In this document: positions 1 to 64,000 of the stretch, one piece after another
How the letters are laid out: every line of letters begins with the position of its first letter
How positions within the stretch are numbered: the first letter of the stretch is position 1
Source of the DNA: Allomuricauda sp. NBRC 101325
GTDB taxonomy: Bacteria; Bacteroidota; Bacteroidia; Flavobacteriales; Flavobacteriaceae
Assembly (NCBI RefSeq): GCF_030268205.1
Contig: NZ_BSQF01000001.1
Span: 664,649 to 728,648 of the forward strand
Direction: 5' to 3'
DNA: 64,000 nt
The notes under the pieces: generated by a model
The model's database searches: none
What the model saw: only the letters and a program-made list of their open reading frames with translations
Told to the model about the DNA's origin: nothing
Made by a program: the position numbers and the translations under genes

Positions 1-82
1 TGCAAGAAATGAATGGGGATGGCAGCCTGAATATGACCTAGATCAGACTACCGCTGAAATGCTCGAAAACCTAAAAAAGTAG
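1..82 (+). CDS. NAD-dependent epimerase/dehydratase, C-terminal end (partial)
   Basis: This is the 3' end of a gene that begins before the window. Reading from base 2 it encodes about 26 residues ending in LENLKK and a TAG stop at 80-82. The string WGWQPEYDL followed by an M-L-x-x-L helix resembles the extreme C-terminus of short-chain epimerases of the L-threonine 3-dehydrogenase / UDP-sugar epimerase type. Only the tail is visible, so the exact enzyme cannot be named. It ends one base from the stop of the converging gene on the other strand. Confidence 0.55.
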   Translation, partial: ARNEWGWQPEYDLDQTTAEMLENLKK

Positions 83-83
83 G

Positions 84-407
84 CTACTCCTCATCGTCGT
101 TGGAATAATCGTCTTCTTCTTCGTCTGGAAGTTTGCCCAAATCTTCGGAGTCAAGATCGGTAGTTTCATTATCCTCCTCGTCCTCATCATAATTGGCCAT
201 GGAGTGTTCCAATTTGGAACTGATCTTTACCAAATACTTAGTGTCTTCAGTTGACACCTCAACGGCTTCAATGGATTCTCCTTTCAGATTTTTGAAGTTG
301 ATGACATCATCGTCACCATAGCCATCAGGATACTTTTCCACCAAAAGTTTCAGAACTTCCGGGGTAAGTTTCTTAAAATCTACTATTACACGTTTGAGGT
401 TATGCAT
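84..407 (-). CDS. Acidic hypothetical protein, 107 aa
   Basis: This is a small cytoplasmic protein with no signal peptide or membrane segment. The N-terminal 70 residues look folded (RVIVDFKKLTPEVLKLLVEKYP, then beta-rich stretches). The last 35 residues are almost entirely Asp/Glu/Asn and probably disordered. I recognise the layout as a conserved flavobacterial hypothetical protein but know of no function. It converges tail-to-tail with the epimerase with a 1-nt gap. A highly acidic tail could serve in binding a basic partner or as a DNA mimic, but that is speculation. Confidence 0.75.
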   Translation of the reverse strand: MHNLKRVIVDFKKLTPEVLKLLVEKYPDGYGDDDVINFKNLKGESIEAVEVSTEDTKYLVKISSKLEHSMANYDEDEEDNETTDLDSEDLGKLPDEEEDDYSNDDEE

Positions 408-598
408 TGCTTTGGGATTGATTTGTGATTGACCTAAAATTAGAATAAAAGTGTTGACATAGAAAAATTATTAAATAAAAATTATCCATTGAATTCATCT
501 GCACATCTTTTTTGAAATCCAAGGACTGGACAGAGAATTAAAATAATTGTTTATCTTCAAATTCTAACCAATAGGTAATTTGCCAAAAATCCAGGACT

Positions 599-1882
599 AT
601 GAGCCTACTCAAAGACCTGCCAGAACTAGAAAAAGCTGGGGTCATCTCTTCGGAGACCGCAGCAAAAATTGAAGCCTACTACAAATCGCAACATGGTTCA
701 TCCACCAATAAGCTTTTTGTGGTCTTCGGCATTTTGGGAGCCATCTTGGTGGGTTTGGGCATTATTTTGATCATTGCCCATAATTGGGATGAGCTTTCTA
801 AAGTCTCCAAAACAGCAATCTCATTTTTACCCCTACTGGTTGGGCAATTTTTTTGTGGTTTTGCACTTTTCAAGAAAAAAGAAAGCGTGACCTGGCGCGA
901 AAGCGCCTCTGCATTTTTGTTCTTTGCAGTTGGAGCAAGTATTTCATTGGTTAGCCAAGTGTACAATATTCCAGGAGATATTGGTTCGTTCTTGCTCACA
1001 TGGATGTTACTTTGCCTTCCTCTTTTTTATGTGATGAATTCCTCGACAACTTCATTACTATACTTAATTGGAATTACCTATTACGCCTGTGAAACCAGTT
1101 ATTGGAACTATCCCACCACAACTTCGTATCCGTATTGGATCTTATTGCTGTTGGCGCTACCCTATTACTACCTATTATTAAAAAATAAACCCAATAGCAA
1201 TTTTACCAGTTTCCATCATTGGTTGGTTCCACTATCTGTAGTCATTGTTTTAGGAACCGTTGCTGATAAGTTTGAAGAGTTGATGTTTATCGCATACATC
1301 AGCTTGTTTGGTCTAATTTATTTGGTCGGGGAAAGCAAGTTTTTTGCTAGTCAGCTGAGTTTTAGGAATGGCTATCGCATATTAGGTTCGTTGGGGACCA
1401 TTATTTGTCTACTAATTTTAAGCTTTGATGATTTTTGGGATCATTTGAGAAACAAAAGCTTTTTGTTAAATGAAATCATCGGTTCGCCAGAATTCATTGT
1501 TTCTACAATTATTTCAGTTGCTGCCATAGTATTATTGTATTTTCATTTCAAAAATAAAGGGGCAAAGAATTTAAAACCCATCGTCCCCGTATTCCTCACT
1601 TTTATTCCCATTTTTATTTTGGGATATTATGCACCCTATGCCATATTATTGGTCAACATTTTGATTTTTCTGATTGCCCTCCAAACCATTCGGGTAGGGG
1701 CCCATCAAAACCATTTGGGCATTCTCAATTACGGATTGCTCACTATTGCGATATTGATCATTTGCAGATTCTTCGATTCCAACCTTAGTTATGTGTTGCG
1801 AGGGATGTTATTTGTAATTGTTGGTGCAGGTTTCTTTTTTGCGAATTACTGGATGCTCAAAAAAAGAAAGGAACATGGATAA
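599..1882 (+). CDS. DUF2157 domain membrane protein
   Basis: This 427-aa integral membrane protein has a cytoplasmic N-terminus (residues 1-38, beginning LLKDLPELEKAGVIS). About ten or more hydrophobic segments follow, from residue 40 to the C-terminus, which ends in a basic KKRKEHG. The N-terminal segment and the first membrane spans match the DUF2157 family. The family has no established biochemical role; members commonly sit directly before a GDYXXLXY protein, as here. The next gene starts inside this one with an 8-nt overlap (1875-1882), which suggests translational coupling. The ATG at 599 is the only start that keeps the whole family domain. Confidence 0.85.
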   Translation: MSLLKDLPELEKAGVISSETAAKIEAYYKSQHGSSTNKLFVVFGILGAILVGLGIILIIAHNWDELSKVSKTAISFLPLLVGQFFCGFALFKKKESVTWRESASAFLFFAVGASISLVSQVYNIPGDIGSFLLTWMLLCLPLFYVMNSSTTSLLYLIGITYYACETSYWNYPTTTSYPYWILLLLALPYYYLLLKNKPNSNFTSFHHWLVPLSVVIVLGTVADKFEELMFIAYISLFGLIYLVGESKFFASQLSFRNGYRILGSLGTIICLLILSFDDFWDHLRNKSFLLNEIIGSPEFIVSTIISVAAIVLLYFHFKNKGAKNLKPIVPVFLTFIPIFILGYYAPYAILLVNILIFLIALQTIRVGAHQNHLGILNYGLLTIAILIICRFFDSNLSYVLRGMLFVIVGAGFFFANYWMLKKRKEHG

Positions 1883-2450
1883 AAAGAAAACCACAATAGC
1901 GCTTTTTGCCTTGGTTGTTTTGGCACAACTTTTCGTCCCTGCTAAAATGATATGGGACCAAGAAGATGTTATACGAACTGGAACAGAGTACAAATTTAAA
2001 ACTGCTCCAGTTGACCCCAATGATCCTTTTCGTGGTAAATACATAACCTTAAGTTTTGATCACAACACAGTTGAAGTGGAAAAAACCGAAGATTGGCATC
2101 AAGGTGATGAAGTTTATGCAATCATAAGCAATGGAAAAGATGGCTTTGCTCACATTGATTCTATTGCCAAGGAGAAACCTTTAAAAAATCAAGATTACCT
2201 AAAGGCAGAAATAGGATTCTCTACCGGAATTTCGAATAAAGTGAGTATAGATTATCCTTTTGACCGATTTTATATGGAAGAATCAAAGGCCGAGGATGCA
2301 GAATACACTTACTGGAGTTCACAGCGGGATTCCACCAAAATCACTTATGCTTTGGTAAGCATTAAAAATGGTCAAGCCGTTATAAAAGATGTTATGATCG
2401 ATGGGGTATCGATAGTAGAATTGGTAAAAAAAGAACAAGACGAAAATTAA
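1875..2450 (+). CDS. GDYXXLXY domain protein
   Basis: This 191-aa protein has one N-terminal membrane anchor (about residues 6-27) and an extracytoplasmic domain. The family motif is present as D-P-N-D-P-F-R-G-K-Y-I-T-L-S-F at residues 47-61, close to the GDYxxLxY signature with GK for GD and F for the last Y. I chose the ATG at 1875 because MDKKKTTIALF gives a normal anchor. A longer reading from 1818 would lie wholly inside the DUF2157 gene. The two proteins form a recurrent pair and probably one membrane complex of unknown function. Confidence 0.85.
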   Translation: MDKKKTTIALFALVVLAQLFVPAKMIWDQEDVIRTGTEYKFKTAPVDPNDPFRGKYITLSFDHNTVEVEKTEDWHQGDEVYAIISNGKDGFAHIDSIAKEKPLKNQDYLKAEIGFSTGISNKVSIDYPFDRFYMEESKAEDAEYTYWSSQRDSTKITYALVSIKNGQAVIKDVMIDGVSIVELVKKEQDEN

Positions 2451-2829
2451 ATGGCCTCCCACTAAGAATCAACCCTATTTCTAGATTAAGAATATGGGTG
2501 AATCGTGAATCTAATTATCGTTTTATCCTTCTTTTTTTAGGTTCCATAAAACTAAGATTACCCCTCAAATCGTATTTTATACACATTAAAAATTACAGGG
2601 CGCAATAAAAAAATAAATTGACTTACCACATAGAATCAATCAATCGCGATGGAGTCAAAATGCAGAAATATTATGTTAATCACTTTATAATTTAACAAAT
2701 TGAATAAAAAAAGGAGTTTGTAGAACCCATGAATACTCGATTTATTATTTCATCTAAAATATAAGTTTTAACATACTGTGCATCTTAGGATTATATAATT
2801 TTGGCTAAATTTTATTTCATGCATTTTTA
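2451..2829. other. Non-coding gap, 379 bp
   Basis: This AT-rich intergenic stretch lies between the GDYXXLXY gene and the next operon, both on the plus strand. I see no convincing open reading frame on either strand and no strong hairpin terminator. Its only recognisable element is a Bacteroidota-type -7 box near its right end. Confidence 0.6.
2796..2803 (+). promoter_or_regulatory. Candidate -7 box (TAnnTTTG)
   Basis: TAATTTTG matches the Bacteroidota -7 consensus TAnnTTTG and lies 26 bp before the ATG of the serine-hydrolase-like gene at 2830. No clear TTG -33 element is visible at the usual spacing, so this is a partial match only. Confidence 0.35.
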
Positions 2830-3732
2830 ATGAGGATCCCCTATTTCGCATTTTTCTTTTTTACAGTTTGTCTTTCCATATCTGGACAGCAATCCCTACC
2901 ATTAAAAGTCGGAAACGATAAGGTCAAACCTTTGACCAAATTGGTGGACACTTCCCTTCAGGCAAATCTTGAGGAGGAAATCCTTAGCAACCAGATTTGG
3001 TCTCAATTGGTTTCACAAAAAAAGATGGCAATCGGCATAGTCGATTTAAGCAATCCTGAACAAGTCAGGTTTGCCAGAATTAACGGCAACCATATGATGT
3101 ATGCGGCAAGTTTGCCTAAAATTGCCATTTTGCTATCTGCCATGGATGCCATTGAAAAAGGGGAATTGTTGGAAACTGCAGAGGTAAAAAAAGATATGCG
3201 GTTAATGATCAGCAAATCCGACAATGCCGCATCTACCCGAATGATCGATAGGATCGGCTATGCCAAAATAGAATCTGTGATGACCGACCCAAATTATGCG
3301 TTCTATGATGAGGAAAATGGCGGTGGATTATGGGTGGGTAAACGATATGGTGGTGGTGGTGATACCAATAGGGAACCTTTAAAGCAATTGAGTCATGCCG
3401 CTTCGGTCACACAAGTGTGCCGCTTTTATTATTTATTGGCCAACGGACAACTTGTAAATGAGAAGCGATCAAAGCAAATGCTCGGCATCATGGAAAATCC
3501 GGAACTACATCACAAATTTGTGAACACTTTGGACATTATAGCGCCATCCGCACGTTTATTTCGAAAGTCCGGCTCATGGAAAACCTATCATTCCGATTCT
3601 ATTTTGGTTTGGGGCAAAGATTCCAATCGCAGATACATACTGGTTGCCCTTATTGATGATCCAGATGGGGAGCAAATCATCAGAAATTTGGTAAAGCCAG
3701 TGGAAAAAGTATTGAAAAAATCCGAAATTTAG
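2830..3732 (+). CDS. Class A beta-lactamase-fold serine hydrolase, exported
   Basis: This 300-aa protein has a signal peptide of about 20 residues (hydrophobic FAFFFFTVCLSIS, then GQQ). The penicillin-recognising fold motifs occur in order: S94-L-P-K97 (SxxK nucleophile), S130-D-N132 and K246-S-G248. I do not see the ExxLN omega-loop motif that supplies Glu166 in true class A beta-lactamases, so drug hydrolysis is unlikely. A peptidoglycan- or ester-directed role is as plausible. It is the first gene of a pair; the transporter-like gene starts 22 bp after its stop. A second protein of the same fold is encoded at 6543-7805. Confidence 0.8.
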   Translation: MRIPYFAFFFFTVCLSISGQQSLPLKVGNDKVKPLTKLVDTSLQANLEEEILSNQIWSQLVSQKKMAIGIVDLSNPEQVRFARINGNHMMYAASLPKIAILLSAMDAIEKGELLETAEVKKDMRLMISKSDNAASTRMIDRIGYAKIESVMTDPNYAFYDEENGGGLWVGKRYGGGGDTNREPLKQLSHAASVTQVCRFYYLLANGQLVNEKRSKQMLGIMENPELHHKFVNTLDIIAPSARLFRKSGSWKTYHSDSILVWGKDSNRRYILVALIDDPDGEQIIRNLVKPVEKVLKKSEI

Positions 3733-3754
3733 TCATTGGATAGCCCTTTGACCA

Positions 3755-6556
3755 ATGATCTACAACCTTGCAAATAACTTTTTTGACATAAGAAAGGGAG
3801 AATACAAAATCTCCCTTTTTATGTTTTGCTACATATTTCTGATCATATCGGTACTGTTGATCATTAAACCCACGATCAACGCTTTGTTTCTTTCAGAGCT
3901 TGGAGCCGAAAAACTATCGATAGCTTATTTGTTGGTTGCTTTTACCGCTGTGGGCAGTTCTTTTTTCTACACTCGAATCCTGAACAAGTTCGAGTTGAAC
4001 CACATCATCAAAACCACACTTACCACCTCCATTATTGTTTTGATAGCACTGGGGAGCCTTTTGAAAATTGGGCTTATGAACACCTATTTGCTCTTTTTCT
4101 TTTATATCTGGGTGGCCATATACGCCGTATTGTCCGCCTCCCAGTTTTGGGTCTTGGCCAATTTGGTCTTCAATGTTCGGGATGCGAAACGACTTTTTGG
4201 TTTTATTGGATCAGGAGCCATTTTAGGAGGAATTTTTGGCGGGTACCTTACCTCCATTCTTGCTCCCCTTTTTGGTAATGAGATCATGATTTTTATTGCC
4301 GCTCTTCTGCTACTGGGATGTTTCCCGCTTTTACGATTTATATGGAAGCTACGGGTAAATAAATTGGATGAGTTCAAACAGAAAAAAAGAATCTCTTTAA
4401 CCGATGGGCATCCGTACAAATTAATCAAAAAATCCCGCCACCTTACCTATATGGCGCTTACCGTTGCCGTTGGGGTTTTGGTGGCCAAATTGGTAGATTA
4501 TCTCTTTAGTGATTTTGCTGCCAAATCCATAGCTGATCCAGAAGAACTTACCTCGTTTCTTGCCTTTTGGTTTTCCACATTCAATTTATTGTCTTTAGGG
4601 GTACAACTATTACTTACCCATCGAATCGTAGGTATCTGGGGGGTTGGTTTTTCGTTGTTGTTACTGCCTTTGGGAATCCTGTTAGGATCTGTTTTTTTCT
4701 TGATTTTACCAGAACTATCAGCAATTGTAGCCATTAAGGCCATGGACGGTATTTTAAAACAATCCATTAATAAAAGTGCATCGGAATTGCTGGCACTTCC
4801 CTTGCCTTTCGAATTAAAAAACCGTACAAAATCTTTTATTGATGTTGTGGTGGACAGTATTGCTACAGGTTTTGCCGGATTATTGCTCATTTTCTTTGTG
4901 AACGGGTTAGACCTTGGCACCATGAGCATTACCCTACTCATTATTGGGTTGGTTCTGGTCTGGATCCTCTTCGTGGGGGTTTTACGCAAAGAATACTACA
5001 TCACTTTCAAAAAGAATCTGGAAAATGTTTCGGACAAAACCACCCATGTTTCCAATACAAAAGTGAAGAACGTGTCAGTCGTTGAAGGAATGCGAAACGT
5101 ATTTTCCAATGGAACGGAAGAGCAATTGCTCTTTATGCTCAACAAACTGATGGAAATCAACGATAGAAGATTCTCCAAAGATGTTTTGAGATTGCTAAAC
5201 CATCCATCCTTGAAGGTAAAAGCCGCTGCAATGCGAAACCTTTTTTTTTTGGATAAAACCACAATGGTGGTCAATATAAATGAACTTTTGGGCTGTGGGG
5301 ATGAAGAATTGACCTTGGCGACTTTTGAGTATTTGTTGCTGCATGCCGATCAACATGAAGAATATGTTTTTGACCAGTTTTTGGATGCGGACGACCCATT
5401 GATCAGAGATACGGCCCTCTATTGTTTGGCAAGGGAAAGCGCAGGAAACCATACGTTGAAAGCTAGATATGATTTGGAAGGCAGACTGGGCAAACGATTG
5501 TCCCAAAATGAACCATCCATAAATCCACTGGTTTTAAAATCGATTGGAGCTGCGGGCTATGCCCAATTTTACCCTGTGATTCTAGAAAACCTAAAGGAAA
5601 AGGATGAGGTTTTAAAGCAGGCTGCTATAATTGCCGCAGGTATAAGTATGCATCCCATGTTCATCGATACCTTATTGCATCTGCTTCCCCAAAAAGCAAC
5701 ACGACCATTGGTTGTGGAAGCACTGAACAACTATGGCCCAAGAATTCTTCCCCTATTGGTGTCGCATGTTAAAAATCGTTCTGTTAACCTAGAGATCTGC
5801 CGATTTGTCCCATTAGTATGCAGGTCGTTCATGTCTAAGGAAGCGGTGCATTCCCTATTTCAACTTTTTGATGATGTTGATCTGAGCATTCGTTTAGAAG
5901 TGGTACGAGCCTTGAGCGACATTCGTAAAGAGCGCCCCACATTGCGCTTCAACAGATTTAAGATAGTTTCCAAAATTTTTGAGGAATGCAAATTGTACCA
6001 CCAGACCCTTTCGGCCATGCATACCCAAATTATAATCTCGTACCGGAACCGCAAAAAATCTGGCGCACATATAGATTCCGAGGAAAGGGATGCCCGTGCT
6101 TCATTGCTGGAATTATTGGAAAAAAGACTTGATTCCGGTTTGGAACGCATATTCAAGCTTTTGGGCTTAAAATATGTACAGGAAGATGTGCAAAATGCCT
6201 ATTTGGGGCTTTTGAGCCCAAAAGAAGAATCAAGAATAAAAGCCATTGAGTTTTTGGACAACCTACTAACAGGAAATCTGAAGCAAAAACTACTGCCCAT
6301 TATTGAAGAGGCCGCCATGGACTTTTCTTCGGAAGAGGCCATTCAAAAAATCAAACACAATATTCCAAGTGAGATGGAGTGTTTTGAGCAATTGCTGCAA
6401 GTACCGGACGTAAATTTGAAGTTGGCCGTCATCTACCTTATCGGAAAACAAAAAGATAGCCGTTTTAAGCCCCTTTTAGAACGATTTGTTGCTGACAACA
6501 ATCAAAAATTAAAGGATTTTGCCTTAAAAGCTTTGGATGACATCAACCCTTCTTAA
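3755..6556 (+). CDS. ATP/ADP-translocase-like membrane protein with C-terminal HEAT repeats
   Basis: This 933-aa protein has two parts. Residues 1-412 carry about 12 hydrophobic segments and start FDIRKGEYKISLFMFCYIF. This resembles the nucleotide transporter (NTT/Npt, AAA family) and related MFS-like carriers, including a conserved WVLANLVFNVRDAKRLFGFI-type loop. Residues 430-930 form a soluble domain of repeated helical pairs (DPLIRDTALYCLA, NLKLAVIYLIGK and similar), typical of HEAT repeats. Classical members exchange ATP/ADP or take up nucleotides. Free-living Bacteroidota members are uncharacterised and substrate cannot be read from sequence. It lies 22 bp behind the serine hydrolase and overlaps the converging gene by 14 nt. 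Confidence 0.7.
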   Translation: MIYNLANNFFDIRKGEYKISLFMFCYIFLIISVLLIIKPTINALFLSELGAEKLSIAYLLVAFTAVGSSFFYTRILNKFELNHIIKTTLTTSIIVLIALGSLLKIGLMNTYLLFFFYIWVAIYAVLSASQFWVLANLVFNVRDAKRLFGFIGSGAILGGIFGGYLTSILAPLFGNEIMIFIAALLLLGCFPLLRFIWKLRVNKLDEFKQKKRISLTDGHPYKLIKKSRHLTYMALTVAVGVLVAKLVDYLFSDFAAKSIADPEELTSFLAFWFSTFNLLSLGVQLLLTHRIVGIWGVGFSLLLLPLGILLGSVFFLILPELSAIVAIKAMDGILKQSINKSASELLALPLPFELKNRTKSFIDVVVDSIATGFAGLLLIFFVNGLDLGTMSITLLIIGLVLVWILFVGVLRKEYYITFKKNLENVSDKTTHVSNTKVKNVSVVEGMRNVFSNGTEEQLLFMLNKLMEINDRRFSKDVLRLLNHPSLKVKAAAMRNLFFLDKTTMVVNINELLGCGDEELTLATFEYLLLHADQHEEYVFDQFLDADDPLIRDTALYCLARESAGNHTLKARYDLEGRLGKRLSQNEPSINPLVLKSIGAAGYAQFYPVILENLKEKDEVLKQAAIIAAGISMHPMFIDTLLHLLPQKATRPLVVEALNNYGPRILPLLVSHVKNRSVNLEICRFVPLVCRSFMSKEAVHSLFQLFDDVDLSIRLEVVRALSDIRKERPTLRFNRFKIVSKIFEECKLYHQTLSAMHTQIIISYRNRKKSGAHIDSEERDARASLLELLEKRLDSGLERIFKLLGLKYVQEDVQNAYLGLLSPKEESRIKAIEFLDNLLTGNLKQKLLPIIEEAAMDFSSEEAIQKIKHNIPSEMECFEQLLQVPDVNLKLAVIYLIGKQKDSRFKPLLERFVADNNQKLKDFALKALDDINPS

Positions 6557-7805
6557 CAATTTTATCTATGGCAGAGGCCAAATACATATGGTCGGATGCT
6601 GAATTTTTCCGCAGTACGTTGGTCATCAACACCACCATATACTTGCAATTATCAGGGTGTTCCACTATGATGACCGAGTTCATAAAATTCTGCACGTTGC
6701 CCATGTATTTTCCGCATTCCTCGCCTTTGCTTCGGTCACACTTGTATAGACTGCCCGATTTAAAATAAACGGCAGCATCTTTCAAGGATGGAGATTGCGC
6801 ATATCGAATCCGTCTATCGGTCATATACATCAAGCGTTTCATTTCTAAGCTGCTATCCTCATCAATTACCTTACCTTGCTCCAATTGCACCAAAAATTTC
6901 ATGAGACCAAAAGGAGTGCCTATACTTCCGCCTTTATCCCCCACATAGGTGTTCGCTCCTGAAGTGAAAAAACTTCCCAAACGCCATTCATCAGTTGTTA
7001 TGCCCAAATCCCGTAGTGGAAGATTGACCACATCGTTGGCCAAATCGGTCAATTCCTTTTTAGGGGTTTCCTTAAAATACGCCATGGCCTCCTCTTCGGT
7101 TAATACGGGATACTTATCGCCGAAGGCAGCCATCAACAGTGCTTCGCGCCAAACGATACTTGCCGCCCCGTTATTACTTACCGAAAGCATGTGATCGGCC
7201 CATTCATACAAACTAAAAACATCGCTGGCCACTACTTGCCTTTTGACCAAGGTGTTTTTCTCCACATCAAAAATTGGGATGGTATGTTCATCGGTAAGGC
7301 CCCAAACACCAGCCTTTACGACTTTGTTTTTCAACAATTTAGTACGCAGCTCGAAGGAATCGGGGTAAATTTTGGCCAATTGTTCGAAAAGTGCGGTAAG
7401 CACGGCCAATTTGCCCACACTTCCCGGTTGATAGCCCAAGGTCTTGTTTCGTTCGGCATACCGAACACTATCGGGATTGGAAATGTCCAATATCGTCAGG
7501 GAATAACTTTTGTCCAAACCACGGAACAAAGCCCCAATCTCCTTTTGAAAAGATTCGTCCACCACAAAAAAACTTCCCACACTATCTTCCCTTCTGGAAA
7601 GTAAGTTCAATTTGATGTCTTCCCATGATTTTTTTGCGCCTTCGGGCAAAGGGGTAGATTCTTTCAACTCCCCATTTTTAACCATTTCCAATCGTTTGAG
7701 TCGCTTTATTCCCGTACGTTCGTAGCCATCGATGGGATATTCCACCATTTCAGTGAAACCCAATCCGATTAAACCTAAAAATCCTAAAACAAGTATCTTT
7801 TTCAT
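6543..7805 (-). CDS. Class A beta-lactamase-like fold protein, exported
   Basis: This 420-aa protein has an N-terminal hydrophobic signal (KILVLGFLGLIGLGF). Fold motifs are S129-V-G-K132, S210-N-N212 (SDN equivalent) and K349-S-G351, all in the right order. It carries about 100 extra residues before the catalytic domain. A pair of cysteines brackets a short insert after KSG (C356 and C364), which may form a disulfide in the periplasm. Its ATG (7805) directly abuts the stop codon of the upstream dikinase gene (7806-7808), so the two are almost certainly co-translated. True beta-lactamase activity is not supported. It may be a structural or peptidoglycan-binding relative. Confidence 0.75.
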   Translation of the reverse strand: MKKILVLGFLGLIGLGFTEMVEYPIDGYERTGIKRLKRLEMVKNGELKESTPLPEGAKKSWEDIKLNLLSRREDSVGSFFVVDESFQKEIGALFRGLDKSYSLTILDISNPDSVRYAERNKTLGYQPGSVGKLAVLTALFEQLAKIYPDSFELRTKLLKNKVVKAGVWGLTDEHTIPIFDVEKNTLVKRQVVASDVFSLYEWADHMLSVSNNGAASIVWREALLMAAFGDKYPVLTEEEAMAYFKETPKKELTDLANDVVNLPLRDLGITTDEWRLGSFFTSGANTYVGDKGGSIGTPFGLMKFLVQLEQGKVIDEDSSLEMKRLMYMTDRRIRYAQSPSLKDAAVYFKSGSLYKCDRSKGEECGKYMGNVQNFMNSVIIVEHPDNCKYMVVLMTNVLRKNSASDHMYLASAIDKIVKKG

Positions 7806-10715
7806 CTACAATTTTTTGGAAAGTGAAATTTGTTTGGCGAGGTCAATCTGTGGAGTGATGGTTTCCAAATAAGTGGAACCCAAAGCTTTTTTGTTTTCCA
7901 CAAAAGGCCTGATCTGGAACAGCCATAGTTTATCTTCTTTAAAGCCCAATTCTACATCAAAGGCGCCTTGGTAATCCGAATGTGTCTCCTTGGGAACACG
8001 CTCCCGAATGGTTCGGGCCAATTCCCGTATTTCGTTGATGTTTTTTTCATTTAGGACACGATCTTGAAAGGTCGCCTTTTTCTTTTCCGTCCCACCAGTT
8101 TTTGGCAGACCGTTATAAAATCTTTCCCTAGCTGGAGCCAATAAGCTATATCCTCCCTCATCTTTAATGAGGTATTGTTCTGCGGCCTGACCATCAACAG
8201 CTCCACCGGCTCCACGACTAAAGGCCACGGTTAGGTCTTTATCTGTTCCCGAACTTATTCCCTTGGTAATGAGCACCCCTGAATAATCCACATCTACACT
8301 TGGAATTACCAAAATGGACGGAAAAACATTTTCTGGGTTCAATAGATATTTTTGACGCCATTTAAAGCTTCGTTCCGTGTATGGTGAGGCCCAAACATCT
8401 TTGATGCCTTCCAAGATCCTTTCTTTATCCACCGAATTGAATATGGTCAGATTTAAACCAGCTCCTGTAAACTCTTTCAAATCTTCCATATTGGTGTCAC
8501 TGCGAAGAAACACGGGAACGGTTCCCAAATCATCGCCCAAGACCTCTTTGAACCCAGTTTCCATTTGGTTGATAAAACTTTCTTGAAGTGGCATTTTTTT
8601 AATGGCAGCCCTCAAGGTCTCCAATTGTCGAAGTTGATAGTTTTCTACCTCCATTTCTGAAATTCCAGAAGCCAACATACGATTGGCTTCTTCGAACATA
8701 GCTGTCAAAAACTCCCAATAAGAACCATTTTGGTCTGGCATGCTTTGATCCATATGGGTTCTGAAAATACCAAAAGGAATTACAAGCCCTTCAACGACCT
8801 TATCTGGAAACATTTTTTTAAGTTGGCCCAAGTTGGCGGCTTTAGGGCCGCACAATTTTCCTGAATCATCGGCATCCACGGTTCGCATGTTCAGCACTTC
8901 GTTTACATCCAATCGAATTTGTCCAACAGGAACCTCTATGCGTTCTTCCTTGCGTTCTTTTACCGCGAACAGTGCCAATTCTTCCGTGGTCATTTGGCTT
9001 TCGGGCTTTAGAATGACATTACCTTTGTTCGAAACGGCATAAAACACCCGTGTACCATCATATTTTTGAAGATCTTGCAGGTTTTGATCGGACAAAGCTG
9101 AATTTGGAATTCCCAAGTTACGGGCCAACAATTGCACATGGGAAACCATGTTACCCTCAGCGACCGTTGCAATACCCGCTACGGGTTTTAAATCGGATGG
9201 CGGACGCTGGAACACGTATATCTTGTTCGATGAAACCTCAATGTCATCCGAACTACCTCCTACAACCACCAATTCTCCAAAGGCATAACCAGGATTAAGT
9301 CCTCGGATGGTACTTTGGTTTTGTAAGTCCATTACCTTATTTGCCAACTGGGATTCAGAAGCGATGAGATTACCCAACGCACCAACACTCTGACCTAAAT
9401 GCAAGGCCACAGAGCCTCTAATTTTATCATCCACAAAACCCGTTGTAAGGGGCTCAAAAGCAGCATATTCCTTTACAATGCCTTCATAATTGGACTTGAC
9501 CATGGCAGCACTCCACTCCACTGCGGATCTTGCCCTATTTAGTTCCTCGGTCAATTCTCCCAGTGACCTTTCTTGAACCTCAAAATTGGTTAAATCGCTT
9601 GCCAGTTGATCCCACTCCCATTGCTCCAGATAACCAGAACCCGTAACGGCCATTCCCAAGTAACAAATTTTATGAAGGAGTTCTTTTAAGTTTTCTGGCT
9701 GATAGTCGGACGAACCTTTAAATACAATCTCTTCCAATTTTAAGGACACATCGAGCAATTGAAGACGGGCTTCCGGTCTTTTCTCCTGCAAAAGAGCTGC
9801 TCGAATATTGAACAAGAGTTGCGAAGCTTCCTCCAGTAACAATTTAGGACTATGCTTTAATGCTGTATTGGAGGCGAAACCAGAAATGGACTTTCCTATT
9901 TCTGTTTCCTTTGCAAGAGGAGCTATTTGGGTAAGAGAAGATACATCAACCGGTTTATGAAACTCTCTCATGGTGGCCACCAATTCGTCCAGCTTATTGG
10001 AAATATCCGTTGTCAACTTGGAATTATGTAGTTGCTTGAATTGTATTACTTTTTGAATATCCGATTCCTCAGGCTGACTATGAATCTTTGTTCGCAAATC
10101 CATAAAAGGAAGGTAAAGGTCCGATATCACCTTGGATTCACTACGCATCTTCTGGGCCACATTATCATCAGCATTGTGGGGAATATCTTTTAGGGATTGA
10201 CGCACCAAAAAGAATTCATTCTTCAAAATTTCATCTTGTCCCAAAATCCATTTGTAGAACTCAATGCCCCAAGCCTGTTCATCTTCCGCTTGAATTGAAC
10301 CACGGTAAAACTGTCCTTTTTGGTTGATCCATCCATTGTCTACACTCTTCAAATATTTGTCGAGTTGGTACTGTTTCAATCGGGAGTGATCATTTTCGGC
10401 ATCCCAAAAAGGTTCCAAATCGCTATAGGCCAATATCTGGCCCAAATAAATATGATTGGATTTTCCCAAGGCCACTACCTCATCTTTATACCTCGCATGC
10501 TGAACCCCTGGGCCAATCTCATCAGGGCAAGGATCCTTGGGTGCCCGAATACTCCCATCGGTACAAAACCAACGAATATCCTTGTAAGGCCCTCGAATAT
10601 CTTTTTTAAACGAATTGACCAATAAGACAATATCTTTTGGCTCCTTTTTTTGGGCATGGTTGGTAAGAGGAAAGAGAATTGATATAAAGAATACAATTCT
10701 ATACAAACGTTTCAT
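7806..10715 (-). CDS. Secreted phosphohistidine dikinase (PEP/pyruvate-binding domain; glucan, water dikinase-like)
   Basis: I chose the ATG at 10715, which gives 969 aa and a clear signal peptide (basic MKRLYR, hydrophobic IVFFISILFPL, then NHAQ). An ATG at 10760 would bury that signal. Residues 25-480 are helical and unrecognised. A mobile phosphohistidine domain follows with H526 in V-S-H-V-Q-L-L-A-R-N, close to the SHVxxRARN motif of glucan, water dikinases. The ATP-grasp (PPDK N-type) domain is C-terminal (about 615-940), with LRSDTNMEDL at 737-746 and FQIRP at 933-937. This order, His domain before ATP domain, is that of GWD and opposite to PEP synthase. Substrate is unknown, and export of an ATP-dependent enzyme is odd. 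Confidence 0.75.
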   Translation of the reverse strand: MKRLYRIVFFISILFPLTNHAQKKEPKDIVLLVNSFKKDIRGPYKDIRWFCTDGSIRAPKDPCPDEIGPGVQHARYKDEVVALGKSNHIYLGQILAYSDLEPFWDAENDHSRLKQYQLDKYLKSVDNGWINQKGQFYRGSIQAEDEQAWGIEFYKWILGQDEILKNEFFLVRQSLKDIPHNADDNVAQKMRSESKVISDLYLPFMDLRTKIHSQPEESDIQKVIQFKQLHNSKLTTDISNKLDELVATMREFHKPVDVSSLTQIAPLAKETEIGKSISGFASNTALKHSPKLLLEEASQLLFNIRAALLQEKRPEARLQLLDVSLKLEEIVFKGSSDYQPENLKELLHKICYLGMAVTGSGYLEQWEWDQLASDLTNFEVQERSLGELTEELNRARSAVEWSAAMVKSNYEGIVKEYAAFEPLTTGFVDDKIRGSVALHLGQSVGALGNLIASESQLANKVMDLQNQSTIRGLNPGYAFGELVVVGGSSDDIEVSSNKIYVFQRPPSDLKPVAGIATVAEGNMVSHVQLLARNLGIPNSALSDQNLQDLQKYDGTRVFYAVSNKGNVILKPESQMTTEELALFAVKERKEERIEVPVGQIRLDVNEVLNMRTVDADDSGKLCGPKAANLGQLKKMFPDKVVEGLVIPFGIFRTHMDQSMPDQNGSYWEFLTAMFEEANRMLASGISEMEVENYQLRQLETLRAAIKKMPLQESFINQMETGFKEVLGDDLGTVPVFLRSDTNMEDLKEFTGAGLNLTIFNSVDKERILEGIKDVWASPYTERSFKWRQKYLLNPENVFPSILVIPSVDVDYSGVLITKGISSGTDKDLTVAFSRGAGGAVDGQAAEQYLIKDEGGYSLLAPARERFYNGLPKTGGTEKKKATFQDRVLNEKNINEIRELARTIRERVPKETHSDYQGAFDVELGFKEDKLWLFQIRPFVENKKALGSTYLETITPQIDLAKQISLSKKL

Positions 10716-10759
10716 AGCAATCACGTTTTGAGTAGGGTTCAGTATAGTAAATATATTCA

Positions 10760-10781
10760 AATAACATCAGAAAATGTTATT
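10760..10781. promoter_or_regulatory. Perfect inverted repeat upstream of the dikinase gene
   Basis: AATAACAT at 10760-10767 and ATGTTATT at 10774-10781 form an 8-bp perfect inverted repeat around a 6-nt spacer, 45 bp upstream of the dikinase ATG. No T-run follows, so an operator is more likely than a terminator. The binding protein is unknown. Confidence 0.35.
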
Positions 10782-10916
10782 CAAGTTCAATCTTGTATTT
10801 TCTGTTTGACCCAAAAATTTGTTCGAGTTACCTACCTGTTTATCTGAAAAATGAAATCGAAGCCAAAACAACATTTTACTTAAAAACATTTATATAACCA
10901 ATCAACAGAAGAACAG

Positions 10917-10924
10917 TAAATTTG
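10917..10924 (+). promoter_or_regulatory. Candidate -7 box for the RluA-type gene
   Basis: TAAATTTG is an exact match to the Bacteroidota -7 consensus TAnnTTTG, 56 bp before the TTG start at 10981. No good -33 TTG is seen at standard spacing. Confidence 0.4.
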
Positions 10925-10980
10925 CATGCATCATCAAGTCGTATCAGGACTGAAAATCTAACTTCGAAAATATACGGGAA

Positions 10981-12645
10981 TTGGCAACTGGCTCACCTTT
11001 AATAGATCCTAAAATAGTTTATTTAAAAACGAATGAGCAGGATTTAATTCCTGATTCATTTGAATACCCCCATTTTTATACGCCAATTGCCATAGCCAAA
11101 AAAGCAGCAAAAGACCTACAAACACGATTGCAACTCCATTTACCAGAATTGGTAAATCAATCAACAGGACACATGTTGGGGGTACTTGTGGTGCAAACCA
11201 AAGATGGTAAACTTGGATATTTGAGTGCTTATTCGGGCGAGCTTCAACCCGAGTTGGAAATACTGCCTTTTGTGCCTCCTGTTCATCAATTACCCAAAGG
11301 AGAAAATTTTCCTGAGATGGCCGCTATCAACGTCATAAATCAAGAAGTAATGGCTCTTGAAGAAAGTGATGCCTATATCAGCGCCAAGCAGTATTTAGAA
11401 AAGACCTCAAAAGAGATCAAAGAAAATATACTGGCTGCCAAAAAAGCGGCGAAACAGCGTAAATCGGAACGTGATAGACTTCGAAAAGAGTCAATGCACC
11501 TTCAAGAAAAAGAACTCCAAGAAATTCTTGAAGAACTGGCAGAACAAGGCACGAATGATGGAATGGACTTGAGGCGTTTTACCCGTTCGGAGAACTTGCG
11601 GTTGGAAAAAGCTATAGCTTCATATGAGGTGTTAGAAAAACAACTTGAAGTATTAAAAACCCAACGTAAAACAAAGTCCAACGAGCTGCAGGACGCCATT
11701 TTTAAATCCTATATTTTTTTGAACGGGGAGGGAGAAGGCAAAAATGTTAAAACGGTTTTTAGTGATTTTGGAGTGGATGAACCGCCTGCTGGCGCAGGAG
11801 AATGTGCTGCTCCCAAACTTTTTCAATATGCTTTTAAACAGGAAATGAAACCTGTGGCACTGGCCGAGTTTTGGTGGGGGCCATCCCCTAATTCGGAAAT
11901 ACGTGAACACGGTAAGTTTTACCCAGCTTGTAAAGGAAAATGCCAACCTATTTTAGCGCATATGCTCAAAGGAATTCCCGTAAAACCAAACCCCTTGTTG
12001 GAAAATTTTGGAGCAGAAAAGCAACTGGAAATTCTCTTTGAAGACGAACATTTGGTAGTAGTAAATAAACCTACCGGAATGTTGTCAGTTCCTGGAAGGC
12101 ACATAAAGGATTCGGTCAAGACACGCATTTTGGAACAGTATCCCAATGCCAATGGGCCCATTATTGTACATCGGCTGGATCAAGATACTTCTGGAATTAT
12201 GATCGTTACGCTATCTAAAAAAGCGAACAAGCTGCTGCAACAACAATTCTTAGATCGATCCATTCACAAAACCTATTTCGCCATTCTTGAAAAGCCTATC
12301 AAAGAAACAAAGGGCGTGATAGATCTCCCCCTTATTTTGGATATCAACAACAGACCCATGCAAATGGTAAGCTATGAACATGGCAAACCTGCAATGACGC
12401 ATTATGAGGTCATAAAAAAGACTGCCACCCAAACCTTGATCAAATTGAATCCGATTACGGGACGTTCACATCAATTGCGGGTACACTGTGCCCATAAATT
12501 GGGTCTTCATGTACCCATGGTTGGAGACAATTTATATGGCACTCCATCTGATCGACTTTATTTACATGCGCTAAAGGTTGAATTCAAGCATCCAATGACC
12601 AAGGAGCAGATGAAAATCAGCACCGAACTGCCTTTTGATATTTGA
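10981..12645 (+). CDS. RluA family pseudouridine synthase with long N-terminal extension
   Basis: This 554-aa enzyme converts uridine to pseudouridine in rRNA or tRNA. The C-terminal half (from about 345) is the catalytic domain, with HRLDQDTSG and catalytic Asp400, the LLQQQFLDRSIHKTY segment and the GRSHQLRVHCAH motif. The first 340 residues are an extension with a charged coiled coil at about 130-235 (KENILAAKKAAKQRKSERDR). This longer form is familiar from Bacteroidota, whereas E. coli RluA has only about 220 residues. The start is TTG at 10981. No in-frame ATG before the conserved FEYPHFYTP segment is available, so the TTG start is likely but not certain. Confidence 0.88.
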   Translation: MATGSPLIDPKIVYLKTNEQDLIPDSFEYPHFYTPIAIAKKAAKDLQTRLQLHLPELVNQSTGHMLGVLVVQTKDGKLGYLSAYSGELQPELEILPFVPPVHQLPKGENFPEMAAINVINQEVMALEESDAYISAKQYLEKTSKEIKENILAAKKAAKQRKSERDRLRKESMHLQEKELQEILEELAEQGTNDGMDLRRFTRSENLRLEKAIASYEVLEKQLEVLKTQRKTKSNELQDAIFKSYIFLNGEGEGKNVKTVFSDFGVDEPPAGAGECAAPKLFQYAFKQEMKPVALAEFWWGPSPNSEIREHGKFYPACKGKCQPILAHMLKGIPVKPNPLLENFGAEKQLEILFEDEHLVVVNKPTGMLSVPGRHIKDSVKTRILEQYPNANGPIIVHRLDQDTSGIMIVTLSKKANKLLQQQFLDRSIHKTYFAILEKPIKETKGVIDLPLILDINNRPMQMVSYEHGKPAMTHYEVIKKTATQTLIKLNPITGRSHQLRVHCAHKLGLHVPMVGDNLYGTPSDRLYLHALKVEFKHPMTKEQMKISTELPFDI

Positions 12646-12678
12646 TGATTAAATGATTTTGAATGATAGAAGAATGTA

Positions 12679-12699
12679 GCCCCGGCAAGAATCGAACTT
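12679..12699 (-). repeat. Distal attachment site: displaced tRNA-Arg 3' fragment
   Basis: These 21 bp are identical to 17312-17332, which covers the acceptor 3' strand and T-arm of tRNA-Arg(CCT). The match continues weakly to the left (GT, then one mismatch) and ends abruptly to the right. No other part of a tRNA is present here, so this is a displaced 3' end and not a gene. Confidence 0.75.
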
Positions 12700-12745
12700 T
12701 TCTCTCGGACCCCTTGTTTTATTGGGGTTTGCGCTTTTTGATTTC

Positions 12746-12770
12746 AAAATGTTGACGATTTGTGAACTCT
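12746..12770 (+). repeat. 25-bp direct repeat, left copy
   Basis: These 25 bp (AAAATGTTGACG... to ...GTGAACTCT) are identical to 17186-17210. This copy sits 46 bp inside the left attachment site. It could be an integrase arm-binding site or a second recombination core. Confidence 0.7.
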
Positions 12771-12844
12771 TAGATTCAATTTGACTCTCGTCATTTCAAA
12801 GATAAGCAAACCGTTGGAAATGATTTAATTATAAATGAAAGCCT

Positions 12845-12864
12845 ATCGTTTATTTGAACTTTAG
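12845..12864 (-). repeat. Repeat copy 1 of the 3'-end motif (plus strand ATCGTTTATTTGAACTTTAG)
   Basis: This is one of three near-identical 19-20 bp copies (also 14509-14527 and 14762-14780). It lies downstream of the DUF6090 gene on that gene's strand. The other two copies sit at the 3' ends of two small genes. Confidence 0.65.
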
Positions 12865-12873
12865 TAACGTTAA

Positions 12874-12903
12874 GTATATAAGCCGTTTTAATGGCTTATA
12901 TAC
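12874..12903. repeat. Perfect inverted repeat (11-bp arms)
   Basis: GTATATAAGCC at 12874-12884 and GGCTTATATAC at 12893-12903 are perfect reverse complements around an 8-nt loop. GTTGTGC follows at 12907-12913, matching in inverted orientation the GCACAAC at 13760-13766 on the other side of the DUF6090 gene. There is no T-run on either side. Confidence 0.6.
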
Positions 12904-12973
12904 AGTGTTGTGCTTTCGTTATTTTTTATATTCTATACCTTTTCTGAATTAGAAGCAACTAATACTTTCAAGT

Positions 12974-13735
12974 TTAATCTAATTTTGTTTCGCTTAATAG
13001 TTCGTTGATAGTCTTTAATTCTTCTAATAGTTCTTTGTAATTTTCTAATGATTTGTTTGTGTTATAGAATCTATTATCTATTAGGTTTTCAAATTTCAAT
13101 GAATTTAATAGTTCTCTGTTTTCAATCGTTTTAAATTTTGATGGTTTAAGATTCTTGCTAAATTCAGAAAACGCATTATCCATATTCTTGAAATTCATAT
13201 GGTCATACATATATGGAACCATATTATCGTTTATATCTTCAGATTCTAAAATTTCCAAACGCATTATCTCTTCAAAAAAGGCAGGAAGTCCATAAAGTTT
13301 TTTCTTTAATTCACTGTTTGGAATTAATGAAACTTGTCCTGTATTCAAACCTTCTTCAAGTGTTCCTTTTTTTAAATCAATTGAATTTGAGGACATAATT
13401 GCGAACAATAGACTATCTATTTCTCTTGAAGTGATTTTATCTTGAGACCAAGAGAACATTTCTAAAAGAGACTTGGTCTTTTCCACCTGTTCTTGTTCAC
13501 GTAAAATTTCTCGATTAGTGACCTCAATATTTTGACTTACTTCTTCAGATAGTCTTATGACAAAAGTTTGCGCTTCTTTTTCTTGTTTTTCCACTTCATT
13601 CCAATTATTAATTTGAAGCGCTATTAGAATTCCTATAACGACAAGAATGATTTCGCCAGTTGCATAAAGCAAATACTTGCTGAACTTATTTTCAGTCAGC
13701 AACTTATGCCTAATTTTTCTAAAGAATTTTATCAT
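12974..13735 (-). CDS. DUF6090 family protein
   Basis: This 253-aa protein starts MIKFFRKIRHKLLTENKFSKY, followed by one membrane segment (about residues 25-45, GEIILVVIGILIALQINNW). A charged helical extracytoplasmic or cytoplasmic domain makes up the rest. This N-terminal block is the hallmark of the DUF6090 family, common and often multi-copy in flavobacteria. Function is unknown. It is cargo of the tRNA-Arg element, is AT-rich compared with chromosomal neighbours, and is flanked by inverted GTTGTGC/GCACAAC boxes and palindromes. Confidence 0.85.
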   Translation of the reverse strand: MIKFFRKIRHKLLTENKFSKYLLYATGEIILVVIGILIALQINNWNEVEKQEKEAQTFVIRLSEEVSQNIEVTNREILREQEQVEKTKSLLEMFSWSQDKITSREIDSLLFAIMSSNSIDLKKGTLEEGLNTGQVSLIPNSELKKKLYGLPAFFEEIMRLEILESEDINDNMVPYMYDHMNFKNMDNAFSEFSKNLKPSKFKTIENRELLNSLKFENLIDNRFYNTNKSLENYKELLEELKTINELLSETKLD

Positions 13736-13759
13736 TAGTTAGTGGTTGGTCACAATGCA

Positions 13760-13895
13760 GCACAACGGCTCGTATAACCGTCAGTTATCGGTTTGGTTTA
13801 CTTTATTTTTCGGTTTAGAACTGGCGTTAGCAATTCCGAGTGGATTCGGACGTAGTCGAATCCGCCGTAATTGCGGTTATATAATGTTGTACATA
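13760..13895. repeat. Long imperfect nested palindrome between cargo genes
   Basis: The outer arms are GCACAACGGCTCGTATAACCG starting at 13760 and a matching GCGGTTATATAATGTTGTAC ending near 13893. An inner hairpin has GGATTCG (13842-13848) pairing with CGAATCC (13857-13863), and its arms extend imperfectly to CAATT and TAATTG. It fills the gap between the DUF6090 and lipoprotein genes. The length resembles integron attC sites, but I cannot fit the R-box consensus. Confidence 0.55.
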
Positions 13896-13903
13896 GTGCT
13901 TTT

Positions 13904-14419
13904 TTAGTTTTCAAATTTCACATATTTGGTTTCTACGTCAAAGTCAGACCATTTAATTTTCAGTGTGTCATTTTTTGTAGATGTAATTATTCCTTTTTGA
14001 ATAAAATCGTTGTAAAAAATAGTGATTTCATTTTTGTCCAAAATGTAGGGCATTGCACCATCTCCGTCATAGTCCACAACATAGAATGATTCTGAAGTCA
14101 ACCAAAAGTCTGCGTGAGGTCCGTTTGGGTCTTGAGTCCAAATTCCAAATGCTTGAGTTGTGTCAATTTTTAAATTTCGTATGATTGTTTTTTTAGGTCG
14201 TTTTATATTTTCAATTTCTGGATTGTCGGTGTTGTATTCCGAAATTGTAAACGTTTCTTTTTTGTCGGGATTCGCCAATTCGTTGTAAGCATTTATAGAA
14301 TCCGTTTTTAATTCCAATTTCGCGTTTGAGTTCAGTCCGTCATTGTTCTTTTCTTTTTTGCACGAAATATTGATTAAAATCAGAAAGAAAATCGATATGT
14401 AATTTAGTTTTTTCGGCAT
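13904..14419 (-). CDS. Putative lipoprotein, element cargo
   Basis: This 171-aa protein starts at the ATG at 14419. Its lipobox signal peptide MPKKLNYISIFFLILINISC places the lipidated Cys at residue 20. An upstream reading to 14497 would put an unrelated hydrophobic stretch first and is less likely. The mature part is Lys/Asn/Asp-rich and has an FYVVDYDGDGAMPYILDKNEI stretch, which may bind calcium. I do not recognise a family. The gene is AT-rich and lies between two palindromic intergenic segments. Confidence 0.65.
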   Translation of the reverse strand: MPKKLNYISIFFLILINISCKKEKNNDGLNSNAKLELKTDSINAYNELANPDKKETFTISEYNTDNPEIENIKRPKKTIIRNLKIDTTQAFGIWTQDPNGPHADFWLTSESFYVVDYDGDGAMPYILDKNEITIFYNDFIQKGIITSTKNDTLKIKWSDFDVETKYVKFEN

Positions 14420-14493
14420 TATGTACAACTTGTTTATAGAGATGTAAAATACGTTTCTATACACCCAAAATAGAATATAATCGATGTATCTGA

Positions 14494-14739
14494 TCATCTT
14501 CTATTGGAATCGTTTATTTGAACTTTAAGTAAATATCCTCTAAAGGATAAATCGGGATCTTTCAATCTCCATTTTTGATTGCAATGTTCACATTGGTAAA
14601 AGTATTCTCCATCATCCGTATTGCTTAAATATTTCATTTTGCCCTTTCCCAATTTCAACCCCAATTGTGAATCAACCTCTAACCAGATACTTTCGCTCTT
14701 AAAAGAAGAATATTCTCTAGTAAAACAATCTTCACACAT
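14494..14739 (-). CDS. Small CxxC zinc-ribbon-like hypothetical protein
   Basis: This 81-aa protein starts MCEDCFTRE and has a second CEHC pair in YQCEHCNQKWRLKDP. The two CxxC knuckles suggest a small zinc ribbon. I do not recognise the family. Its last codons (KVQINDS) are encoded by one copy of the repeat shared with the neighbouring gene's 3' end. It could be a cargo or immunity-type protein, but nothing shows that directly. Confidence 0.55.
   Translation of the reverse strand: MCEDCFTREYSSFKSESIWLEVDSQLGLKLGKGKMKYLSNTDDGEYFYQCEHCNQKWRLKDPDLSFRGYLLKVQINDSNRR
14509..14527 (-). repeat. Repeat copy 2 of the 3'-end motif
   Basis: ATCGTTTATTTGAACTTTA is identical over 19 bp to the copy at 12845. 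It forms the 3' coding end of the CxxC protein gene. Confidence 0.65.
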
Positions 14740-14761
14740 AATTACCTATAGCCTGTTTCAG

Positions 14762-14780
14762 AATCGTTTATTTGAACTTT
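14762..14780 (-). repeat. Repeat copy 3 of the 3'-end motif
   Basis: AATCGTTTATTTGAACTTT shares 18 bp with copies 1 and 2. It contains the stop codon of the next small gene. Confidence 0.65.
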
Positions 14781-14962
14781 TTTATTTGCCTTTGAAGAAT
14801 AAGCATGTAAACAATAGTGAGAAAAACGAATATCCCAAATGCCGGAATCAGGGAATTCAACTCTATATCGCCATCAGTATATAAGTATCCCAATTCAGTT
14901 ACAACTCCACCCAGCAAAAGACTAATTATTGCTCTAATCCACCATTTTCTTAAGATTATCAT
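14768..14962 (-). CDS. Small two-span membrane protein
   Basis: This 64-aa protein has two hydrophobic segments (about residues 9-27 and 37-55) and a basic tail (RQIKKFK). I do not recognise it. The stop codon lies within the third copy of the repeat, in a different reading phase from the copy in the adjacent gene. That suggests the repeat is a DNA-level element and not a protein motif. Confidence 0.5.
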   Translation of the reverse strand: MIILRKWWIRAIISLLLGGVVTELGYLYTDGDIELNSLIPAFGIFVFLTIVYMLILQRQIKKFK

Positions 14963-15317
14963 CTTTCATTTGATTTTTTCTAAATGTAGGAATTTTCCAT
15001 TAATAAAAAATTGGGTTTTCGGTGAAAGGAGGGAATAGTGGTCAATCGGTATTGAGAAATAGAACTTCAATGTAGGGGTAAAAAAGGGTCTAAATGGGAA
15101 ACCAATTAAGTGTACGGAAAAAGTAAACTCTTTAGAATCAGCGAACTTGTTTTAGAGTGAAAGTTCAAAAAAACGGTGCCTTAAAATCCCCTGGTTCAAA
15201 ATGATATTCCAAACAAAAGCGAACGCAACGAAGTGGAGTGCTGCAAGCCCCAAATCTTACAAAAACTAATACTACTGAGCGAGGCAATTATTATCCAAAC
15301 ACATAATCGTATTTTCA

Positions 15318-15507
15318 TTTTTCCGTGAAAATTGCCTTGATTTTATTGGGCTGAATCCTCTTTTCCGTGAAAAAGGCAATTTCATCAAATACTTGATCAA
15401 TAATGTAAACAGTATTGAGGATACGCAATGTGAAAAACTCCAAAAGGCTATTTTTTCGTAAAAAATGCGTTGATTTTACTGGGCTGAACGGCTTTTTTAG
15501 TAAAAAA
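15318..15507. repeat. Array of four spaced palindromes in a duplicated 60-bp unit
   Basis: The palindromes are TTTTCCGTGAAAA (centre 15325), TTTTCCGTGAAAA (15367), TTTTTTCGTAAAAAA (15458) and TTTTTTAGTAAAAAA (15500). Spacing is 42, 91 and 42 bp. Each pair encloses a TTGATTTTAyTGGGCTGAA segment (15338 and 15470). In the first unit AAATTGCCTT (15329-15338) also pairs with AAGGCAATTT (15373-15382). Confidence 0.7.
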
Positions 15508-15620
15508 CACTTTAAACTTCTATTACTTGATTTATTCGAAAAACCCTTATTATATAGGCTTTTCCGAAGGAAAATAAATCAATAGTGATGCGCCAGCACG
15601 CTATCCTCTTGCTACTCAAT

Positions 15621-15642
15621 TTTTCTTTGCTGGCAAAGAAAA
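15621..15642. repeat. Perfect 10-bp inverted repeat
   Basis: TTTTCTTTGC (15621-15630) and GCAAAGAAAA (15633-15642) form a perfect dyad with a 2-nt centre. It lies 168 bp beyond the integrase stop. The tiny loop argues against a standard terminator and for a protein-binding site. Confidence 0.5.
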
Positions 15643-15809
15643 CCTGAATAGCCATAGTTAATGAGATGGATTAATGAAGTCTGTAAATATTGTAAATAGG
15701 TCCTTGCACCCTATTTCAATTTTACTTAACGCTTCTCTTTCCGATCACTATAAAATTGCAACAGGAACCACGTGCAAAGTTCAAGGTAAGATTTGGGAGC
15801 TGCACTTTG

Positions 15810-17078
15810 CTATGCTTCGTTTGCTTTTCTTTTGCTACTTGATGTAATTGGAGTTTCAAGTTTACTTCTCAAAACTTCCATGTCTTCACTTACTTTCCTC
15901 TCCAAAACCTTGGCATAAATCTGAGTCGTGGTAAGCTTACGATGTCCCAACATTTTAGAAATGGTCTCTATTGGCACCCCATTTGTCAAGGTCACAGTAG
16001 TGGCAAAAGTGTGTCTAGCCATATGGAAAGTCAAATTCTTTTTGATTTTTGCTTCACTTGCAATCTCTTTCAAGTAGGCATTCATCTTTTGGTTCGATAT
16101 TCGTGGAAACAAGGTATTGTTAATAATTGACCGATTATCCCCCTTATATTGTTCAATCAAATCCAATGCTTTTTTTAATAGAGGAATTTTAACCGGGTTA
16201 TGTGTTTTCTGCCTTTGAGTGATTATCCAATATTTCTTATCCAAACCCATGACCACATTATCCTCAGTTAAAAGCATTAAATCAGTATAGCAAACACCAG
16301 TGTAACAACTAAAGACAAAAAGATCCCTTACAGTTTTTAATCGCATACAAACTAGTTGAAGGTCTTCAATCGCTTGAAGTTCTTCTGAACCTAAATACTC
16401 CCTATTCGTAGGTATCAATCTTTGCTTAAATTGCCTAAAGGGGTCTTTATCTATCCACTCCAATCGATATGCCAAGGATACCATTTTTCGTAATCTTTGG
16501 ATATGCTTCATTACAGCATTGTTCCCAATTTTAGTTTGGTAGTGATTGGGTTTATGCTTTCGAAGAAAATTTTCAAAGTCAAGGATGAACTTATAGTTTA
16601 ATTCATCTAGTCTGATATCTTCCATTTTCAATTTATTCTTTAAAAACAAAAAGATATATTTCTGACTGGTCAGGTATAGTCTTGAGGTATTTCTGTGTAG
16701 TTTCGGAAACATATTGGAATTATGGTAGGACACTAAATCCCTAATTGTAAAATGTTGATTCTCCACTTCTTCATCCATAAACCTTGCCTTGACACGCTGA
16801 GGAGTTATCTGTTTTCCTTCTATACGCAATTGTTGGAATGTCTGGAACAAGCCAGAGTAGAACTCATCAAGATATTGATTGGTTGATTTAGCATGAATAG
16901 AAGAATTTTTTACACGCTGTTTTGTTGAATCCCATTCATTGATCTGGATTCTTCGCTTTAAGCTTATGTTTAGTTTTTTACCATTTACAGAAATCCTAAC
17001 GTAAATGGGAGCTTTGCCGTTTTTTGACCTACTGGAATAAAGCCAAAACAGAACGGAAAAAGTGGAATTTGACCTCAT
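15810..17078 (-). CDS. Tyrosine recombinase / integrase with Cys at the first catalytic Arg position
   Basis: This 422-aa site-specific recombinase has an N-terminal arm-binding domain (1-105, FSVLFWLYSSRSKNGKAPIY), a SAM-like core-binding domain (about 110-215) and a catalytic domain (225-400). Catalytic residues visible are K291, H352-x-x-R355, H379 and the nucleophile Y388 in TQIYAKV. Box I reads T260-G-V-C-Y-T-D-L, so the usual Arg is Cys263. A missing first Arg is known in Bacteroides conjugative-transposon integrases such as IntDOT, which has Ser there. The gene starts 230 bp from tRNA-Arg and reads away from it, which is the usual position for the integrase of a tRNA-integrated element. 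Confidence 0.92.
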   Translation of the reverse strand: MRSNSTFSVLFWLYSSRSKNGKAPIYVRISVNGKKLNISLKRRIQINEWDSTKQRVKNSSIHAKSTNQYLDEFYSGLFQTFQQLRIEGKQITPQRVKARFMDEEVENQHFTIRDLVSYHNSNMFPKLHRNTSRLYLTSQKYIFLFLKNKLKMEDIRLDELNYKFILDFENFLRKHKPNHYQTKIGNNAVMKHIQRLRKMVSLAYRLEWIDKDPFRQFKQRLIPTNREYLGSEELQAIEDLQLVCMRLKTVRDLFVFSCYTGVCYTDLMLLTEDNVVMGLDKKYWIITQRQKTHNPVKIPLLKKALDLIEQYKGDNRSIINNTLFPRISNQKMNAYLKEIASEAKIKKNLTFHMARHTFATTVTLTNGVPIETISKMLGHRKLTTTQIYAKVLERKVSEDMEVLRSKLETPITSSSKRKANEA

Positions 17079-17185
17079 AACTGTCTTCTTTTGGTTAATT
17101 GTTAACGAAGACGAAAGTCAAATCAAATCGATTACATCAACTAAATTACTGAATTTTAATTACTTATCTTAAAACAGCAACCTGA

Positions 17186-17210
17186 AAAATGTTGACGATT
17201 TGTGAACTCT
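17186..17210 (+). repeat. 25-bp direct repeat, right copy
   Basis: This copy is identical to 12746-12770 and lies 101 bp from the tRNA-embedded attachment site and 107 bp upstream of the integrase ATG. Confidence 0.7.
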
Positions 17211-17309
17211 AAAAGCCAAAATCAAAGGAATTCAATTAAAATCAAAAAATATTAAATATTTGATTTTCAATTATTTAACGACTCATTGAATCATTTGGAA
17301 GTCAAAAAG

Positions 17310-17381
17310 TGGCCCCGGCAAGAATCGAACTTGCATCTAAAGTTTAGGAAACTTCTATTCTATCCATTGAACTACGGGGCC
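17310..17381 (-). tRNA. tRNA-Arg (anticodon CCT)
   Basis: The gene is 72 nt long. The acceptor stem GGCCCCG pairs with CGGGGCC. The anticodon stem GAAGT/ACTTT encloses the loop TTCCTAA with anticodon CCT (reads AGG). The T-arm contains GTTCGATTC. CCA is not encoded. The 3' 21 bp serve as the integration site of the neighbouring element. Confidence 0.93.
17312..17332 (-). repeat. Attachment site within tRNA-Arg
   Basis: This is the 21-bp segment identical to 12679-12699, covering the acceptor 3' strand and most of the T-arm. Integration here keeps the tRNA functional. Confidence 0.75.
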
Positions 17382-17440
17382 AATATAAAAATGGACTGCA
17401 AAAATATGCTTTTTCTAAAAAACTTTATATCCTAAACCCC

Positions 17441-17851
17441 TTAAGATTGGCTTCGGTTTTTCTCCTCTTCATTCAGGATTTTATCCATGTAGGAACGGGA
17501 TAACGGTTTGTCAATATATCCAGAAATCATCTTGTGGCCTTTGGCCACTGTACGATCGCTTGAATTGGTAAATGCGGATAAAATATAAACGCTGGGTAAC
17601 TCCTTTCCTTTAAATAGGTTTTGAAGATTATCCAAGAAGGTCCAACCGTTCATTCCATCCATGATCAAATCCAAAAATATGATATCGGGAAGTTTGTTTT
17701 CGGTTTCAAACAGGTCAACACATACTTGTAAACCCTCTTCTCCACTGGAACAGGTTATGATCTCAAAATCGGCATGGGACTGTTGAATGCAATAGCGGGT
17801 GGCAAATTGAGACACCAAGTCATCGTCTATAATGCAGGTTGTAAGTTTCAT
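17441..17851 (-). CDS. Stand-alone response regulator receiver protein
   Basis: This 136-aa protein is a single CheY-like receiver domain with no output domain. The acidic pocket is D9-D11, the phospho-acceptor is D61 in IIFLDLIMDG, the switch residue is S92 in ILSAF and the conserved Lys is K115 in YIDKP. No kinase gene adjoins it, so its partner is elsewhere. A similar stand-alone receiver is encoded at 55428-55835 beside a PAS kinase, so cross-talk with kinases of that type is possible. The gene lies 59 bp from tRNA-Arg. Confidence 0.88.
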   Translation of the reverse strand: MKLTTCIIDDDLVSQFATRYCIQQSHADFEIITCSSGEEGLQVCVDLFETENKLPDIIFLDLIMDGMNGWTFLDNLQNLFKGKELPSVYILSAFTNSSDRTVAKGHKMISGYIDKPLSRSYMDKILNEEEKNRSQS

Positions 17852-17954
17852 GCAAGGACATTTATGTAAGGTTTGGGACAGCCAAAGCTAATGGCCAGCC
17901 CCCAACGAACCATTCATATTCGTTGTTTTACCCAAATATCCCGTTGATTTTACC

Positions 17955-18368
17955 TTAATGCGGTAATTTACCCCTTAAAATTCCATATAAAAAGGCTCCC
18001 AATATGGCTCCGAACAATACAATGATCAATGCCCAATATCCGGCTCCAACCAAAACATAAATGGGTCCAGGACATGCCCCACCCAATGCCCATCCCAATC
18101 CAAAGATGGTTCCACCAATAATATAACGGGCAAAAGATTTTTCCTTATCCTGTATGTTTATCGCATCTCCAAAAAAGGATTTGGTTTTTGATTTCTTGAT
18201 CCATTGTACCAAAACGATTCCCACTGCTAAAGCAGAACCAATAATTCCGTACATATGGAATGAATCGAACTGGAACATTTCATAGATCCTAAACCAAGAG
18301 GCCGCTTCGGACTTATACAATACAACTCCAATTAAAGTGCCCAATATGATGTATACTATATTCTTCAT
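17955..18368 (-). CDS. YeeE/YedE-type (DUF6691) sulfur transporter, C-terminal half protein
   Basis: This 137-aa membrane protein has about four spans. The motif GLGWALGGACPGPIYVLVGAG corresponds to the second conserved Cys region of TsuA/YeeE thiosulfate transporters. Those proteins import thiosulfate through conserved Cys residues and are normally one chain with two similar halves. Here the halves are separate genes overlapping by 4 nt (18365-18368), so they probably form a heterodimer. The gene is last in a run of minus-strand genes whose context is sulfur metabolism. Confidence 0.85.
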   Translation of the reverse strand: MKNIVYIILGTLIGVVLYKSEAASWFRIYEMFQFDSFHMYGIIGSALAVGIVLVQWIKKSKTKSFFGDAINIQDKEKSFARYIIGGTIFGLGWALGGACPGPIYVLVGAGYWALIIVLFGAILGAFLYGILRGKLPH

Positions 18369-18922
18369 GATCCAAAAATTAAGGGGAACAACAAGTGAAC
18401 CATGATCAATCCACCCATAAAAAATCCAATAACGGCAATGAGTGAAGGTCGCTGTAAATTACTCAAACCGGAAATGGCGTGTCCAGAAGTACAACCCCCT
18501 GCATAACGCGTTCCGAAGCCGACCAAAATTCCTGCAACCAAAAGTATGATCCAAACCTTAGGGTCGGACAATGATTCCAAACTAAATAGTTCTGTTGGTA
18601 GATAAGCTTTTCCCGCACTATCAAATCCCAATTCCTGGAGCTTGGTTACAGTTTTAGATGAAATATCCACTGCTGGATTGGCTGACAACCAATGTGCGCC
18701 TAAAAATCCACCAATAACGGAGCCGAGAACCACCAATAGGTTCCAGCGTTTGGATTTTATATCTACTTTAAAGTAATCCGTGAATTTTCCAGCACCTCCA
18801 ATGGAACAAAAAGTTTCTAGGTTGGAGGACATTCCGAAGCGTTTGCCCATTAAAATGAGCAATGCCATACAAATGGCAATGAGGGGCCCGGCTACATACC
18901 AGGGCCAAGGTTGATAAAGCAT
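18365..18922 (-). CDS. YeeE/YedE-type sulfur transporter, N-terminal half protein
   Basis: This 185-aa membrane protein has about five spans. It has a Cys in LETFCSIGGAGKF and the conserved GTRYAGGCTSGHAISGL motif, equivalent to the thiosulfate-conducting Cys region of TsuA. Together with the following 137-aa protein it covers the complete family. Spacing and overlap indicate co-translation. Likely substrate is thiosulfate or another sulfane-sulfur anion, inferred from the family and from the nearby rhodanese and persulfide dioxygenase genes. Confidence 0.87.
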   Translation of the reverse strand: MLYQPWPWYVAGPLIAICMALLILMGKRFGMSSNLETFCSIGGAGKFTDYFKVDIKSKRWNLLVVLGSVIGGFLGAHWLSANPAVDISSKTVTKLQELGFDSAGKAYLPTELFSLESLSDPKVWIILLVAGILVGFGTRYAGGCTSGHAISGLSNLQRPSLIAVIGFFMGGLIMVHLLFPLIFGS

Positions 18923-18982
18923 TTTCGCGAGGTTTTATACAAATGTCACGAAAATGCTTTAATTATCAAATATGGGTGATGT

Positions 18983-19186
18983 TTAGCAACAGTTCTTTTC
19001 GCCGTCGGATACCCCAAACTTTTTCAGGATATCTTCCAACAAACACCATTTGGTCAAGGAAGATTGCAACAAATTGGCACCGACAAATGCGGTAAACCAA
19101 AGCCAATTCTGACTCACATAAATAGCCAAAATCAAACTGATCAATATAAAGCTTCCTGCTACTCCTCTTACAATTCTATTTCTCAT
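18983..19186 (-). CDS. DUF2892 (YgaP-like) small membrane protein
   Basis: This 67-aa protein starts MRNRIVRGVAGSFILISLIL and has two hydrophobic segments and a C-terminal CC. The RxxRxxxG start and paired spans match the DUF2892 domain, found as the membrane part of the rhodanese YgaP and as stand-alone proteins near sulfur genes. The terminal cysteines (residues 66-67) and Cys48 could carry sulfur, but this is untested. It lies 10 bp downstream of the PII-like gene. A second DUF2892 gene is at 25597-25803. Confidence 0.8.
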   Translation of the reverse strand: MRNRIVRGVAGSFILISLILAIYVSQNWLWFTAFVGANLLQSSLTKWCLLEDILKKFGVSDGEKNCC

Positions 19187-19195
19187 TTTAAAATT

Positions 19196-19501
19196 TTAAA
19201 CGGTTCTTTCAATAGGTAATTCTATGGCTCTAATGGGGTTTGTGGTTTCACTCTCTTCGTTGAATTGCTTGATCAACTTGAACAATTCGGTCACCTTTTC
19301 TTCATCGGTAAAGGAAAAGAACATGTTTGAAGCTGCCCCACCTTTTTCACTGGGAAACCAACTGCTGGTGTACATTAATGGCGCAGCACTTTTGTACCCA
19401 TCAATATCGGATTCACTAAAACTGTCCACTCCTGCTTGTTTAAAGAGCTTAAAAACTTGGCTCTTATACTCTTCGACTGTGGTAACAATGATCATTTTCA
19501 T
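19196..19501 (-). CDS. PII-like small protein of an RND efflux operon
   Basis: This 101-aa protein begins MKMIIVTTVEEYKSQVFKLF. The alternating beta-alpha pattern and the MK-x-I-I-V-T-x start resemble the PII/CutA/DUF3240 ferredoxin-like fold. I chose the ATG at 19501; an upstream TTG (19525) would add eight polar residues. The gene is on the same strand 104 bp after the RND permease stop. In other bacteria DUF3240 and CutA-like proteins accompany metal RND pumps, so a small-molecule or metal sensor role for this pump is plausible. I see no PII T-loop uridylylation motif. Confidence 0.65.
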   Translation of the reverse strand: MKMIIVTTVEEYKSQVFKLFKQAGVDSFSESDIDGYKSAAPLMYTSSWFPSEKGGAASNMFFSFTDEEKVTELFKLIKQFNEESETTNPIRAIELPIERTV

Positions 19502-19605
19502 GTGCTTATTTTTATTGTTTTTCAAGGGTCACATGGAACCTTTGACGACTAAAAGAATCATTGCTCTGTAATTCAAAAGTTTCTTCTAGTCGTGTCGGTT
19601 TCATC

Positions 19606-22600
19606 TTACTTGTAATTTTTACGTTCAATCATATAATACACCAACGGTACCACCAAGAGCGTCAATACGGTAGACACAATGGTTCCTCCCATAAGTGATA
19701 TGGCCAACCCTTGGAATATCGGGTCGAACAAGATCACAAAAGCTCCAATAACAACGGTTCCCGCAGTCAACAAAATAGGTGTGGTACGCACTGCACCTGC
19801 TTCAATTACGGCTTGCTTTAGGGGAACTCCCTCATTCAACCTTAAGTTGATGAAGTCGATAAGCAATACCGAATTCCGCACCATGATTCCCGCCAGGGCA
19901 ATCATCCCGATAAAAGAGGTTGCGGTAAAAAATGCACCTAACATCCAGTGTCCCAACACAATTCCGATCAAGGAAAGTGGAATGGCCACCATCATCACCA
20001 TAGGCGCTTTAAAATTTTGGAACCATCCCACGATCAACATGTAAATGATCACAATTACACCAAGGAACGCGATTCCCAAATCACGGAACACCTCAAGGGT
20101 AATTTGCCATTCCCCATCCCATTTTACCGTGTAGTCATCCTCATACTGGGGTTGCTCCATGTAGAGCTCATTAATGGAATAGCCTTGAGGTAGCTCCAAT
20201 TGATTTAACTTATCCGTCATGCCCAAAATGGCATACACTGGGCTTTCCAGTTCACCCGCCATATCGGACATCACATAAACCACTCGCTTTTGGTTTTTTC
20301 TATAGATGCTCTTGGCCTTGGTTCCCTCTTTAATGGAAACCAAATCACCAACGGACACCATATTCCCTTGTTGGGATGTTATTTTTAATTGCTGGATTTG
20401 ATCCAAGCTCGATTTGTCCTTTTCACTAATGGACAACACAATTCCAATTTGGTCAATTGCTTCTTCACGATAAATATGGGAAACGGGCTGCTCACGGAAA
20501 GCCATGGCCATCACCTGAACAATTTGTTGAGGCGTTACACCATAAAGCATCGCTTTCTCTTTGTCCACCACAAAATCGTATTCCACTTGGTCGTCCTCAA
20601 CCATCCAATCCACATCCACAACGTCGGTGGTATTGTTCAAGATGCCTTTAACATCCTCGGCCAATGCAATTTGTTTGTCGTAATCGGGCCCATACACCTC
20701 AGCTACAATGGTGGACAATACAGGAGGTCCTGGTGGCACCTCGACAATCTTGATGTTTGCATTGTACTTTTTGCCCAATTCTTGGATTTTAGGTCGCAAC
20801 ACCTTGGCGATATCGTGACTTTGCTCACTACGGTCGTGCTTGTCTGTAAGGTTCACCTGAATATCGGCCATGTTGCTTCCGCCACGTAGATCATAGTGTC
20901 TCACCAATCCGTTGAAAGTGATTGGTGCAGAAGTACCCACGTAGATTTGATAGTTCACCACCTCAGGTCTTGTGGACAAGTATGCCCCGATTTCTTTGGC
21001 AACTGCTGAAGTTCGTTCCAAAGTAGACCCCTCAGGGAGGTCGATGACCACTTGGAACTCGTTCTTATTATCAAAAGGAAGCATTTTTACGGCTACGGAT
21101 TTGGTAAAGAACATCCCCACGGAAGCAAATAACAACACCACAGTGATGCCAATAAATACCCATCGCTTTTTTCTACTTTCAATCAGTGGTTTTTCGAAAC
21201 GTTCGTAGGCTTTATAAATAAAGGTGTCTTGAATTTCGACCGCTTCTTTTTCCTTTTTATTTTTCTTTTTGTCCTTTTCTCTCAAGAAGATAAAACCCAG
21301 ATAAGGGGTAATGGTCAAGGCTACAAACAAGGATAACAACATGGCAATGGATGCTCCGATGGGCATTGGGGACATATAAGGCCCCATCAATCCCGATACA
21401 AATGCCATGGGCAATACGGATGCAATTACCGTAAAGGTGGCCAAGATGGTCGGGTTACCTACCTCGTTGATGGCATAGAGTGCCGCATCCTTGAACGGCA
21501 GACGTTTCATCTTAAAGTGGCGGTGCATGTTCTCCGCGATAATGATGGAGTCGTCCACCACAATACCCGTTACAAACACCAAGGCAAATAACGTGATTCG
21601 GTTCAAAGTGTAATCGAGCATGTAATAGCTCAACAAGGTCAAAGCAAATGTGATCGGTACGGAAAGGAATACGACCAATCCACCTCTCCAACCCATGGCC
21701 AACATGACCACAAAGGTTACGGCGATAATCGCACCAATCAAGTGCATCAACAATTCGGATACTTTTTGCGAAGCAGTTTGGCCGTAGTTACGGGTTACCT
21801 CAACATGTATATCATCGGGAATCAAATTTGATTTTAAATGTTCCAACTTGTCCAACACCACATCGGCAATCTTCATGGCATCGGCCCCTTTTCTTTTGGC
21901 AATGGAAATGGTTACCGCTGGATATTCAGATTTGAAAGTTTCTGACTTCTCGCTTGCAGCCCCAAATCCAAGGGAAACATAGTTTTTGGGCAATTCTGGG
22001 CCATCCAATACGGTTGCCACCTGTTTTAAATAGATGGGTTGATTTTGTTTGGTGCCCACAATCAGGTTTTCCAGGTCTTCTTTGCTTTCCAAAAAGTTGC
22101 CTGTGCTGATGTGGAACTCGGTATCGTTGGAAAGGAAATTCCCAGCATCCATTTGCTGGTTGTTAGCTTGAATCATTTGGGCCACGGCCAACATGTCAAG
22201 GCCTGATTCAGCCATTTTATCCTTATCCACTACCACACGAAGTTGACGGTTTCTTCCACCAATCTTTTTGGTAATGGAAACCCCATTCACTTTTTCAACC
22301 TCATTGATCAACTCTCCAGAAATCTCTCTAAGTTGAAAGTCATCATATTCATCGCTCCATAAAGTTAAGGCAAGCATAGGCACATCGTCAATCGCACGGG
22401 TTTTTACCAAAGGCATGGTAACCCCGTTTGGCATTTGATCCATGTGCTTGTTGATCTCGTCATACAAACGCACCAATGATCTTTCAATATCTTCCCCAAC
22501 GTAGAATTGTACAATGGCCATCCCCTGCTCCTGCATAGAGGTGGTGTACACGTATTCTACGCCTTTAATGTTCGATATAATTTTTTCAAGCGGTTTTGTG

Positions 22601-22803
22601 ATTCTGGATTCCACCTCTGTTGGGCTGGCTCCAGGGTATCCCACAAAAATATCCGCCATGGGCACATCAATCTGTGGCTCCTCTTCCCTTGGGATCAAAA
22701 AAGAACTGTACACCCCAATGACCATGAACACGATCATTAAGAGCACCGTTAGTTTGGAGCTGATAAACCCTTTGGCTATTTTTCCTGCTAGTCCGTCTTT
22801 CAT
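19606..22803 (-). CDS. RND family efflux permease (AcrB/CusA type)
   Basis: This 1065-aa inner-membrane proton antiporter has the usual two repeats of six spans with large periplasmic loops. The N-terminus (GKIAKGFISSKLTVLLMIVF) is typical, and the proton-relay pair is the DD in GIVVDDSIIIAENMHRHF of the fourth span. I see no methionine triad that would mark a Cu/Ag pump, so substrate is open. It is preceded by its adaptor (16 bp gap) and the outer-membrane channel, giving a complete tripartite system. It is followed by a PII-like gene, DUF2892 and sulfur-transport genes on the same strand. Confidence 0.93.
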   Translation of the reverse strand: MKDGLAGKIAKGFISSKLTVLLMIVFMVIGVYSSFLIPREEEPQIDVPMADIFVGYPGASPTEVESRITKPLEKIISNIKGVEYVYTTSMQEQGMAIVQFYVGEDIERSLVRLYDEINKHMDQMPNGVTMPLVKTRAIDDVPMLALTLWSDEYDDFQLREISGELINEVEKVNGVSITKKIGGRNRQLRVVVDKDKMAESGLDMLAVAQMIQANNQQMDAGNFLSNDTEFHISTGNFLESKEDLENLIVGTKQNQPIYLKQVATVLDGPELPKNYVSLGFGAASEKSETFKSEYPAVTISIAKRKGADAMKIADVVLDKLEHLKSNLIPDDIHVEVTRNYGQTASQKVSELLMHLIGAIIAVTFVVMLAMGWRGGLVVFLSVPITFALTLLSYYMLDYTLNRITLFALVFVTGIVVDDSIIIAENMHRHFKMKRLPFKDAALYAINEVGNPTILATFTVIASVLPMAFVSGLMGPYMSPMPIGASIAMLLSLFVALTITPYLGFIFLREKDKKKNKKEKEAVEIQDTFIYKAYERFEKPLIESRKKRWVFIGITVVLLFASVGMFFTKSVAVKMLPFDNKNEFQVVIDLPEGSTLERTSAVAKEIGAYLSTRPEVVNYQIYVGTSAPITFNGLVRHYDLRGGSNMADIQVNLTDKHDRSEQSHDIAKVLRPKIQELGKKYNANIKIVEVPPGPPVLSTIVAEVYGPDYDKQIALAEDVKGILNNTTDVVDVDWMVEDDQVEYDFVVDKEKAMLYGVTPQQIVQVMAMAFREQPVSHIYREEAIDQIGIVLSISEKDKSSLDQIQQLKITSQQGNMVSVGDLVSIKEGTKAKSIYRKNQKRVVYVMSDMAGELESPVYAILGMTDKLNQLELPQGYSINELYMEQPQYEDDYTVKWDGEWQITLEVFRDLGIAFLGVIVIIYMLIVGWFQNFKAPMVMMVAIPLSLIGIVLGHWMLGAFFTATSFIGMIALAGIMVRNSVLLIDFINLRLNEGVPLKQAVIEAGAVRTTPILLTAGTVVIGAFVILFDPIFQGLAISLMGGTIVSTVLTLLVVPLVYYMIERKNYK

Positions 22804-22819
22804 TGTTAGCTTTTTAGGG

Positions 22820-23911
22820 TTATTGAATGCTTACTTTAGCTCCATTGTAAAGCTTTCCATCGGCTGATACGATGTATTGATCTCCTTTGGACAATCCAGA
22901 TAATACTTCTACTTCATCACCATACTTCTCGCCCAAACGTAACCAACGCAAAAGCGCCACATTGTCTTGTCCAAGCGTATAAACTCCTGTCAATTGCCCT
23001 TTGTGCACCAAGGCTGTTGACGGAACAGTCACAACTGTTTTTCCATTGCTCTCATTTTCCGCCTCTAGCCTAATGGTTGCATACATACCTGACAAAATCT
23101 TGGCATCTGTTTCATCCAAGCTTACTTTCATTACATATTGGCCACCTGTATTTTGTGCTGAAGCACTCAACTCGGAAACCTTACCTGTGAGGGTGGTATC
23201 CAAGGCTTTTACCAAAACCTGGGCTGTTGTACCCACTTTAATCGCAGAAATGTTGTTTTCGGCTACTTTGGCCTCTACTTCAAATCCTGTTCCTGGGGAT
23301 TCCACAGAAACCAAGGGCACTCCAGGATTTGCCATATCACCTGCATCGATATAGGTGTTGGTTACCACACCACTGAATGGTGCTCTGATATCGGCGTAAG
23401 CAAACTGGGAATTCACTTCGTTTTTCATTTGATTTGCTGCTTCTAATCTGGCTTTGGCCATTTCGTAACGAGCAGTCATATCGTCCAATTCCTTTTGAGA
23501 GGCACTGCTTTCTTCAAATAGGTTTTGAAACCTTTCGTAGTCTTTTTTCGCATTGTTGAATGCCACTGTAGCCTCGGTAATGGAAGCTTCTACCTGTGCT
23601 TTTTTAGCTCTTAAATCTCCATTGTTGATGGAAATAAGCAGGTCTCCCTTATTTACTTTCTGACCTATTTTAACGGGAAGTGATTCCACATAGCCCATCA
23701 TTCGGGTACTCAAGGTAGCGCTGTTTACGGCCTTAATTTGACCACTTCCTGCCAAAATGGTGGAGCTATCGCCCATGTCCACATCGGCAACAGTTACTGG
23801 TACCGCAGCAGAAGTATCAACAGTTTGTTTTTCGTCACTTCCACATCCCATTAAGGTCAGTCCCAAGGACACGGTTAAAATGATGCTTTTATATATCGTA
23901 GTGTTTTTCAT
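22820..23911 (-). CDS. RND efflux periplasmic adaptor (membrane fusion protein), lipoprotein
   Basis: This 363-aa protein has a lipobox at LTLMGC, giving lipidated Cys23. It has a barrel-sandwich segment (GQVKNAVN-type strand, then LPVKIGQKVNKGDLL), an alpha-hairpin (about 95-170, EASITEATVAFNNAKKDYER) and a beta-barrel with ADIRAPFSGVVTNTYIDAGD. It bridges the RND permease and the TolC protein. It is encoded 7 bp after the TolC gene and 16 bp before the permease gene, in the standard operon order of Bacteroidota. Confidence 0.92.
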   Translation of the reverse strand: MKNTTIYKSIILTVSLGLTLMGCGSDEKQTVDTSAAVPVTVADVDMGDSSTILAGSGQIKAVNSATLSTRMMGYVESLPVKIGQKVNKGDLLISINNGDLRAKKAQVEASITEATVAFNNAKKDYERFQNLFEESSASQKELDDMTARYEMAKARLEAANQMKNEVNSQFAYADIRAPFSGVVTNTYIDAGDMANPGVPLVSVESPGTGFEVEAKVAENNISAIKVGTTAQVLVKALDTTLTGKVSELSASAQNTGGQYVMKVSLDETDAKILSGMYATIRLEAENESNGKTVVTVPSTALVHKGQLTGVYTLGQDNVALLRWLRLGEKYGDEVEVLSGLSKGDQYIVSADGKLYNGAKVSIQ

Positions 23912-23918
23912 GTTGCAA

Positions 23919-25220
23919 TTATTCTTTGGTTAAAAATGTGAGTAAGGATTGTGCCTGATTGTATTCAAAAATGGTTTGATAATAGGCCAATTGCTTTTCG
24001 GCATAAGTGGCTTCGGCCATTAATAAATCGGTTGTTTTTTCCAATCCCTCTTTAAATCGGTTTGTACGTATTCTCAATGATTCTTCGGATTGCTCCATAG
24101 CCAATTTTGAGGTCTGGAGCCTGTTCTCCGCGTCTTCGACCAACCGCTTGGTGCGTTGTAGCTCCATAGTACTCTTGGCGACGTATTGTTCGTATTCTTT
24201 CTGTGCTTTTTCATAGTTTGTTTTGCTTTTTCCTGCCTTGGCAAATCGCTGTGATCCTTTAAAAACATCCCAGCTCAAACTTGCCCCAACAATGTATCCT
24301 TTGGAATCTGCCTGAAATATTTGATCATCGTACATTTCATAGCTGGCAAAGGCATTTAACCTTGGTAAAAAGGTCATATTATCCGCTTTCATGTTTGCTT
24401 TGTATGCTTCGGAAACCAAATCCATGGCCTTAACATCCGCTCTGTTTTCCAAAGTGGCTTCAACTTCTTCACCTATATTTTCTGGCAACAATTCTTGGGT
24501 AGGTTCAAAAACAATGTTTCCTTGTTCATTCATTAAAAAAGCCACGTAGTCCGAAGCATTTTTTACATTGCTCTTGGCTGTTTTTAATTGATCTGAAACT
24601 TCGGTCACCCTCACTTTTACTTCCAACAGATCTGCTTTTTGAAGTAACCCCTGATCAAAACTGTTCTGGGCCATGTTCAAGTTGGCGGTTGCTGCATCGT
24701 AGGCTTTTTGCATTACTTCCACAGCGCGATAAGCCAATTGCAATTGACCATAGGCTTTCTGGGCCTCAAAATCGAGATAATCCCTAGTTCTCATGGCTTG
24801 AAGCTCTTTGGCCTCCATAGTGGTTTTGGCTGCTTTTCGCTGATAAAAACCATCCATATTGATCAAAGGTTGCTCCACTGATACCACTGTGGCGAAATTT
24901 TCCACTTGATCGGGATCGTTCAATAAGTCTGGGTTAAAATCGGCTTGGGTTAAAATCCCTTGGTTGAGTTTGGACCCGAACGCCATTAAAGGGTTGGTGG
25001 TTGCCATTCCCGTATGCGATACAGAAATCTGTGGCAAAAAGACAGAATTTGAAAATCTATAGTCGTATTTGGCCATTTTGGCTTCCTGATCGGAAACCTG
25101 AATGCTCGCATTGGACTCTTGCACCCTAGCCAAGACATCATCCAATGAAATCTTCACTTGATCCTGGGCAAAAATCACTTGTGTGAGCACCAATGACATT
25201 AATAAAATAGTTCGCTGCAT
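23919..25220 (-). CDS. TolC family outer-membrane efflux channel
   Basis: This 433-aa protein has a signal peptide (MQRTILLMSLVLTQVIFAQ). Two OEP repeats of long amphipathic helices carry typical segments such as ESNASIQVSDQEAKMAKYD and TYAEKQLAYYQTIFEYNQAQ at the end. It forms the outer-membrane duct of the pump encoded downstream. It is the first gene of the operon; the 5' flank up to 25325 is a plausible promoter region, though no clear -33/-7 pair stands out. Confidence 0.92.
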   Translation of the reverse strand: MQRTILLMSLVLTQVIFAQDQVKISLDDVLARVQESNASIQVSDQEAKMAKYDYRFSNSVFLPQISVSHTGMATTNPLMAFGSKLNQGILTQADFNPDLLNDPDQVENFATVVSVEQPLINMDGFYQRKAAKTTMEAKELQAMRTRDYLDFEAQKAYGQLQLAYRAVEVMQKAYDAATANLNMAQNSFDQGLLQKADLLEVKVRVTEVSDQLKTAKSNVKNASDYVAFLMNEQGNIVFEPTQELLPENIGEEVEATLENRADVKAMDLVSEAYKANMKADNMTFLPRLNAFASYEMYDDQIFQADSKGYIVGASLSWDVFKGSQRFAKAGKSKTNYEKAQKEYEQYVAKSTMELQRTKRLVEDAENRLQTSKLAMEQSEESLRIRTNRFKEGLEKTTDLLMAEATYAEKQLAYYQTIFEYNQAQSLLTFLTKE

Positions 25221-25325
25221 TTTAGTTCATTTTGAGCCAAAATTAGAGCGATGGAATTGTACCCACAGTAACATTGGTTACTTAGGGTTTGGGGAACTTT
25301 TAACTATAGGTTGGGCTGGGAAATA

Positions 25326-25457
25326 CTACTTTTTGCCACTATTCATCATGGCCAAAACGGCGACTACAAGGACCACCACCACAAGGGCGAACAGACCTAT
25401 CATCCAAATGCCATTTTCCCAAACTACCAAGGGAATTATGTTGTTGAGTGTTTTCAT
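25326..25457 (-). CDS. Small membrane protein, 43 aa
   Basis: This is a short frame with ATG at 25455-25457 and TAG at 25326-25328. The protein starts MKTLNNIIPLVVWENGIWM and has one very hydrophobic segment (about 19-37, rich in V, L and A) before a polar NSGKK end. The amphipathic start and single clean span look like a real small membrane protein. It lies between the DUF2892 gene and the efflux operon on the same strand. I do not recognise a family. Confidence 0.55.
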   Translation of the reverse strand: MKTLNNIIPLVVWENGIWMIGLFALVVVVLVVAVLAMMNSGKK

Positions 25458-25546
25458 AATTTATACATGCTTAGCTGATCATAAATTTAATTGTATATGC
25501 TTAGGTCAAAAAATGATAATTGTCATCATACCAGATTCTTAAATAA

Positions 25547-25573
25547 AAAAGCCGCTCTATTCGAGCGGCTTTT
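25547..25573 (-). terminator. Rho-independent terminator
   Basis: GCCGCTC (25551-25557) pairs with GAGCGGC (25563-25569) around a 5-nt loop. An A-run to the left and a TTTT to the right make it usable in both directions. It lies 24 bp after the stop of the DUF2892 gene on the minus strand. Confidence 0.85.
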
Positions 25574-25596
25574 CCATAATCAACCAACCAAAAAAC

Positions 25597-25803
25597 CTAG
25601 TTTTTAGTCTTGCATGTATTTAACCCGAAGAGGGTGTACAATGGACAAAAACTAATTAAACTTGTCAATACAAAAATCGCTGCCAGTGCCAAAAGCACAT
25701 AGGCCAATGTTCCTTTAATTATATTAAAATAGAATAGGGCAACTACTGCCAGTGCCAAAATTATTCGAATCGTGCGGTCTGCTCCGCCCATATTTTTTTT
25801 CAT
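25597..25803 (-). CDS. DUF2892 (YgaP-like) membrane protein
   Basis: This 68-aa protein starts MKKNMGGADRTIRIILALA and has two spans ending SFCPLYTLFGLNTCKTKN. The NMGxxDRxxR start and C-P-L-Y-x-x-x-G motif are diagnostic of the DUF2892 family. The two Cys residues (Cys53 and Cys63) lie just after the second span. It is monocistronic, with its own terminator downstream. It belongs to the surrounding sulfur-gene neighbourhood, but its role is unknown. Confidence 0.9.
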   Translation of the reverse strand: MKKNMGGADRTIRIILALAVVALFYFNIIKGTLAYVLLALAAIFVLTSLISFCPLYTLFGLNTCKTKN

Positions 25804-25989
25804 TTTATATGATTTGTGGATTACTATGCTGTTTCGAAAATTTCAATCTATCTATTCTACATTATTTCAATCTCTTACACCAAAATTAGTATTTATACCA
25901 ACTCTAAATAGTAACATTGGTTACATAGGCCGTATTATTTTTGTCGTAATTTTAAGTTTGACAAAAAATGCACGACATAACCCTATATC

Positions 25990-26862
25990 ATGCAAGATTA
26001 TATTGATGCTTTGACCAGCGGTTTTGTGGGCACACTTAGGTGGACTTGGCGGTCCATTTTGTTCGATGTGCCTTGGTACAACAATTATTTTTGGGGATTG
26101 ATTTTGATTTCGCTTCTTGTTTGGAGTTTGGAAATCCTTTTTCCTTGGCGCAAGGAGCAATCCATTTTCCGAAAGGACTTTTGGTTGGATGCGTTTTATA
26201 TGTTTTTCAACTTTTTCATTTTCGCGATCATCATAAGTGGGGTGTATAAATTCCTTGGAGTACTTTTTAAGGATATGGGTATAAGTGCCACTACTTTAAC
26301 TATTGTTGATATTGCACATTGGCCACAATGGTTGCAATTGGTCGTCTTTTTTATCGTGTTGGATTTTGTACAGTGGTTCACCCATGTGCTTTTGCATAAA
26401 TATCCAGTGTTGTGGCAGTTCCATAAGGTGCACCATAGCGTAAAGGAAATGGGATTTGCTGCCCACTTAAGGTATCATTGGATGGAAAACATCCTCTACA
26501 AACCCCTAAAAACTATTGGGGTAATGATCTTGGGTGGATTTGAACCAGAACAAGCATTTATTGTTCATTTTGCTGCTATTGCCATTGGGCATTTTAACCA
26601 TTCCAATATTAAAATCACCTATGGTCCTTTAAAATATATTCTCAACAATCCTGTGATGCACTTGTACCACCATGCTTACACCATTCCTGAAAGCTCCTAT
26701 GGGGTCAATTTTGGAATTAGTTTGAGTATTTGGGATTACATCTTCAAAACCAATTACATTCCTGAAGACAGTGGGAAAATCGAACTAGGTTTTCCAGGGG
26801 ATAAAAAATTGCCCAAAGGATTTTGGGGTCAACTGGTGTACGGATTCAAAAAGGAAAAGTAG
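25990..26862 (+). CDS. Sterol desaturase / fatty acid hydroxylase superfamily protein
   Basis: This 290-aa membrane enzyme has the superfamily's histidine clusters: H132-x3-H136, H145-x2-H148-H149, H201-x2-H204 and H224-x2-H227-H228. These would bind a di-iron centre for C-H hydroxylation or desaturation of a lipid. Four or more spans precede and surround them. The substrate is unknown; in bacteria, family members act on fatty acids, sphingolipids, hopanoids or carotenoids. It is the only plus-strand gene in this stretch and converges with the rhodanese gene at 27001. Confidence 0.88.
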   Translation: MQDYIDALTSGFVGTLRWTWRSILFDVPWYNNYFWGLILISLLVWSLEILFPWRKEQSIFRKDFWLDAFYMFFNFFIFAIIISGVYKFLGVLFKDMGISATTLTIVDIAHWPQWLQLVVFFIVLDFVQWFTHVLLHKYPVLWQFHKVHHSVKEMGFAAHLRYHWMENILYKPLKTIGVMILGGFEPEQAFIVHFAAIAIGHFNHSNIKITYGPLKYILNNPVMHLYHHAYTIPESSYGVNFGISLSIWDYIFKTNYIPEDSGKIELGFPGDKKLPKGFWGQLVYGFKKEK

Positions 26863-27000
26863 GAGTCAATACTTCGGTTGGGTTGCCTCAAATTATTCAG
26901 GGTTTCTTTAACTAAGGAAGCGTCCTCAGCGCTTTGATGCTCAAAGCTAACCAATGAACGCTCCCTTTCCACAATCACATCGTTGATTCTGTTTGTATTT

Positions 27001-27342
27001 TTAATAGGTCCATCTTCCGTAACCTCCCCTAAGATCATAGATCTTGGTAAAGCCCATGCTGGCCAATTTTCTGGCCGCTTGTTGGCTTCTGTTACCTGAT
27101 TGACAATAGATATAAAGTGGTTTATCCTTTTTGAATTTTGAAAAAGCTGACGCAAATGCAGATCCTTGGAAATAATCAATATTACTGGCACCTTTTATAT
27201 GACCGCCCATGAATTCGGACTTGGTCCTTACATCTACCAATTGCACTTTTCCTTTGGAAATGGCTTCGTGGTATTCCTCTCTGTCCAATATTTGAATTTC
27301 TTCTGGAAGTGTTCCTCCGAACAACATGCTTAATAATGACAT
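27001..27342 (-). CDS. Single-domain rhodanese (cytoplasmic)
   Basis: This 113-aa sulfurtransferase has the rhodanese signatures VQLVDVRTKSEF and GHIKGASNI, and the active-site loop Y-C80-Q-S-G-N-R-S. It transfers sulfane sulfur through a Cys80 persulfide. There is no signal peptide. It lies in the same orientation as a lipoprotein rhodanese and a persulfide dioxygenase-rhodanese fusion, so it probably handles persulfide made in the same pathway. Confidence 0.92.
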   Translation of the reverse strand: MSLLSMLFGGTLPEEIQILDREEYHEAISKGKVQLVDVRTKSEFMGGHIKGASNIDYFQGSAFASAFSKFKKDKPLYIYCQSGNRSQQAARKLASMGFTKIYDLRGGYGRWTY

Positions 27343-27429
27343 ATACTATATTTTATGCCACTAAAGTATCTTGGTTTTGTGTGATGGTCAGTAACGATTG
27401 TTACACAAGATGTTATCTGTGAAAACTTT

Positions 27430-27810
27430 TTAATTTCTTACCCAATCGCTATAACCTCCAGAGTAGTCAAAGACTTTTGTAAAGCCTTTATCTTGAAGAA
27501 TTTTGGCCGCAAACGCACTTCTAGAACCCACCAGACAATACACATAAACAGGCTCATCTTTGTCCAAGGTCTCAATTTGTTTTAAGAAACCACTTTGGTT
27601 GCTCAAATCAAAGTTAACTGCATGGTCAATATGGCCAGCTTTGTATTCCCCTGGGGTTCGTACATCCACAAGTTGCACCTCTTTTCCGATAACTTCGGAT
27701 TTTATGACCTGCTTATCTACCTTGGTGATAGTTTTATCTTGCTGTGATTGACATGAGGCTACATTGGCAAAGACTGCCAAGAAAAATACCCATTTGATCA
27801 ATTGCTTCAT
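27430..27810 (-). CDS. Rhodanese-domain lipoprotein
   Basis: This 126-aa protein starts with a lipoprotein signal ending NVASC (Cys20). The rhodanese domain has VQLVDVRTPGEY and the active loop Y-C92-L-V-G-S-R-S. It is thus a sulfurtransferase tethered in the periplasm or outer membrane. Its ATG lies 6 bp after the stop of the CstB-like gene, so the two are one transcription unit and pair a cytoplasmic with an envelope sulfurtransferase. Confidence 0.92.
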   Translation of the reverse strand: MKQLIKWVFFLAVFANVASCQSQQDKTITKVDKQVIKSEVIGKEVQLVDVRTPGEYKAGHIDHAVNFDLSNQSGFLKQIETLDKDEPVYVYCLVGSRSAFAAKILQDKGFTKVFDYSGGYSDWVRN

Positions 27811-27816
27811 ACCTCC

Positions 27817-29226
27817 TTATTTCAAGGTTGTTGGGCAAACAAAATCGGTCACAGGAATGCCTGCCTTTTTAATGTCGGCAAAACCTCCAGCAACATCTAC
27901 CAAATTATGGATTCCCCTACTTTTAAGAATGGAAGAGGCGATCATACTGCGATATCCGCCTGCACAGTGGACATAAAAGGTTTCCTTCTCTGGGAATTCA
28001 GCTAAGTGGTCGTTTAAATAATCCAAAGGTGTCAAGTGAGCATCTTTAACATGCTCTGCTTGGTATTCCGATTCTTTACGAACGTCAAAAACGGGAACTC
28101 CTTCCTCAACTTTGGTTTTAAATTCTTCCGCATTTACACTAGCTACGGTATCTACTTCTTTCCCTGCTTTTGCCCAAGCTTCAATTCCTCCTTTTAAATA
28201 CCCCAAAGTTTTATCAAAACCAACTCGGGAAAGTCGGGTAATGGTCTCTTCTTCTCTTCCCTCTGGAATCACTAAAAGTATAGGTTGCTCCACATCGGCG
28301 ATCAAGGCACCGACCCAAGGGGCGAAACTACCATCCAATCCAATAAAAATGGAGCGCGGCACATGGCCTTTTGCAAAATCATCCTGATGACGAACATCCA
28401 TTACTACTGCACCTGTTTCGTTGGCCGCAACTTCAAAGGCTTCTGGCGTTAAGGCCTGAGTTCCTCTTTCAATAATGGTGTCGATATCCTCGTATCCCTC
28501 TTTGTTCATTTTAACGTTGAGTGGGAAATATTGTGGTGGTGGCAACAATCCATCGGTTACCTCCTTTATAAATTCATCTCGGGTCATATCGGCCCTTAGG
28601 GCATAGTTCATTTTTTTCTGGTTGCCCAAAGTGTCCACAGTCTCCTTCATCATATTCTTACCACAGGCCGAACCGGCACCGTGGGCTGGATACACAATTA
28701 CATCATCTGCTAACGGTATAATCTTGGTGCGAAGACTATCGAACAAGGTGCCCGCCAACTCTTCCTGCGTCATATGTGCTGCTTTTTGGGCCAAATCAGG
28801 TCGACCTACATCACCCAGAAACAAGGTATCTCCGCTAAATATAGCATGGTCTTTCCCATTTTCATCTTTCAGCAAATAGGTGGTACTCTCCATGGTATGC
28901 CCTGGGGTGTGCAAAGCCGTGATAGTAACTTTTCCCAATTGAAACTCTTGTCCGTCCTCTGCAATGATAGCATCAAATGCGGGTTGCGCAGTTGGACCAT
29001 AAACAATGGGCGCTCCGGTTTCTTTGGAAAGGGTTACGTGACCACTCACAAAATCAGCATGAAAGTGGGTCTCGAAAATATATTTGATGGTGGCTCCAGC
29101 TTCTTCCGCTTTTTTAATGTACGGTTGCACCTCTCTTAGTGGGTCAATAATCGCTGCTTCGCCTTCACTTTCTATATAATATGCCCCTTGGGCCAAACAT
29201 CCTGTATAAATCTGCTCTATTTTCAT
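27817..29226 (-). CDS. CstB-like persulfide dioxygenase-rhodanese fusion (MBL fold)
   Basis: This 469-aa enzyme has three domains. Residues 1-245 are a metallo-beta-lactamase-fold persulfide dioxygenase with T-H54-F-H56-A-D58-F-V-S-G-H and later TPGHTMES and SGDTLFLGDVGRPDL. Residues 255-360 form a rhodanese-like domain without an active Cys (ILLVIPEGREEE). Residues 365-469 form an active rhodanese with H-C421-A-G-G-Y-R-S. This order, including the inactive middle domain, is that of Staphylococcus aureus CstB. CstB oxidises low-molecular-weight persulfides and sulfide to thiosulfate. The HAD-F variant in place of HADH is usual in these fusions. Confidence 0.88.
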   Translation of the reverse strand: MKIEQIYTGCLAQGAYYIESEGEAAIIDPLREVQPYIKKAEEAGATIKYIFETHFHADFVSGHVTLSKETGAPIVYGPTAQPAFDAIIAEDGQEFQLGKVTITALHTPGHTMESTTYLLKDENGKDHAIFSGDTLFLGDVGRPDLAQKAAHMTQEELAGTLFDSLRTKIIPLADDVIVYPAHGAGSACGKNMMKETVDTLGNQKKMNYALRADMTRDEFIKEVTDGLLPPPQYFPLNVKMNKEGYEDIDTIIERGTQALTPEAFEVAANETGAVVMDVRHQDDFAKGHVPRSIFIGLDGSFAPWVGALIADVEQPILLVIPEGREEETITRLSRVGFDKTLGYLKGGIEAWAKAGKEVDTVASVNAEEFKTKVEEGVPVFDVRKESEYQAEHVKDAHLTPLDYLNDHLAEFPEKETFYVHCAGGYRSMIASSILKSRGIHNLVDVAGGFADIKKAGIPVTDFVCPTTLK

Positions 29227-29283
29227 GTAATTGTGGTTTTGGTCAAAAATAAAAATGTGACACCAAAAGTTCAGTGACCAAAG

Positions 29284-31035
29284 TTACAAACTCTTGGTTT
29301 TAGATTGAAAGGATACCTTTCGCTGGATTCCCGTTCGCTCTTTTGGATTGGAACAGCATTCCACCGCATCAAAGGTTTGGGCAAAGAGGTTTTCCTCACC
29401 AAGCACATCAATAATTCCGCTGCTGTATAAAATATCCCTTGTCGGTCCGATTGCACCAGCGATCAAAAATTGAATGCCTTTTTCACCCAGCTCCAAAATA
29501 ATGCGTTCCAACAATACCGTTGCACTGCTATCAATATAATTGATAGGTTCAGCATTGAGGACGACAAATTTTAGTGCCGGGCCTTTCTTTTCAATTTCCT
29601 TATAAAGTTGTTTTTTGAAATAATCCTTGTTCCCAAAATACAATTGGGCGTCAAAGCGCAGAATCAATTTATCATCATCTACCAATACGTCTTCGGAAAA
29701 GCGATTGACATTTTTAAAATAATGGGTATCCTTAATTCGACCCAGAATCGCAATATGGGGATGCGAAATGCGATACACCAACAATAAAAGAGACAACAAA
29801 ACTCCCAAAATTATTCCTTCTATTAATCCAATTGAAAGCGTCATAATGAATGTTGCTATCAACAATAGAAACTCATCCTTTCTATTTTTCCATAGCATTA
29901 AGGGGTATTGTAAATCGATGAGTCCAAAGACGGAAACGATGATGATACCGCCCAATGCTACGGTAGGCAGATTATAGAAAACAGGGGTTAAAAAGAGTAA
30001 AACACCTGCAATAAATATTGAGCTAAACACCAAGGATAAACTGGTTTTGGCCCCTGTTTCATCATTGACTGCGCTTCTTGAAAAACTGCCCGAAACGGAG
30101 AACGACTGAAAAAAGGATCCCAAAATATTGGACAATCCCAATGCCCTGAGTTCTTGATTCGCATCAATTTCATATTCAGGATGTCTTTCTTCCACCGTTT
30201 TTGCAATGGAAATGGATTCCATAAACCCGAACAATGCTACTGTAAGGGCAATAGGCAAAAATTTACCGATTTCGTCCCATTGGGCAACAGGAAGTTCAAA
30301 CTTGGGCAACCCTCTGGGAATTTCACCCACAATTTTGATTCCCTTAGCTTCCAATCCAAAGAAAACAACGGCCAGAATTCCCAAAACAACAATGAGTAAG
30401 GGTATGGGCAATTTCCTGTTGATTTTTCGAAGTGCCACAATCAAAACGATAACTACAATACCCATTGCCAAAGTCAATAGGTTCACATTGCCCAGACTTC
30501 CAAAAATGTTACTTAAAAGCACGTGTATTTTGCCTGATTGGGGCAAACTTACCCCTAAAATGTACTTGAGTTGACCCAATCCAATCAAAATAGCCGCTGC
30601 GGAAGTAAATCCATTGATTACAGGTTTGGATAGAAAATTGACGAACGAACCCATCTTTAAAAAACCAAAAAGCAACTGTACCAATCCGATGAGCAGCGTC
30701 AAGAAAATAACGGCAGAAATGTAAGCGCCCTCTCCAGATAATTGCATGGCTCCGATTCCAGCGGCTACCAACAAAGAATCCATGGCAACTGGACCAACGG
30801 CCAATTGTCTTGAAGTTCCAGTAAGTGCATAGACAAATTGTGGCACCAAAGCCGCGTACAACCCATAGATGGGAGGCATTCCCGCAATCATGGCATAGGC
30901 CATTCCCTGGGGCACCAACATAATGCCCACAGTGATGCCGGCCACTAGATCACCATAAAAATAGGTGCGATTGTAGTTGGACAAAGAAGATAATAAAGGA
31001 AAAATCCTTTTGAGCATCTGATTGGTTTTATGCAA
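29284..31035 (-). CDS. SulP family inorganic anion transporter with STAS domain
   Basis: This 583-aa protein has about 12 membrane spans in the first 425 residues, with the SulP signature in GIMLVPQGMAYAMIAGMPP-IYGLYAAL. A cytoplasmic STAS domain follows (about 440-560, with YIDSSATVLLERI). Family members transport sulfate, bicarbonate or related anions. With thiosulfate-type transport and persulfide oxidation genes nearby, sulfate or another sulfur oxyanion is a reasonable substrate, but the sequence does not settle it. It is transcribed in the same direction as, and 42 bp after, the Crp/Fnr regulator. Confidence 0.93.
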   Translation of the reverse strand: MHKTNQMLKRIFPLLSSLSNYNRTYFYGDLVAGITVGIMLVPQGMAYAMIAGMPPIYGLYAALVPQFVYALTGTSRQLAVGPVAMDSLLVAAGIGAMQLSGEGAYISAVIFLTLLIGLVQLLFGFLKMGSFVNFLSKPVINGFTSAAAILIGLGQLKYILGVSLPQSGKIHVLLSNIFGSLGNVNLLTLAMGIVVIVLIVALRKINRKLPIPLLIVVLGILAVVFFGLEAKGIKIVGEIPRGLPKFELPVAQWDEIGKFLPIALTVALFGFMESISIAKTVEERHPEYEIDANQELRALGLSNILGSFFQSFSVSGSFSRSAVNDETGAKTSLSLVFSSIFIAGVLLFLTPVFYNLPTVALGGIIIVSVFGLIDLQYPLMLWKNRKDEFLLLIATFIMTLSIGLIEGIILGVLLSLLLLVYRISHPHIAILGRIKDTHYFKNVNRFSEDVLVDDDKLILRFDAQLYFGNKDYFKKQLYKEIEKKGPALKFVVLNAEPINYIDSSATVLLERIILELGEKGIQFLIAGAIGPTRDILYSSGIIDVLGEENLFAQTFDAVECCSNPKERTGIQRKVSFQSKTKSL

Positions 31036-31077
31036 AAATAGAATGCCCGTGGGCTATTTTCAGTAACAAAGGCTACA

Positions 31078-31710
31078 CTACAGGTCGGTCACATGGATAT
31101 AACTGCGATGTAACTTTACTTTCTTCATTTTTTCGAGCTTTTTCAATAATCTGGAAACCACCACTCTTGAGGTATGCAGGTCATATGCAATTTCTTGGTG
31201 GGTGCTTCTAATTTTGTCATCGTTGGTCACTTCCACTTTCTTTTTCAGGTAGTCCACCAAACGCTGGTCCAAGTTCTTGAAAGCGATATTGTCCACGGTT
31301 TGCAGTAACTCGTTCAAACGGTTGTGGTAACTATCGAACACATAATTGCGCCACCCTTTGTATTTCCCCATCCATTCTTCCATTTTTTGGACGGGCACCA
31401 TCATGATCTTGGCATCGGTTTCGGTAATGGCTCTAATTTCACTTTTGGTCTGACCCATACAACATGCCATGGTCATCGAACAGGTTTCTCCTTGCTCTAA
31501 ATAATATAAAAGCAACTCATCCCCCTCTTCATCTTCCCGCAATACCTTTATGGCACCAGATAACAACAAAGGAATACTTCGAATGTACTGACCAATATCC
31601 ATAATGGTCTCACCCGCAGGGACTTCCACAATTTTTCCCACCTCAACAATTTCATCGATCAGAGGCTGTTCAAAATAATTACTAAAGGTGCCTAAAAGTT
31701 CTTCTTCCAT
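31078..31710 (-). CDS. Crp/Fnr family transcriptional regulator with effector-domain Cys cluster
   Basis: This 210-aa protein has a cyclic-nucleotide-binding-like domain (about 15-120), a dimerisation helix and a winged helix-turn-helix (about 165-205, with STHQEIAYDLHTSRVVVSRLL). Where cAMP-binding CRP has its phosphate-binding cassette, this protein has E-T-C77-S-M-T-M-A-C83-C84-M-G. There is no N-terminal FNR-type 4Fe-4S Cys set. The cluster suggests thiol or persulfide sensing. It is the first gene upstream of SulP, so it probably controls the sulfur genes below it. Confidence 0.88.
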   Translation of the reverse strand: MEEELLGTFSNYFEQPLIDEIVEVGKIVEVPAGETIMDIGQYIRSIPLLLSGAIKVLREDEEGDELLLYYLEQGETCSMTMACCMGQTKSEIRAITETDAKIMMVPVQKMEEWMGKYKGWRNYVFDSYHNRLNELLQTVDNIAFKNLDQRLVDYLKKKVEVTNDDKIRSTHQEIAYDLHTSRVVVSRLLKKLEKMKKVKLHRSYIHVTDL

Positions 31711-31784
31711 AGTGTAGTTAATGCTGCCCTAAGGTAAGTATTTTAACACAACTGTCCCATGACTGTTAGGGGTATAAAAAAATA

Positions 31785-31807
31785 GACCTGCACTAGTGAT
31801 GCAGGTC
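31785..31807 (-). terminator. Rho-independent terminator of the phosphatase operon
   Basis: GACCTGCA (31785-31792) and TGCAGGTC (31800-31807) pair perfectly around a 7-nt loop. The A-rich run on the left (about 31774-31782) is a U-run for minus-strand transcripts. It lies 41 bp after the last gene of the long minus-strand operon. Confidence 0.85.
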
Positions 31808-31847
31808 CTTGACAAACTAAATTACTGAATTTGAATCTACTTAAACT

Positions 31848-32921
31848 CTATTTTAAGGGAGTTCCCTTTATCTCTTTAGGAATAGGTTGTCCCAATATTT
31901 TTAAAATGGTCGGTGCAAATTGATTGGAGTACAGTTGCTCGTCTTGTTTTACTTCGCCCATGGCCTCTACATCTTTTCCAAAAGTCACGAACCAAACTTG
32001 ACCCGCGCCTTTTACATCACGGCCATGGCCTCTCCAAGTATCCAAAGGTTGGGTTCCCCTCCCGTGGTCGGTGGTGATCATAAAAACGGTCTGATCTTTA
32101 TAGTAATCATCCTGTTGGGTAAATTCCCATAGATCTTTGATCAATGCATCGGTATTGTGAGCCGATTTTAAATAAGCCTGATAATCGCCATCGTGGGCAA
32201 AATCATCGGTTTCGCCATAGGAGATAAAAACCAACTTCGGATGTTCCTTTTTCATGTGCTCCAAAGCATAATGGTGCGTAAAGGCATCCAATCGCACACT
32301 GCCCCAAGGACTCGGAATCTGGTCTTGCAATTCATTTAGGAATTGCTCCTTTTCGGTCAAATCTCCTGTTGCTACTTCAAAACCTGCATTCACAGGAACC
32401 CCAGAACGCTTTTCGTTCACTATAAATGGGAAAACGTCCCAGCTACCAAAGGCCGCCACCTTACCTTTCCCTTCGGATGTATTGTTGAAACGCTCTAAAA
32501 TGGTAGTGTTGGGGTTTTGCATTTTATCATTGCTTCGGATACGGGCATCATCTGCTGTTCCTGTTAAAATTTCGTTGTAACCAGGGTAGGAAAACCACAT
32601 GGAATTGGTCAAGTTTACCTTGCTGCCCAAGTTTCTATTTCCATGTATTTGACCCATTTTCTCCACTTGATTCCAGAAAAAAGGCATCAATGCCACTCTT
32701 CTTTCTGCTGGAGTATCTTTCCAAAAAGCTTCTTTCAACATGTCAACTTCATGGACATAGTCTTTGTTTCCCACCAAAAGGGAATCAGCTCCAGTGAACA
32801 ACTCTTGCCAACGAAAACCATCCAACGTGATCAAAATTACCTTGGTGTCATCCGCACTTTGTGCTTGAATATTGAAAATCGCTGCAAAAGCAGCTATTAA
32901 AAGCAAAATCTTATTTTTCAT
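31848..32921 (-). CDS. Alkaline phosphatase superfamily protein, secreted
   Basis: This 357-aa protein has a signal peptide (MKNKILLLIAAFAAIFNIQAQ). Metal-site segments of the alkaline phosphatase/phosphodiesterase superfamily are visible: ILITLDGFRWQE, the nucleophile region WFSYPGYNEILTG, SYGETDDFAHDGD and ITTDHGRG. It likely hydrolyses phosphate or phosphonate esters in the periplasm. It overlaps the upstream phosphoesterase gene by 11 nt and is the last gene of the susC-led operon. Exact substrate is unknown. Confidence 0.87.
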   Translation of the reverse strand: MKNKILLLIAAFAAIFNIQAQSADDTKVILITLDGFRWQELFTGADSLLVGNKDYVHEVDMLKEAFWKDTPAERRVALMPFFWNQVEKMGQIHGNRNLGSKVNLTNSMWFSYPGYNEILTGTADDARIRSNDKMQNPNTTILERFNNTSEGKGKVAAFGSWDVFPFIVNEKRSGVPVNAGFEVATGDLTEKEQFLNELQDQIPSPWGSVRLDAFTHHYALEHMKKEHPKLVFISYGETDDFAHDGDYQAYLKSAHNTDALIKDLWEFTQQDDYYKDQTVFMITTDHGRGTQPLDTWRGHGRDVKGAGQVWFVTFGKDVEAMGEVKQDEQLYSNQFAPTILKILGQPIPKEIKGTPLK

Positions 32922-34515
32922 TTTCTTCTTGTGTTTTAAATGATGCTATTTCGGACCAATCACTCCAATTTAGGTTTTGGTCACGGTACCTAACCCTCCA
33001 AAAATAGGTGGTGCCCGGTTTTAATCTCTTGGTTGGCTCATCGTTAAGGTCATCGTCTTTTTGACGGTCTTCCTTGTAATACCAGTTTTCAAATTGTTTC
33101 CAGCTGTCCAAGTCCAACTTTTCAAAATCTTTGGTTTGGGATACCTGCCAGTGTGCCGCCGCGTGAAATGCCCCACTCAATGGACTTGTAAATCCACCAG
33201 CTTTCAAGGTAGCAAAATCATCAGTTACCACAACGTTGTTTATTGGTGAGATGACTTTTGGTACCTCAGGCTTCTTTTGCAATCGCCAAATGGTAATGCT
33301 ATCGCGAAGTTCATTTTCTCTGGACTCGATAGTGTTTCCTCTACTGATTCTTTTGATCGTGAATTTTGGATCGTTTCGGTTACCGTCCACTTCAACCATT
33401 ACAAATCCGTATTCGTCTTGGGTAACAGTGAACTCATCGTAATCCCTACCTTCAAATTCACCCCAATTGTCGATGGATCCTCCTGCAGAAGCTACATTAA
33501 CCCATAGATGCTTATGATCTCTGGACTGGCCTCGGGAATAGCCATGCGTATGTCCAAAAAAATGAACACTCGGTTTTCCTGTTTTGGTGGAGAATGCTTC
33601 CAACATCTTTACCACTTTTCCAGTTGATTCTTCTTCCCCTGGAATCCAAAGTTCTGATTTGTGTGGATGGTGCAATTGTGCGAAAACAAAGTCGATATTA
33701 TCATCCTTTTCGGTTTCAGCCAACACTTTTTCCAACCATTGATATTGCTCCCCAAGGTCACGGTAGCCATCATTGGAATTTAAACCGATAATTCGGGTAT
33801 TGCCATAATCTTTGTACCACCAATGTTCGGCATAGGCCGGGGTTCCATTTTCGGGCAAACTGAAATATTTGAAATAGAAAACTGAGTTTCGTTCATGGTT
33901 TCCCAAAACTGGATAAACAGGCACTTCGGCAAAAAGCTTTTGTGAAGGATCAAAGAAATGATCCTTCCATTGGTAATATTGGCTACCGCTCTGGACCAAA
34001 TCCCCAGGTATCATCACCATGGCCAAATTGTCTGGTAATTTACCCCCGTATTCCTTTTCTAAATACTGAAGTAATCCTTGATTCACGATTTCAGAAAACT
34101 TGTTGGGCTGCTGGCTATCGTATTGCATGTCGCTCATAGCAACAATGTTGAAGCTTTCCTCATCACTTGAAAATGGTGGTGTCTTAAACTGGAAAATATC
34201 GGATTTTGACTTTCCTGTTTTTACCCGATAATAGTATTCCGTGAAGCGTTTTAGACCTTCCAATTTAACGGTATGCACCCTAGATTCGGAGAAATTGATA
34301 TCTTCGGCTTTTCCAGAAGTTTTATTGCCCAATTTTTCGGTTGTTCCCCACTCCACAATACTTTCTTCTCCATTGGTGGTTTCCCACATGATCACAATGG
34401 ATGTTGGTTCGGCATCTTGAAGATAAGGTTGCACCAAAATTTGGGGTTCGGTCTGGGCAGCGAGGTGCATCACTCCAGCAAAAAATAGAATGAATAATTG
34501 GTTAATTTTTTTCAT
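32911..34515 (-). CDS. Purple acid phosphatase-like metallophosphoesterase with fibronectin-type domains
   Basis: This 534-aa exported protein (signal MKKINQLFILFFAGVMHLAAQ) has an N-terminal FN3-like domain (about 25-110). A calcineurin-like phosphoesterase follows, with metal motifs MSDMQYD, IPGDLVQ, LGNHERN, LHHPHKS and FGHTHGYS. A C-terminal FN3-like segment ends in TTYFWRVRYRDQNLNWSDW. It resembles purple acid phosphatases in layout. It would release phosphate or cleave phosphodiesters outside the cytoplasm. Its ATG at 34515 shares the base of the preceding gene's stop, so the two are tightly coupled. Confidence 0.88.
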   Translation of the reverse strand: MKKINQLFILFFAGVMHLAAQTEPQILVQPYLQDAEPTSIVIMWETTNGEESIVEWGTTEKLGNKTSGKAEDINFSESRVHTVKLEGLKRFTEYYYRVKTGKSKSDIFQFKTPPFSSDEESFNIVAMSDMQYDSQQPNKFSEIVNQGLLQYLEKEYGGKLPDNLAMVMIPGDLVQSGSQYYQWKDHFFDPSQKLFAEVPVYPVLGNHERNSVFYFKYFSLPENGTPAYAEHWWYKDYGNTRIIGLNSNDGYRDLGEQYQWLEKVLAETEKDDNIDFVFAQLHHPHKSELWIPGEEESTGKVVKMLEAFSTKTGKPSVHFFGHTHGYSRGQSRDHKHLWVNVASAGGSIDNWGEFEGRDYDEFTVTQDEYGFVMVEVDGNRNDPKFTIKRISRGNTIESRENELRDSITIWRLQKKPEVPKVISPINNVVVTDDFATLKAGGFTSPLSGAFHAAAHWQVSQTKDFEKLDLDSWKQFENWYYKEDRQKDDDLNDEPTKRLKPGTTYFWRVRYRDQNLNWSDWSEIASFKTQEENEK

Positions 34516-35885
34516 TAGGCTATAGCGTTGGTTTTTAAAAAGGCACAGTTCAATATTTCAAATGCCTTTTCCAGTTCTTCTCTGGTTATGGTCAATGGTG
34601 GGGATAGTTGCAGTACATTTCCTTTGGAAACCTTAAAACTCAACCCCTGTTTTAAGCATTCGTACATGATTTCCTCGGCTTCCGCGGTCGCTTTTTTCTT
34701 GGTAGAACGATTGGTTACCAATTCAATGCCCCACAAAAGTCCAATACCTCGAATATCCCCGATCAAGGAATATTTTCTGTGCATTCTGTAGAGTGCCTTT
34801 CTCATAAATTCTTGATCCTCTTTTACTTTTTGAAGTAGATTTTCTTCTTCGATCACTTCCAAAAGTGTCAATCCAGCTATGGAACCCAATGGACTTTTTT
34901 CGTGGGTGTAGTGGCCCAGTGAAATATCTCCGAACTTGTTATACTCCTCTCGAGTTACAATGGCAGCTTGTGGAATAATTCCGCCACCAAGGCCCTTACC
35001 CAAGCACAGAATGTCGGGTTCAATACCAAAAAGTTCATAGGCAAACATTTTTCCTGTTCTTCCAAAAGCAATCGGAATCTCATCCAAAATCAGAAGGACT
35101 CCATGTTTTGTGCATAGCTCACGAGCGCCTTTCCAAAACTTCTCGGATGGAATCTGTACATCGGTATTTCGAATGGTCTCTGCCAAAAATGCCCCGATCT
35201 GGTTGTCCTTTTCCAGTACATATTCCAAATATTCGAGGGCTTTGGCCTCGTTCCCTTCAAAAATACCGCGGTAGCTTATTGGAGGAGGAATTCGTTCCAC
35301 TCCAGGCATTAAAGGCCCCATATGCTCCTGAAAGATAGATTCACCACCTACACTGATGGCATCCAAATTGGCTCCGTGAAATGAATCCCAAAAAGAGACC
35401 ACCTTGTGTTTTCCAGTTACGGCACGGGCCAATTTTAACGCAATTCCAATGGCTGAACTGCCATTTGGGGTCAATAAAATTCGGTTGAGCCCTTTGGGCG
35501 TGTAAGATGTTAGTTTTTCTGCAAACTGAATGGCGGTTTCATTGGCATATCGTCGAGTGGAAAATGTCAATCCTTGAAGTTGTTCGGTCAACCGAGCCAC
35601 CATTTTTGGATGTGAAAACCCAATTTGATGCACATTGTTCCCATGAAAATCCAAGTATTTTTTTCCTGATACACTTTCAATGTAGGAGCCTTCACAATTT
35701 TTGAGCACGTCCAAACAAGGGGTCGACATGGATTGATGCATAAAATATTTGGCATCCTTTTCCAGCAGTTCCTTGGTTTCTTCGTTTACTTCGTTTTGCA
35801 ACCACTCCTTTCGTGCGGGAGTCAGGTTGATATCGCCTTCCACAACAGATTCTGAGTTGTGCTTATCGCGCTTTATATGGTCCAT
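34515..35885 (-). CDS. pbfA: PbfA-like (R)-1-hydroxy-2-aminoethylphosphonate ammonia-lyase (class III aminotransferase fold)
   Basis: This 456-aa PLP enzyme has PLP Lys297 in CLGKGLGGG and Asp268 in ILDEI. The segment YFMHQSMSTPCLDVL (47-61) with YLDFHGNNVHQIGFSHP (77-93) matches PbfA enzymes, which I recall as HQSLSTPCL and LDFHGNSVHQ. They eliminate ammonia from hydroxy-aminoethylphosphonate to give phosphonoacetaldehyde. A phosphonatase-like hydrolase encoded at 44430-45104 could then cleave the C-P bond. Other class III transaminases are possible, but the context favours phosphonates. The start overlaps the upstream MBL gene by 23 nt. Confidence 0.78.
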   Translation of the reverse strand: MDHIKRDKHNSESVVEGDINLTPARKEWLQNEVNEETKELLEKDAKYFMHQSMSTPCLDVLKNCEGSYIESVSGKKYLDFHGNNVHQIGFSHPKMVARLTEQLQGLTFSTRRYANETAIQFAEKLTSYTPKGLNRILLTPNGSSAIGIALKLARAVTGKHKVVSFWDSFHGANLDAISVGGESIFQEHMGPLMPGVERIPPPISYRGIFEGNEAKALEYLEYVLEKDNQIGAFLAETIRNTDVQIPSEKFWKGARELCTKHGVLLILDEIPIAFGRTGKMFAYELFGIEPDILCLGKGLGGGIIPQAAIVTREEYNKFGDISLGHYTHEKSPLGSIAGLTLLEVIEEENLLQKVKEDQEFMRKALYRMHRKYSLIGDIRGIGLLWGIELVTNRSTKKKATAEAEEIMYECLKQGLSFKVSKGNVLQLSPPLTITREELEKAFEILNCAFLKTNAIA

Positions 35886-37137
35886 GTTTAGTTAATATTT
35901 CGCGTTCTTCGGATGCATCGTTCAACACATAAATATCATATGTGTCTCCATTGTCGTACACCCGAACAACAATGTGTCCGTTTTGACTTTTATATTGATC
36001 CAACCTGCCACCAATCACATCCTTGGTGCCTTGCAGCATAATGGTTGAAAAAATATCCCGATGACCGGGGTATAATTTTTTTGATGTTATTCTTCGGAGG
36101 ACTTCCTCCCCCGGATGGTCCACTGTCCAGTTTTGTTGGATCCAAACCCGTGGTCGAATGGTCCGAACATAATAGGGATTTTGGGAATCGCGATTGCCAT
36201 GATGGTTCAAAGTTGCCACATCCACAGGACCAACTACTGGCGCCACATTGGATTCCAGTCCGTTGATATCCGTTTCTCCATAGCCATCAATCCCCGCAAT
36301 ATCGCCGCCTGTATAATAGTTGAATTTGCCATAATCTATTCGGATGGCATTGCTCAACGGGTTTTCACCTGGGTATTCGCCATTTTTAAAAAGGGAGTAA
36401 TAGGAATCATCATAACCTGTCCAAATATTTCCATTGGAGGCTATGTTTTGAACTTTAAATTCAGGATACTCCTTTGCATGACGTTGCAAAATAATCTGAT
36501 TGTTACTGCCCACTTGCAAAGCCTCGTTTTCCAACCCAGATTCTTTGGATTGATATCCAATAAACTTCCAATATTCTTTCAAAGTGGGAATCATTCCGTA
36601 GGCATCTGAAACGAATCGTTCTTGGGATTGCACTTTCGCATCCTTTAAATCCAATGGGAAATCGAACCCACGATCAATCAATTTTTTAATGGGAATCAAG
36701 GTACCCACTTCCATAATTCCAGTAAGCTGATATCCTTCTGAAGCTATTTTTCGTAAGGAATCAATCTCCCCAAAATGATCATCGTGGTAATGGGTAATCA
36801 GGGCATAATCCAACCTTCTTTCCTGCTTTTTCGGCAGGAATTGATCTATATAATCCACTATCCATTCGGGGGCTGTTTTGGATCTGTTCGGAACCAACTT
36901 CGCATTTCTGCTTGATGTGGTCCTCGGATGTGACTCGGACATATCCCCAGCATCCACCAACATAGTCGTGCCATCAGGAAATACCATAAAAGTGGCATCA
37001 CCCCTACCCGTGTTGATATGATGGATGTCCAAAAATCCAGGTTGCCAAGCAGGCAAATTTTGGGTTTGCCCCCTGGAAATGGATGTCATCAAAATAGTGA
37101 CGATGAATAGACCAAAATTTTTAAGGTTGAATCGCAT
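35863..37137 (-). CDS. Secreted metallo-beta-lactamase-fold hydrolase (ComEC/Rec2-like)
   Basis: This 424-aa protein has a signal peptide (RFNLKNFGLFIVTILMTSISRG). An MBL-fold domain like the C-terminal part of ComEC shows HHINTGRGDATFMVFPDG, LVDAGD and T-H-Y-H-D-D-H-F-G-E. A later TLNHHGNRDSQNP segment supplies further metal ligands. Such proteins cleave phosphodiesters or other esters. Here it is exported and sits in an operon of extracytoplasmic phosphatases and a phosphonate lyase, so a phospho- or phosphonodiester substrate is likely. It overlaps the lyase gene by 23 nt. Confidence 0.82.
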   Translation of the reverse strand: MRFNLKNFGLFIVTILMTSISRGQTQNLPAWQPGFLDIHHINTGRGDATFMVFPDGTTMLVDAGDMSESHPRTTSSRNAKLVPNRSKTAPEWIVDYIDQFLPKKQERRLDYALITHYHDDHFGEIDSLRKIASEGYQLTGIMEVGTLIPIKKLIDRGFDFPLDLKDAKVQSQERFVSDAYGMIPTLKEYWKFIGYQSKESGLENEALQVGSNNQIILQRHAKEYPEFKVQNIASNGNIWTGYDDSYYSLFKNGEYPGENPLSNAIRIDYGKFNYYTGGDIAGIDGYGETDINGLESNVAPVVGPVDVATLNHHGNRDSQNPYYVRTIRPRVWIQQNWTVDHPGEEVLRRITSKKLYPGHRDIFSTIMLQGTKDVIGGRLDQYKSQNGHIVVRVYDNGDTYDIYVLNDASEEREILTKHGPYKAR

Positions 37138-37139
37138 GC

Positions 37140-38810
37140 TTATTTTGCTCTATACAAATGATTTGCAGGGATGATTTGTTTTGGCGTGCTCGGGCCTTTG
37201 TATTTCACATCCAAATGATAGCCGCCACCTCCATTAAAAAACTCCACACGCACTAAATGTTTTCCTTGGATCAAATCCAACGAACCACTGCGCTCCATCA
37301 CGCCATGGTCTCCATCATTGTCAACAATTTCAATTCCGTTTACGTAAAGTTTGCTACCATCATCGCTATTGGTAAAAAAAGTGTAGTTGCCTTCCTCCAA
37401 AATATCCAAGTAACTTTCAAAAACTACGGCAACTTGCTCTTGTGGCGCATCTTCTGAAAGCGCTTGCTTGTGTGAAAACTCGGTTACAAAACCTTCGTGC
37501 AATGGGCTCAAATTTGAAAAATCGGGCAACTTGGCAATACCGCTAACTTCATAGATTTGAAATTTGACCGCATCCTCTTTTGGTTCAGGAACTATTCTAA
37601 AATTCCCCTCGGCTATAGTACTAACCAATCGACCTTCTTGAAAAATCCCAGCTTTGATAATACTTGTTTCCTTAAGGTAAAAAGTATCTTGGTAAACCTG
37701 ACTGTTCTCCAAAGAGGGCACTTTGTCACCTATGGTGTATCTAATCTCACCCAAATTGTTTGGGTTTTGAATCACAACTGCTACGGAATCCGCTTTAAAA
37801 ACCCCACCAGCAGGTTCAAAATAGCCTGCGTCAGGAAGTATTTTGGGTTGGGTTATTTGTTCTTTGCGCTTGTAGATCAATTTTGGAGCTTCGTTTCCTA
37901 TAAATGCTCCTTTTACGGGTCGACCTATCCAAGCTTGGGGCGTTTTCAACCCCATGGCATAGGCAACGGTCGATGCATTGTCGTATTGATACACAGTTTC
38001 TTCAATAGTGTATCCTTTTTTGATACCGGCACCATATAAAATGAAAGGGATTTCCATTTCGGCCAAGCTTTCTCCACCATGACCAAAACCCAATCCACCA
38101 TGATCGGCAGATACAATGAACATGGTTTTTTCGAAGATCCCTGATTGTTTGGTGGCATCCACTATTTCTGCAATCAATATATCGGCTTTTTCCACTGATT
38201 TGTAGTATTCAGGACTTCCATGCCCCAATGCATGGCCTGCATGATCTACATGATCCAAGTGTACAAAAGTGAATTTTGGGGTATGCTCCTTGATGTAATT
38301 TACCGCTGCTTGGGTGGTTTTGTCCTCATGGTCCCCATCAATATCAAAATCAACATCGGATTTTTCGAACAAACGACCAAATCCATCCCAATCGTAAATG
38401 GCTCCTACGTGTGCTTCAGGTTGCTGGTCTTTAAAAAGGGTAAAGATGGTTGGAAAAGTCCCATTCTCGGTTTCCACTATGGGTGGTAATTGATGATCGA
38501 ATTTTTCCCATCCGTTGGAGGTTACACCATGTTGTTCGGTATCGGCCCCCATAATCATACTGGCCCAGTTTGGACTGGAACTGGATGGAAGCACGGATCT
38601 TGCATGTAGGGTCGCGGCTCCGTTTTGGATCATAGAATCCATCATGGGCGTATGGGCCTTTTGAATTCCATTGGGGCTCATACCATCTATTCCTATAATG
38701 ATGATGTGCTCAATCCCCTTCGGAGTTACATCTTGATCTGAAGAACAAGACCACAGGAACAAAGTTCCCATGGTCATGATCATTGCTATATTAAACTTCT
38801 TAAAACACAT
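37140..38810 (-). CDS. Alkaline phosphatase-family phosphodiesterase lipoprotein with PA14-like domain
   Basis: This protein of about 556 aa uses the ATG at 38810; a TTG two codons upstream is less likely. The lipobox TLFLWSC places it on the cell surface or in the periplasm. The catalytic part has IIIIGIDGMSPNG, the nucleophile region SSSSPNWASMIMGA, FVHLDHVDHAGH and VSADHGGLGFGHGG, as in type I phosphodiesterase/nucleotide pyrophosphatases. The C-terminal 130 residues resemble a PA14 domain (YTFFTNSDDGSKLYVNG), often a glycan-binding module. That suggests a phosphorylated or phosphonylated glycan as target. It lies 9 bp after the susD stop. Confidence 0.85.
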   Translation of the reverse strand: MCFKKFNIAMIMTMGTLFLWSCSSDQDVTPKGIEHIIIIGIDGMSPNGIQKAHTPMMDSMIQNGAATLHARSVLPSSSSPNWASMIMGADTEQHGVTSNGWEKFDHQLPPIVETENGTFPTIFTLFKDQQPEAHVGAIYDWDGFGRLFEKSDVDFDIDGDHEDKTTQAAVNYIKEHTPKFTFVHLDHVDHAGHALGHGSPEYYKSVEKADILIAEIVDATKQSGIFEKTMFIVSADHGGLGFGHGGESLAEMEIPFILYGAGIKKGYTIEETVYQYDNASTVAYAMGLKTPQAWIGRPVKGAFIGNEAPKLIYKRKEQITQPKILPDAGYFEPAGGVFKADSVAVVIQNPNNLGEIRYTIGDKVPSLENSQVYQDTFYLKETSIIKAGIFQEGRLVSTIAEGNFRIVPEPKEDAVKFQIYEVSGIAKLPDFSNLSPLHEGFVTEFSHKQALSEDAPQEQVAVVFESYLDILEEGNYTFFTNSDDGSKLYVNGIEIVDNDGDHGVMERSGSLDLIQGKHLVRVEFFNGGGGYHLDVKYKGPSTPKQIIPANHLYRAK

Positions 38811-38819
38811 TGGCAAGCC

Positions 38820-40274
38820 TTAGTTTTCCCACCAAACTTTGGTAGTGATTTTGTCACCACCAATTCTGTTTACCGCTTCGGTATAGTTGGCATTGTTCAA
38901 AGATTCCTCGTTACTTGGGTACTCAAATCTACTTGGGTATACATCGTAGAATGCATCCGGTCCTGGGGCAATGGTTGAAGGGAATCCAGTTCTTTTGTAT
39001 TCAATAAAACCTTGGTAGTCAGTGTAGAACAGGTTGATGTACTTCTGAGTCATGATGGTTTCCAACGAATTGTCAAAAGCAACACCTGCACTTGTCAAAT
39101 AATCCGCTGGCAATTCAACTCCCCAATATTCAAAATTGGCTGTTACACCTGTCTCATAAAAAGATTGGGCATTTCCAGAAATCCAACCTCTTTGTGCCGC
39201 CTCGGCCAAAATAAACTGTACTTCGGAATACAACATCAACCTTGCTTGGTTGGTATTGGGCTGATAATAGAAGTAATCAATATTGAATTTGGATAGGTAG
39301 GCATCCCCACCTTTATAGGTGTAGGCCGGTCCATCCACAACCCCGTTCAACATCCCCACGATCTCAGGAGTTCCGGCTTCAGCTGAAGTAGCTGTAGGAT
39401 CCGCAAAGAATTCCAATCTTGGGTCGTTCAAACCTTCCAATAAGGTTACAAAGTGCTCAGAAATCCTGTATTCGTTGTAGGAACCAACTCGGTATACGGA
39501 CTCCTCGGTTACTGGATGTGCATCTGGATTGGAAGCCAAGAAGGTTTGTACCGCATTGTCATCATTGGATTCCATGATTGGGTTTTGTGCAGGGTTTGCA
39601 TAAATCGCAGAAATAACGCTAGAGGCTGTTGAAGGAGCAACTTCGCTCAAACGAAGTGCCAGTCTTAATCTTAGTGAGTTGGCAAATTTTCTCCACAGGT
39701 CCAAATCACCATCAAACAACAAATCTCCTTTAATTTGGGTTAGGTCAGAACCGCCCAATATAGCATTGGCCTCTGCCAATTCGGCCAACATACCCGAGTA
39801 AATGTCTTCTTGGGTATCGTACATTGGGGTATAGTTTTCCTCACTGGCCTGGTTTACTTCGGAGTAAGGAATATCCCCCCACATATCGGTCAAGATGCTG
39901 AACGCCCAAGATTGCATGATCTTGGAAACGGCAATGTAACTTTTCAAATCGTTTTCATTGGCCAATTTTTCCAGTTCCTTGGCATCCCTAATGGAGTAAT
40001 AATAACTGTTCCATGCACCACTTTCATCCCCCCAATCGAACAAATCGAAAGAGGTAAATACGATACGGGCACCGTATTGTCCCATTAAGTTTCCTTCACT
40101 CCAAGATCCTCCGACAGCATTTCTAATAGCTTGTCTCTGAAGGTTGGTCAAAAGCAATTCCGGGTTTTGATTGATGTTCAATGCAACATCCGGATTATCG
40201 TTGCTCACGTCAAACTTGTCACAAGACCAAAGGGTCGCCGCAAGTACTGTCGCTATAAAAAATATTTTTTTCAT
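38820..40274 (-). CDS. SusD/RagB-like outer-membrane lipoprotein
   Basis: This 484-aa protein has a lipobox (ATLWSC, Cys18) and the alpha-helical TPR-like body of SusD-like proteins (YSIRDAKELEKLANE, SYIAVSKIMQSWAFSILTDMWGDIPYSE). The family binds the substrate above its SusC partner and forms a lid. It is encoded 19 bp after susC. The binding surface cannot be read from sequence. The downstream genes suggest a phosphorus-containing glycan, lipid or small phosphonate conjugate. Confidence 0.93.
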   Translation of the reverse strand: MKKIFFIATVLAATLWSCDKFDVSNDNPDVALNINQNPELLLTNLQRQAIRNAVGGSWSEGNLMGQYGARIVFTSFDLFDWGDESGAWNSYYYSIRDAKELEKLANENDLKSYIAVSKIMQSWAFSILTDMWGDIPYSEVNQASEENYTPMYDTQEDIYSGMLAELAEANAILGGSDLTQIKGDLLFDGDLDLWRKFANSLRLRLALRLSEVAPSTASSVISAIYANPAQNPIMESNDDNAVQTFLASNPDAHPVTEESVYRVGSYNEYRISEHFVTLLEGLNDPRLEFFADPTATSAEAGTPEIVGMLNGVVDGPAYTYKGGDAYLSKFNIDYFYYQPNTNQARLMLYSEVQFILAEAAQRGWISGNAQSFYETGVTANFEYWGVELPADYLTSAGVAFDNSLETIMTQKYINLFYTDYQGFIEYKRTGFPSTIAPGPDAFYDVYPSRFEYPSNEESLNNANYTEAVNRIGGDKITTKVWWEN

Positions 40275-40293
40275 GTTATTGTTGTTAACCTGA

Positions 40294-43200
40294 TTAAAAT
40301 TCTACGTTGATTGCAAATCCTAAGCTACGAGTAGTAGGTACTGTGGCATTTTCTACCCCTGGAACATAGCTTCCACCTCCGAAAGACAATAGTTCTGGGT
40401 CGCCATGGTTGTAATCTTTGGCCCACAACCAAAGGTTGGTTCCGATCAAGGAGAAGCTTAATTTTCTGATATCATCTCCCCCGAACAAGCTTGTTGGGAA
40501 GTCATAAGTTAATCTTGCTTCTCTCAATTTGATGAAAGTGGCATCATAAATACCTTCAGTATCGTTATCTCTTCTGTACCTGTTGTTATGGTAGGCATTG
40601 GCAGCTACAATTACGTTGTTGGGCACATATTGGCCATCTTGCAACATAACACCGTCTCCAATAATACCATCGGTCTGGGCAACGCCATTACCATCGGTAT
40701 AAGAAAGTCCTGAATCTGTAATACCTGGGTGTGGACCTCCATATTCTGGCGAACGACCCCAAAGTGTTTCCACAACGTTACCTGATGTGGCTGCAATCAA
40801 ACGAGTTCTTGAAAGCAATTCTCCACCTTGTCTCCAATCAAAAAGGAAGTTTAACGATACATTTTTGAATGAAATGGTGTTGTTCCATCCCAAAGTAAAG
40901 TCTGGGTTAAAGTTTCCAACTTTTCTCAAGGTGTTGTCCTGTTGGACCAAACCATTATTAAAGATCACTTCACCATAATAAGGACTGTCTTCATCCTCTA
41001 CTTTCACCAAGCCTGTACCCCACATATCACCAAGTGAACCACCTTCTTCGGCAATCAAAGAAATACCATTGCCTCCATATTGATATCTTTCAACACCATC
41101 GGCCAACTCCAAAACTTTGTTTCTGTTTAAACCGAAGTTGAAGGAGGTATTCCAATTAAAATCATTGTTCGAAATCGGAGTTGCGCTCAACATGATCTCC
41201 AAACCTTGGTTTCTGATTTTTCCAGCGTTGATCGTTCTTGCCGTTTTACCTGAAGTAATTGGCAAATCGATATCTAAAATCTGGTTTTTAGAAACGGTGT
41301 TATAATAGGTGGCATCCAATGAAAGCTTGTTGTTGAAGAACCTTAAATCGGTACCGAACTCGTAAGAAGTCTGAATCTCTGGTTTCAAATCGAAGTTTGG
41401 CAAGGTGTTGGTAGGACTTGCTGTTGGATTGCTTCCCACAGGAGTACCCAATGCGTAATATTCAGAAAGTCTATAGGCATCGGTATCACTACCAACTTGT
41501 GCCCAACCTCCACGTAGTTTGGCAAAACTCAATACATCCTGACCGCTAAAATCGAATAAATCGGATAATACCACACTCAAAGATGCCGATGGGTAGAAGT
41601 ATGAGTTATTTTGTTCTGGCAAAGTAGAAGACCAGTCGTTACGTGCTGTAAGATCTAGGTAAATACTATTGTTCCATCCTAATTGGGCAAAAGCGTACAA
41701 AGAGTTGATCTGCTTTTCTGGACGGCTGGTACGTTGCACCAATGCTCCATCTACATTCGAGAAAGAGTAAATTCCAGGAATCAAAAGCTTGTTGGCCATT
41801 AAAGAATTGTAATGGTTCTTTTGTACCATTCTGTTTCCACCAAAGTTGGCATTCACATGGAACTTATCATTGAATGTTTTATCATAGGTCAACAAGAAAT
41901 CCAAGTTGGTCTCTTGGAAGTTGATCTTATCTTCCCTGAACTGACCGTTTGGAAAGCGTTGGGTAGAGTAAGCTCTTTTAATGGTTCTGTATTCCGAGAA
42001 GAAATCACGACCGCCACGTACCATAAATTTGAAATCATCGCTGATATCGTAGGTAGCGGATAGGTTACCAATGATCCTGTCCTTGGCCAAGGCATTGGTA
42101 TTCTCATACATGGTAAAGTATGGGTTATCGTGGTAGTTATAGTTGTAGTTGAACTGTTGGAAACCTTCCAAGCCATCTTGCCAGTAGTTTCTTAAGTTCT
42201 TTACATTCACTTGTTGTCCCCACCAAACAAACAAATACATTACAGATTCTGTTCCATAACCGTTTACGTGACGGTTATCTGAATCGGACCGGATGTAGTT
42301 GATCTTGGAAGACACCTTTAATCTATCCGATAATTGATAATCTCCAGATGCAGAAATCGTATTTCTCCTTAAGTCTGTATTTGGAACAATACCCTTATTG
42401 TCCAAGTTGGTATAACTCACGCGGTAGTTACCATTATCGTTGGAACCGTAGAATGAAACGGTATTGATCAATGTTCTACCAGTTTCCATAAACTCTTCGG
42501 CAGGGTTTCCACCATAAACAAATGGAGTTGGTGTAATGGTGCCACGACGATTTAAGTCTACCCCTGAAGAACCAAGAACATAATCCAAACCGTGTACATC
42601 ACCTCCACGTAGCCCGTTGGAAGTTGGCGAATCGTGCTGAGCACGCAAGGTTCCATCCAAAAGTGGCCCCCAAGATTCATCCACACCATCATAGGTTCCG
42701 CTACCGTAACCATCTACAAACTGAAAATCAAAGTTTTTACCTTGACCATAAACTCCTTGATATTCTGGAGCTTTCAAAACACTTTCAAAAGTGGTCTTAG
42801 AGCTAAAGCTAACCCCTCCCTTACGACCTCTACCGGATTTGGTTGTGATGATTACCGCACCGTTGGCAGCTCTGGAACCGTAAAGTGCCGTTGCGTTCGC
42901 ACCTTTAAGCACGGAAATGGATTCTACATCGTCCGGGTTGATCTCTGCCGCACCGTTACCATAATCCAAGTTCATGTTGGAGGCTCCCCCCAACGTATTT
43001 GTTCTTGTATCGGTGGTATTATTAATAGGAATACCGTCTACGATAAATAAGGGTTGGTTATCACCTTGCATGGAAGAATACCCACGAATTACCACAGACG
43101 AAGATTGTCCAGGTCCTGTTCCGTTGGTCACTACCTGAACACCGGCAGTCCGACCTGATAATGTACTCACCGTGTTGGTACTTGTGGATTGTGAAATTTC

Positions 43201-43581
43201 CTCTCCACCCACTTTTTGCACCGAATAACCCAACGACTCTTCATCCCTGGTAATGTTCAAAGCGGTTACAATTACCTCATCCAATTGTTGGGAGTCTGGT
43301 TGAAGCACAACTGTAATAGAGGTTTGCCCCACAGTATTTACCTCTTGGGCGATGTACCCAATGTAAGAAACCACTAAAATTTCACCACCATTTGGCAATG
43401 TAATCTCAAAGTTTCCATCAAAGTCGGTAGCTACCCCATTGGCACTACCTTTTACAACAACAGAAGCACCTGGTAAGGGAATGTTGTCACCGTCTACAAC
43501 CTTACCTGTAAAAGTAGATTGGGAATACCCAATAATACTTACAGTAAGAGCAAGTAAAAACGTAAGAATTGATTTTTTCAT
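40294..43581 (-). CDS. SusC/RagA-type TonB-dependent outer-membrane receptor
   Basis: This 1095-aa protein has a signal peptide (MKKSILTFLLALTVSIIGYS), a carboxypeptidase-regulatory-like domain (about 24-100), a TonB plug with the SusC motifs SVLKGANATALYGSRAANG, and a beta-barrel ending in aromatic NVEF. It imports bulky ligands delivered by SusD using TonB energy. It heads an operon with SusD, three secreted or lipoprotein phosphoesterases, an MBL hydrolase and a phosphonate lyase. This partnership suggests a phosphonate- or phosphate-bearing substrate in place of a plain polysaccharide, since no glycoside hydrolase is present. Confidence 0.95.
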   Translation of the reverse strand: MKKSILTFLLALTVSIIGYSQSTFTGKVVDGDNIPLPGASVVVKGSANGVATDFDGNFEITLPNGGEILVVSYIGYIAQEVNTVGQTSITVVLQPDSQQLDEVIVTALNITRDEESLGYSVQKVGGEEISQSTSTNTVSTLSGRTAGVQVVTNGTGPGQSSSVVIRGYSSMQGDNQPLFIVDGIPINNTTDTRTNTLGGASNMNLDYGNGAAEINPDDVESISVLKGANATALYGSRAANGAVIITTKSGRGRKGGVSFSSKTTFESVLKAPEYQGVYGQGKNFDFQFVDGYGSGTYDGVDESWGPLLDGTLRAQHDSPTSNGLRGGDVHGLDYVLGSSGVDLNRRGTITPTPFVYGGNPAEEFMETGRTLINTVSFYGSNDNGNYRVSYTNLDNKGIVPNTDLRRNTISASGDYQLSDRLKVSSKINYIRSDSDNRHVNGYGTESVMYLFVWWGQQVNVKNLRNYWQDGLEGFQQFNYNYNYHDNPYFTMYENTNALAKDRIIGNLSATYDISDDFKFMVRGGRDFFSEYRTIKRAYSTQRFPNGQFREDKINFQETNLDFLLTYDKTFNDKFHVNANFGGNRMVQKNHYNSLMANKLLIPGIYSFSNVDGALVQRTSRPEKQINSLYAFAQLGWNNSIYLDLTARNDWSSTLPEQNNSYFYPSASLSVVLSDLFDFSGQDVLSFAKLRGGWAQVGSDTDAYRLSEYYALGTPVGSNPTASPTNTLPNFDLKPEIQTSYEFGTDLRFFNNKLSLDATYYNTVSKNQILDIDLPITSGKTARTINAGKIRNQGLEIMLSATPISNNDFNWNTSFNFGLNRNKVLELADGVERYQYGGNGISLIAEEGGSLGDMWGTGLVKVEDEDSPYYGEVIFNNGLVQQDNTLRKVGNFNPDFTLGWNNTISFKNVSLNFLFDWRQGGELLSRTRLIAATSGNVVETLWGRSPEYGGPHPGITDSGLSYTDGNGVAQTDGIIGDGVMLQDGQYVPNNVIVAANAYHNNRYRRDNDTEGIYDATFIKLREARLTYDFPTSLFGGDDIRKLSFSLIGTNLWLWAKDYNHGDPELLSFGGGSYVPGVENATVPTTRSLGFAINVEF

Positions 43582-43837
43582 TTGTTGAGTATTAGTAAAA
43601 TTGTGTTAATTATTTATCAACAAATATCCAACTCATGAGTTAAGGCATGCATTCATCCAGATTAAAAAAATGATATGGAAAGGTTAAAAGAAACTGTTAA
43701 ATGTTATGTTAATATTATTTACAAATATTCAAATTATTAAAACCCTTTGAAATCTATCAAACTATAATATATCCTTGCTTTATAATGGATTAATCAATTT
43801 TTTTAGTAACTATGACTTTGATTAAAACATTATAAAT

Positions 43838-43850
43838 ACTAAAATTTAGT
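43838..43850. promoter_or_regulatory. 13-bp palindrome before the XRE-cupin gene (candidate operator)
   Basis: ACTAAAATTTAGT is a perfect palindrome around a central A, 12 bp before the regulator's ATG. It lies in the divergent control region between the regulator and susC. Related TTAGTAAAA strings occur at 43592-43600 and at 47634-47642. The region is AT-rich, so chance is possible. Confidence 0.35.
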
Positions 43851-43862
43851 TTTAACAATAAA

Positions 43863-44429
43863 ATGGAAGATTACTTAATTGGTATCGGTAAGCGAATCAA
43901 GGAAATACGCAAAAGCAATAATAAAACCATAAGCGATGTTGCACTCTCTGCTGGGGTAACTGCCGGGCTTATTTCCCGCATTGAAAATGGACGAACCATT
44001 CCCTCACTTCCCGTTTTTTTGAAAATTGTTGGCGCTCTGGAAACCGAAATGACCGATTTTTTTGATGGCATTCCCAAAGCACTTGGTCAAAACTTTTTGG
44101 TAACCCGTAAAAATGACCAATCCATTATTGAAAAGGAGGACGAAGCTGTTGGCTTTACCTATAATTATATTTTTGGCAAGCAATTGAACTCTGTCGGATT
44201 TGAGAGTGTACTATTGGAAGTACTGCCCAACTCGGAACGTGAAAAGGTAGTAACCGATGCCTTTGAGTTCAAATACATTCTTACTGGGGAATGTTATTAC
44301 GAAATTGGCGACCAGGAAGTCCTTTTAAAAGAGGGAGATTCTATTTTCTTTGATGGAAGAATCCCCCATGTCCCCATTAATAGAGGTTCTGTTCCCTCTA
44401 AAATGTTGGTGGTCTATTTCTTTATATAA
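43863..44429 (+). CDS. XRE-cupin transcriptional regulator
   Basis: This 188-aa protein has an N-terminal helix-turn-helix (about 8-62, IKEIRKSNNKTISDVALSAGVTAGLISRIENG). A C-terminal cupin barrel (about 110-185) has FEFKYILTGECYYEIGDQEVLLKEGDSIFFDG and a metal-type H in RIPHVPINRG. Such two-domain regulators sense a small metabolite and act locally. It is divergent from susC and converges with the phosphonatase gene with no gap. I infer control of both flanking phosphonate operons. Confidence 0.88.
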   Translation: MEDYLIGIGKRIKEIRKSNNKTISDVALSAGVTAGLISRIENGRTIPSLPVFLKIVGALETEMTDFFDGIPKALGQNFLVTRKNDQSIIEKEDEAVGFTYNYIFGKQLNSVGFESVLLEVLPNSEREKVVTDAFEFKYILTGECYYEIGDQEVLLKEGDSIFFDGRIPHVPINRGSVPSKMLVVYFFI

Positions 44430-45104
44430 TTAAGGAAACAATATTTCAGCCAAATCGGCTAAAGAGTCCAAAATTATAGTAGGTTCGGCGGTTGCCAATT
44501 GCTCACGAGTTTGGGCGCCAGTCAACACCCCAACGGTAATTCCGCAGTTGGCATTTTTACCCTCTTCAATATCAATAACCGAGTCTCCTGCTTTTAATAC
44601 TTTTTCGGCATCTGTGATTTCAAATAGCTCCATGGCCTTGTCAATCATTTCGGAAGAGGGCCTTCCTTTTACCACATCATCGGCCGTGATCAATGCATCA
44701 ATTTGATTGCCCGGCTCCCAACCCAATTTATCCAGCAAGGATTGGGCCGTTTTTTTATCGTAACCCGTATTCAACACCACTTTTACACCGTTTGATTTCA
44801 AAAATTTGAATAGGTCTTCAACCCCATCATAAGAAGTAACAACAAGATTAGCATAGGCTTCCTCCAACATACCTTTAAAATCTTCGAAAACTTTATGGGC
44901 ATCAATGGAAGTATTTTGAGTCTGTACCAAAATATCAGCAATGGCCTTGAATTTTTCTTTACCAGCCCCAAATTCCAAAACCGTTTCCAAAGTCACTTCA
45001 ACACCATGTTTGGCCAAGGCATCCCTTACCGTTTTGTACACCACATTATCTTCGTTCACCGTGGTTCCTGCCATATCAAAAACAGCTAGTTGTATCTCTT
45101 TCAT
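44430..45104 (-). CDS. Phosphonatase-like HAD hydrolase (PhnX-related)
   Basis: This 224-aa HAD enzyme has nucleophile D10 in VFD-M-A-G-T-T. Ala at the usual second Asp position is a hallmark of phosphonoacetaldehyde hydrolases. The cap has F-G-A-G-K49-E-K-F, where PhnX carries its Schiff-base Lys. Later, NTGYDKKTAQ, KGRPSSEMI and KAGDSVIDIEEG complete the HAD motifs. It matches the TIGR03351 phosphonatase-like type, predicted to split phosphonoacetaldehyde or an analogue into an aldehyde and phosphate. The ATG overlaps the upstream oxidoreductase by 4 nt. Confidence 0.85.
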   Translation of the reverse strand: MKEIQLAVFDMAGTTVNEDNVVYKTVRDALAKHGVEVTLETVLEFGAGKEKFKAIADILVQTQNTSIDAHKVFEDFKGMLEEAYANLVVTSYDGVEDLFKFLKSNGVKVVLNTGYDKKTAQSLLDKLGWEPGNQIDALITADDVVKGRPSSEMIDKAMELFEITDAEKVLKAGDSVIDIEEGKNANCGITVGVLTGAQTREQLATAEPTIILDSLADLAEILFP

Positions 45105-46273
45105 AAATTGATTTTCTGTCGATTAAAAATTTTGGCAATATTCTTTTTGGAGAATCCTGCACTTCCTGTCATTCCCTTTCCTCCGATACCAGTTACAATA
45201 TGAATGTTGTTGTCGATGGTCTTTTGAAAAATATCGCTGTTCTTACATTGGGAATACATGCCATACCATCTATTTTGAATTTGATAGGTGGGCAAATCAA
45301 ATATCTTTTGGGCTTCGGCAATCATAAAATTGTCGATATCCATGTCTAGGTCGTACCCCAAATCTTCCTTGTTGGAGGCATCTGCATATTGATGAGAATC
45401 CCCTAAAATGATCGAGCCATCCATTGCCTGTTTAAATAGGATATGTACTCCCCATTTTTTCTGAAGACTGTCTTCTGATTCATTCGCCTTTATTTGTGCA
45501 AAGGATGGACATTCATGAAAAGCTTCGTACCTGCGAATGGACCAACCTGTTAAAATGGAACCTTTCAAATTATAATTTTCTTGAGGTTTGGTCTGCATCA
45601 TCTGCAATTTTGAAACTTCAAGATCGCTGGAAGCAAACATATCTGGGTATAGATTTTTAAAATCACTGCCATTACAGATGATTACTTTTTTGCCAAATAC
45701 TTCTTCTTTCTTGGAATTTTGAACGGAGACCCACTCTCCTTGACTATCACATGAAACCACCGGAAAATTGAACTTTATTTCCAGTCCTTTTTGGGCCACT
45801 AAATATTCCTGAAGCTTATGAATCATGATTCTGGGCTCCACCGTAACTTCTTCTGGAAAATAAAGTCCAGCCATCACATAATCCTTTCGCAACCCAGGGT
45901 ATTTATCGAGACACTCCTTTTTTGTCAACATCTTGGAAGCATAATCGTTCCCGTTATTGATTCCTCGCAGCTCCACCAACAATCTTTCCTCCTCTTCATT
46001 CGATGCCAAATACACACTTCCATTTTGACGAATGCTGATATCAAATTGGGATTGAATCTCTTTATAAATTCTGAGGCTTTCTCTTCCGAATTTTTGCCAT
46101 TTGGAATTCATTCCTGAAGGCACCACCTGACCAAAGTTTTGGGTCGTGGCCCCTTTGGCATAGTTGTCCTTTTCTACCAAGCATACCTTAAGACCCAATT
46201 CCATGGCATGATACGCATGAAACGTTCCCAAAATGCCCCCACCAATTATGACGGCATCGTATCTATTTTCCAT
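45101..46273 (-). CDS. TIGR03364-type FAD-dependent oxidoreductase (phosphonate-associated)
   Basis: This 390-aa protein has an N-terminal Rossmann motif DAVIIGGGILGTFHAYHAMELG and a D-amino-acid-oxidase-like body ending TGIGGKGMTGSAGFSKKNI. The family is known to accompany phosphonate degradation genes; relatives oxidise aminoethylphosphonate or its N-methyl derivatives. Its job here is probably to make phosphonoacetaldehyde from an amine precursor for the downstream hydrolase. It overlaps the hydrolase gene by 4 nt and the DUF5690 gene by 11 nt. Confidence 0.85.
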   Translation of the reverse strand: MENRYDAVIIGGGILGTFHAYHAMELGLKVCLVEKDNYAKGATTQNFGQVVPSGMNSKWQKFGRESLRIYKEIQSQFDISIRQNGSVYLASNEEEERLLVELRGINNGNDYASKMLTKKECLDKYPGLRKDYVMAGLYFPEEVTVEPRIMIHKLQEYLVAQKGLEIKFNFPVVSCDSQGEWVSVQNSKKEEVFGKKVIICNGSDFKNLYPDMFASSDLEVSKLQMMQTKPQENYNLKGSILTGWSIRRYEAFHECPSFAQIKANESEDSLQKKWGVHILFKQAMDGSIILGDSHQYADASNKEDLGYDLDMDIDNFMIAEAQKIFDLPTYQIQNRWYGMYSQCKNSDIFQKTIDNNIHIVTGIGGKGMTGSAGFSKKNIAKIFNRQKINL

Positions 46274-47543
46274 AATTTAATTGCTTGTTGATTTGTTCTG
46301 TTTTGTACCGTGCTCCAAAATGGAAAAACAACATTACTGTGGACACGATTCCGATAAGCGCTACGGCATAGGTTCCGTAAACGAAGAAGTTGAGCCATGA
46401 TACATTGGCCTGTCCAAAATTCTTATAAAGCAACACCAAAACACTGCCCACATAACCGAAAGCATCAGCAATGTAAATGAGAAAACCTGAATTACCTCTC
46501 ACTTTAAAAGTGGCAATAAAACGGTCGAAAAACAGACAGTTGAATGGCACATAACAGATATAAAGTCCAAAACCCGTGCTTACCATCCAAACAAAAGGAT
46601 CTAACACACCCATTTGAAACATAATGGTTGAGCCTGCCAATACCACAGTACCCAATAACAATAAAACGTGGTAGGTAAGTAAAGCCTTAAAATTGTTTTT
46701 GATATAAAATATGGCACCAATGATCAACAATACCACAATAGCAATGATGATTTCAGAAGTTGAAAAAACGGAGACATCCCCTTCATAGCCGATACTATCC
46801 CAAAGTTCACGGGCAAAATTGTCACGAAAATCTCTAAAGGCAGTTAAAAACGTATAGAAAAGCACAACCAAGAGTAATGGAAAAAGGAATTGTTTCACCA
46901 AGTTTTTCCTGTCTTCGGCTGTCATTGGAATACGTTCTGTTCTATTCGCAATGTCCTCTTCTGTAGGTGCAGGCACTTTTTGCAGCGCATAGGAACATAT
47001 TAAAAGCGGAATAAAAAATAAGGCGCCTGTCACCGAGGGCATCCAAAACTCACTTACCCCCCAAGAAGTCATCACATAAAGTCCTACCGATTTAACCACT
47101 CCACTGGAAACAATAAAACTAGAGGACAAGACCACGCCCAAAATATCGGTAAAACGTCTTCCCTCAACATAAGAAAACACTATGCCCCAGATCATCCCCA
47201 AAGGCAATCCATTAAAAAACATGAAAACCATATTATAGGGAGCTGGTACAATACCGAACAAAATCAAGGAAACTTCAGCCATGGCAATCAACGAAATAAG
47301 GTAAAGTAACCTGCGATTGGGCTGTAGCTCAGAAATTACCTTGATGCCTATAAATTTGGAAAGCGCATAACCCAAAACTTGGATGATCACTAAAAGAATC
47401 TTGTAGTTGATGCCCATAAAGGCCATGCCCTCAAATGTGGCCACCGAAAATGGTTTCCGAAAGGCATACATGCAAAAGTAGGTGCCAAAAGCAGCCAAGG
47501 AGGCGTGTAGCACAAAAACTAAATTCGACTGCTTTTTACCCAT
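46263..47543 (-). CDS. DUF5690 family MFS-like membrane protein
   Basis: This 426-aa integral membrane protein has about 12 spans, with an MFS-like layout (SLAAFGTYFCMYAFRKPFS at the start and GNSGFLIYIADAFGYVGSV late). DUF5690 has no known substrate. It is the first gene of the three-gene phosphonate operon, so import across the inner membrane of an aminophosphonate is the simplest guess. It lies on the opposite strand from the xylose operon and shares its control region. Confidence 0.82.
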   Translation of the reverse strand: MGKKQSNLVFVLHASLAAFGTYFCMYAFRKPFSVATFEGMAFMGINYKILLVIIQVLGYALSKFIGIKVISELQPNRRLLYLISLIAMAEVSLILFGIVPAPYNMVFMFFNGLPLGMIWGIVFSYVEGRRFTDILGVVLSSSFIVSSGVVKSVGLYVMTSWGVSEFWMPSVTGALFFIPLLICSYALQKVPAPTEEDIANRTERIPMTAEDRKNLVKQFLFPLLLVVLFYTFLTAFRDFRDNFARELWDSIGYEGDVSVFSTSEIIIAIVVLLIIGAIFYIKNNFKALLTYHVLLLLGTVVLAGSTIMFQMGVLDPFVWMVSTGFGLYICYVPFNCLFFDRFIATFKVRGNSGFLIYIADAFGYVGSVLVLLYKNFGQANVSWLNFFVYGTYAVALIGIVSTVMLFFHFGARYKTEQINKQLNYGK

Positions 47544-47738
47544 AGGATCAAATAAGTTTACAAATAATAAAATTATGTTTCAAATTACTCAAATTTATAA
47601 GAAACCACCCACTTTTTTTAGATTAAATAATTGTTAGTAAAAAATTATTTTACATCGTAGATTTAGAATTTTATTTCCCACTAAAATTTGAATTCATTAA
47701 TAAATACCTATTTTAATTGCATTTTTTAATAACAGTAC

Positions 47739-49223
47739 ATGTATTGGATTGGATATGATATTGGCAGCTCCTCTATAAAAGCTGCTTTAATATACGAAGA
47801 TGATGGGAGAGTTTTAGCAGTTGAACAGTTTCCAAAAAAAGAAATGCCCATAGTTTCAGAACAAATAGGATGGGCAGAACAAGACCCAGAATTATGGTGG
47901 CAACATGTTTGCACCCTTACCAAAACATTGATTGAGGATAACCGCATATCCAAAAATGACATCAAAGGCATTGGAATTTCATATCAGATGCATGGTTTGG
48001 TAGTAGTTGGGAAAGATTTAAAACCCCTTCGACCTTCCATTATTTGGTGCGATAGCCGAGCAGTTACCATTGGAGAAAATCTTTTCCATAGTGCTGGAAC
48101 CGAAAAATGTGTGGAGCATGTATTGAATTCCCCTGGCAACTTTACCCTTTCCAAATTAATTTGGATCAAAGAAAATGAGCCTGAAATTTATAATCGCATC
48201 TATAAATTCATGCTCCCAGGCGATTTTATCGCTTTAAAATTATCTGGCGAATGTGTTACCACACCTTCTGGACTTTCCGAAGGAATCATGTGGGATTTTA
48301 AGAACGATTCCTTGGCCAATTGGCTTTTGGAAGATGCTGGCATTGACCCATCGTTGGTCTCCGATATTAAGCCGTCATTTTCGGAACAGGGATTTGTAAA
48401 CAAACAAGGTGCTTCGGAAAGTGGATTGCCTGAAGGTATTCCGATTATGTACCGAGCTGGAGATCAACCAAACAATGCCCTTTCACTAAATGTGATGGAA
48501 CCCGGAGAAATTGCCGCCACAGGAGGAACTTCCGGCGTTGTTTATGCCATTTCAGGTCAAAAAAACACCAACGAGCATACCCGAATCAACAGTTTTGCAC
48601 ATACCAACCATAAGGCAGACCAAACCAGAATTGGAAAATTGTTGTGCATCAACGGCACCGGGATTCAATACAGTTGGATCAAAAATGAACTAACCAGCGA
48701 GCTATCCTATAACCAAATGAACCAAGCTGCAGAGTCAGTTCCAGTAGGATCCGATGGCTTACAGATTTTGCCTTTTGGCAATGGGGCGGAGCGTATGTTG
48801 GAAAATTGCAATAAAGGTTCCAGAATACACAATCTAAATTTTAATGTACACAAATCTGCCCATATCTTTAGGGCAGCGTTGGAAGGTATTGCCTTTTCAT
48901 TTGTGTATGGAATGGAGATTTTAAAAAATGATGGCGTTGACATCACCTCCATAAAGGCAGGAAACGACAACCTTTTTAGGGCCGAAGTTTTTGCAAAAAC
49001 CATTGCGACCTTAACACAAAGTAAAATCAACATTGTTGAAACAACGGGGGCTGTAGGTGCTGCCAGAGCCGCTGCCTATGCAGCTGGAAAATTTGCAAAC
49101 ATGGGCGAAGCTACAGCCACTGATAAGATACAGCTGACCCACGAACCAGATGCTACAGTGGAGCCATATCAAGAAGCATACAACGCATGGAAAAAGACGT
49201 TACAAGAATATTTAAAAAACTGA
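47739..49223 (+). CDS. xylB: Xylulokinase (FGGY family)
   Basis: This 494-aa carbohydrate kinase has the N-terminal phosphate loop [10 protein letters not shown] (4-13), followed by [17 protein letters not shown] and the C-terminal ATP-site [11 protein letters not shown] and [16 protein letters not shown]. It phosphorylates D-xylulose to D-xylulose 5-phosphate for the pentose phosphate pathway. The assignment to xylulose rests on the xylA gene 13 bp downstream. The start is the ATG at 47739. Confidence 0.9.
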
Positions 49224-49236
49224 ACAAACAACGATT

Positions 49237-50562
49237 ATGATCACAACAGGAGACAAGGAGTATTTCAAAGGGATAGGAAAAATTGCTTTTGAAGGAAAAG
49301 AGTCGGACAACCCATTGGCCTTTAAATATTACGATGAAAACAAAATGGTGGGCGGCAAGTCCATGAAAGACCATTTTAGATTTGCCATTGCCTATTGGCA
49401 TACCTTTACTGGCGTTGGTGGTGATCCCTTTGGCGCACCCACTCAAGACTTTCCCTGGTTGGTTAAAGCCGACCCGATCCAACAAGCGAAGGACAAAATG
49501 GATGCAGCCTTTGAGTTCATTACCAAAATAGGTGCGCCTTACTTCTGTTTCCACGATTTTGATTTGATCGCTGAGGGCAGCACTTTGGCCGAATCCGAAA
49601 AGCGATTGGACATCATTACCGATTATGCCAAGGAAAAAATGGCTGCTTCTGGAGTAAAATTACTTTGGGGAACCGCCAATTGCTTTAGCAATCCAAGATA
49701 TATGAACGGTGCCGCCACTAATCCCGATTTTGATGTGGTTGCCTACGCAGGTGCACAAGTGAAAAACGCCTTGGATGCCACCATTAAATTGGGCGGCGAA
49801 AACTATGTGTTCTGGGGAGGACGCGAAGGCTACATGTCACTTTTGAACACCGATATGGGTAGAGAATTGGACCACATGGCCAGATTCCTCCACATGGCAA
49901 AAGATTATGCCAGAAAGCAAGGCTTTAAAGGCACTTTCTTTATCGAACCAAAACCTATGGAGCCTACCAAGCACCAATACGATTTTGATTCCGCCACGGT
50001 ACTCGGATTTTTATCCAAATACGACCTTTTGGATGACTTTAAATTGAATATTGAAGTGAACCACGCCACTTTGGCACAACATACCTTTGAACACGAGCTT
50101 CAAGTTGCTGCGGACAATGGACTTTTGGGAAGCATTGATGCCAACCGAGGGGATTACCAAAACGGATGGGATACCGATCAGTTCCCTGTAAACGTGTATG
50201 AGCTCACAAAAGCGATGTTGGTAATTTTGGAAGCAGGAGGTTTCCAAGGTGGAGGCATCAATTTTGATGCGAAGATCAGAAGAAATTCCACGGACTTGGA
50301 AGACATCTTCCATGCACACATTGGAGGTATGGATACTTTTGCCCGAGGGCTTTTGGCCGCACACAGCGTTTTGGAAAATTCCCAGTATCTTAGTATGCGA
50401 AAAGACCGTTACGCCTCTTTTGATTCTGGATCAGGGAAAGCTTTCGAGGATGGTAAATTCTCTTTGGAAGACCTTTATGCACATGCCTCATCCAACCAAG
50501 ACATTAAAAAACGTAGCGGTAAACAAGAGTTGTTTGAAAACATCATCAACCAATTCGTTTAA
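49237..50562 (+). CDS. xylA: Xylose isomerase
   Basis: This 441-aa enzyme has the usual length and motifs: [19 protein letters not shown] (N-terminal), catalytic-site [43 protein letters not shown] with metal-binding Glu, [18 protein letters not shown] and [19 protein letters not shown]. It interconverts D-xylose and D-xylulose. It lies 13 bp after xylB and is followed 62 bp later by a sugar symporter, so the three form a complete xylose uptake and entry operon. Confidence 0.96.
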
Positions 50563-50624
50563 TTAACAATCAAACTAATCTTATTGACTTTTAACCCAAG
50601 GTCAAGACATACAAATTTTATTTT

Positions 50625-52274
50625 ATGGCACTAATATCATTTTTGGGCTTTACCCTTTTGGTGGGATTCATTTCGTGGTGGTCCGTTAGAAAAACCGATG
50701 AAACCTCTTCTGACGGCTACTTTCTTGGAGGAAGAAGTTTAACGGCAGGTGTAATTGCAGGTTCGCTGCTTTTGACCAACCTCTCCACCGAACAAATTGT
50801 GGGCCTTAATGGTAGCGCCTATAAAGATGGATTGTCGGTAATGGCTTGGGAAACCTTGGCAGCATTGGCCATTGTGGTCACAGCTTTGTTTTTATTGCCC
50901 CGCTATTTAAAGGGTGGACTGACCACGGTACCCCAATTTTTGGCCAAACGATTCGACACCACTACCAAAACCATAACCTCGGGATTGTTCTTGACAGGCT
51001 ATGTAGTTGTGCTATTGCCCGTAATTTTATATTCTGGTTCGGTGGCCATAAGTGGTATGTTCGATATTCCACAAGTATTGGGCGTATCCGATTCGACTGC
51101 CTTGGTGATATGCATCTGGGGTATCGGTATTATTGGGTCCATATATGCTGTATTTGGTGGTTTGAAAGCCGTAGCGGTTTCGGATAGTATCAATGCCATT
51201 GGATTGATCATTGGTGGAGTGCTTATTCCTGTTTTTGGGTTGATGGCCATTGGAGATGGAAGTGTTTTGGGAGGTTTGGAAACTTTGATGAATGCCAATC
51301 CAGAACGTTTTGATTCCACAGGTAATCCAGGACAAGAAGTGCCTTTTGCGACAATTTTCACAGGAATGATGTTGGTTCAGCTCTTTTATTGGGGAACCAA
51401 CCAGCAAATCATCCAAAGGGGATTGGGAGCCAAAAACCTGGCTGAAGGACAGAAAGGTTTGCTTTTAGCAGCCTTTTTAAAGATTCTAGGTCCCATTATC
51501 TTGGTGCTGCCTGGAATGATCGCCTATTATTATTTTGAAGGCGGATTGGCCAGTAGCGACCTTGCGTATCCAGAATTGGTTAGGGCCGTTTTACCTAAAC
51601 CCTTGATGGGATTCTTTGCCGCCGTACTGTTTGGCGCTATTTTGAGCTCTTTCAACAGTGTGTTGAACAGTTCGGTGACTTTGTTTGGTATCGATATTTA
51701 TAAACAGCACATCAACAAAGATGCCTCGGAAATGACCATTGTAAAATATGGAAAAATCTTTGGTATTTGTTTGGCATTGGTGGCTATGCTTATTGCTCCG
51801 TTGATCGCGAATGCAGGTAGTTTGTTCAATTATCTCCAAGAAATAAATGGTATTTATAGCATTCCGATCTTTACCATTATTGTGGTGGGTTACTTAACCA
51901 AAAGAGTCCCTGCTATTGCTGCCAAAATTGGAATCTTGTCTGGATCCATTCTTTACATCATCAGTCAGTTTATTGTTGGGCCAAAAATGGTGGCCAATGC
52001 ATTGGCAGAGGCCAAGGCTAATGGCATTACAGATCCGGCGGAATTGCATATGGTAGAAGCCGGAGCTTACCCTCACTATTTGCACGTAATGGCCATTTTG
52101 TTCGTGACGAACATCATCATTATGTTGATCATCGGGAAATTTAAGCCCAGAGCAGAGGCATTTCAATTGGAGTATACTGAACAAGTATCCATTGAACCTT
52201 GGAAGCACGTAAAATTGGCTGGAGCAGCAATCTGTGTAATTGTAATAGCGATCTACATTTACTTCGCCAAATAA
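50625..52274 (+). CDS. SLC5/SSS family sodium:sugar symporter
   Basis: This 549-aa protein has about 14 spans and the SSS signature in GSLLLTNLSTEQIVGLNGSAYKDG. Further matches are SIYAVFGGLKAVAVSDSINAIG and GFFAAVLFGAILSSFNSVLNSSVTLF. Position behind xylBA points to xylose as the substrate. It is transcribed with them and converges with the LytTR gene after 13 bp. Confidence 0.9.
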   Translation: MALISFLGFTLLVGFISWWSVRKTDETSSDGYFLGGRSLTAGVIAGSLLLTNLSTEQIVGLNGSAYKDGLSVMAWETLAALAIVVTALFLLPRYLKGGLTTVPQFLAKRFDTTTKTITSGLFLTGYVVVLLPVILYSGSVAISGMFDIPQVLGVSDSTALVICIWGIGIIGSIYAVFGGLKAVAVSDSINAIGLIIGGVLIPVFGLMAIGDGSVLGGLETLMNANPERFDSTGNPGQEVPFATIFTGMMLVQLFYWGTNQQIIQRGLGAKNLAEGQKGLLLAAFLKILGPIILVLPGMIAYYYFEGGLASSDLAYPELVRAVLPKPLMGFFAAVLFGAILSSFNSVLNSSVTLFGIDIYKQHINKDASEMTIVKYGKIFGICLALVAMLIAPLIANAGSLFNYLQEINGIYSIPIFTIIVVGYLTKRVPAIAAKIGILSGSILYIISQFIVGPKMVANALAEAKANGITDPAELHMVEAGAYPHYLHVMAILFVTNIIIMLIIGKFKPRAEAFQLEYTEQVSIEPWKHVKLAGAAICVIVIAIYIYFAK

Positions 52275-52287
52275 AAAACTTTAGGGC

Positions 52288-52977
52288 TTACAAAATACTT
52301 TTAAGAAAGTCTTCTTTGTAGGCCCTTCCCATTGGGATTTTAGAGCCATCGGTCAACATTACCATATTCCCCGAAATACGGTCAATCTTTTTGGTGTTGA
52401 TGATATGGGATTTATGCACCTGCAGAAAATGATTGGATCCCAAAACCTCCAACCAATGTCGTAGTGATTCGTTGGAAAGTATTTTCTTGCCCTTTAGGTA
52501 AATTTCAGTATAATCAGAGTCTGATGAAATGGTATAGATATCCTTGATCAGCACTTTGATATGCTCATGACTGGATTTCACATAGATTTCGGTCAATGGA
52601 GTATTCATTGCAACCCCCTGGGTAGCTTCCTGTTTTACCGTAACCTTTCCCACAGCTTGCAAAAAACGTTGGAACGAAAAAGGCTTCAATAAATAATCCA
52701 CAACATTTAAATCATATCCCTCAAGGGCATATTCCGAAAAAGCTGTAGTTAGTATTACTTGGGGTGGATTAGGAATACTTTTTAGAAAATCTAGTCCGTT
52801 GATTTTGGGCAAATGAATATCCAAGAACATTAAATCAACCGATTCAGTATTTAAAAAATCCATGGCATCCACACCATTGGAAAATGCACCTACCAGTTCC
52901 AAAGTTGGCACATCATCAATAAACTTTTTTAAAATTCGCTGGGCTGGCGGCTGGTCTTCAACAATTATGCATCTCAT
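52288..52977 (-). CDS. LytTR family response regulator
   Basis: This 229-aa protein has a receiver domain with phospho-acceptor D53 in LMFLDIHLPKINGLDF, acidic D8, and Lys in YLLKPFSFQRF. A C-terminal LytTR DNA-binding domain has YTISSDSDYTEIYLKGKKILSNESLRHWLEVL and HKSHIINTKKI. It is encoded 10 bp after its partner kinase. Target genes are unknown. The neighbouring xylose genes converge on it and need not be regulated by it. Confidence 0.92.
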   Translation of the reverse strand: MRCIIVEDQPPAQRILKKFIDDVPTLELVGAFSNGVDAMDFLNTESVDLMFLDIHLPKINGLDFLKSIPNPPQVILTTAFSEYALEGYDLNVVDYLLKPFSFQRFLQAVGKVTVKQEATQGVAMNTPLTEIYVKSSHEHIKVLIKDIYTISSDSDYTEIYLKGKKILSNESLRHWLEVLGSNHFLQVHKSHIINTKKIDRISGNMVMLTDGSKIPMGRAYKEDFLKSIL

Positions 52978-52987
52978 GATCCCCCGA

Positions 52988-53977
52988 TTAAAGTTCTAGT
53001 TTAAGATACACATTGTAAATCTTATTATCATCCTTTATGGTCAATTCGTGCTTCTTGGGATAGAGTAGTTCCAATCGCTTCTTTACGTTGGCCAAACCTA
53101 TTCCTTTAGCAACAGTATCCAAACTTTCGGAAGGCTCAAAATTGTTTCTGCAGTTAAATTCCAAAATCCCGTCCACTACTTTTATGGACACATCGATCTC
53201 GATATCCGATGATTGACCCGATTGACTGTGCTTGAAAGCGTTTTCAATAAACACGATCAAAATCAAAGGTGCGATTCGATATTCACCATCAACTTTTTCC
53301 ACATTGAACTCGACATTTCCACGTTCTTCAATCTGTAGTTTGTACAAACGGATAAAGTTGCCCAATTGCTCCAATTCCTTTTTAAGGGGAACAAACTGCT
53401 CCTTGGATTCATACAACATATATCTAAGAACCCCACTCATTTCCAAAATGATTTCCGGAGTTTTGGGCGAATCCTGCAAGGCGTAGGAATACAGATTGTT
53501 CAAGTTGTTGAACAAAAAATGGGGGTTGATCTGATTGCGCAAAAACTGTAGTTCACTTTCCTGTATGGTAGATTGCAATTGATTGATCTGTTCTTGCTTT
53601 TGCAATGCATCCCAACCAAATTTTGAACCTGAAAGTATGAACATTATGGGCAAAGTACTCAAAAGTGCCACATAAAGGCCTGGGAAATCATCACCGCGCT
53701 TGGTTCCCGGAAACATCAAAGGCTCCATTATAATTTCCTCAATGGCGATCACAATGACCACCACAATCGCTGCCCCCAAAAAGAATTGCCAATACTTTTT
53801 TTGATATAAAAATTTGGGCATCAAATAGTAACTGATACTAAGTGTGGCCACACTGTACAGAAGCGGAAATATGGCTTTGGTAAAGTTGATGGTCTCCTCC
53901 ATACGATCAAAGGAGAAGAACAACAGCACCAATACATGCAATACAATTTGAAAAAATAATTCTCTTCTTGAAATCAA
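52988..53977 (-). CDS. LytS/YehU-type sensor histidine kinase
   Basis: This 329-aa membrane kinase has four predicted spans in the first 140 residues. A coiled segment (QKQEQINQLQSTIQESELQ) leads to the His kinase box FLRNQINPHFLFNNLNNLYSY, and the ATPase motifs follow (IENAFKHS and GIGLANVKKRLELLYP). No extracellular sensor domain is evident, so a membrane-derived signal is likely. It forms a two-gene operon with the LytTR regulator. Confidence 0.92.
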   Translation of the reverse strand: MISRRELFFQIVLHVLVLLFFSFDRMEETINFTKAIFPLLYSVATLSISYYLMPKFLYQKKYWQFFLGAAIVVVIVIAIEEIIMEPLMFPGTKRGDDFPGLYVALLSTLPIMFILSGSKFGWDALQKQEQINQLQSTIQESELQFLRNQINPHFLFNNLNNLYSYALQDSPKTPEIILEMSGVLRYMLYESKEQFVPLKKELEQLGNFIRLYKLQIEERGNVEFNVEKVDGEYRIAPLILIVFIENAFKHSQSGQSSDIEIDVSIKVVDGILEFNCRNNFEPSESLDTVAKGIGLANVKKRLELLYPKKHELTIKDDNKIYNVYLKLEL

Positions 53978-54175
53978 GGCGTGTCTATTAATGGGAAGGT
54001 AAAACTATGCATATTACCTTGGTTGTTAAAAACCAGTAATACAAACAACCAAAATAATCCCCTAAACGACAGATGACCGCATATTTTACAACCAATTGGT
54101 TGATTGGAGGTTAAGCCCCGTCGTTCACAGAAAATAATCGTCTGTTTTAACAGAAATGATGAATTTTAAGCAGGT

Positions 54176-54219
54176 TATAAGCCCATTTGTTGGGCATTAT
54201 TACTTATAGTTTAACTTTA
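54176..54219 (+). promoter_or_regulatory. Candidate promoter with overlapping palindrome before yceI-like gene
   Basis: GCCCA and TGGGC (54181-54185 and 54191-54195) form an inverted repeat, extended with one mismatch to ATAA/TTAT. TTG at 54190-54192 and TAACTTTA at 54212-54219 resemble a -33/-7 pair with 19 nt between them. The palindrome overlaps the -33 element, which is the position expected for a repressor site. Confidence 0.4.
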
Positions 54220-54249
54220 CGGACACACAATTACAAAAATCTCACGATC

Positions 54250-54810
54250 ATGAAAAAAACAATTTTTGCCTTAGCTTTCCTAACCACTTTAATGGTTAGT
54301 GCACAATCTACGTGGAAATCGGACGGAGCACACTCCAAGGTTGGATTTTCCATTACCCACCTTATGATTTCCGAAGTTGAAGGAAGTTTTGGGGAATTTG
54401 ATATCACGGCTTCGGCTAGCGACGAATTTGAAAATGCCGATTTTAGCGTAGATATCAAAACAACAAGTATTGATACGGATAACGGCCGTAGGGACGACCA
54501 CTTAAGAAGTGGTGACTTTTTCGATGCTGAAAAATTCCCATCCATTACTTTTAAAACAACTGGATACGAAAAAACCGGAGATAAAACCTTTAAACTAACA
54601 GGTGACCTTACAATGCATGGGGTAACCAAACCAGTTACATTGGAAGGAAAAGTTAACGGGATCATTACCGATCAGCGCAGCCAAAAACTTAAGGCCGGAT
54701 TAAAGTTGACCGGTACCGTTGATCGTTTGGCCTTTGGTGTAGGTGGAGACACGCCTACCTTGGGTGACGAAGTAGAATTGACCATTAATTTAGAGATGGC
54801 ACAACAATAA
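54250..54810 (+). CDS. YceI family periplasmic protein
   Basis: This 186-aa protein starts at the ATG at 54250, giving signal peptide MKKTIFALAFLTTLMVSAQ; an upstream ATG (54187) would add a non-signal stretch. The YceI lipocalin-like fold is clear: WKSDGAHSKVGFSITHLMIS, TTSIDTDNGRRDDHLRSGDFF, LTGDLTMHGVTKPVTL and GTVDRLAFGVG. Family members bind polyisoprenoid or other lipids. It is monocistronic, with its own terminator. Confidence 0.93.
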   Translation: MKKTIFALAFLTTLMVSAQSTWKSDGAHSKVGFSITHLMISEVEGSFGEFDITASASDEFENADFSVDIKTTSIDTDNGRRDDHLRSGDFFDAEKFPSITFKTTGYEKTGDKTFKLTGDLTMHGVTKPVTLEGKVNGIITDQRSQKLKAGLKLTGTVDRLAFGVGGDTPTLGDEVELTINLEMAQQ

Positions 54811-54834
54811 AACCTTAATATTAATTTTTTACTG

Positions 54835-54878
54835 GAAGAAGGGCCAACATTACATAAGCTCTTCTTCTTTTATTTTTT
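54835..54878 (+). terminator. Rho-independent terminator after yceI-like gene
   Basis: GAAGAAGGGC (54835-54844) pairs with GCTCTTCTTC (54858-54867), with one G-U pair and a 13-nt loop. A long T-rich run follows (54868-54878). Confidence 0.8.
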
Positions 54879-54890
54879 AGACTTTTAAAC

Positions 54891-55400
54891 ATGGGAAGAA
54901 AATCGGAAAACACATTTAGGGAGTTCCACCGTTATTTGGGATTCTTTTTGGCTGGAATTATGGCGGTTTATGCCATTAGTGGTATTGTATTGACTTTTAG
55001 AACCACGGACTTCTTAAAAAGCGAATATGAGATAAACGCCACCCTTGAAACCAACTTAAATGAAGAAGCGTTGGGCGCTGCCCTTCAAAAAAGAGGATTT
55101 TCGGTGGAAAAGACCGAGGGAGATCTCATGTATTTTGCAGGAGGAACCTACAACATGAAAACTGGTGAAGCCAACTATGTTGTTAAAAGATTGCCTTTAG
55201 TGTTGGAAAGCATGAACAAATTGCACAAAATGCATACCGGCAACCCCTTATTTTGGTTAGGTATCTTCTTTGGAATTGCCCTATTGTTTTTTGCGGTTTC
55301 GGCCTTTTTTATGTTCCGACCAAGCGCTCCCATCTATAAAAAGGGACTGTACTTTGCGGCAGCTGGATTTTTGCTGACCATTGTTTTGTTACTGGTCTAA
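54891..55400 (+). CDS. PepSY domain membrane protein
   Basis: This 169-aa protein has an N-terminal span (residues 12-35, YLGFFLAGIMAVYAISGIVLTF). A short PepSY-like extracytoplasmic segment follows (about 45-105, with EGDLMYFAGGTYNMKTGEANY), then two C-terminal spans. The EFHRYLGFFLA start resembles PepSY-TM proteins but is shorter than full iron-reductase forms. Function is unknown. It is separated from the preceding gene by a terminator, so it is expressed independently. Confidence 0.8.
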   Translation: MGRKSENTFREFHRYLGFFLAGIMAVYAISGIVLTFRTTDFLKSEYEINATLETNLNEEALGAALQKRGFSVEKTEGDLMYFAGGTYNMKTGEANYVVKRLPLVLESMNKLHKMHTGNPLFWLGIFFGIALLFFAVSAFFMFRPSAPIYKKGLYFAAAGFLLTIVLLLV

Positions 55401-55427
55401 AAAATCAAAACAATTACAGGGAAACAA

Positions 55428-55835
55428 CTATTGATATAAGTTTTCGGCGAGGATTTCTTTAAGCACTTCCTCGTTGATAGGCTTGATAATATAGTTTCCC
55501 ACAACCTCGTACTGTTTTGCCTTTTCCATATCCGATGGATTAATGGAGGAACTCACAACGTATATGGTTACTTTTTCCCTATTGTGGTGGGGTATTTTTA
55601 CAAAATCGTCCAAAAAGCCCCACCCATCTTTTATGGGCATGTTCAAATCAAGGAATATCATCGATGGCAACTGTTCTTCTGCATTCAAAAGGTCCAAGAC
55701 CGCATCTATGGCCTCTTGCCCATCGCGAAACACCAAAATTTCTTTCGAGAACGCGAGACGACTCATCATGCGTTTCATCCCAAACTGATGTATCGGATCA
55801 TCATCAACAATAAAGGTTTTTTGTATTGGATTCAT
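55428..55835 (-). CDS. Single-domain response regulator
   Basis: This 135-aa CheY-like receiver has D11, D12 and D13 in the acidic pocket, a phospho-acceptor Asp in MIFLDLNMPIKDGWGFLDD, a Ser in YVVSSS and Lys in NYIIKPINEE. It has no output domain. It lies 3 bp after the PAS histidine kinase and is almost certainly its direct phospho-acceptor. It may regulate by protein contact or pass phosphate on. Confidence 0.9.
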   Translation of the reverse strand: MNPIQKTFIVDDDPIHQFGMKRMMSRLAFSKEILVFRDGQEAIDAVLDLLNAEEQLPSMIFLDLNMPIKDGWGFLDDFVKIPHHNREKVTIYVVSSSINPSDMEKAKQYEVVGNYIIKPINEEVLKEILAENLYQ

Positions 55836-55838
55836 GAT

Positions 55839-58034
55839 TTATCCTTTTGAAAATTTGACCTTAAATGTGGTTCCCTTGCCCACTTCGCTTGTAACTTTAA
55901 TACTACCTCCCATCGATTCTATTTGATTTTTGGTAATAAAAAGACCTATACCCCTGGCATCTTTGTTTCGGTGGAAAGTTTTGTACATGCCGAATAACTT
56001 TTCCCCATATTTATCCATATCTATTCCCAATCCGTTATCGGATACCTTCATGACCACAAATTCCCCCTCCATGGTTGAGGTTATGGATACCACCGCTGCC
56101 TTTGCGGGGTCTCGATATTTTATGGCATTGGTCACTAAATTAAGAATAATGCTTTCCGCATAGGCGATAACTGCTTTCACTTGATGCTCTTGTGGCACAT
56201 CTACACTTACATGCACTTGATTCTCGTGAATCAAAGCAGCAACATCCTTCAACACCTTTTCAACGGTATTCCCTAGTGGGATTACCTTCAACTTTTTATC
56301 GGTTTCCAATTTTACTTGCACCACTTCGTTCAAATGGGCGATGGTTTCGTTAAGCCCTCCTGAAGCGCGCTCCAACATTCCCAAGGTAGCCACTTGTTCG
56401 TCTTCACTCAATTCATCTTCCACCAAAAACCCCGTGATCATGGTTAAATTGGCCGCATGCGAACGCAGGTTGTGCGACACGATATGGGCAAAGTTGATAA
56501 GACTATTATTCTGGTTGGTGGTCACTTGGAGCAACCCCTTCAATTTATTTTCGGCTTTTATTCTGGATGAAATATCAACGATTTGAGAGATAAAATGGGA
56601 AAGCTCCCCATTGATCTTTCGCACAGAGGTTACCGTAAGAAACACATGAACCAACTGTCCGCTTTTTCCAAAATACCTTTTTTCTATTTGATAGGTGCTT
56701 CGTTTACCATCGATGACCTCATGCAACATGGATAGATCGATCTCCAGATCATCTGGATGGGTAATATCCTGAAAAGTAAGTTTCAGCAACTCCTCTTCAG
56801 TATACCCCAAACTCTTGCACAGACTTTGGTTAACTTGAATAAACTTTCCGTTCATTGCTACCAATGCCATACCCACCGAAGAATTTTCAAATGCTCCTTG
56901 CAATGATTCTTCACTTTGTACCAATTCAAGCTGAGTGTTCTTTAATTCTGTGATATCATCATTAACCCCGACCATTTTAACGGGAATACCTTCTTCATTT
57001 TTTAGTACCGTAGCTTCTGACTTGATCCAACGAACTTCTCCATTGGGCCACTTGATCCGATAAATGGTTTCAAATTCCTTTATCCCATTTAGGGCATCCT
57101 TATAGGCTAGGTTTGCCATCTTTAAATCTTCCTCAAAAAGAAAAGCTTCCCACTCTTCAATAACCCCTGTAAAGTCAGACTCCCCAATACCGTATAATTT
57201 GTACATGTTAGCATCCCAGAATACTTCATTGTTTGGAATATCGAACTCCCAAATGCCTATTCCGGCAGTCTTTGTGGCTAAAGCCAAGCGGTCACTAACT
57301 TCGGAATATTGCAATTCCGCTCTTTTGCGTTTGTCTATATCCTGAAAAGTTCCATTGATACGAATGCATTTGCCATTCAAAATCTCTGGCTCTCCAATGG
57401 CTTTTACCCAAACATCCTTACCATTGGCTGTTACTATTTGCAGTTCGGTATCCCAGGGCTGGCCTTGCTCTATACAATCTTTGACCAATCGGGATATGGT
57501 TTCCCTACTTTTCCCCTCTTTGTAAAAAGAAATTCCCTTTTCTATATCTGGCACATAATCTTGTGGCACCTCATGAATCTCTTTTGTGATTTTGGACCAA
57601 AACACGGTGTTTTTGATCAAATCCACCTCCCATGCTCCAATTCTAGCTACCTCTTGGGACTTTAAATAGAAGGACTCCTTAAACTTTTTCTCGGTTACAT
57701 CTTCCAGTATCAAAATGACACCGTTCACATCACCATCCTCCGTTTTGGATGGGCTAATTTTCCATTCGTACCAAACCGCATTACCATTTTTTGAAAGGAT
57801 TCGTTGAACATCCGATCTTTGATCCAGACCTTCCAAACAATAGTTGACATCCAATTTCAATTCTTCTGGTAGCTCTGGCATGCAGTCAAAAATGGATTTT
57901 CCTTTTATTGCCTTACTTAGATTGAATTGTCGTAACCACTCTTCAGAAAAGTCGATAAAACTGAAATCTTCATCAAGCAATGCCATGGGAACTGGGCAAT
58001 TTTGCAGCAAGGAATGATCTGTTGTAATGGACAT
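55839..58034 (-). CDS. PAS domain sensor histidine kinase
   Basis: This 731-aa soluble kinase has no membrane segment. Four or so PAS/PAC repeats fill the first 500 residues (FYLKSQEVARIGAWEVDL, LATKTAGIGIWEFDIPNNEVF, SLQGAFENSSVGMALVAM). The His box is IVSHNLRSHAANLTMITGF. The ATPase has N-box ILNLVTNAIKYRD, G1 VSDNGLGID and G2 ARGIGLFITKNQIESMGG. Multiple PAS domains suggest redox or small-molecule sensing in the cytoplasm. The partner receiver is 3 bp downstream. Confidence 0.92.
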   Translation of the reverse strand: MSITTDHSLLQNCPVPMALLDEDFSFIDFSEEWLRQFNLSKAIKGKSIFDCMPELPEELKLDVNYCLEGLDQRSDVQRILSKNGNAVWYEWKISPSKTEDGDVNGVILILEDVTEKKFKESFYLKSQEVARIGAWEVDLIKNTVFWSKITKEIHEVPQDYVPDIEKGISFYKEGKSRETISRLVKDCIEQGQPWDTELQIVTANGKDVWVKAIGEPEILNGKCIRINGTFQDIDKRKRAELQYSEVSDRLALATKTAGIGIWEFDIPNNEVFWDANMYKLYGIGESDFTGVIEEWEAFLFEEDLKMANLAYKDALNGIKEFETIYRIKWPNGEVRWIKSEATVLKNEEGIPVKMVGVNDDITELKNTQLELVQSEESLQGAFENSSVGMALVAMNGKFIQVNQSLCKSLGYTEEELLKLTFQDITHPDDLEIDLSMLHEVIDGKRSTYQIEKRYFGKSGQLVHVFLTVTSVRKINGELSHFISQIVDISSRIKAENKLKGLLQVTTNQNNSLINFAHIVSHNLRSHAANLTMITGFLVEDELSEDEQVATLGMLERASGGLNETIAHLNEVVQVKLETDKKLKVIPLGNTVEKVLKDVAALIHENQVHVSVDVPQEHQVKAVIAYAESIILNLVTNAIKYRDPAKAAVVSITSTMEGEFVVMKVSDNGLGIDMDKYGEKLFGMYKTFHRNKDARGIGLFITKNQIESMGGSIKVTSEVGKGTTFKVKFSKG

Positions 58035-58188
58035 TTTTATAGTTGAGGTTAACTAAAGTTAATTAAATTGATGAAATTACCTACCTCAACGAAAGAAAAA
58101 ACATCCTTATTGTTTTGGTATGCTTCAAATCATCTAAAGAGTGTTATTACCGGAAGAATCGCTTTGGACTTAACTTTAAGGCAAAAAA

Positions 58189-58211
58189 AAACGCCGAAGA
58201 AATCGGCGTTT
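58189..58211 (-). terminator. Rho-independent terminator downstream of tRNA-Asn
   Basis: AAACGCCGA (58189-58197) pairs with TCGGCGTTT (58203-58211) around a 5-nt loop. A run of A to its left acts as a U-run on the minus strand. It follows the tRNA 3' end by 12 bp. Confidence 0.85.
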
Positions 58212-58222
58212 TCTAAAGGCAG

Positions 58223-58296
58223 CTCCCCCTCTTGGGCTCGAACCAAGGACCCTCTGATTAACAGTCAGATGCTCTAACCAACTGAGCTAAGGAGGA
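58223..58296 (-). tRNA. tRNA-Asn (anticodon GTT)
   Basis: The gene is 74 nt. The acceptor stem TCCTCCT pairs with AGGGGGA (one wobble). The anticodon stem TCTGA/TCAGA holds the loop CTGTTAA with anticodon GTT. The T-arm is CTTGG-TTCGAGC-CCAAG. CCA is not encoded. Confidence 0.95.
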
Positions 58297-58365
58297 ATTT
58301 TTTACCTTAAGCGGGTGCAAATATAATTGATTCTTTATTACACTACAAAGAAAAAAATCGCTTTT

Positions 58366-59715
58366 CTATTTAAAAAGCCATTTATATAAATCATTACCGT
58401 TGGCAAACAGCAACAAAGCGATCAATAAAAAGAAGCCGATCATTTGCGCGTACTCCAAAAATTTATCGCTTGGTTTGCGTCCCGTAACCATTTCATACAA
58501 TAAAAAGGCCACATGCCCGCCGTCCAATGCCGGGATGGGCAAAATATTCATAAAGGCCAAGATTATGGAGATAAACGCCGTCGTTTGCCAAAAGGCTGCC
58601 CAATTCCAAGTATCAGGAAACATTCCACCGATAGCGGCAAATCCACCTACCTCTTTGTACGCTCCTGTATCTGGGTTAAATATTTTCTTCATGCCCCTGA
58701 TGTAGTCCGTTAGAGTCTTTACGCCCATGTTCCAACCGGCGGGTATCGATTCCCAAAAATTGTATGTTAAGGTCTTTTGCTCAAAATAACCTGCTTCCTT
58801 AATTTCTTCTGGACTCATTCCCAAAGCAACACCCAAAGAGGCCTCGTCTGAAACATTTAAGGTTAAATCAATAAAATCTCCATTACGCTTTACCTTTACA
58901 GGAACATTGCCCCCCTTATTTGCTTCCAAAATCGGTATTACTTGATCTTTGTATTCCACAGGTTTTCCAGCCATTTGGACAACGGCATCTCCTTTTTGAA
59001 GACCGCTATCTGCATTTGGCGATTTTTCGGGAACTTCACTGATTACAAACGGAACTCTATAATATATAAAACGTGCCTTTTCCTTATCTTCGGACAACGT
59101 TTCAATAAAATTTACAGGAATTTCCTTCTCAATGACCTGCCCATCTCTTTCAATAGTGAATCGCTCCCCATATATCATTTCTGGAAGTACTTGCTGTAAA
59201 GCCTCCACCTTTTTACCATCTATCGATAAAATTTTATCTCCGGTCTGCACTCCCAATTCATCGCCCAAACTTTTTTCCGTCACCCAAATTCCATCCTTTA
59301 AGCTATCAGTTGCAATGTACTGTTGACCATATGTAAATACCAATCCAATAAAAATGATCACCGCCAACACAAAATTCACGGTTACACCCCCCAACATAAT
59401 GATCAAACGTTGCCAAGCCGGTTTACTGCGAAACTCCCAAGGTTTGGGTTCTTCCTTCATTTGTTCGGTGTCCATACTCTCATCGATCATCCCCGAAATC
59501 TTCACATAACCACCCAAAGGCAACCAACCAATTCCGTACACGGTTTCCCCTATTTTCTTTTTGAACAGAGCAAACTTTACATCAAAAAACAAAAAGAACT
59601 TCTCCACCCTCGTCTTAAAAATCTTGGCTGGAATAAAGTGTCCCAGCTCGTGCAGCACGATAAGTAGGGATAAACTTAGAAAGAATTGTATGGCTTTTAT
59701 TGCTATTGGAGTCAT
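58366..59715 (-). CDS. rseP: RIP zinc metalloprotease RseP (site-2 protease)
   Basis: This 449-aa membrane protease uses the ATG at 59715; a GTG 24 nt upstream is less likely. The zinc motif H22-E-L-G-H26 lies in the first span, and the third ligand is D398 in LPIPALDGGH. Two PDZ domains lie between (about 115-330, with GVQTGDKILSIDGKKVEALQ). It cuts membrane-bound anti-sigma factors or signal-peptide remnants after site-1 cleavage. It could act on anti-sigma partners of ECF factors such as the one at 63468. Confidence 0.95.
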   Translation of the reverse strand: MTPIAIKAIQFFLSLSLLIVLHELGHFIPAKIFKTRVEKFFLFFDVKFALFKKKIGETVYGIGWLPLGGYVKISGMIDESMDTEQMKEEPKPWEFRSKPAWQRLIIMLGGVTVNFVLAVIIFIGLVFTYGQQYIATDSLKDGIWVTEKSLGDELGVQTGDKILSIDGKKVEALQQVLPEMIYGERFTIERDGQVIEKEIPVNFIETLSEDKEKARFIYYRVPFVISEVPEKSPNADSGLQKGDAVVQMAGKPVEYKDQVIPILEANKGGNVPVKVKRNGDFIDLTLNVSDEASLGVALGMSPEEIKEAGYFEQKTLTYNFWESIPAGWNMGVKTLTDYIRGMKKIFNPDTGAYKEVGGFAAIGGMFPDTWNWAAFWQTTAFISIILAFMNILPIPALDGGHVAFLLYEMVTGRKPSDKFLEYAQMIGFFLLIALLLFANGNDLYKWLFK

Positions 59716-59866
59716 CCGTCGTCTTTTGTTAAAACGCACAAAAGTAAACTTTTAGGTAGTGATAAAAAAACCTTGAATTTGTATGCCTCCGCATTTAAGA
59801 AAGATTTAGCAACAAAATAGGTCTTAGTGCTTGATGATTAACTGCATGGGGCGTAATTTTGTAGCC

Positions 59867-60541
59867 ATGCGCACATTTTTTGCCAAATTCAAATTATTCG
59901 GAATAGTGATGCTCATCCTTTCTGGGGTGATCATGTACTTATTTTACGATGCGTTGCAGCCCAAAAAAATGCTGCCGGTATACCAACCCAACATGGTAGA
60001 CCCAACTTTGGTGGACAGTACGCTGCACTACACCAAAAAATACCATAAGATTTCAGATTTTGCGCTCCTTAACCAGAATGGCGATACGGTTACCCAAGCC
60101 GATTACAAGGACAAAATATATGTTGCGGATTTTTTCTTTACCACCTGCCCTACCATTTGCCCAATAATGACAAAGAACATGGCCGAAATCCAAAATGCCG
60201 TTTTGGATGATCCAGATATCATGTTGCTTTCCCATTCCGTTACCCCTGTAATTGATACCGTGGAACAGTTGAAGAGATATGCCATCGAAAAAGGCGTAGT
60301 CGACAGTAAATGGAATTTGGTTACGGGCGACAAAAAACAGATTTACGAATTGGCCAGAAAATCCTATTTAGCCGTAAAGAATGATGGCGATGGCGGCCCT
60401 TACGACATGATCCACACTGAAAATTTTATTTTGGTGGACAAGGAAAAAAGGATTCGCGGTTTTTATGATGGTACCAATCGGGAAGAAATTGCCAAACTTT
60501 TGGACGACATTAAAATACTTGAAGCAAGCTACAACGAATAA
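59867..60541 (+). CDS. SCO1/SenC family protein
   Basis: This protein of about 224 aa takes the ATG at 59867, followed by a membrane anchor (about 9-27, KLFGIVMLILSGVIMYLFY). Earlier starts at 59846 and 59831 (TTG) are possible. The thioredoxin-like domain has T-T-C94-P-T-I-C98-P and H183 in DMIHTENFILVD, the copper ligands of SCO. It delivers copper to, or reduces thiols of, the CuA site of cytochrome c oxidase. Confidence 0.9.
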   Translation: MRTFFAKFKLFGIVMLILSGVIMYLFYDALQPKKMLPVYQPNMVDPTLVDSTLHYTKKYHKISDFALLNQNGDTVTQADYKDKIYVADFFFTTCPTICPIMTKNMAEIQNAVLDDPDIMLLSHSVTPVIDTVEQLKRYAIEKGVVDSKWNLVTGDKKQIYELARKSYLAVKNDGDGGPYDMIHTENFILVDKEKRIRGFYDGTNREEIAKLLDDIKILEASYNE

Positions 60542-60590
60542 TTACTCCAGCTTTATATGCAAAATCATCGTCTAGTTTCCCATTTTTACT

Positions 60591-60598
60591 TACTTTTG
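60591..60598 (+). promoter_or_regulatory. Candidate -7 box for feoAB
   Basis: TACTTTTG matches the TAnnTTTG consensus and lies 30 bp before the GTG start of feoA. No good TTG -33 element is seen upstream. Confidence 0.45.
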
Positions 60599-60628
60599 CC
60601 TTACTTAAATTTATTCTAAATAAAAAGA

Positions 60629-60871
60629 GTGGCTACCGTTGCAGATTTACGTCATGGACAAAAAGGAATCATAAAGGATTTCACTGAAAATACCCTTCCC
60701 ATAAAATTATTGGAACTCGGCTGCCTTCCGGGCAATAGTGTAGAGTTGGTGCAGATTGCTCCATTGAACGACCCCATCTATATCAATCTAAGCGGAAGCC
60801 ATTTGGCGATAAGAAGATCTTTGGCAGAACTCATAGAGCTTGATATTGTAGAAGAAACCAAGTCCAAATGA
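60629..60871 (+). CDS. feoA: FeoA family protein
   Basis: This 80-aa SH3-like protein starts at GTG 60629. The family pattern is clear: VADLRHGQKGIIKDF, LLELGCLPGNSVELVQIAPLNDPIYINLSGSHLAIRRSLAELI. FeoA supports the ferrous iron permease FeoB. Its stop overlaps the feoB ATG by 4 nt (60868-60871), so translation is coupled. Confidence 0.93.
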   Translation: MATVADLRHGQKGIIKDFTENTLPIKLLELGCLPGNSVELVQIAPLNDPIYINLSGSHLAIRRSLAELIELDIVEETKSK

Positions 60872-63084
60872 GCAAGAATATCAACGTAGCCCTAATTGGA
60901 AACCCCAATACGGGAAAAACCTCAGTTTTTAACCAACTTACCGGACTCAAACAAAAAGTTGGAAATTATCCCGGTATCACCGTCGAGAAAAAAGAGGGAA
61001 TCTGCAAACTCCCACGAGGGGTTAAGGCCCATATCTTGGACTTGCCGGGCACCTATAGCCTAAATACAACCTCGTTGGATGAAAGTTTGGTCGTAGAACT
61101 TTTACTCAACAAAAACGATAAGGACTATCCAGATGTCGCTGTAGTGATCAGCGATGTGGAGAACCTAAAAAGGAACCTGCTTCTTTTTACCCAAATAAAA
61201 GATCTTAAGATTCCGACCATTTTGGTCATCAACATGGCCGATAGAATGTCTCGTAAAGGTATTTCCCTGGACATCGATGCCATGGAAAAGAAGTTAGACA
61301 CCAAAATTGCCTTGGTAAGTACCCGAAAAAATACGGGTATAGAACGCATCAAGGAACTAATTGCCGATTATAAGAGTATTTCTTCCAAACCTCTTTTGGA
61401 TACCACAAGGATTTCACCAGAATATTTTGAACGTTTACAAAAGGCATTCCCACAAAACGACCTTTACAAACTTTGGTTGGTGATCACGCAAGATGTAAAC
61501 TTTATGCCCATCGAGAAAAAGCGTATTCAAGATGCAACGGACTTTGCCACCAAATCCAAGGATGAGCTCAAAAAATTACAACATAAAGAGACTGTTCTTC
61601 GCTACCAACTCATCAACAATATCCTAAAAGAGACCTATAAGGTCGATTTTATGGCCGCCAAAGGTTTGCGTGCGTCAATGGACAAGATTTTGACCCATAA
61701 AGTTTTTGGTTACCTGATTTTCTTTGTGATTTTGCTTACCATTTTCCAAGCCATTTTCGATTGGAGTGGTTATCCCATGGATTTTATCGACGAACAATTT
61801 GCATTGGGTGCAGAATGGATCAAGAATACTTTGCCTCAAGGCATTTTCACGGATTTATTGGCCGAAGGTATCGTGGCAGGTATCGGTGGAATCGTGATTT
61901 TCATTCCCCAAATTGCCTTCTTGTTCCTTTTTATTTCCTTATTGGAAGAATCTGGATACATGAGTCGCGTTGTTTTTCTGATGGATCGCATCATGCGACC
62001 ATTCGGATTGAGTGGAAAAAGTGTGGTTCCTTTAATTTCTGGTAACGCCTGTGCCATACCAGCGATTATGGCCACACGTACCATTGAAAATTGGAAAGAA
62101 AGACTCATTACCATTTTGGTAACGCCCTTCACAACCTGTTCGGCAAGATTGCCCGTTTACTTGATTTTGATTGCCCTTGTAATACCTGAAGGGAATTTTC
62201 TTGGATTGAGCTATCAAGCTTTGACCCTGATGCTACTTTATCTAATTGGATTCGGAATGGCCTTGTTGTCCGCCATGGTGTTGAACAAGATTCTAAAAAT
62301 AAAGAGCAGATCGGTATTTATGATCGAAATGCCCACCTATCGTTTGCCATTATTGAAAAATGTAGGGTACACCGTAATCGAAAAAACCAAGAGCTTTGTT
62401 TTGGGTGCTGGTAAAATCATTTTGGCCATTTCCATTATATTATGGTTTTTGGGATCGAATGGTTATTCCGACGATTTTAACGATGCCGACCAAATCGTTA
62501 CGGAACGTATCGAAAATGAAGGATTGAGCACCTACAGCAAAAACTACATCCAGAACAACATAGCCTCCTATCGTGAGGAAGCACAGGACAAAGGCATAGC
62601 TCCCGCAGCCCTACAAGATTCTATACAGGTACTGACAGAAGAACTATCGGAAAGGGCCATCGCCCAGGAAATCGCCAGTTACAAATTGGAACACTCCTAT
62701 ATTGGGCAAGCCGGAAAAGCTTTCGAACCTATCGTAAAACCATTGGGTTACGATTGGAAAATTGGAATAGCCGTTTTGACCTCCTTTGCAGCCCGTGAAG
62801 TATTCGTTGGAACACTGGCCACTATTTATAGTGTAGGTAGTGATGAAGAAGAGACTATTAAAAATCGAATGGCCGCCGAATTGGATGAAAACGGTCAACC
62901 CTTGTTCAACCTGGCATCTGGTATTTCGTTGATGTTGTTCTATGCCTTTGCCATGCAATGTATGAGTACCCTTGCGATTGTAAAACGTGAGACCAACTCC
63001 TGGAAATGGCCTATGATCCAATTGGGCTTTATGAGCGTTTTTGCGTATATTATAGCATTGATAGCCTACCAAATCCTAATATAA
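60868..63084 (+). CDS. feoB: Ferrous iron transport protein B
   Basis: This 738-aa GTPase permease has an N-terminal G domain with G1 G11-N-P-N-T-G-K-T18, G3 D58-L-P-G61 and G4 N122-M-A-D125. Membrane segments with Gate motifs follow from about 275, such as SGKSVVPLISGNACAIPAIMATRTI and VTPFTTCSARLPVYLILI. A long helical insert (about 545-610) lies before the last spans. It imports Fe2+ across the inner membrane and forms an operon with feoA and the small Cys-rich protein downstream. Confidence 0.95.
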   Translation: MSKNINVALIGNPNTGKTSVFNQLTGLKQKVGNYPGITVEKKEGICKLPRGVKAHILDLPGTYSLNTTSLDESLVVELLLNKNDKDYPDVAVVISDVENLKRNLLLFTQIKDLKIPTILVINMADRMSRKGISLDIDAMEKKLDTKIALVSTRKNTGIERIKELIADYKSISSKPLLDTTRISPEYFERLQKAFPQNDLYKLWLVITQDVNFMPIEKKRIQDATDFATKSKDELKKLQHKETVLRYQLINNILKETYKVDFMAAKGLRASMDKILTHKVFGYLIFFVILLTIFQAIFDWSGYPMDFIDEQFALGAEWIKNTLPQGIFTDLLAEGIVAGIGGIVIFIPQIAFLFLFISLLEESGYMSRVVFLMDRIMRPFGLSGKSVVPLISGNACAIPAIMATRTIENWKERLITILVTPFTTCSARLPVYLILIALVIPEGNFLGLSYQALTLMLLYLIGFGMALLSAMVLNKILKIKSRSVFMIEMPTYRLPLLKNVGYTVIEKTKSFVLGAGKIILAISIILWFLGSNGYSDDFNDADQIVTERIENEGLSTYSKNYIQNNIASYREEAQDKGIAPAALQDSIQVLTEELSERAIAQEIASYKLEHSYIGQAGKAFEPIVKPLGYDWKIGIAVLTSFAAREVFVGTLATIYSVGSDEEETIKNRMAAELDENGQPLFNLASGISLMLFYAFAMQCMSTLAIVKRETNSWKWPMIQLGFMSVFAYIIALIAYQILI

Positions 63085-63091
63085 TTCCATT

Positions 63092-63235
63092 ATGGTTCAA
63101 CAACTCTTGGCATACGGAACTTTATTGATCGCTGCAGGCTATTTGGTTTGGAAGTTCTTGCTCCCTAAATCCCTTTTCAGTAAAGGAAAAGGCAATTCCC
63201 ATTCCTGCGGAAGTGATAACTGCGGTTGTAGTTAA
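63092..63235 (+). CDS. FeoB-associated Cys-rich membrane protein, 47 aa
   Basis: This short frame (ATG 63092, TAA 63233-63235) encodes one membrane span (about 4-24, QLLAYGTLLIAAGYLVWKF). A basic linker and a C-terminal C39-G-S-D-N-C44-G-C46-S metal-type cluster follow. It matches the FeoB-associated Cys-rich family, whose members sit just after feoB, here 7 bp away. It may act as an iron relay or an FeoC-like accessory. Confidence 0.85.
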   Translation: MVQQLLAYGTLLIAAGYLVWKFLLPKSLFSKGKGNSHSCGSDNCGCS

Positions 63236-63257
63236 AACAAGTAAATTAAAACTTTTT

Positions 63258-63338
63258 AGGTCGAGCGGAGTCGAGACCTCGATTTGGATTTAACAACCTC
63301 TCGCCTACCTGTCCGCCCGTAAGGCGGGCGCTCGAGGT
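63258..63338. repeat. GC-rich nested inverted repeats (REP-like intergenic element)
   Basis: AGGTC and GACCT at 63258-63279 bracket a TCGA-rich dyad. GTCCGCC (63311-63317) pairs with GGCGGGC (63323-63329). ACCTCGA (63276-63282) also pairs with TCGAGGT (63332-63338), enclosing the second hairpin. It is much richer in GC than its surroundings. Confidence 0.55.
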
Positions 63339-63467
63339 AACCATTTGCACCCTATTTTTCAGCAACTTACCTCTCCAACAAACAATTTTTGAATTTTTTC
63401 TCTCCCTTTCTGTAACCTTTCTTAATTTCCTGATTATATAAGTTAAACGCCAACTAAAAAGCAGCAT

Positions 63468-63992
63468 TTGGAAACGCTTTCAGATGAATTGATCATGCAA
63501 AAAGTGTCTGAGGGTAACTTGGACTTGCTCAAGGTACTTTTTGACCGACACCACAAACATGTGTATAATTTTCTATACAAAATGTCGGGCGATCATATGT
63601 TGGCAGAAGATCTTACACAGGATGTTTTTTACAAATTGATCAAGTATCGAAACTCATACAACAATGGGTCTTTCTTGTCGTGGATGTTCACAATAGCTAG
63701 GAACAGTCTTAACACCCATTTTACCAGAAACCATAAATCCCATGACGATATTGAGGTGTTGGCCTATAAAGTTGTCGAAGAAGAAAATGATGTGAATGAG
63801 AACAATGACCACCTTCAATATGCTTTGAGCCAACTTGATCCTGAGGACAGGGAGCTTGTAATCTTGAACCGCTTCAAGGAAATAAAGTACGATGAACTAG
63901 CGGAAATTTTTGGAAGCACCCCAGGAGCTGTAAAAACGAGAGTGTGTAGGATCTTAAAAAAATTGAAGAATATCTATTTAGAAAGTATATAG
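63468..63992 (+). CDS. RNA polymerase ECF sigma factor (sigma-70 family)
   Basis: This 174-aa sigma factor starts at TTG 63468; a shorter ATG start at 63495 would trim region 2. Region 2 is LLKVLFDRHHKHVYNFLYKM through DLTQDVFYKL and FLSWMFTIARNSL. Region 4 is LDPEDRELVILNRFKEIKYDELAEIFGSTPGAVKTRV. It directs polymerase to stress or surface-function genes, usually under an anti-sigma factor. The gene beginning at 63995 may be that factor. Confidence 0.92.
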   Translation: METLSDELIMQKVSEGNLDLLKVLFDRHHKHVYNFLYKMSGDHMLAEDLTQDVFYKLIKYRNSYNNGSFLSWMFTIARNSLNTHFTRNHKSHDDIEVLAYKVVEEENDVNENNDHLQYALSQLDPEDRELVILNRFKEIKYDELAEIFGSTPGAVKTRVCRILKKLKNIYLESI

Positions 63993-63994
63993 CC

Positions 63995-64000
63995 ATGGAA
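63995..64000 (+). CDS. Start of the next gene (partial)
   Basis: An ATG-GAA begins 2 bp after the sigma factor stop and runs off the window. The tight spacing suggests a co-transcribed gene, perhaps an anti-sigma factor, but nothing of it can be read. Confidence 0.3.

Follow-up and report, generated by a model that had tools for sequence, protein, structure and literature searches.

The locus at 31848-47543 of the window, a 64,000-nucleotide stretch of the Allomuricauda sp. NBRC 101325 genome, is probably one aminophosphonate utilisation unit, in which two operons with one XRE-cupin regulator lead from SusCD import to C-P cleavage. It is best read as the counterpart, for aminophosphonates, of a polysaccharide utilisation locus. 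The eleven ORFs listed in the first-pass annotation were all found where it had placed them. ORFs and protein families agree with both operons it described, namely a susC-susD operon running into two alkaline phosphatase (AP)-superfamily proteins, a purple-acid-type phosphoesterase (PAP), a metallo-beta-lactamase (MBL) protein and PbfA, and a second operon beyond the XRE-cupin gene with DUF5690, TIGR03364 and PhnX-like genes. Papers cited here by PMC number were available in part only, and statements resting on them are limited to those parts. The features are as follows.

31848..32921, minus strand: AP1, secreted alkaline-phosphatase-superfamily enzyme, 357 aa (PF01676/PF00884)
32911..34515, minus strand: secreted purple-acid-type phosphoesterase, 534 aa (PF16656 and PF00149)
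34515..35885, minus strand: PbfA, HAEP ammonia-lyase (NF049939, 719.8 bits, cut-off 525)
35863..37137, minus strand: secreted metallo-beta-lactamase-fold hydrolase, 424 aa (weak PF00753 / ComEC-type match)
37140..38816, minus strand: AP2, nucleotide pyrophosphatase/phosphodiesterase (NPP)-type lipoprotein, 558 aa (PF01663, 102.5 bits; Fn3_assoc, PA14)
38820..40274, minus strand: SusD-like surface lipoprotein, 484 aa (PF12771, 309.8 bits; lipobox-like LWSC by eye)
40294..43581, minus strand: SusC-like TonB-dependent outer-membrane transporter, 1095 aa (PF00593, PF07715, PF13715; TonB receptor, Plug, CarbopepD_reg_2)
43590..43599, no strand given: degenerate second copy of the promoter box, one mismatch, near susC (position derived by hand)
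43718..43727, minus strand: promoter box TATTTGTAAA, susC-XRE intergenic region (exact match)
43863..44429, plus strand: XRE-cupin regulator, 188 aa, divergent from susC (HTH_3 and Cupin_2)
44430..45104, minus strand: PhnX-like HAD hydrolase, 224 aa (TIGR03351, 235.9 bits, cut-off 218.9; lysine at the PhnX Lys53 position)
45101..46273, minus strand: PbfD-type FAD-dependent (N-methyl-)AEP oxidase, 390 aa (TIGR03364, 419.7 bits, cut-off 285.1)
46263..47543, minus strand: DUF5690 membrane protein, 426 aa (PF18943, 559.9 bits; MFS fold)
47557..47566, minus strand: promoter box TATTTGTAAA, ahead of DUF5690 (exact match)

In the minus-strand operon (43581-31848), the gaps from susC through AP1 are only -23 to +19 bp, and pbfA is flanked by secreted-enzyme genes at -23 and -1 bp. 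The locus had been said to hold no glycoside hydrolase, and neither a glycoside hydrolase nor any other CAZyme Pfam family was found among its 11 genes. Judged by the criteria for a polysaccharide utilisation locus, it has SusC and SusD homologues side by side, and carbohydrate-active enzymes are absent from these 11 genes.

The phosphonate assignment made earlier is firm at the family level, and SusCD genes are linked to C-P enzymes in other genomes as well. The PbfA ORF also passed the PRK06082 'aspartate aminotransferase family' model (711.4 versus 467 bits). An ordinary class-III transaminase in place of PbfA, which would have refuted the assignment, was rejected because the specific model NF049939 is far over its cut-off. 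For the oxidase of the second operon the TIGR03364 match stood, and the family no longer counts as uncharacterised, since PbfD1, annotated TIGR03364, belongs to the PbfD N-methyl-AEP/AEP oxidases (PMC10590968). The PhnX-like protein is a candidate phosphonoacetaldehyde hydrolase. It falls below the cut-off of the classical PhnX model (TIGR01422, 104.4 versus 220 bits), keeps the phosphonatase Schiff-base lysine and satisfies the FDxAGT-motif criterion for phosphonatase; the lysine and the motif FDMAGT were found in every one of the PhnX-like ORFs (56/56) that the 80 PbfA loci compared had yielded. In the source genome no PhnW (best 53.6 versus 360.8), classical PhnX or PhnA was over cut-off, and PhnZ and PEP mutase gave no match. 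The route through PbfA, PbfD and the PhnX-like hydrolase would thus be self-contained. Biosynthesis rather than degradation was rejected, as no PEP mutase match exists in the source genome.

The source genome (3.69 Mb) has 13 distinct SusD ORFs when two SusD Pfam families only are counted, so a random gene would seldom adjoin SusD. AP2 is a candidate releasing enzyme. NPP phosphodiesterases, sulfatases, PafA and phosphonate monoester hydrolases fit the AP2 model about equally (Z 25-27); the modelled fold cannot separate a diesterase from a sulfatase and does not decide the substrate. At the NPP nucleophile position, 27/27 aligned sequences carry P(S/T)SSSxNW, or TS(A/S)SSQNW in six Dyadobacter rows. 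The idea that AP2 is a phosphonate monoester hydrolase of the formylglycine kind is not supported, since the formylglycine motif CxPxR is absent at this position in the 27 sequences. The MBL protein is a weak match (PF00753, 22.5 bits, cut-off 22.7), and its gene is missing in many related loci. AP1 homologues also occur in 7/20 DUF5690 neighbourhoods.

DUF5690 is a candidate inner-membrane aminophosphonate transporter, as inferred from fold and context. The best match of its model is SLC37A4/G6PT (Z 33.3, rmsd 3.2, 362 aligned, 18% identity), followed by DgoT (32.0), NorA and OCT1 (both 31.3) and GlpT (28.8), so that three non-OPA MFS proteins match better than GlpT. No homology among PDB sequences was found by phmmer or profile search; hhalign pairs YAFRKPF of DUF5690 with YLVRKNF of the GlpT Arg45 region at a probability of only 2.3%. 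Among 395 sampled genomes of the class, 56 have DUF5690 over cut-off and 5 have PbfA (source genome in both), and in 7/20 DUF5690 neighbourhoods no C-P enzyme is present; a phosphonate-specific DUF5690 was therefore rejected as too strong. For three of these seven (L151, L159, L163) the neighbours were scanned with Pfam, and the remaining four were compared with the query proteins only. PHP-domain proteins were observed near DUF5690 in 7/20 neighbourhoods. No paper on DUF5690 was found.

Three observations on sequence suggest that the two operons form one unit. DUF5690 was present in 28/28 searched genomes, drawn from 30 of the 80 PbfA loci, always adjoining the PbfA locus (coordinates, compared by eye). 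In 6/80 loci the second operon follows immediately after the first, in the same orientation. Both operon promoters also share a 10-bp box, which is exact in 35/35 susC-XRE intergenic regions (source locus counted) and in 20/28 related regions upstream of DUF5690. An earlier, mostly Dyadobacter set of DUF5690 upstream regions had it in 6/24 (shuffles 0.1), and the exact box was not found in 14/16 Dyadobacter loci or 7/8 PhnZ-type loci; on these sequences the box is a trait of Flavobacteriaceae loci. Allowing at most one mismatch, TTTAYTATTTGTAAA gave 6 genome matches versus 3 for the reversed control, with one exact match, before DUF5690, so that weight can be placed on the exact form only. The Bacteroidota -7 promoter element is TAnnTTTG, and a promoter role of the box, instead of an operator role, is not excluded.

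Related loci were compared in 80 PbfA loci, 20 DUF5690 neighbourhoods and the 395 class genomes. The expected synteny of SusCD with PbfA was borne out: SusC, SusD, AP2 and PbfA are ordered on one strand in 48/80 loci, which come from related species and are not independent. A Kriegella locus (L026) combines SusCD, AP2 and PbfA with PhnA, PhnY, PhnW and a GlpT-like permease; a search within 10 kb of it gave no DUF5690. Another locus (L149) holds SusD, AP1, PhnZ, PhnA, PhnY, PhnW and DUF5690 together, and SusCD is combined with PhnZ or PhnW/PhnY/PhnA in DUF5690 loci of three other families. PhnZ occurs in 8/20 DUF5690 neighbourhoods versus 0/80 PbfA loci, in agreement with the published mutual exclusion of PhnZ and PbfA. 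Near-identical loci differ in SusCD (SusD 40% versus PbfA 97%), the pair having been exchanged between them. Sixteen Dyadobacter loci (L064-L074, L076, L077, L079-L081) carry PbfA with PhnX-like, PbfD-like (27-29%) and DUF5690 genes; co-directional SusCD was recognisable by query in two of them only (L073, L079). PbfA stands alone in 11/80 loci, and PbfD and PhnX-like genes were not found within 10 kb in five Arenibacter loci (L029, L031, L032, L035, L057). Outside the family, five PbfA places in four genomes were over cut-off (L169-L173), and the other ten locus proteins were not found nearby, save one weak SusC match. DUF5690 and PbfA over cut-off were absent from 13/13 other sampled genomes of the source family, so the locus is patchy.

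The following route is proposed for the source locus, for which there are no substrate, expression or growth data. An aminophosphonate-bearing conjugate would cross the outer membrane through SusCD, and R-HAEP, AEP or N-methyl-AEP may then be released by the lipoprotein AP2 together with three secreted enzymes, AP1, the purple-acid-type phosphoesterase and the MBL protein. DUF5690, an MFS protein that may be like the organophosphate antiporters, is predicted from fold and context to move the aminophosphonate into the cytoplasm. There PbfA would convert HAEP, and PbfD N-methyl-AEP or AEP, to phosphonoacetaldehyde, reactions established for tested members of both families. The PhnX-like hydrolase would cut its C-P bond to give acetaldehyde and phosphate, which is inferred because the lysine is conserved and no alternative enzyme was found. 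The SusCD cargo is inferred, not shown, to be a phosphonolipid or phosphonoglycan. Free AEP is small and presumed to enter by porins (PMC10574752), so SusCD is not required for it.

Alternatively, the cytoplasmic enzymes use free aminophosphonates while SusCD, AP1, AP2 and PAP scavenge organic phosphate in general, the two being neighbours since both yield phosphate. This is unlikely, though it has support. The usual substrates of PAP and AP-superfamily enzymes are phosphate esters, and in 14/16 Dyadobacter PbfA loci no co-directional SusCD could be recognised. Flavobacterium Pus pairs SusCD with phosphodiesterases and phosphatases (PMC8115612). However, SusC and/or SusD occur in 8/13 DUF5690 neighbourhoods with a C-P enzyme versus 0/7 without (Fisher p = 0.015; table hand-built, relatedness uncorrected). 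The wedging of pbfA among secreted-enzyme genes, the common box ahead of both operons, and the Kriegella SusCD-AP2-PbfA locus that runs on into PhnA, PhnY and PhnW also speak against it. That SusCD imports a glycan, laminarin, with the phosphonate genes as incidental neighbours is very improbable. In its favour, a Maribacter forsetii SusCD pair showed the strongest up-regulation on laminarin versus a casamino-acid control and was read as the laminarin importer; its neighbours are an alkaline phosphatase, an FAD-dependent oxidoreductase and a phosphonatase-like hydrolase (PMC11345257). Against it, the pair was produced on glucose as well, the same paper states that no SusC or SusD gene lies close to a CAZyme read in the same direction, the 11 source genes include no glycoside hydrolase, and SusCD linkage to C-P enzymes is recurrent. 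That M. forsetii carries the same locus is inferred from five other Maribacter loci.

If the single aminophosphonate unit is real, conjugated phosphonates have a dedicated active entry through the outer membrane, where porin diffusion is presumed; DUF5690 gains a role, Bacteroidota gain a phosphorus/nitrogen source, and the M. forsetii SusCD now read as the laminarin importer might need reinterpretation. Related gene sets recur elsewhere in the class, and phosphonate entry through a sugar-importer-type gate is undescribed in the literature searched. A wider reading is tentative, with the balance slightly against it: modular SusCD 'phosphonate utilisation loci' across Bacteroidota, with phosphonolipid or phosphonoglycan uptake, periplasmic head-group stripping, import by DUF5690, a family so far without an assigned role, interchangeable C-P modules (PbfA, PhnZ, PbfD/PhnX-like, PhnWYA) and SusCD pairs swapped among species to suit the carriers.

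The first-pass annotation knew of no PUL-like phosphonate system, and no SusCD phosphonate system was found among the matches listed (titles and abstract openings; subscription papers mostly, and supplements wholly, outside scope), nor any paper joining PhnZ, Bacteroid and TonB. The available part of a 2023 review presumes porin entry and leaves TonB and Bacteroid- unmentioned (PMC10574752). A PUL-like system for phosphorus that lacks phosphonate enzymes has, however, been described and is the closest known system: the Flavobacterium 'phosphate utilisation systems' (PusCD, PUS I-IV; PMC8115612). Like the source locus, PUS I and II place SusCD beside phosphodiesterases/phosphatases, not CAZymes. 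The source locus differs in its cytoplasmic C-P enzymes, DUF5690 and XRE-cupin regulator, and in its SusD (PF12771, versus pf07980/pf14322 listed for PusD1 and PusD2). Hydrolytic AEP clusters, phnWX or phnWYA with PbfA and PbfD, likewise converge on phosphonoacetaldehyde before hydrolysis (PMC8154272, PMC10590968). The source locus resembles the PbfD2-PhnX route without PhnW (PMC10590968); compared with these clusters, a TIGR03351 protein replaces PhnX, and SusCD, secreted esterases and DUF5690 are added. AepP, a GlpT relative reported from the Kriegella species of locus L026 and a proven AEP permease in Pseudomonas, is an organophosphate-antiporter-type MFS protein adjoining phosphonate genes (PMC8316502). 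DUF5690 shares the MFS fold and the phosphonate-gene context but has no detectable GlpT sequence similarity. Polysaccharide utilisation loci share the order of SusC-SusD followed by secreted hydrolases, an inner-membrane transporter and a regulator; in the source locus, phosphoester and C-P enzymes replace the CAZymes.

The SusCD-linked phosphonate utilisation locus proposed in the first-pass annotation is real, and it is better supported than a reading of the sequence alone could know. Every ORF claimed there was found where it had been placed.

31848-47543, operons on the minus strand: susC, susD, AP2, MBL, pbfA, PAP and AP1 (operon 1); DUF5690, PbfD and PhnX-like genes (operon 2); a plus-strand XRE-cupin gene between them
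47739-52274, plus strand, divergent from the DUF5690 gene: FGGY-family carbohydrate kinase, xylose-isomerase-like ORF and sodium:solute symporter
27430-31710, minus strand, flanking the locus: MBL-rhodanese protein, SulP sulfate permease, small rhodanese-like ORF and Crp-like ORF

Curated models assigned PbfA (NF049939, 719.8 bits versus a cut-off of 525), the PhnX-like hydrolase (TIGR03351, 235.9 versus 218.9) and the FAD oxidase PbfD (TIGR03364, 419.7 versus 285.1). SusC, SusD, the alkaline-phosphatase-superfamily proteins AP1 and AP2, the purple-acid-type phosphoesterase (PAP), the XRE-cupin protein and DUF5690 were all assigned by Pfam. The metallo-beta-lactamase-fold hydrolase (MBL) looks secreted as claimed, but its family match is weak. 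Judged by eye, the N termini suggest lipoproteins for SusD and AP2, secretion for AP1, PAP and MBL, and a cytoplasmic location for PbfA, PbfD and the PhnX-like protein. Spacing between neighbouring genes from susC through AP1 ranges from -23 to +19 bp. In operon 2, DUF5690 and PbfD overlap by 11 bp, and PbfD and the PhnX-like gene by 4 bp. The XRE gene and susC are divergent, with 281 bp between them. On the flanks, 47739-52274 looks like an unrelated pentose operon, where the xylose isomerase label is presumed (that ORF has no Pfam match). The genes at 27430-31710 are likely involved in sulfur metabolism; the rhodanese-like and Crp-like labels were given by eye, the latter without Pfam match.

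The GLLK lysine of the phosphonatase PhnX is taken here to be Lys53, the Schiff-base lysine, and the PhnX entry 2ioh to be a mutant of Lys53. The FGAGK lysine of the PhnX-like protein aligns with this lysine, and 2ioh has an arginine at the same position of the alignment. The lysine and the FDMAGT motif were present in all 56 PhnX-like ORFs recovered from 80 loci (the best 80 of 587 relatives). In the own genome, classical PhnX gave 98.7 for the PhnX-like gene and 32.4 for the next (cut-off 220), with no other gene near; PhnW (best 53.6 versus 360.8) and PhnA (41.8 versus 407.55) were not found, and PhnZ and PEP mutase had no match. C-P lyase was outside the search. The lack of these enzymes leaves the hydrolysis of phosphonoacetaldehyde (PAA) to the PhnX-like protein and argues that the locus is catabolic, although this putative task is inferred from sequence without activity data. 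PbfA converts R-hydroxy-2-aminoethylphosphonate (R-HAEP) to PAA (PMC8154272, PMC12366243), PbfD enzymes oxidise N-methyl-2-aminoethylphosphonate to PAA, PbfD2 also oxidises 2-aminoethylphosphonate (AEP), and PbfD1 is annotated as TIGR03364 (PMC10590968).

Synteny of susCD with pbfA recurred in a scan for PbfA, from which the best 80 of 587 relatives were kept. A single strand carries the series SusC-SusD-AP2-PbfA in 48 of these 80 loci, with other ORFs allowed in between, as in Kriegella locus L026. DUF5690, PbfD and PhnX-like genes directly follow operon 1 on the same strand in four Leeuwenhoekiella loci (L048, L050-L052), and the same continuation is found in two Flavobacterium loci (L030, L046). 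DUF5690 was present in all 28 genomes examined, drawn from 30 of the 80 loci, and adjoined the PbfA locus every time (coordinates compared by eye). All 35 susC-XRE intergenic regions compared, the window's among them, carry the box TATTTGTAAA without mismatch (shuffles: mean 0.5, maximum 2). Of the 28 regions before DUF5690, 20 have the exact box (shuffle mean 0.22) and 27 have it with at most one mismatch (shuffle mean 5.06), the only miss (L204) being an additional copy of DUF5690 on a different contig. Two of the 30 loci were left out of this count, the start assumed for some regions falls within the gene, and the relatedness of the species means that the box regions do not count as independent. 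The 64-kb window holds the exact box twice, one per promoter (0.54 expected; at least two in 9 of 100 shuffles). Both operons appear to form a single unit, and binding of the box by the XRE-cupin protein is inferred, without binding or regulation data.

Loci L034 and L010 share 97% identity in PbfA, 96% in XRE, 94% in the PhnX-like protein, 93% in PAP, 90% in MBL and 84% in AP1, versus only 53% in SusC and 40% in SusD. SusCD divergence beside near-identical neighbours indicates that the pair was replaced in place. Between L010 and Leeuwenhoekiella L048, identity is 79% for SusD and 71% for PbfA. The SusD proteins of the locus fall into at least four groups. The swap is compatible with receptors that recognise one head group on different carriers; alternatively, it could reflect evasion of receptor-dependent phages, for which there are no test data. 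The carrier could be a lipid or a glycan: HAEP is reported in Bdellovibrio stolpii membranes, and its first isolation was from Acanthamoeba polysaccharides (PMC8154272). The PhnZ-type locus L157 encodes, between SusD and AP1, a 927-aa protein (L157:11614-14397) that matches both the PF04185 phosphoesterase family and a beta-propeller (Lactonase) family; its phosphoesterase domain is a weak hint towards a lipid carrier.

In a Maribacter forsetii study, a SusCD pair neighbouring an alkaline phosphatase, an FAD-dependent oxidoreductase and a phosphonatase-like hydrolase was the most induced on laminarin and was also made on glucose; the sugar cultures received 2 g/L sugar on top of the control medium, which contained casamino acids at 0.3 g/L (PMC11345257). 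By inference, induction by either sugar would therefore also fit a higher demand for N or P. Five other Maribacter loci (L037, L042, L043, L045, L047) hold the window-type locus, whole or in part. That the M. forsetii pair belongs to the same locus is inferred from these five loci. The SusCD substrate, the activities of AP1, AP2, PAP, MBL and the PhnX-like protein, transport by DUF5690 and regulation are not shown.

The DUF5690 model (mean pLDDT 88.1, pTM 0.87) had human G6PT/SLC37A4, an organophosphate antiporter (OPA), as its top Foldseek match (E 5.6e-8). SLC37A4 also ranked first by VIA (Z 33.3, rmsd 3.2, 362 aligned), followed by DgoT (32.0), NorA and OCT1 (both 31.3) and GlpT (28.8). The predicted fold clearly places DUF5690 in the MFS, and OPA affiliation is only suggested by the model, without transport data.

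Of 395 evenly sampled genomes of the class, 5 had PbfA and 56 had DUF5690 above the respective cut-off, the own genome being counted in both; the other 13 sampled genomes of the family had neither. Twenty DUF5690 neighbourhoods, most of them chosen for high scores and reaching at most 8 kb to either side, contained PbfD-like (12; a generic FAD amine oxidase in L149), PhnX-like (11), XRE (8), PhnZ (8), AP1 (7) and PHP-domain (7) genes, and four had neither these nor SusC or SusD (L151, L164, L165, L167). SusC and/or SusD occurred in 8 of the 20, namely 8 of 13 with a C-P enzyme versus 0 of 7 without; the SusCD-bearing ones come from three further families of this class (f16, f36, f41). The HD proteins are PhnZ-type, with TIGR03276 scores of 199.5-217.6 around the cut-off of 214.6, which three of eight exceeded (L157, L158, L162); the L157 protein matched PDB PhnZ with 172.5 bits. 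PhnZ and PbfA, alternative HAEP enzymes, were never together, PhnZ being in 0 of the 80 PbfA loci (best 80 of 587). L149 holds SusD, AP1, PhnZ, PhnA (496 versus 407.55), PhnY (665.1 versus 635.65), PhnW (485.1 versus 400.8) and DUF5690. The PHP-domain phosphoesterase lies near DUF5690 in L153, L159, L160, L161, L162, L163 and L168, three of them without a C-P enzyme near, and was HisJ-type in the one case scanned with NCBIfam. Its recurrence suggests that part of the DUF5690 family has another organophosphate substrate.

Outside the family, PbfA over the cut-off (40-60% identical) was found at five places in four genomes of other families (L169-L173), apart from SusCD and DUF5690. These neighbourhoods held none of the other ten proteins except one weak SusC match, which argues against a universal link. 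With no more than 40-43% identity, PbfA in L171-L173 may have another function.

Kriegella L026 combines SusCD, AP2 (a 324-aa piece) and PbfA with PhnA, PhnY, PhnW (over the TIGR03301 cut-off, under that of TIGR02326) and a GlpT-like permease 26.5% identical to E. coli GlpT; DUF5690 was not found within 10 kb. Murphy et al. describe AepP, an OPA-type AEP permease, from the same species (PMC8316502), and the L026 permease is inferred to be the same gene. The individual C-P enzymes are not new; what is novel about the locus is how its parts are combined, together with DUF5690.
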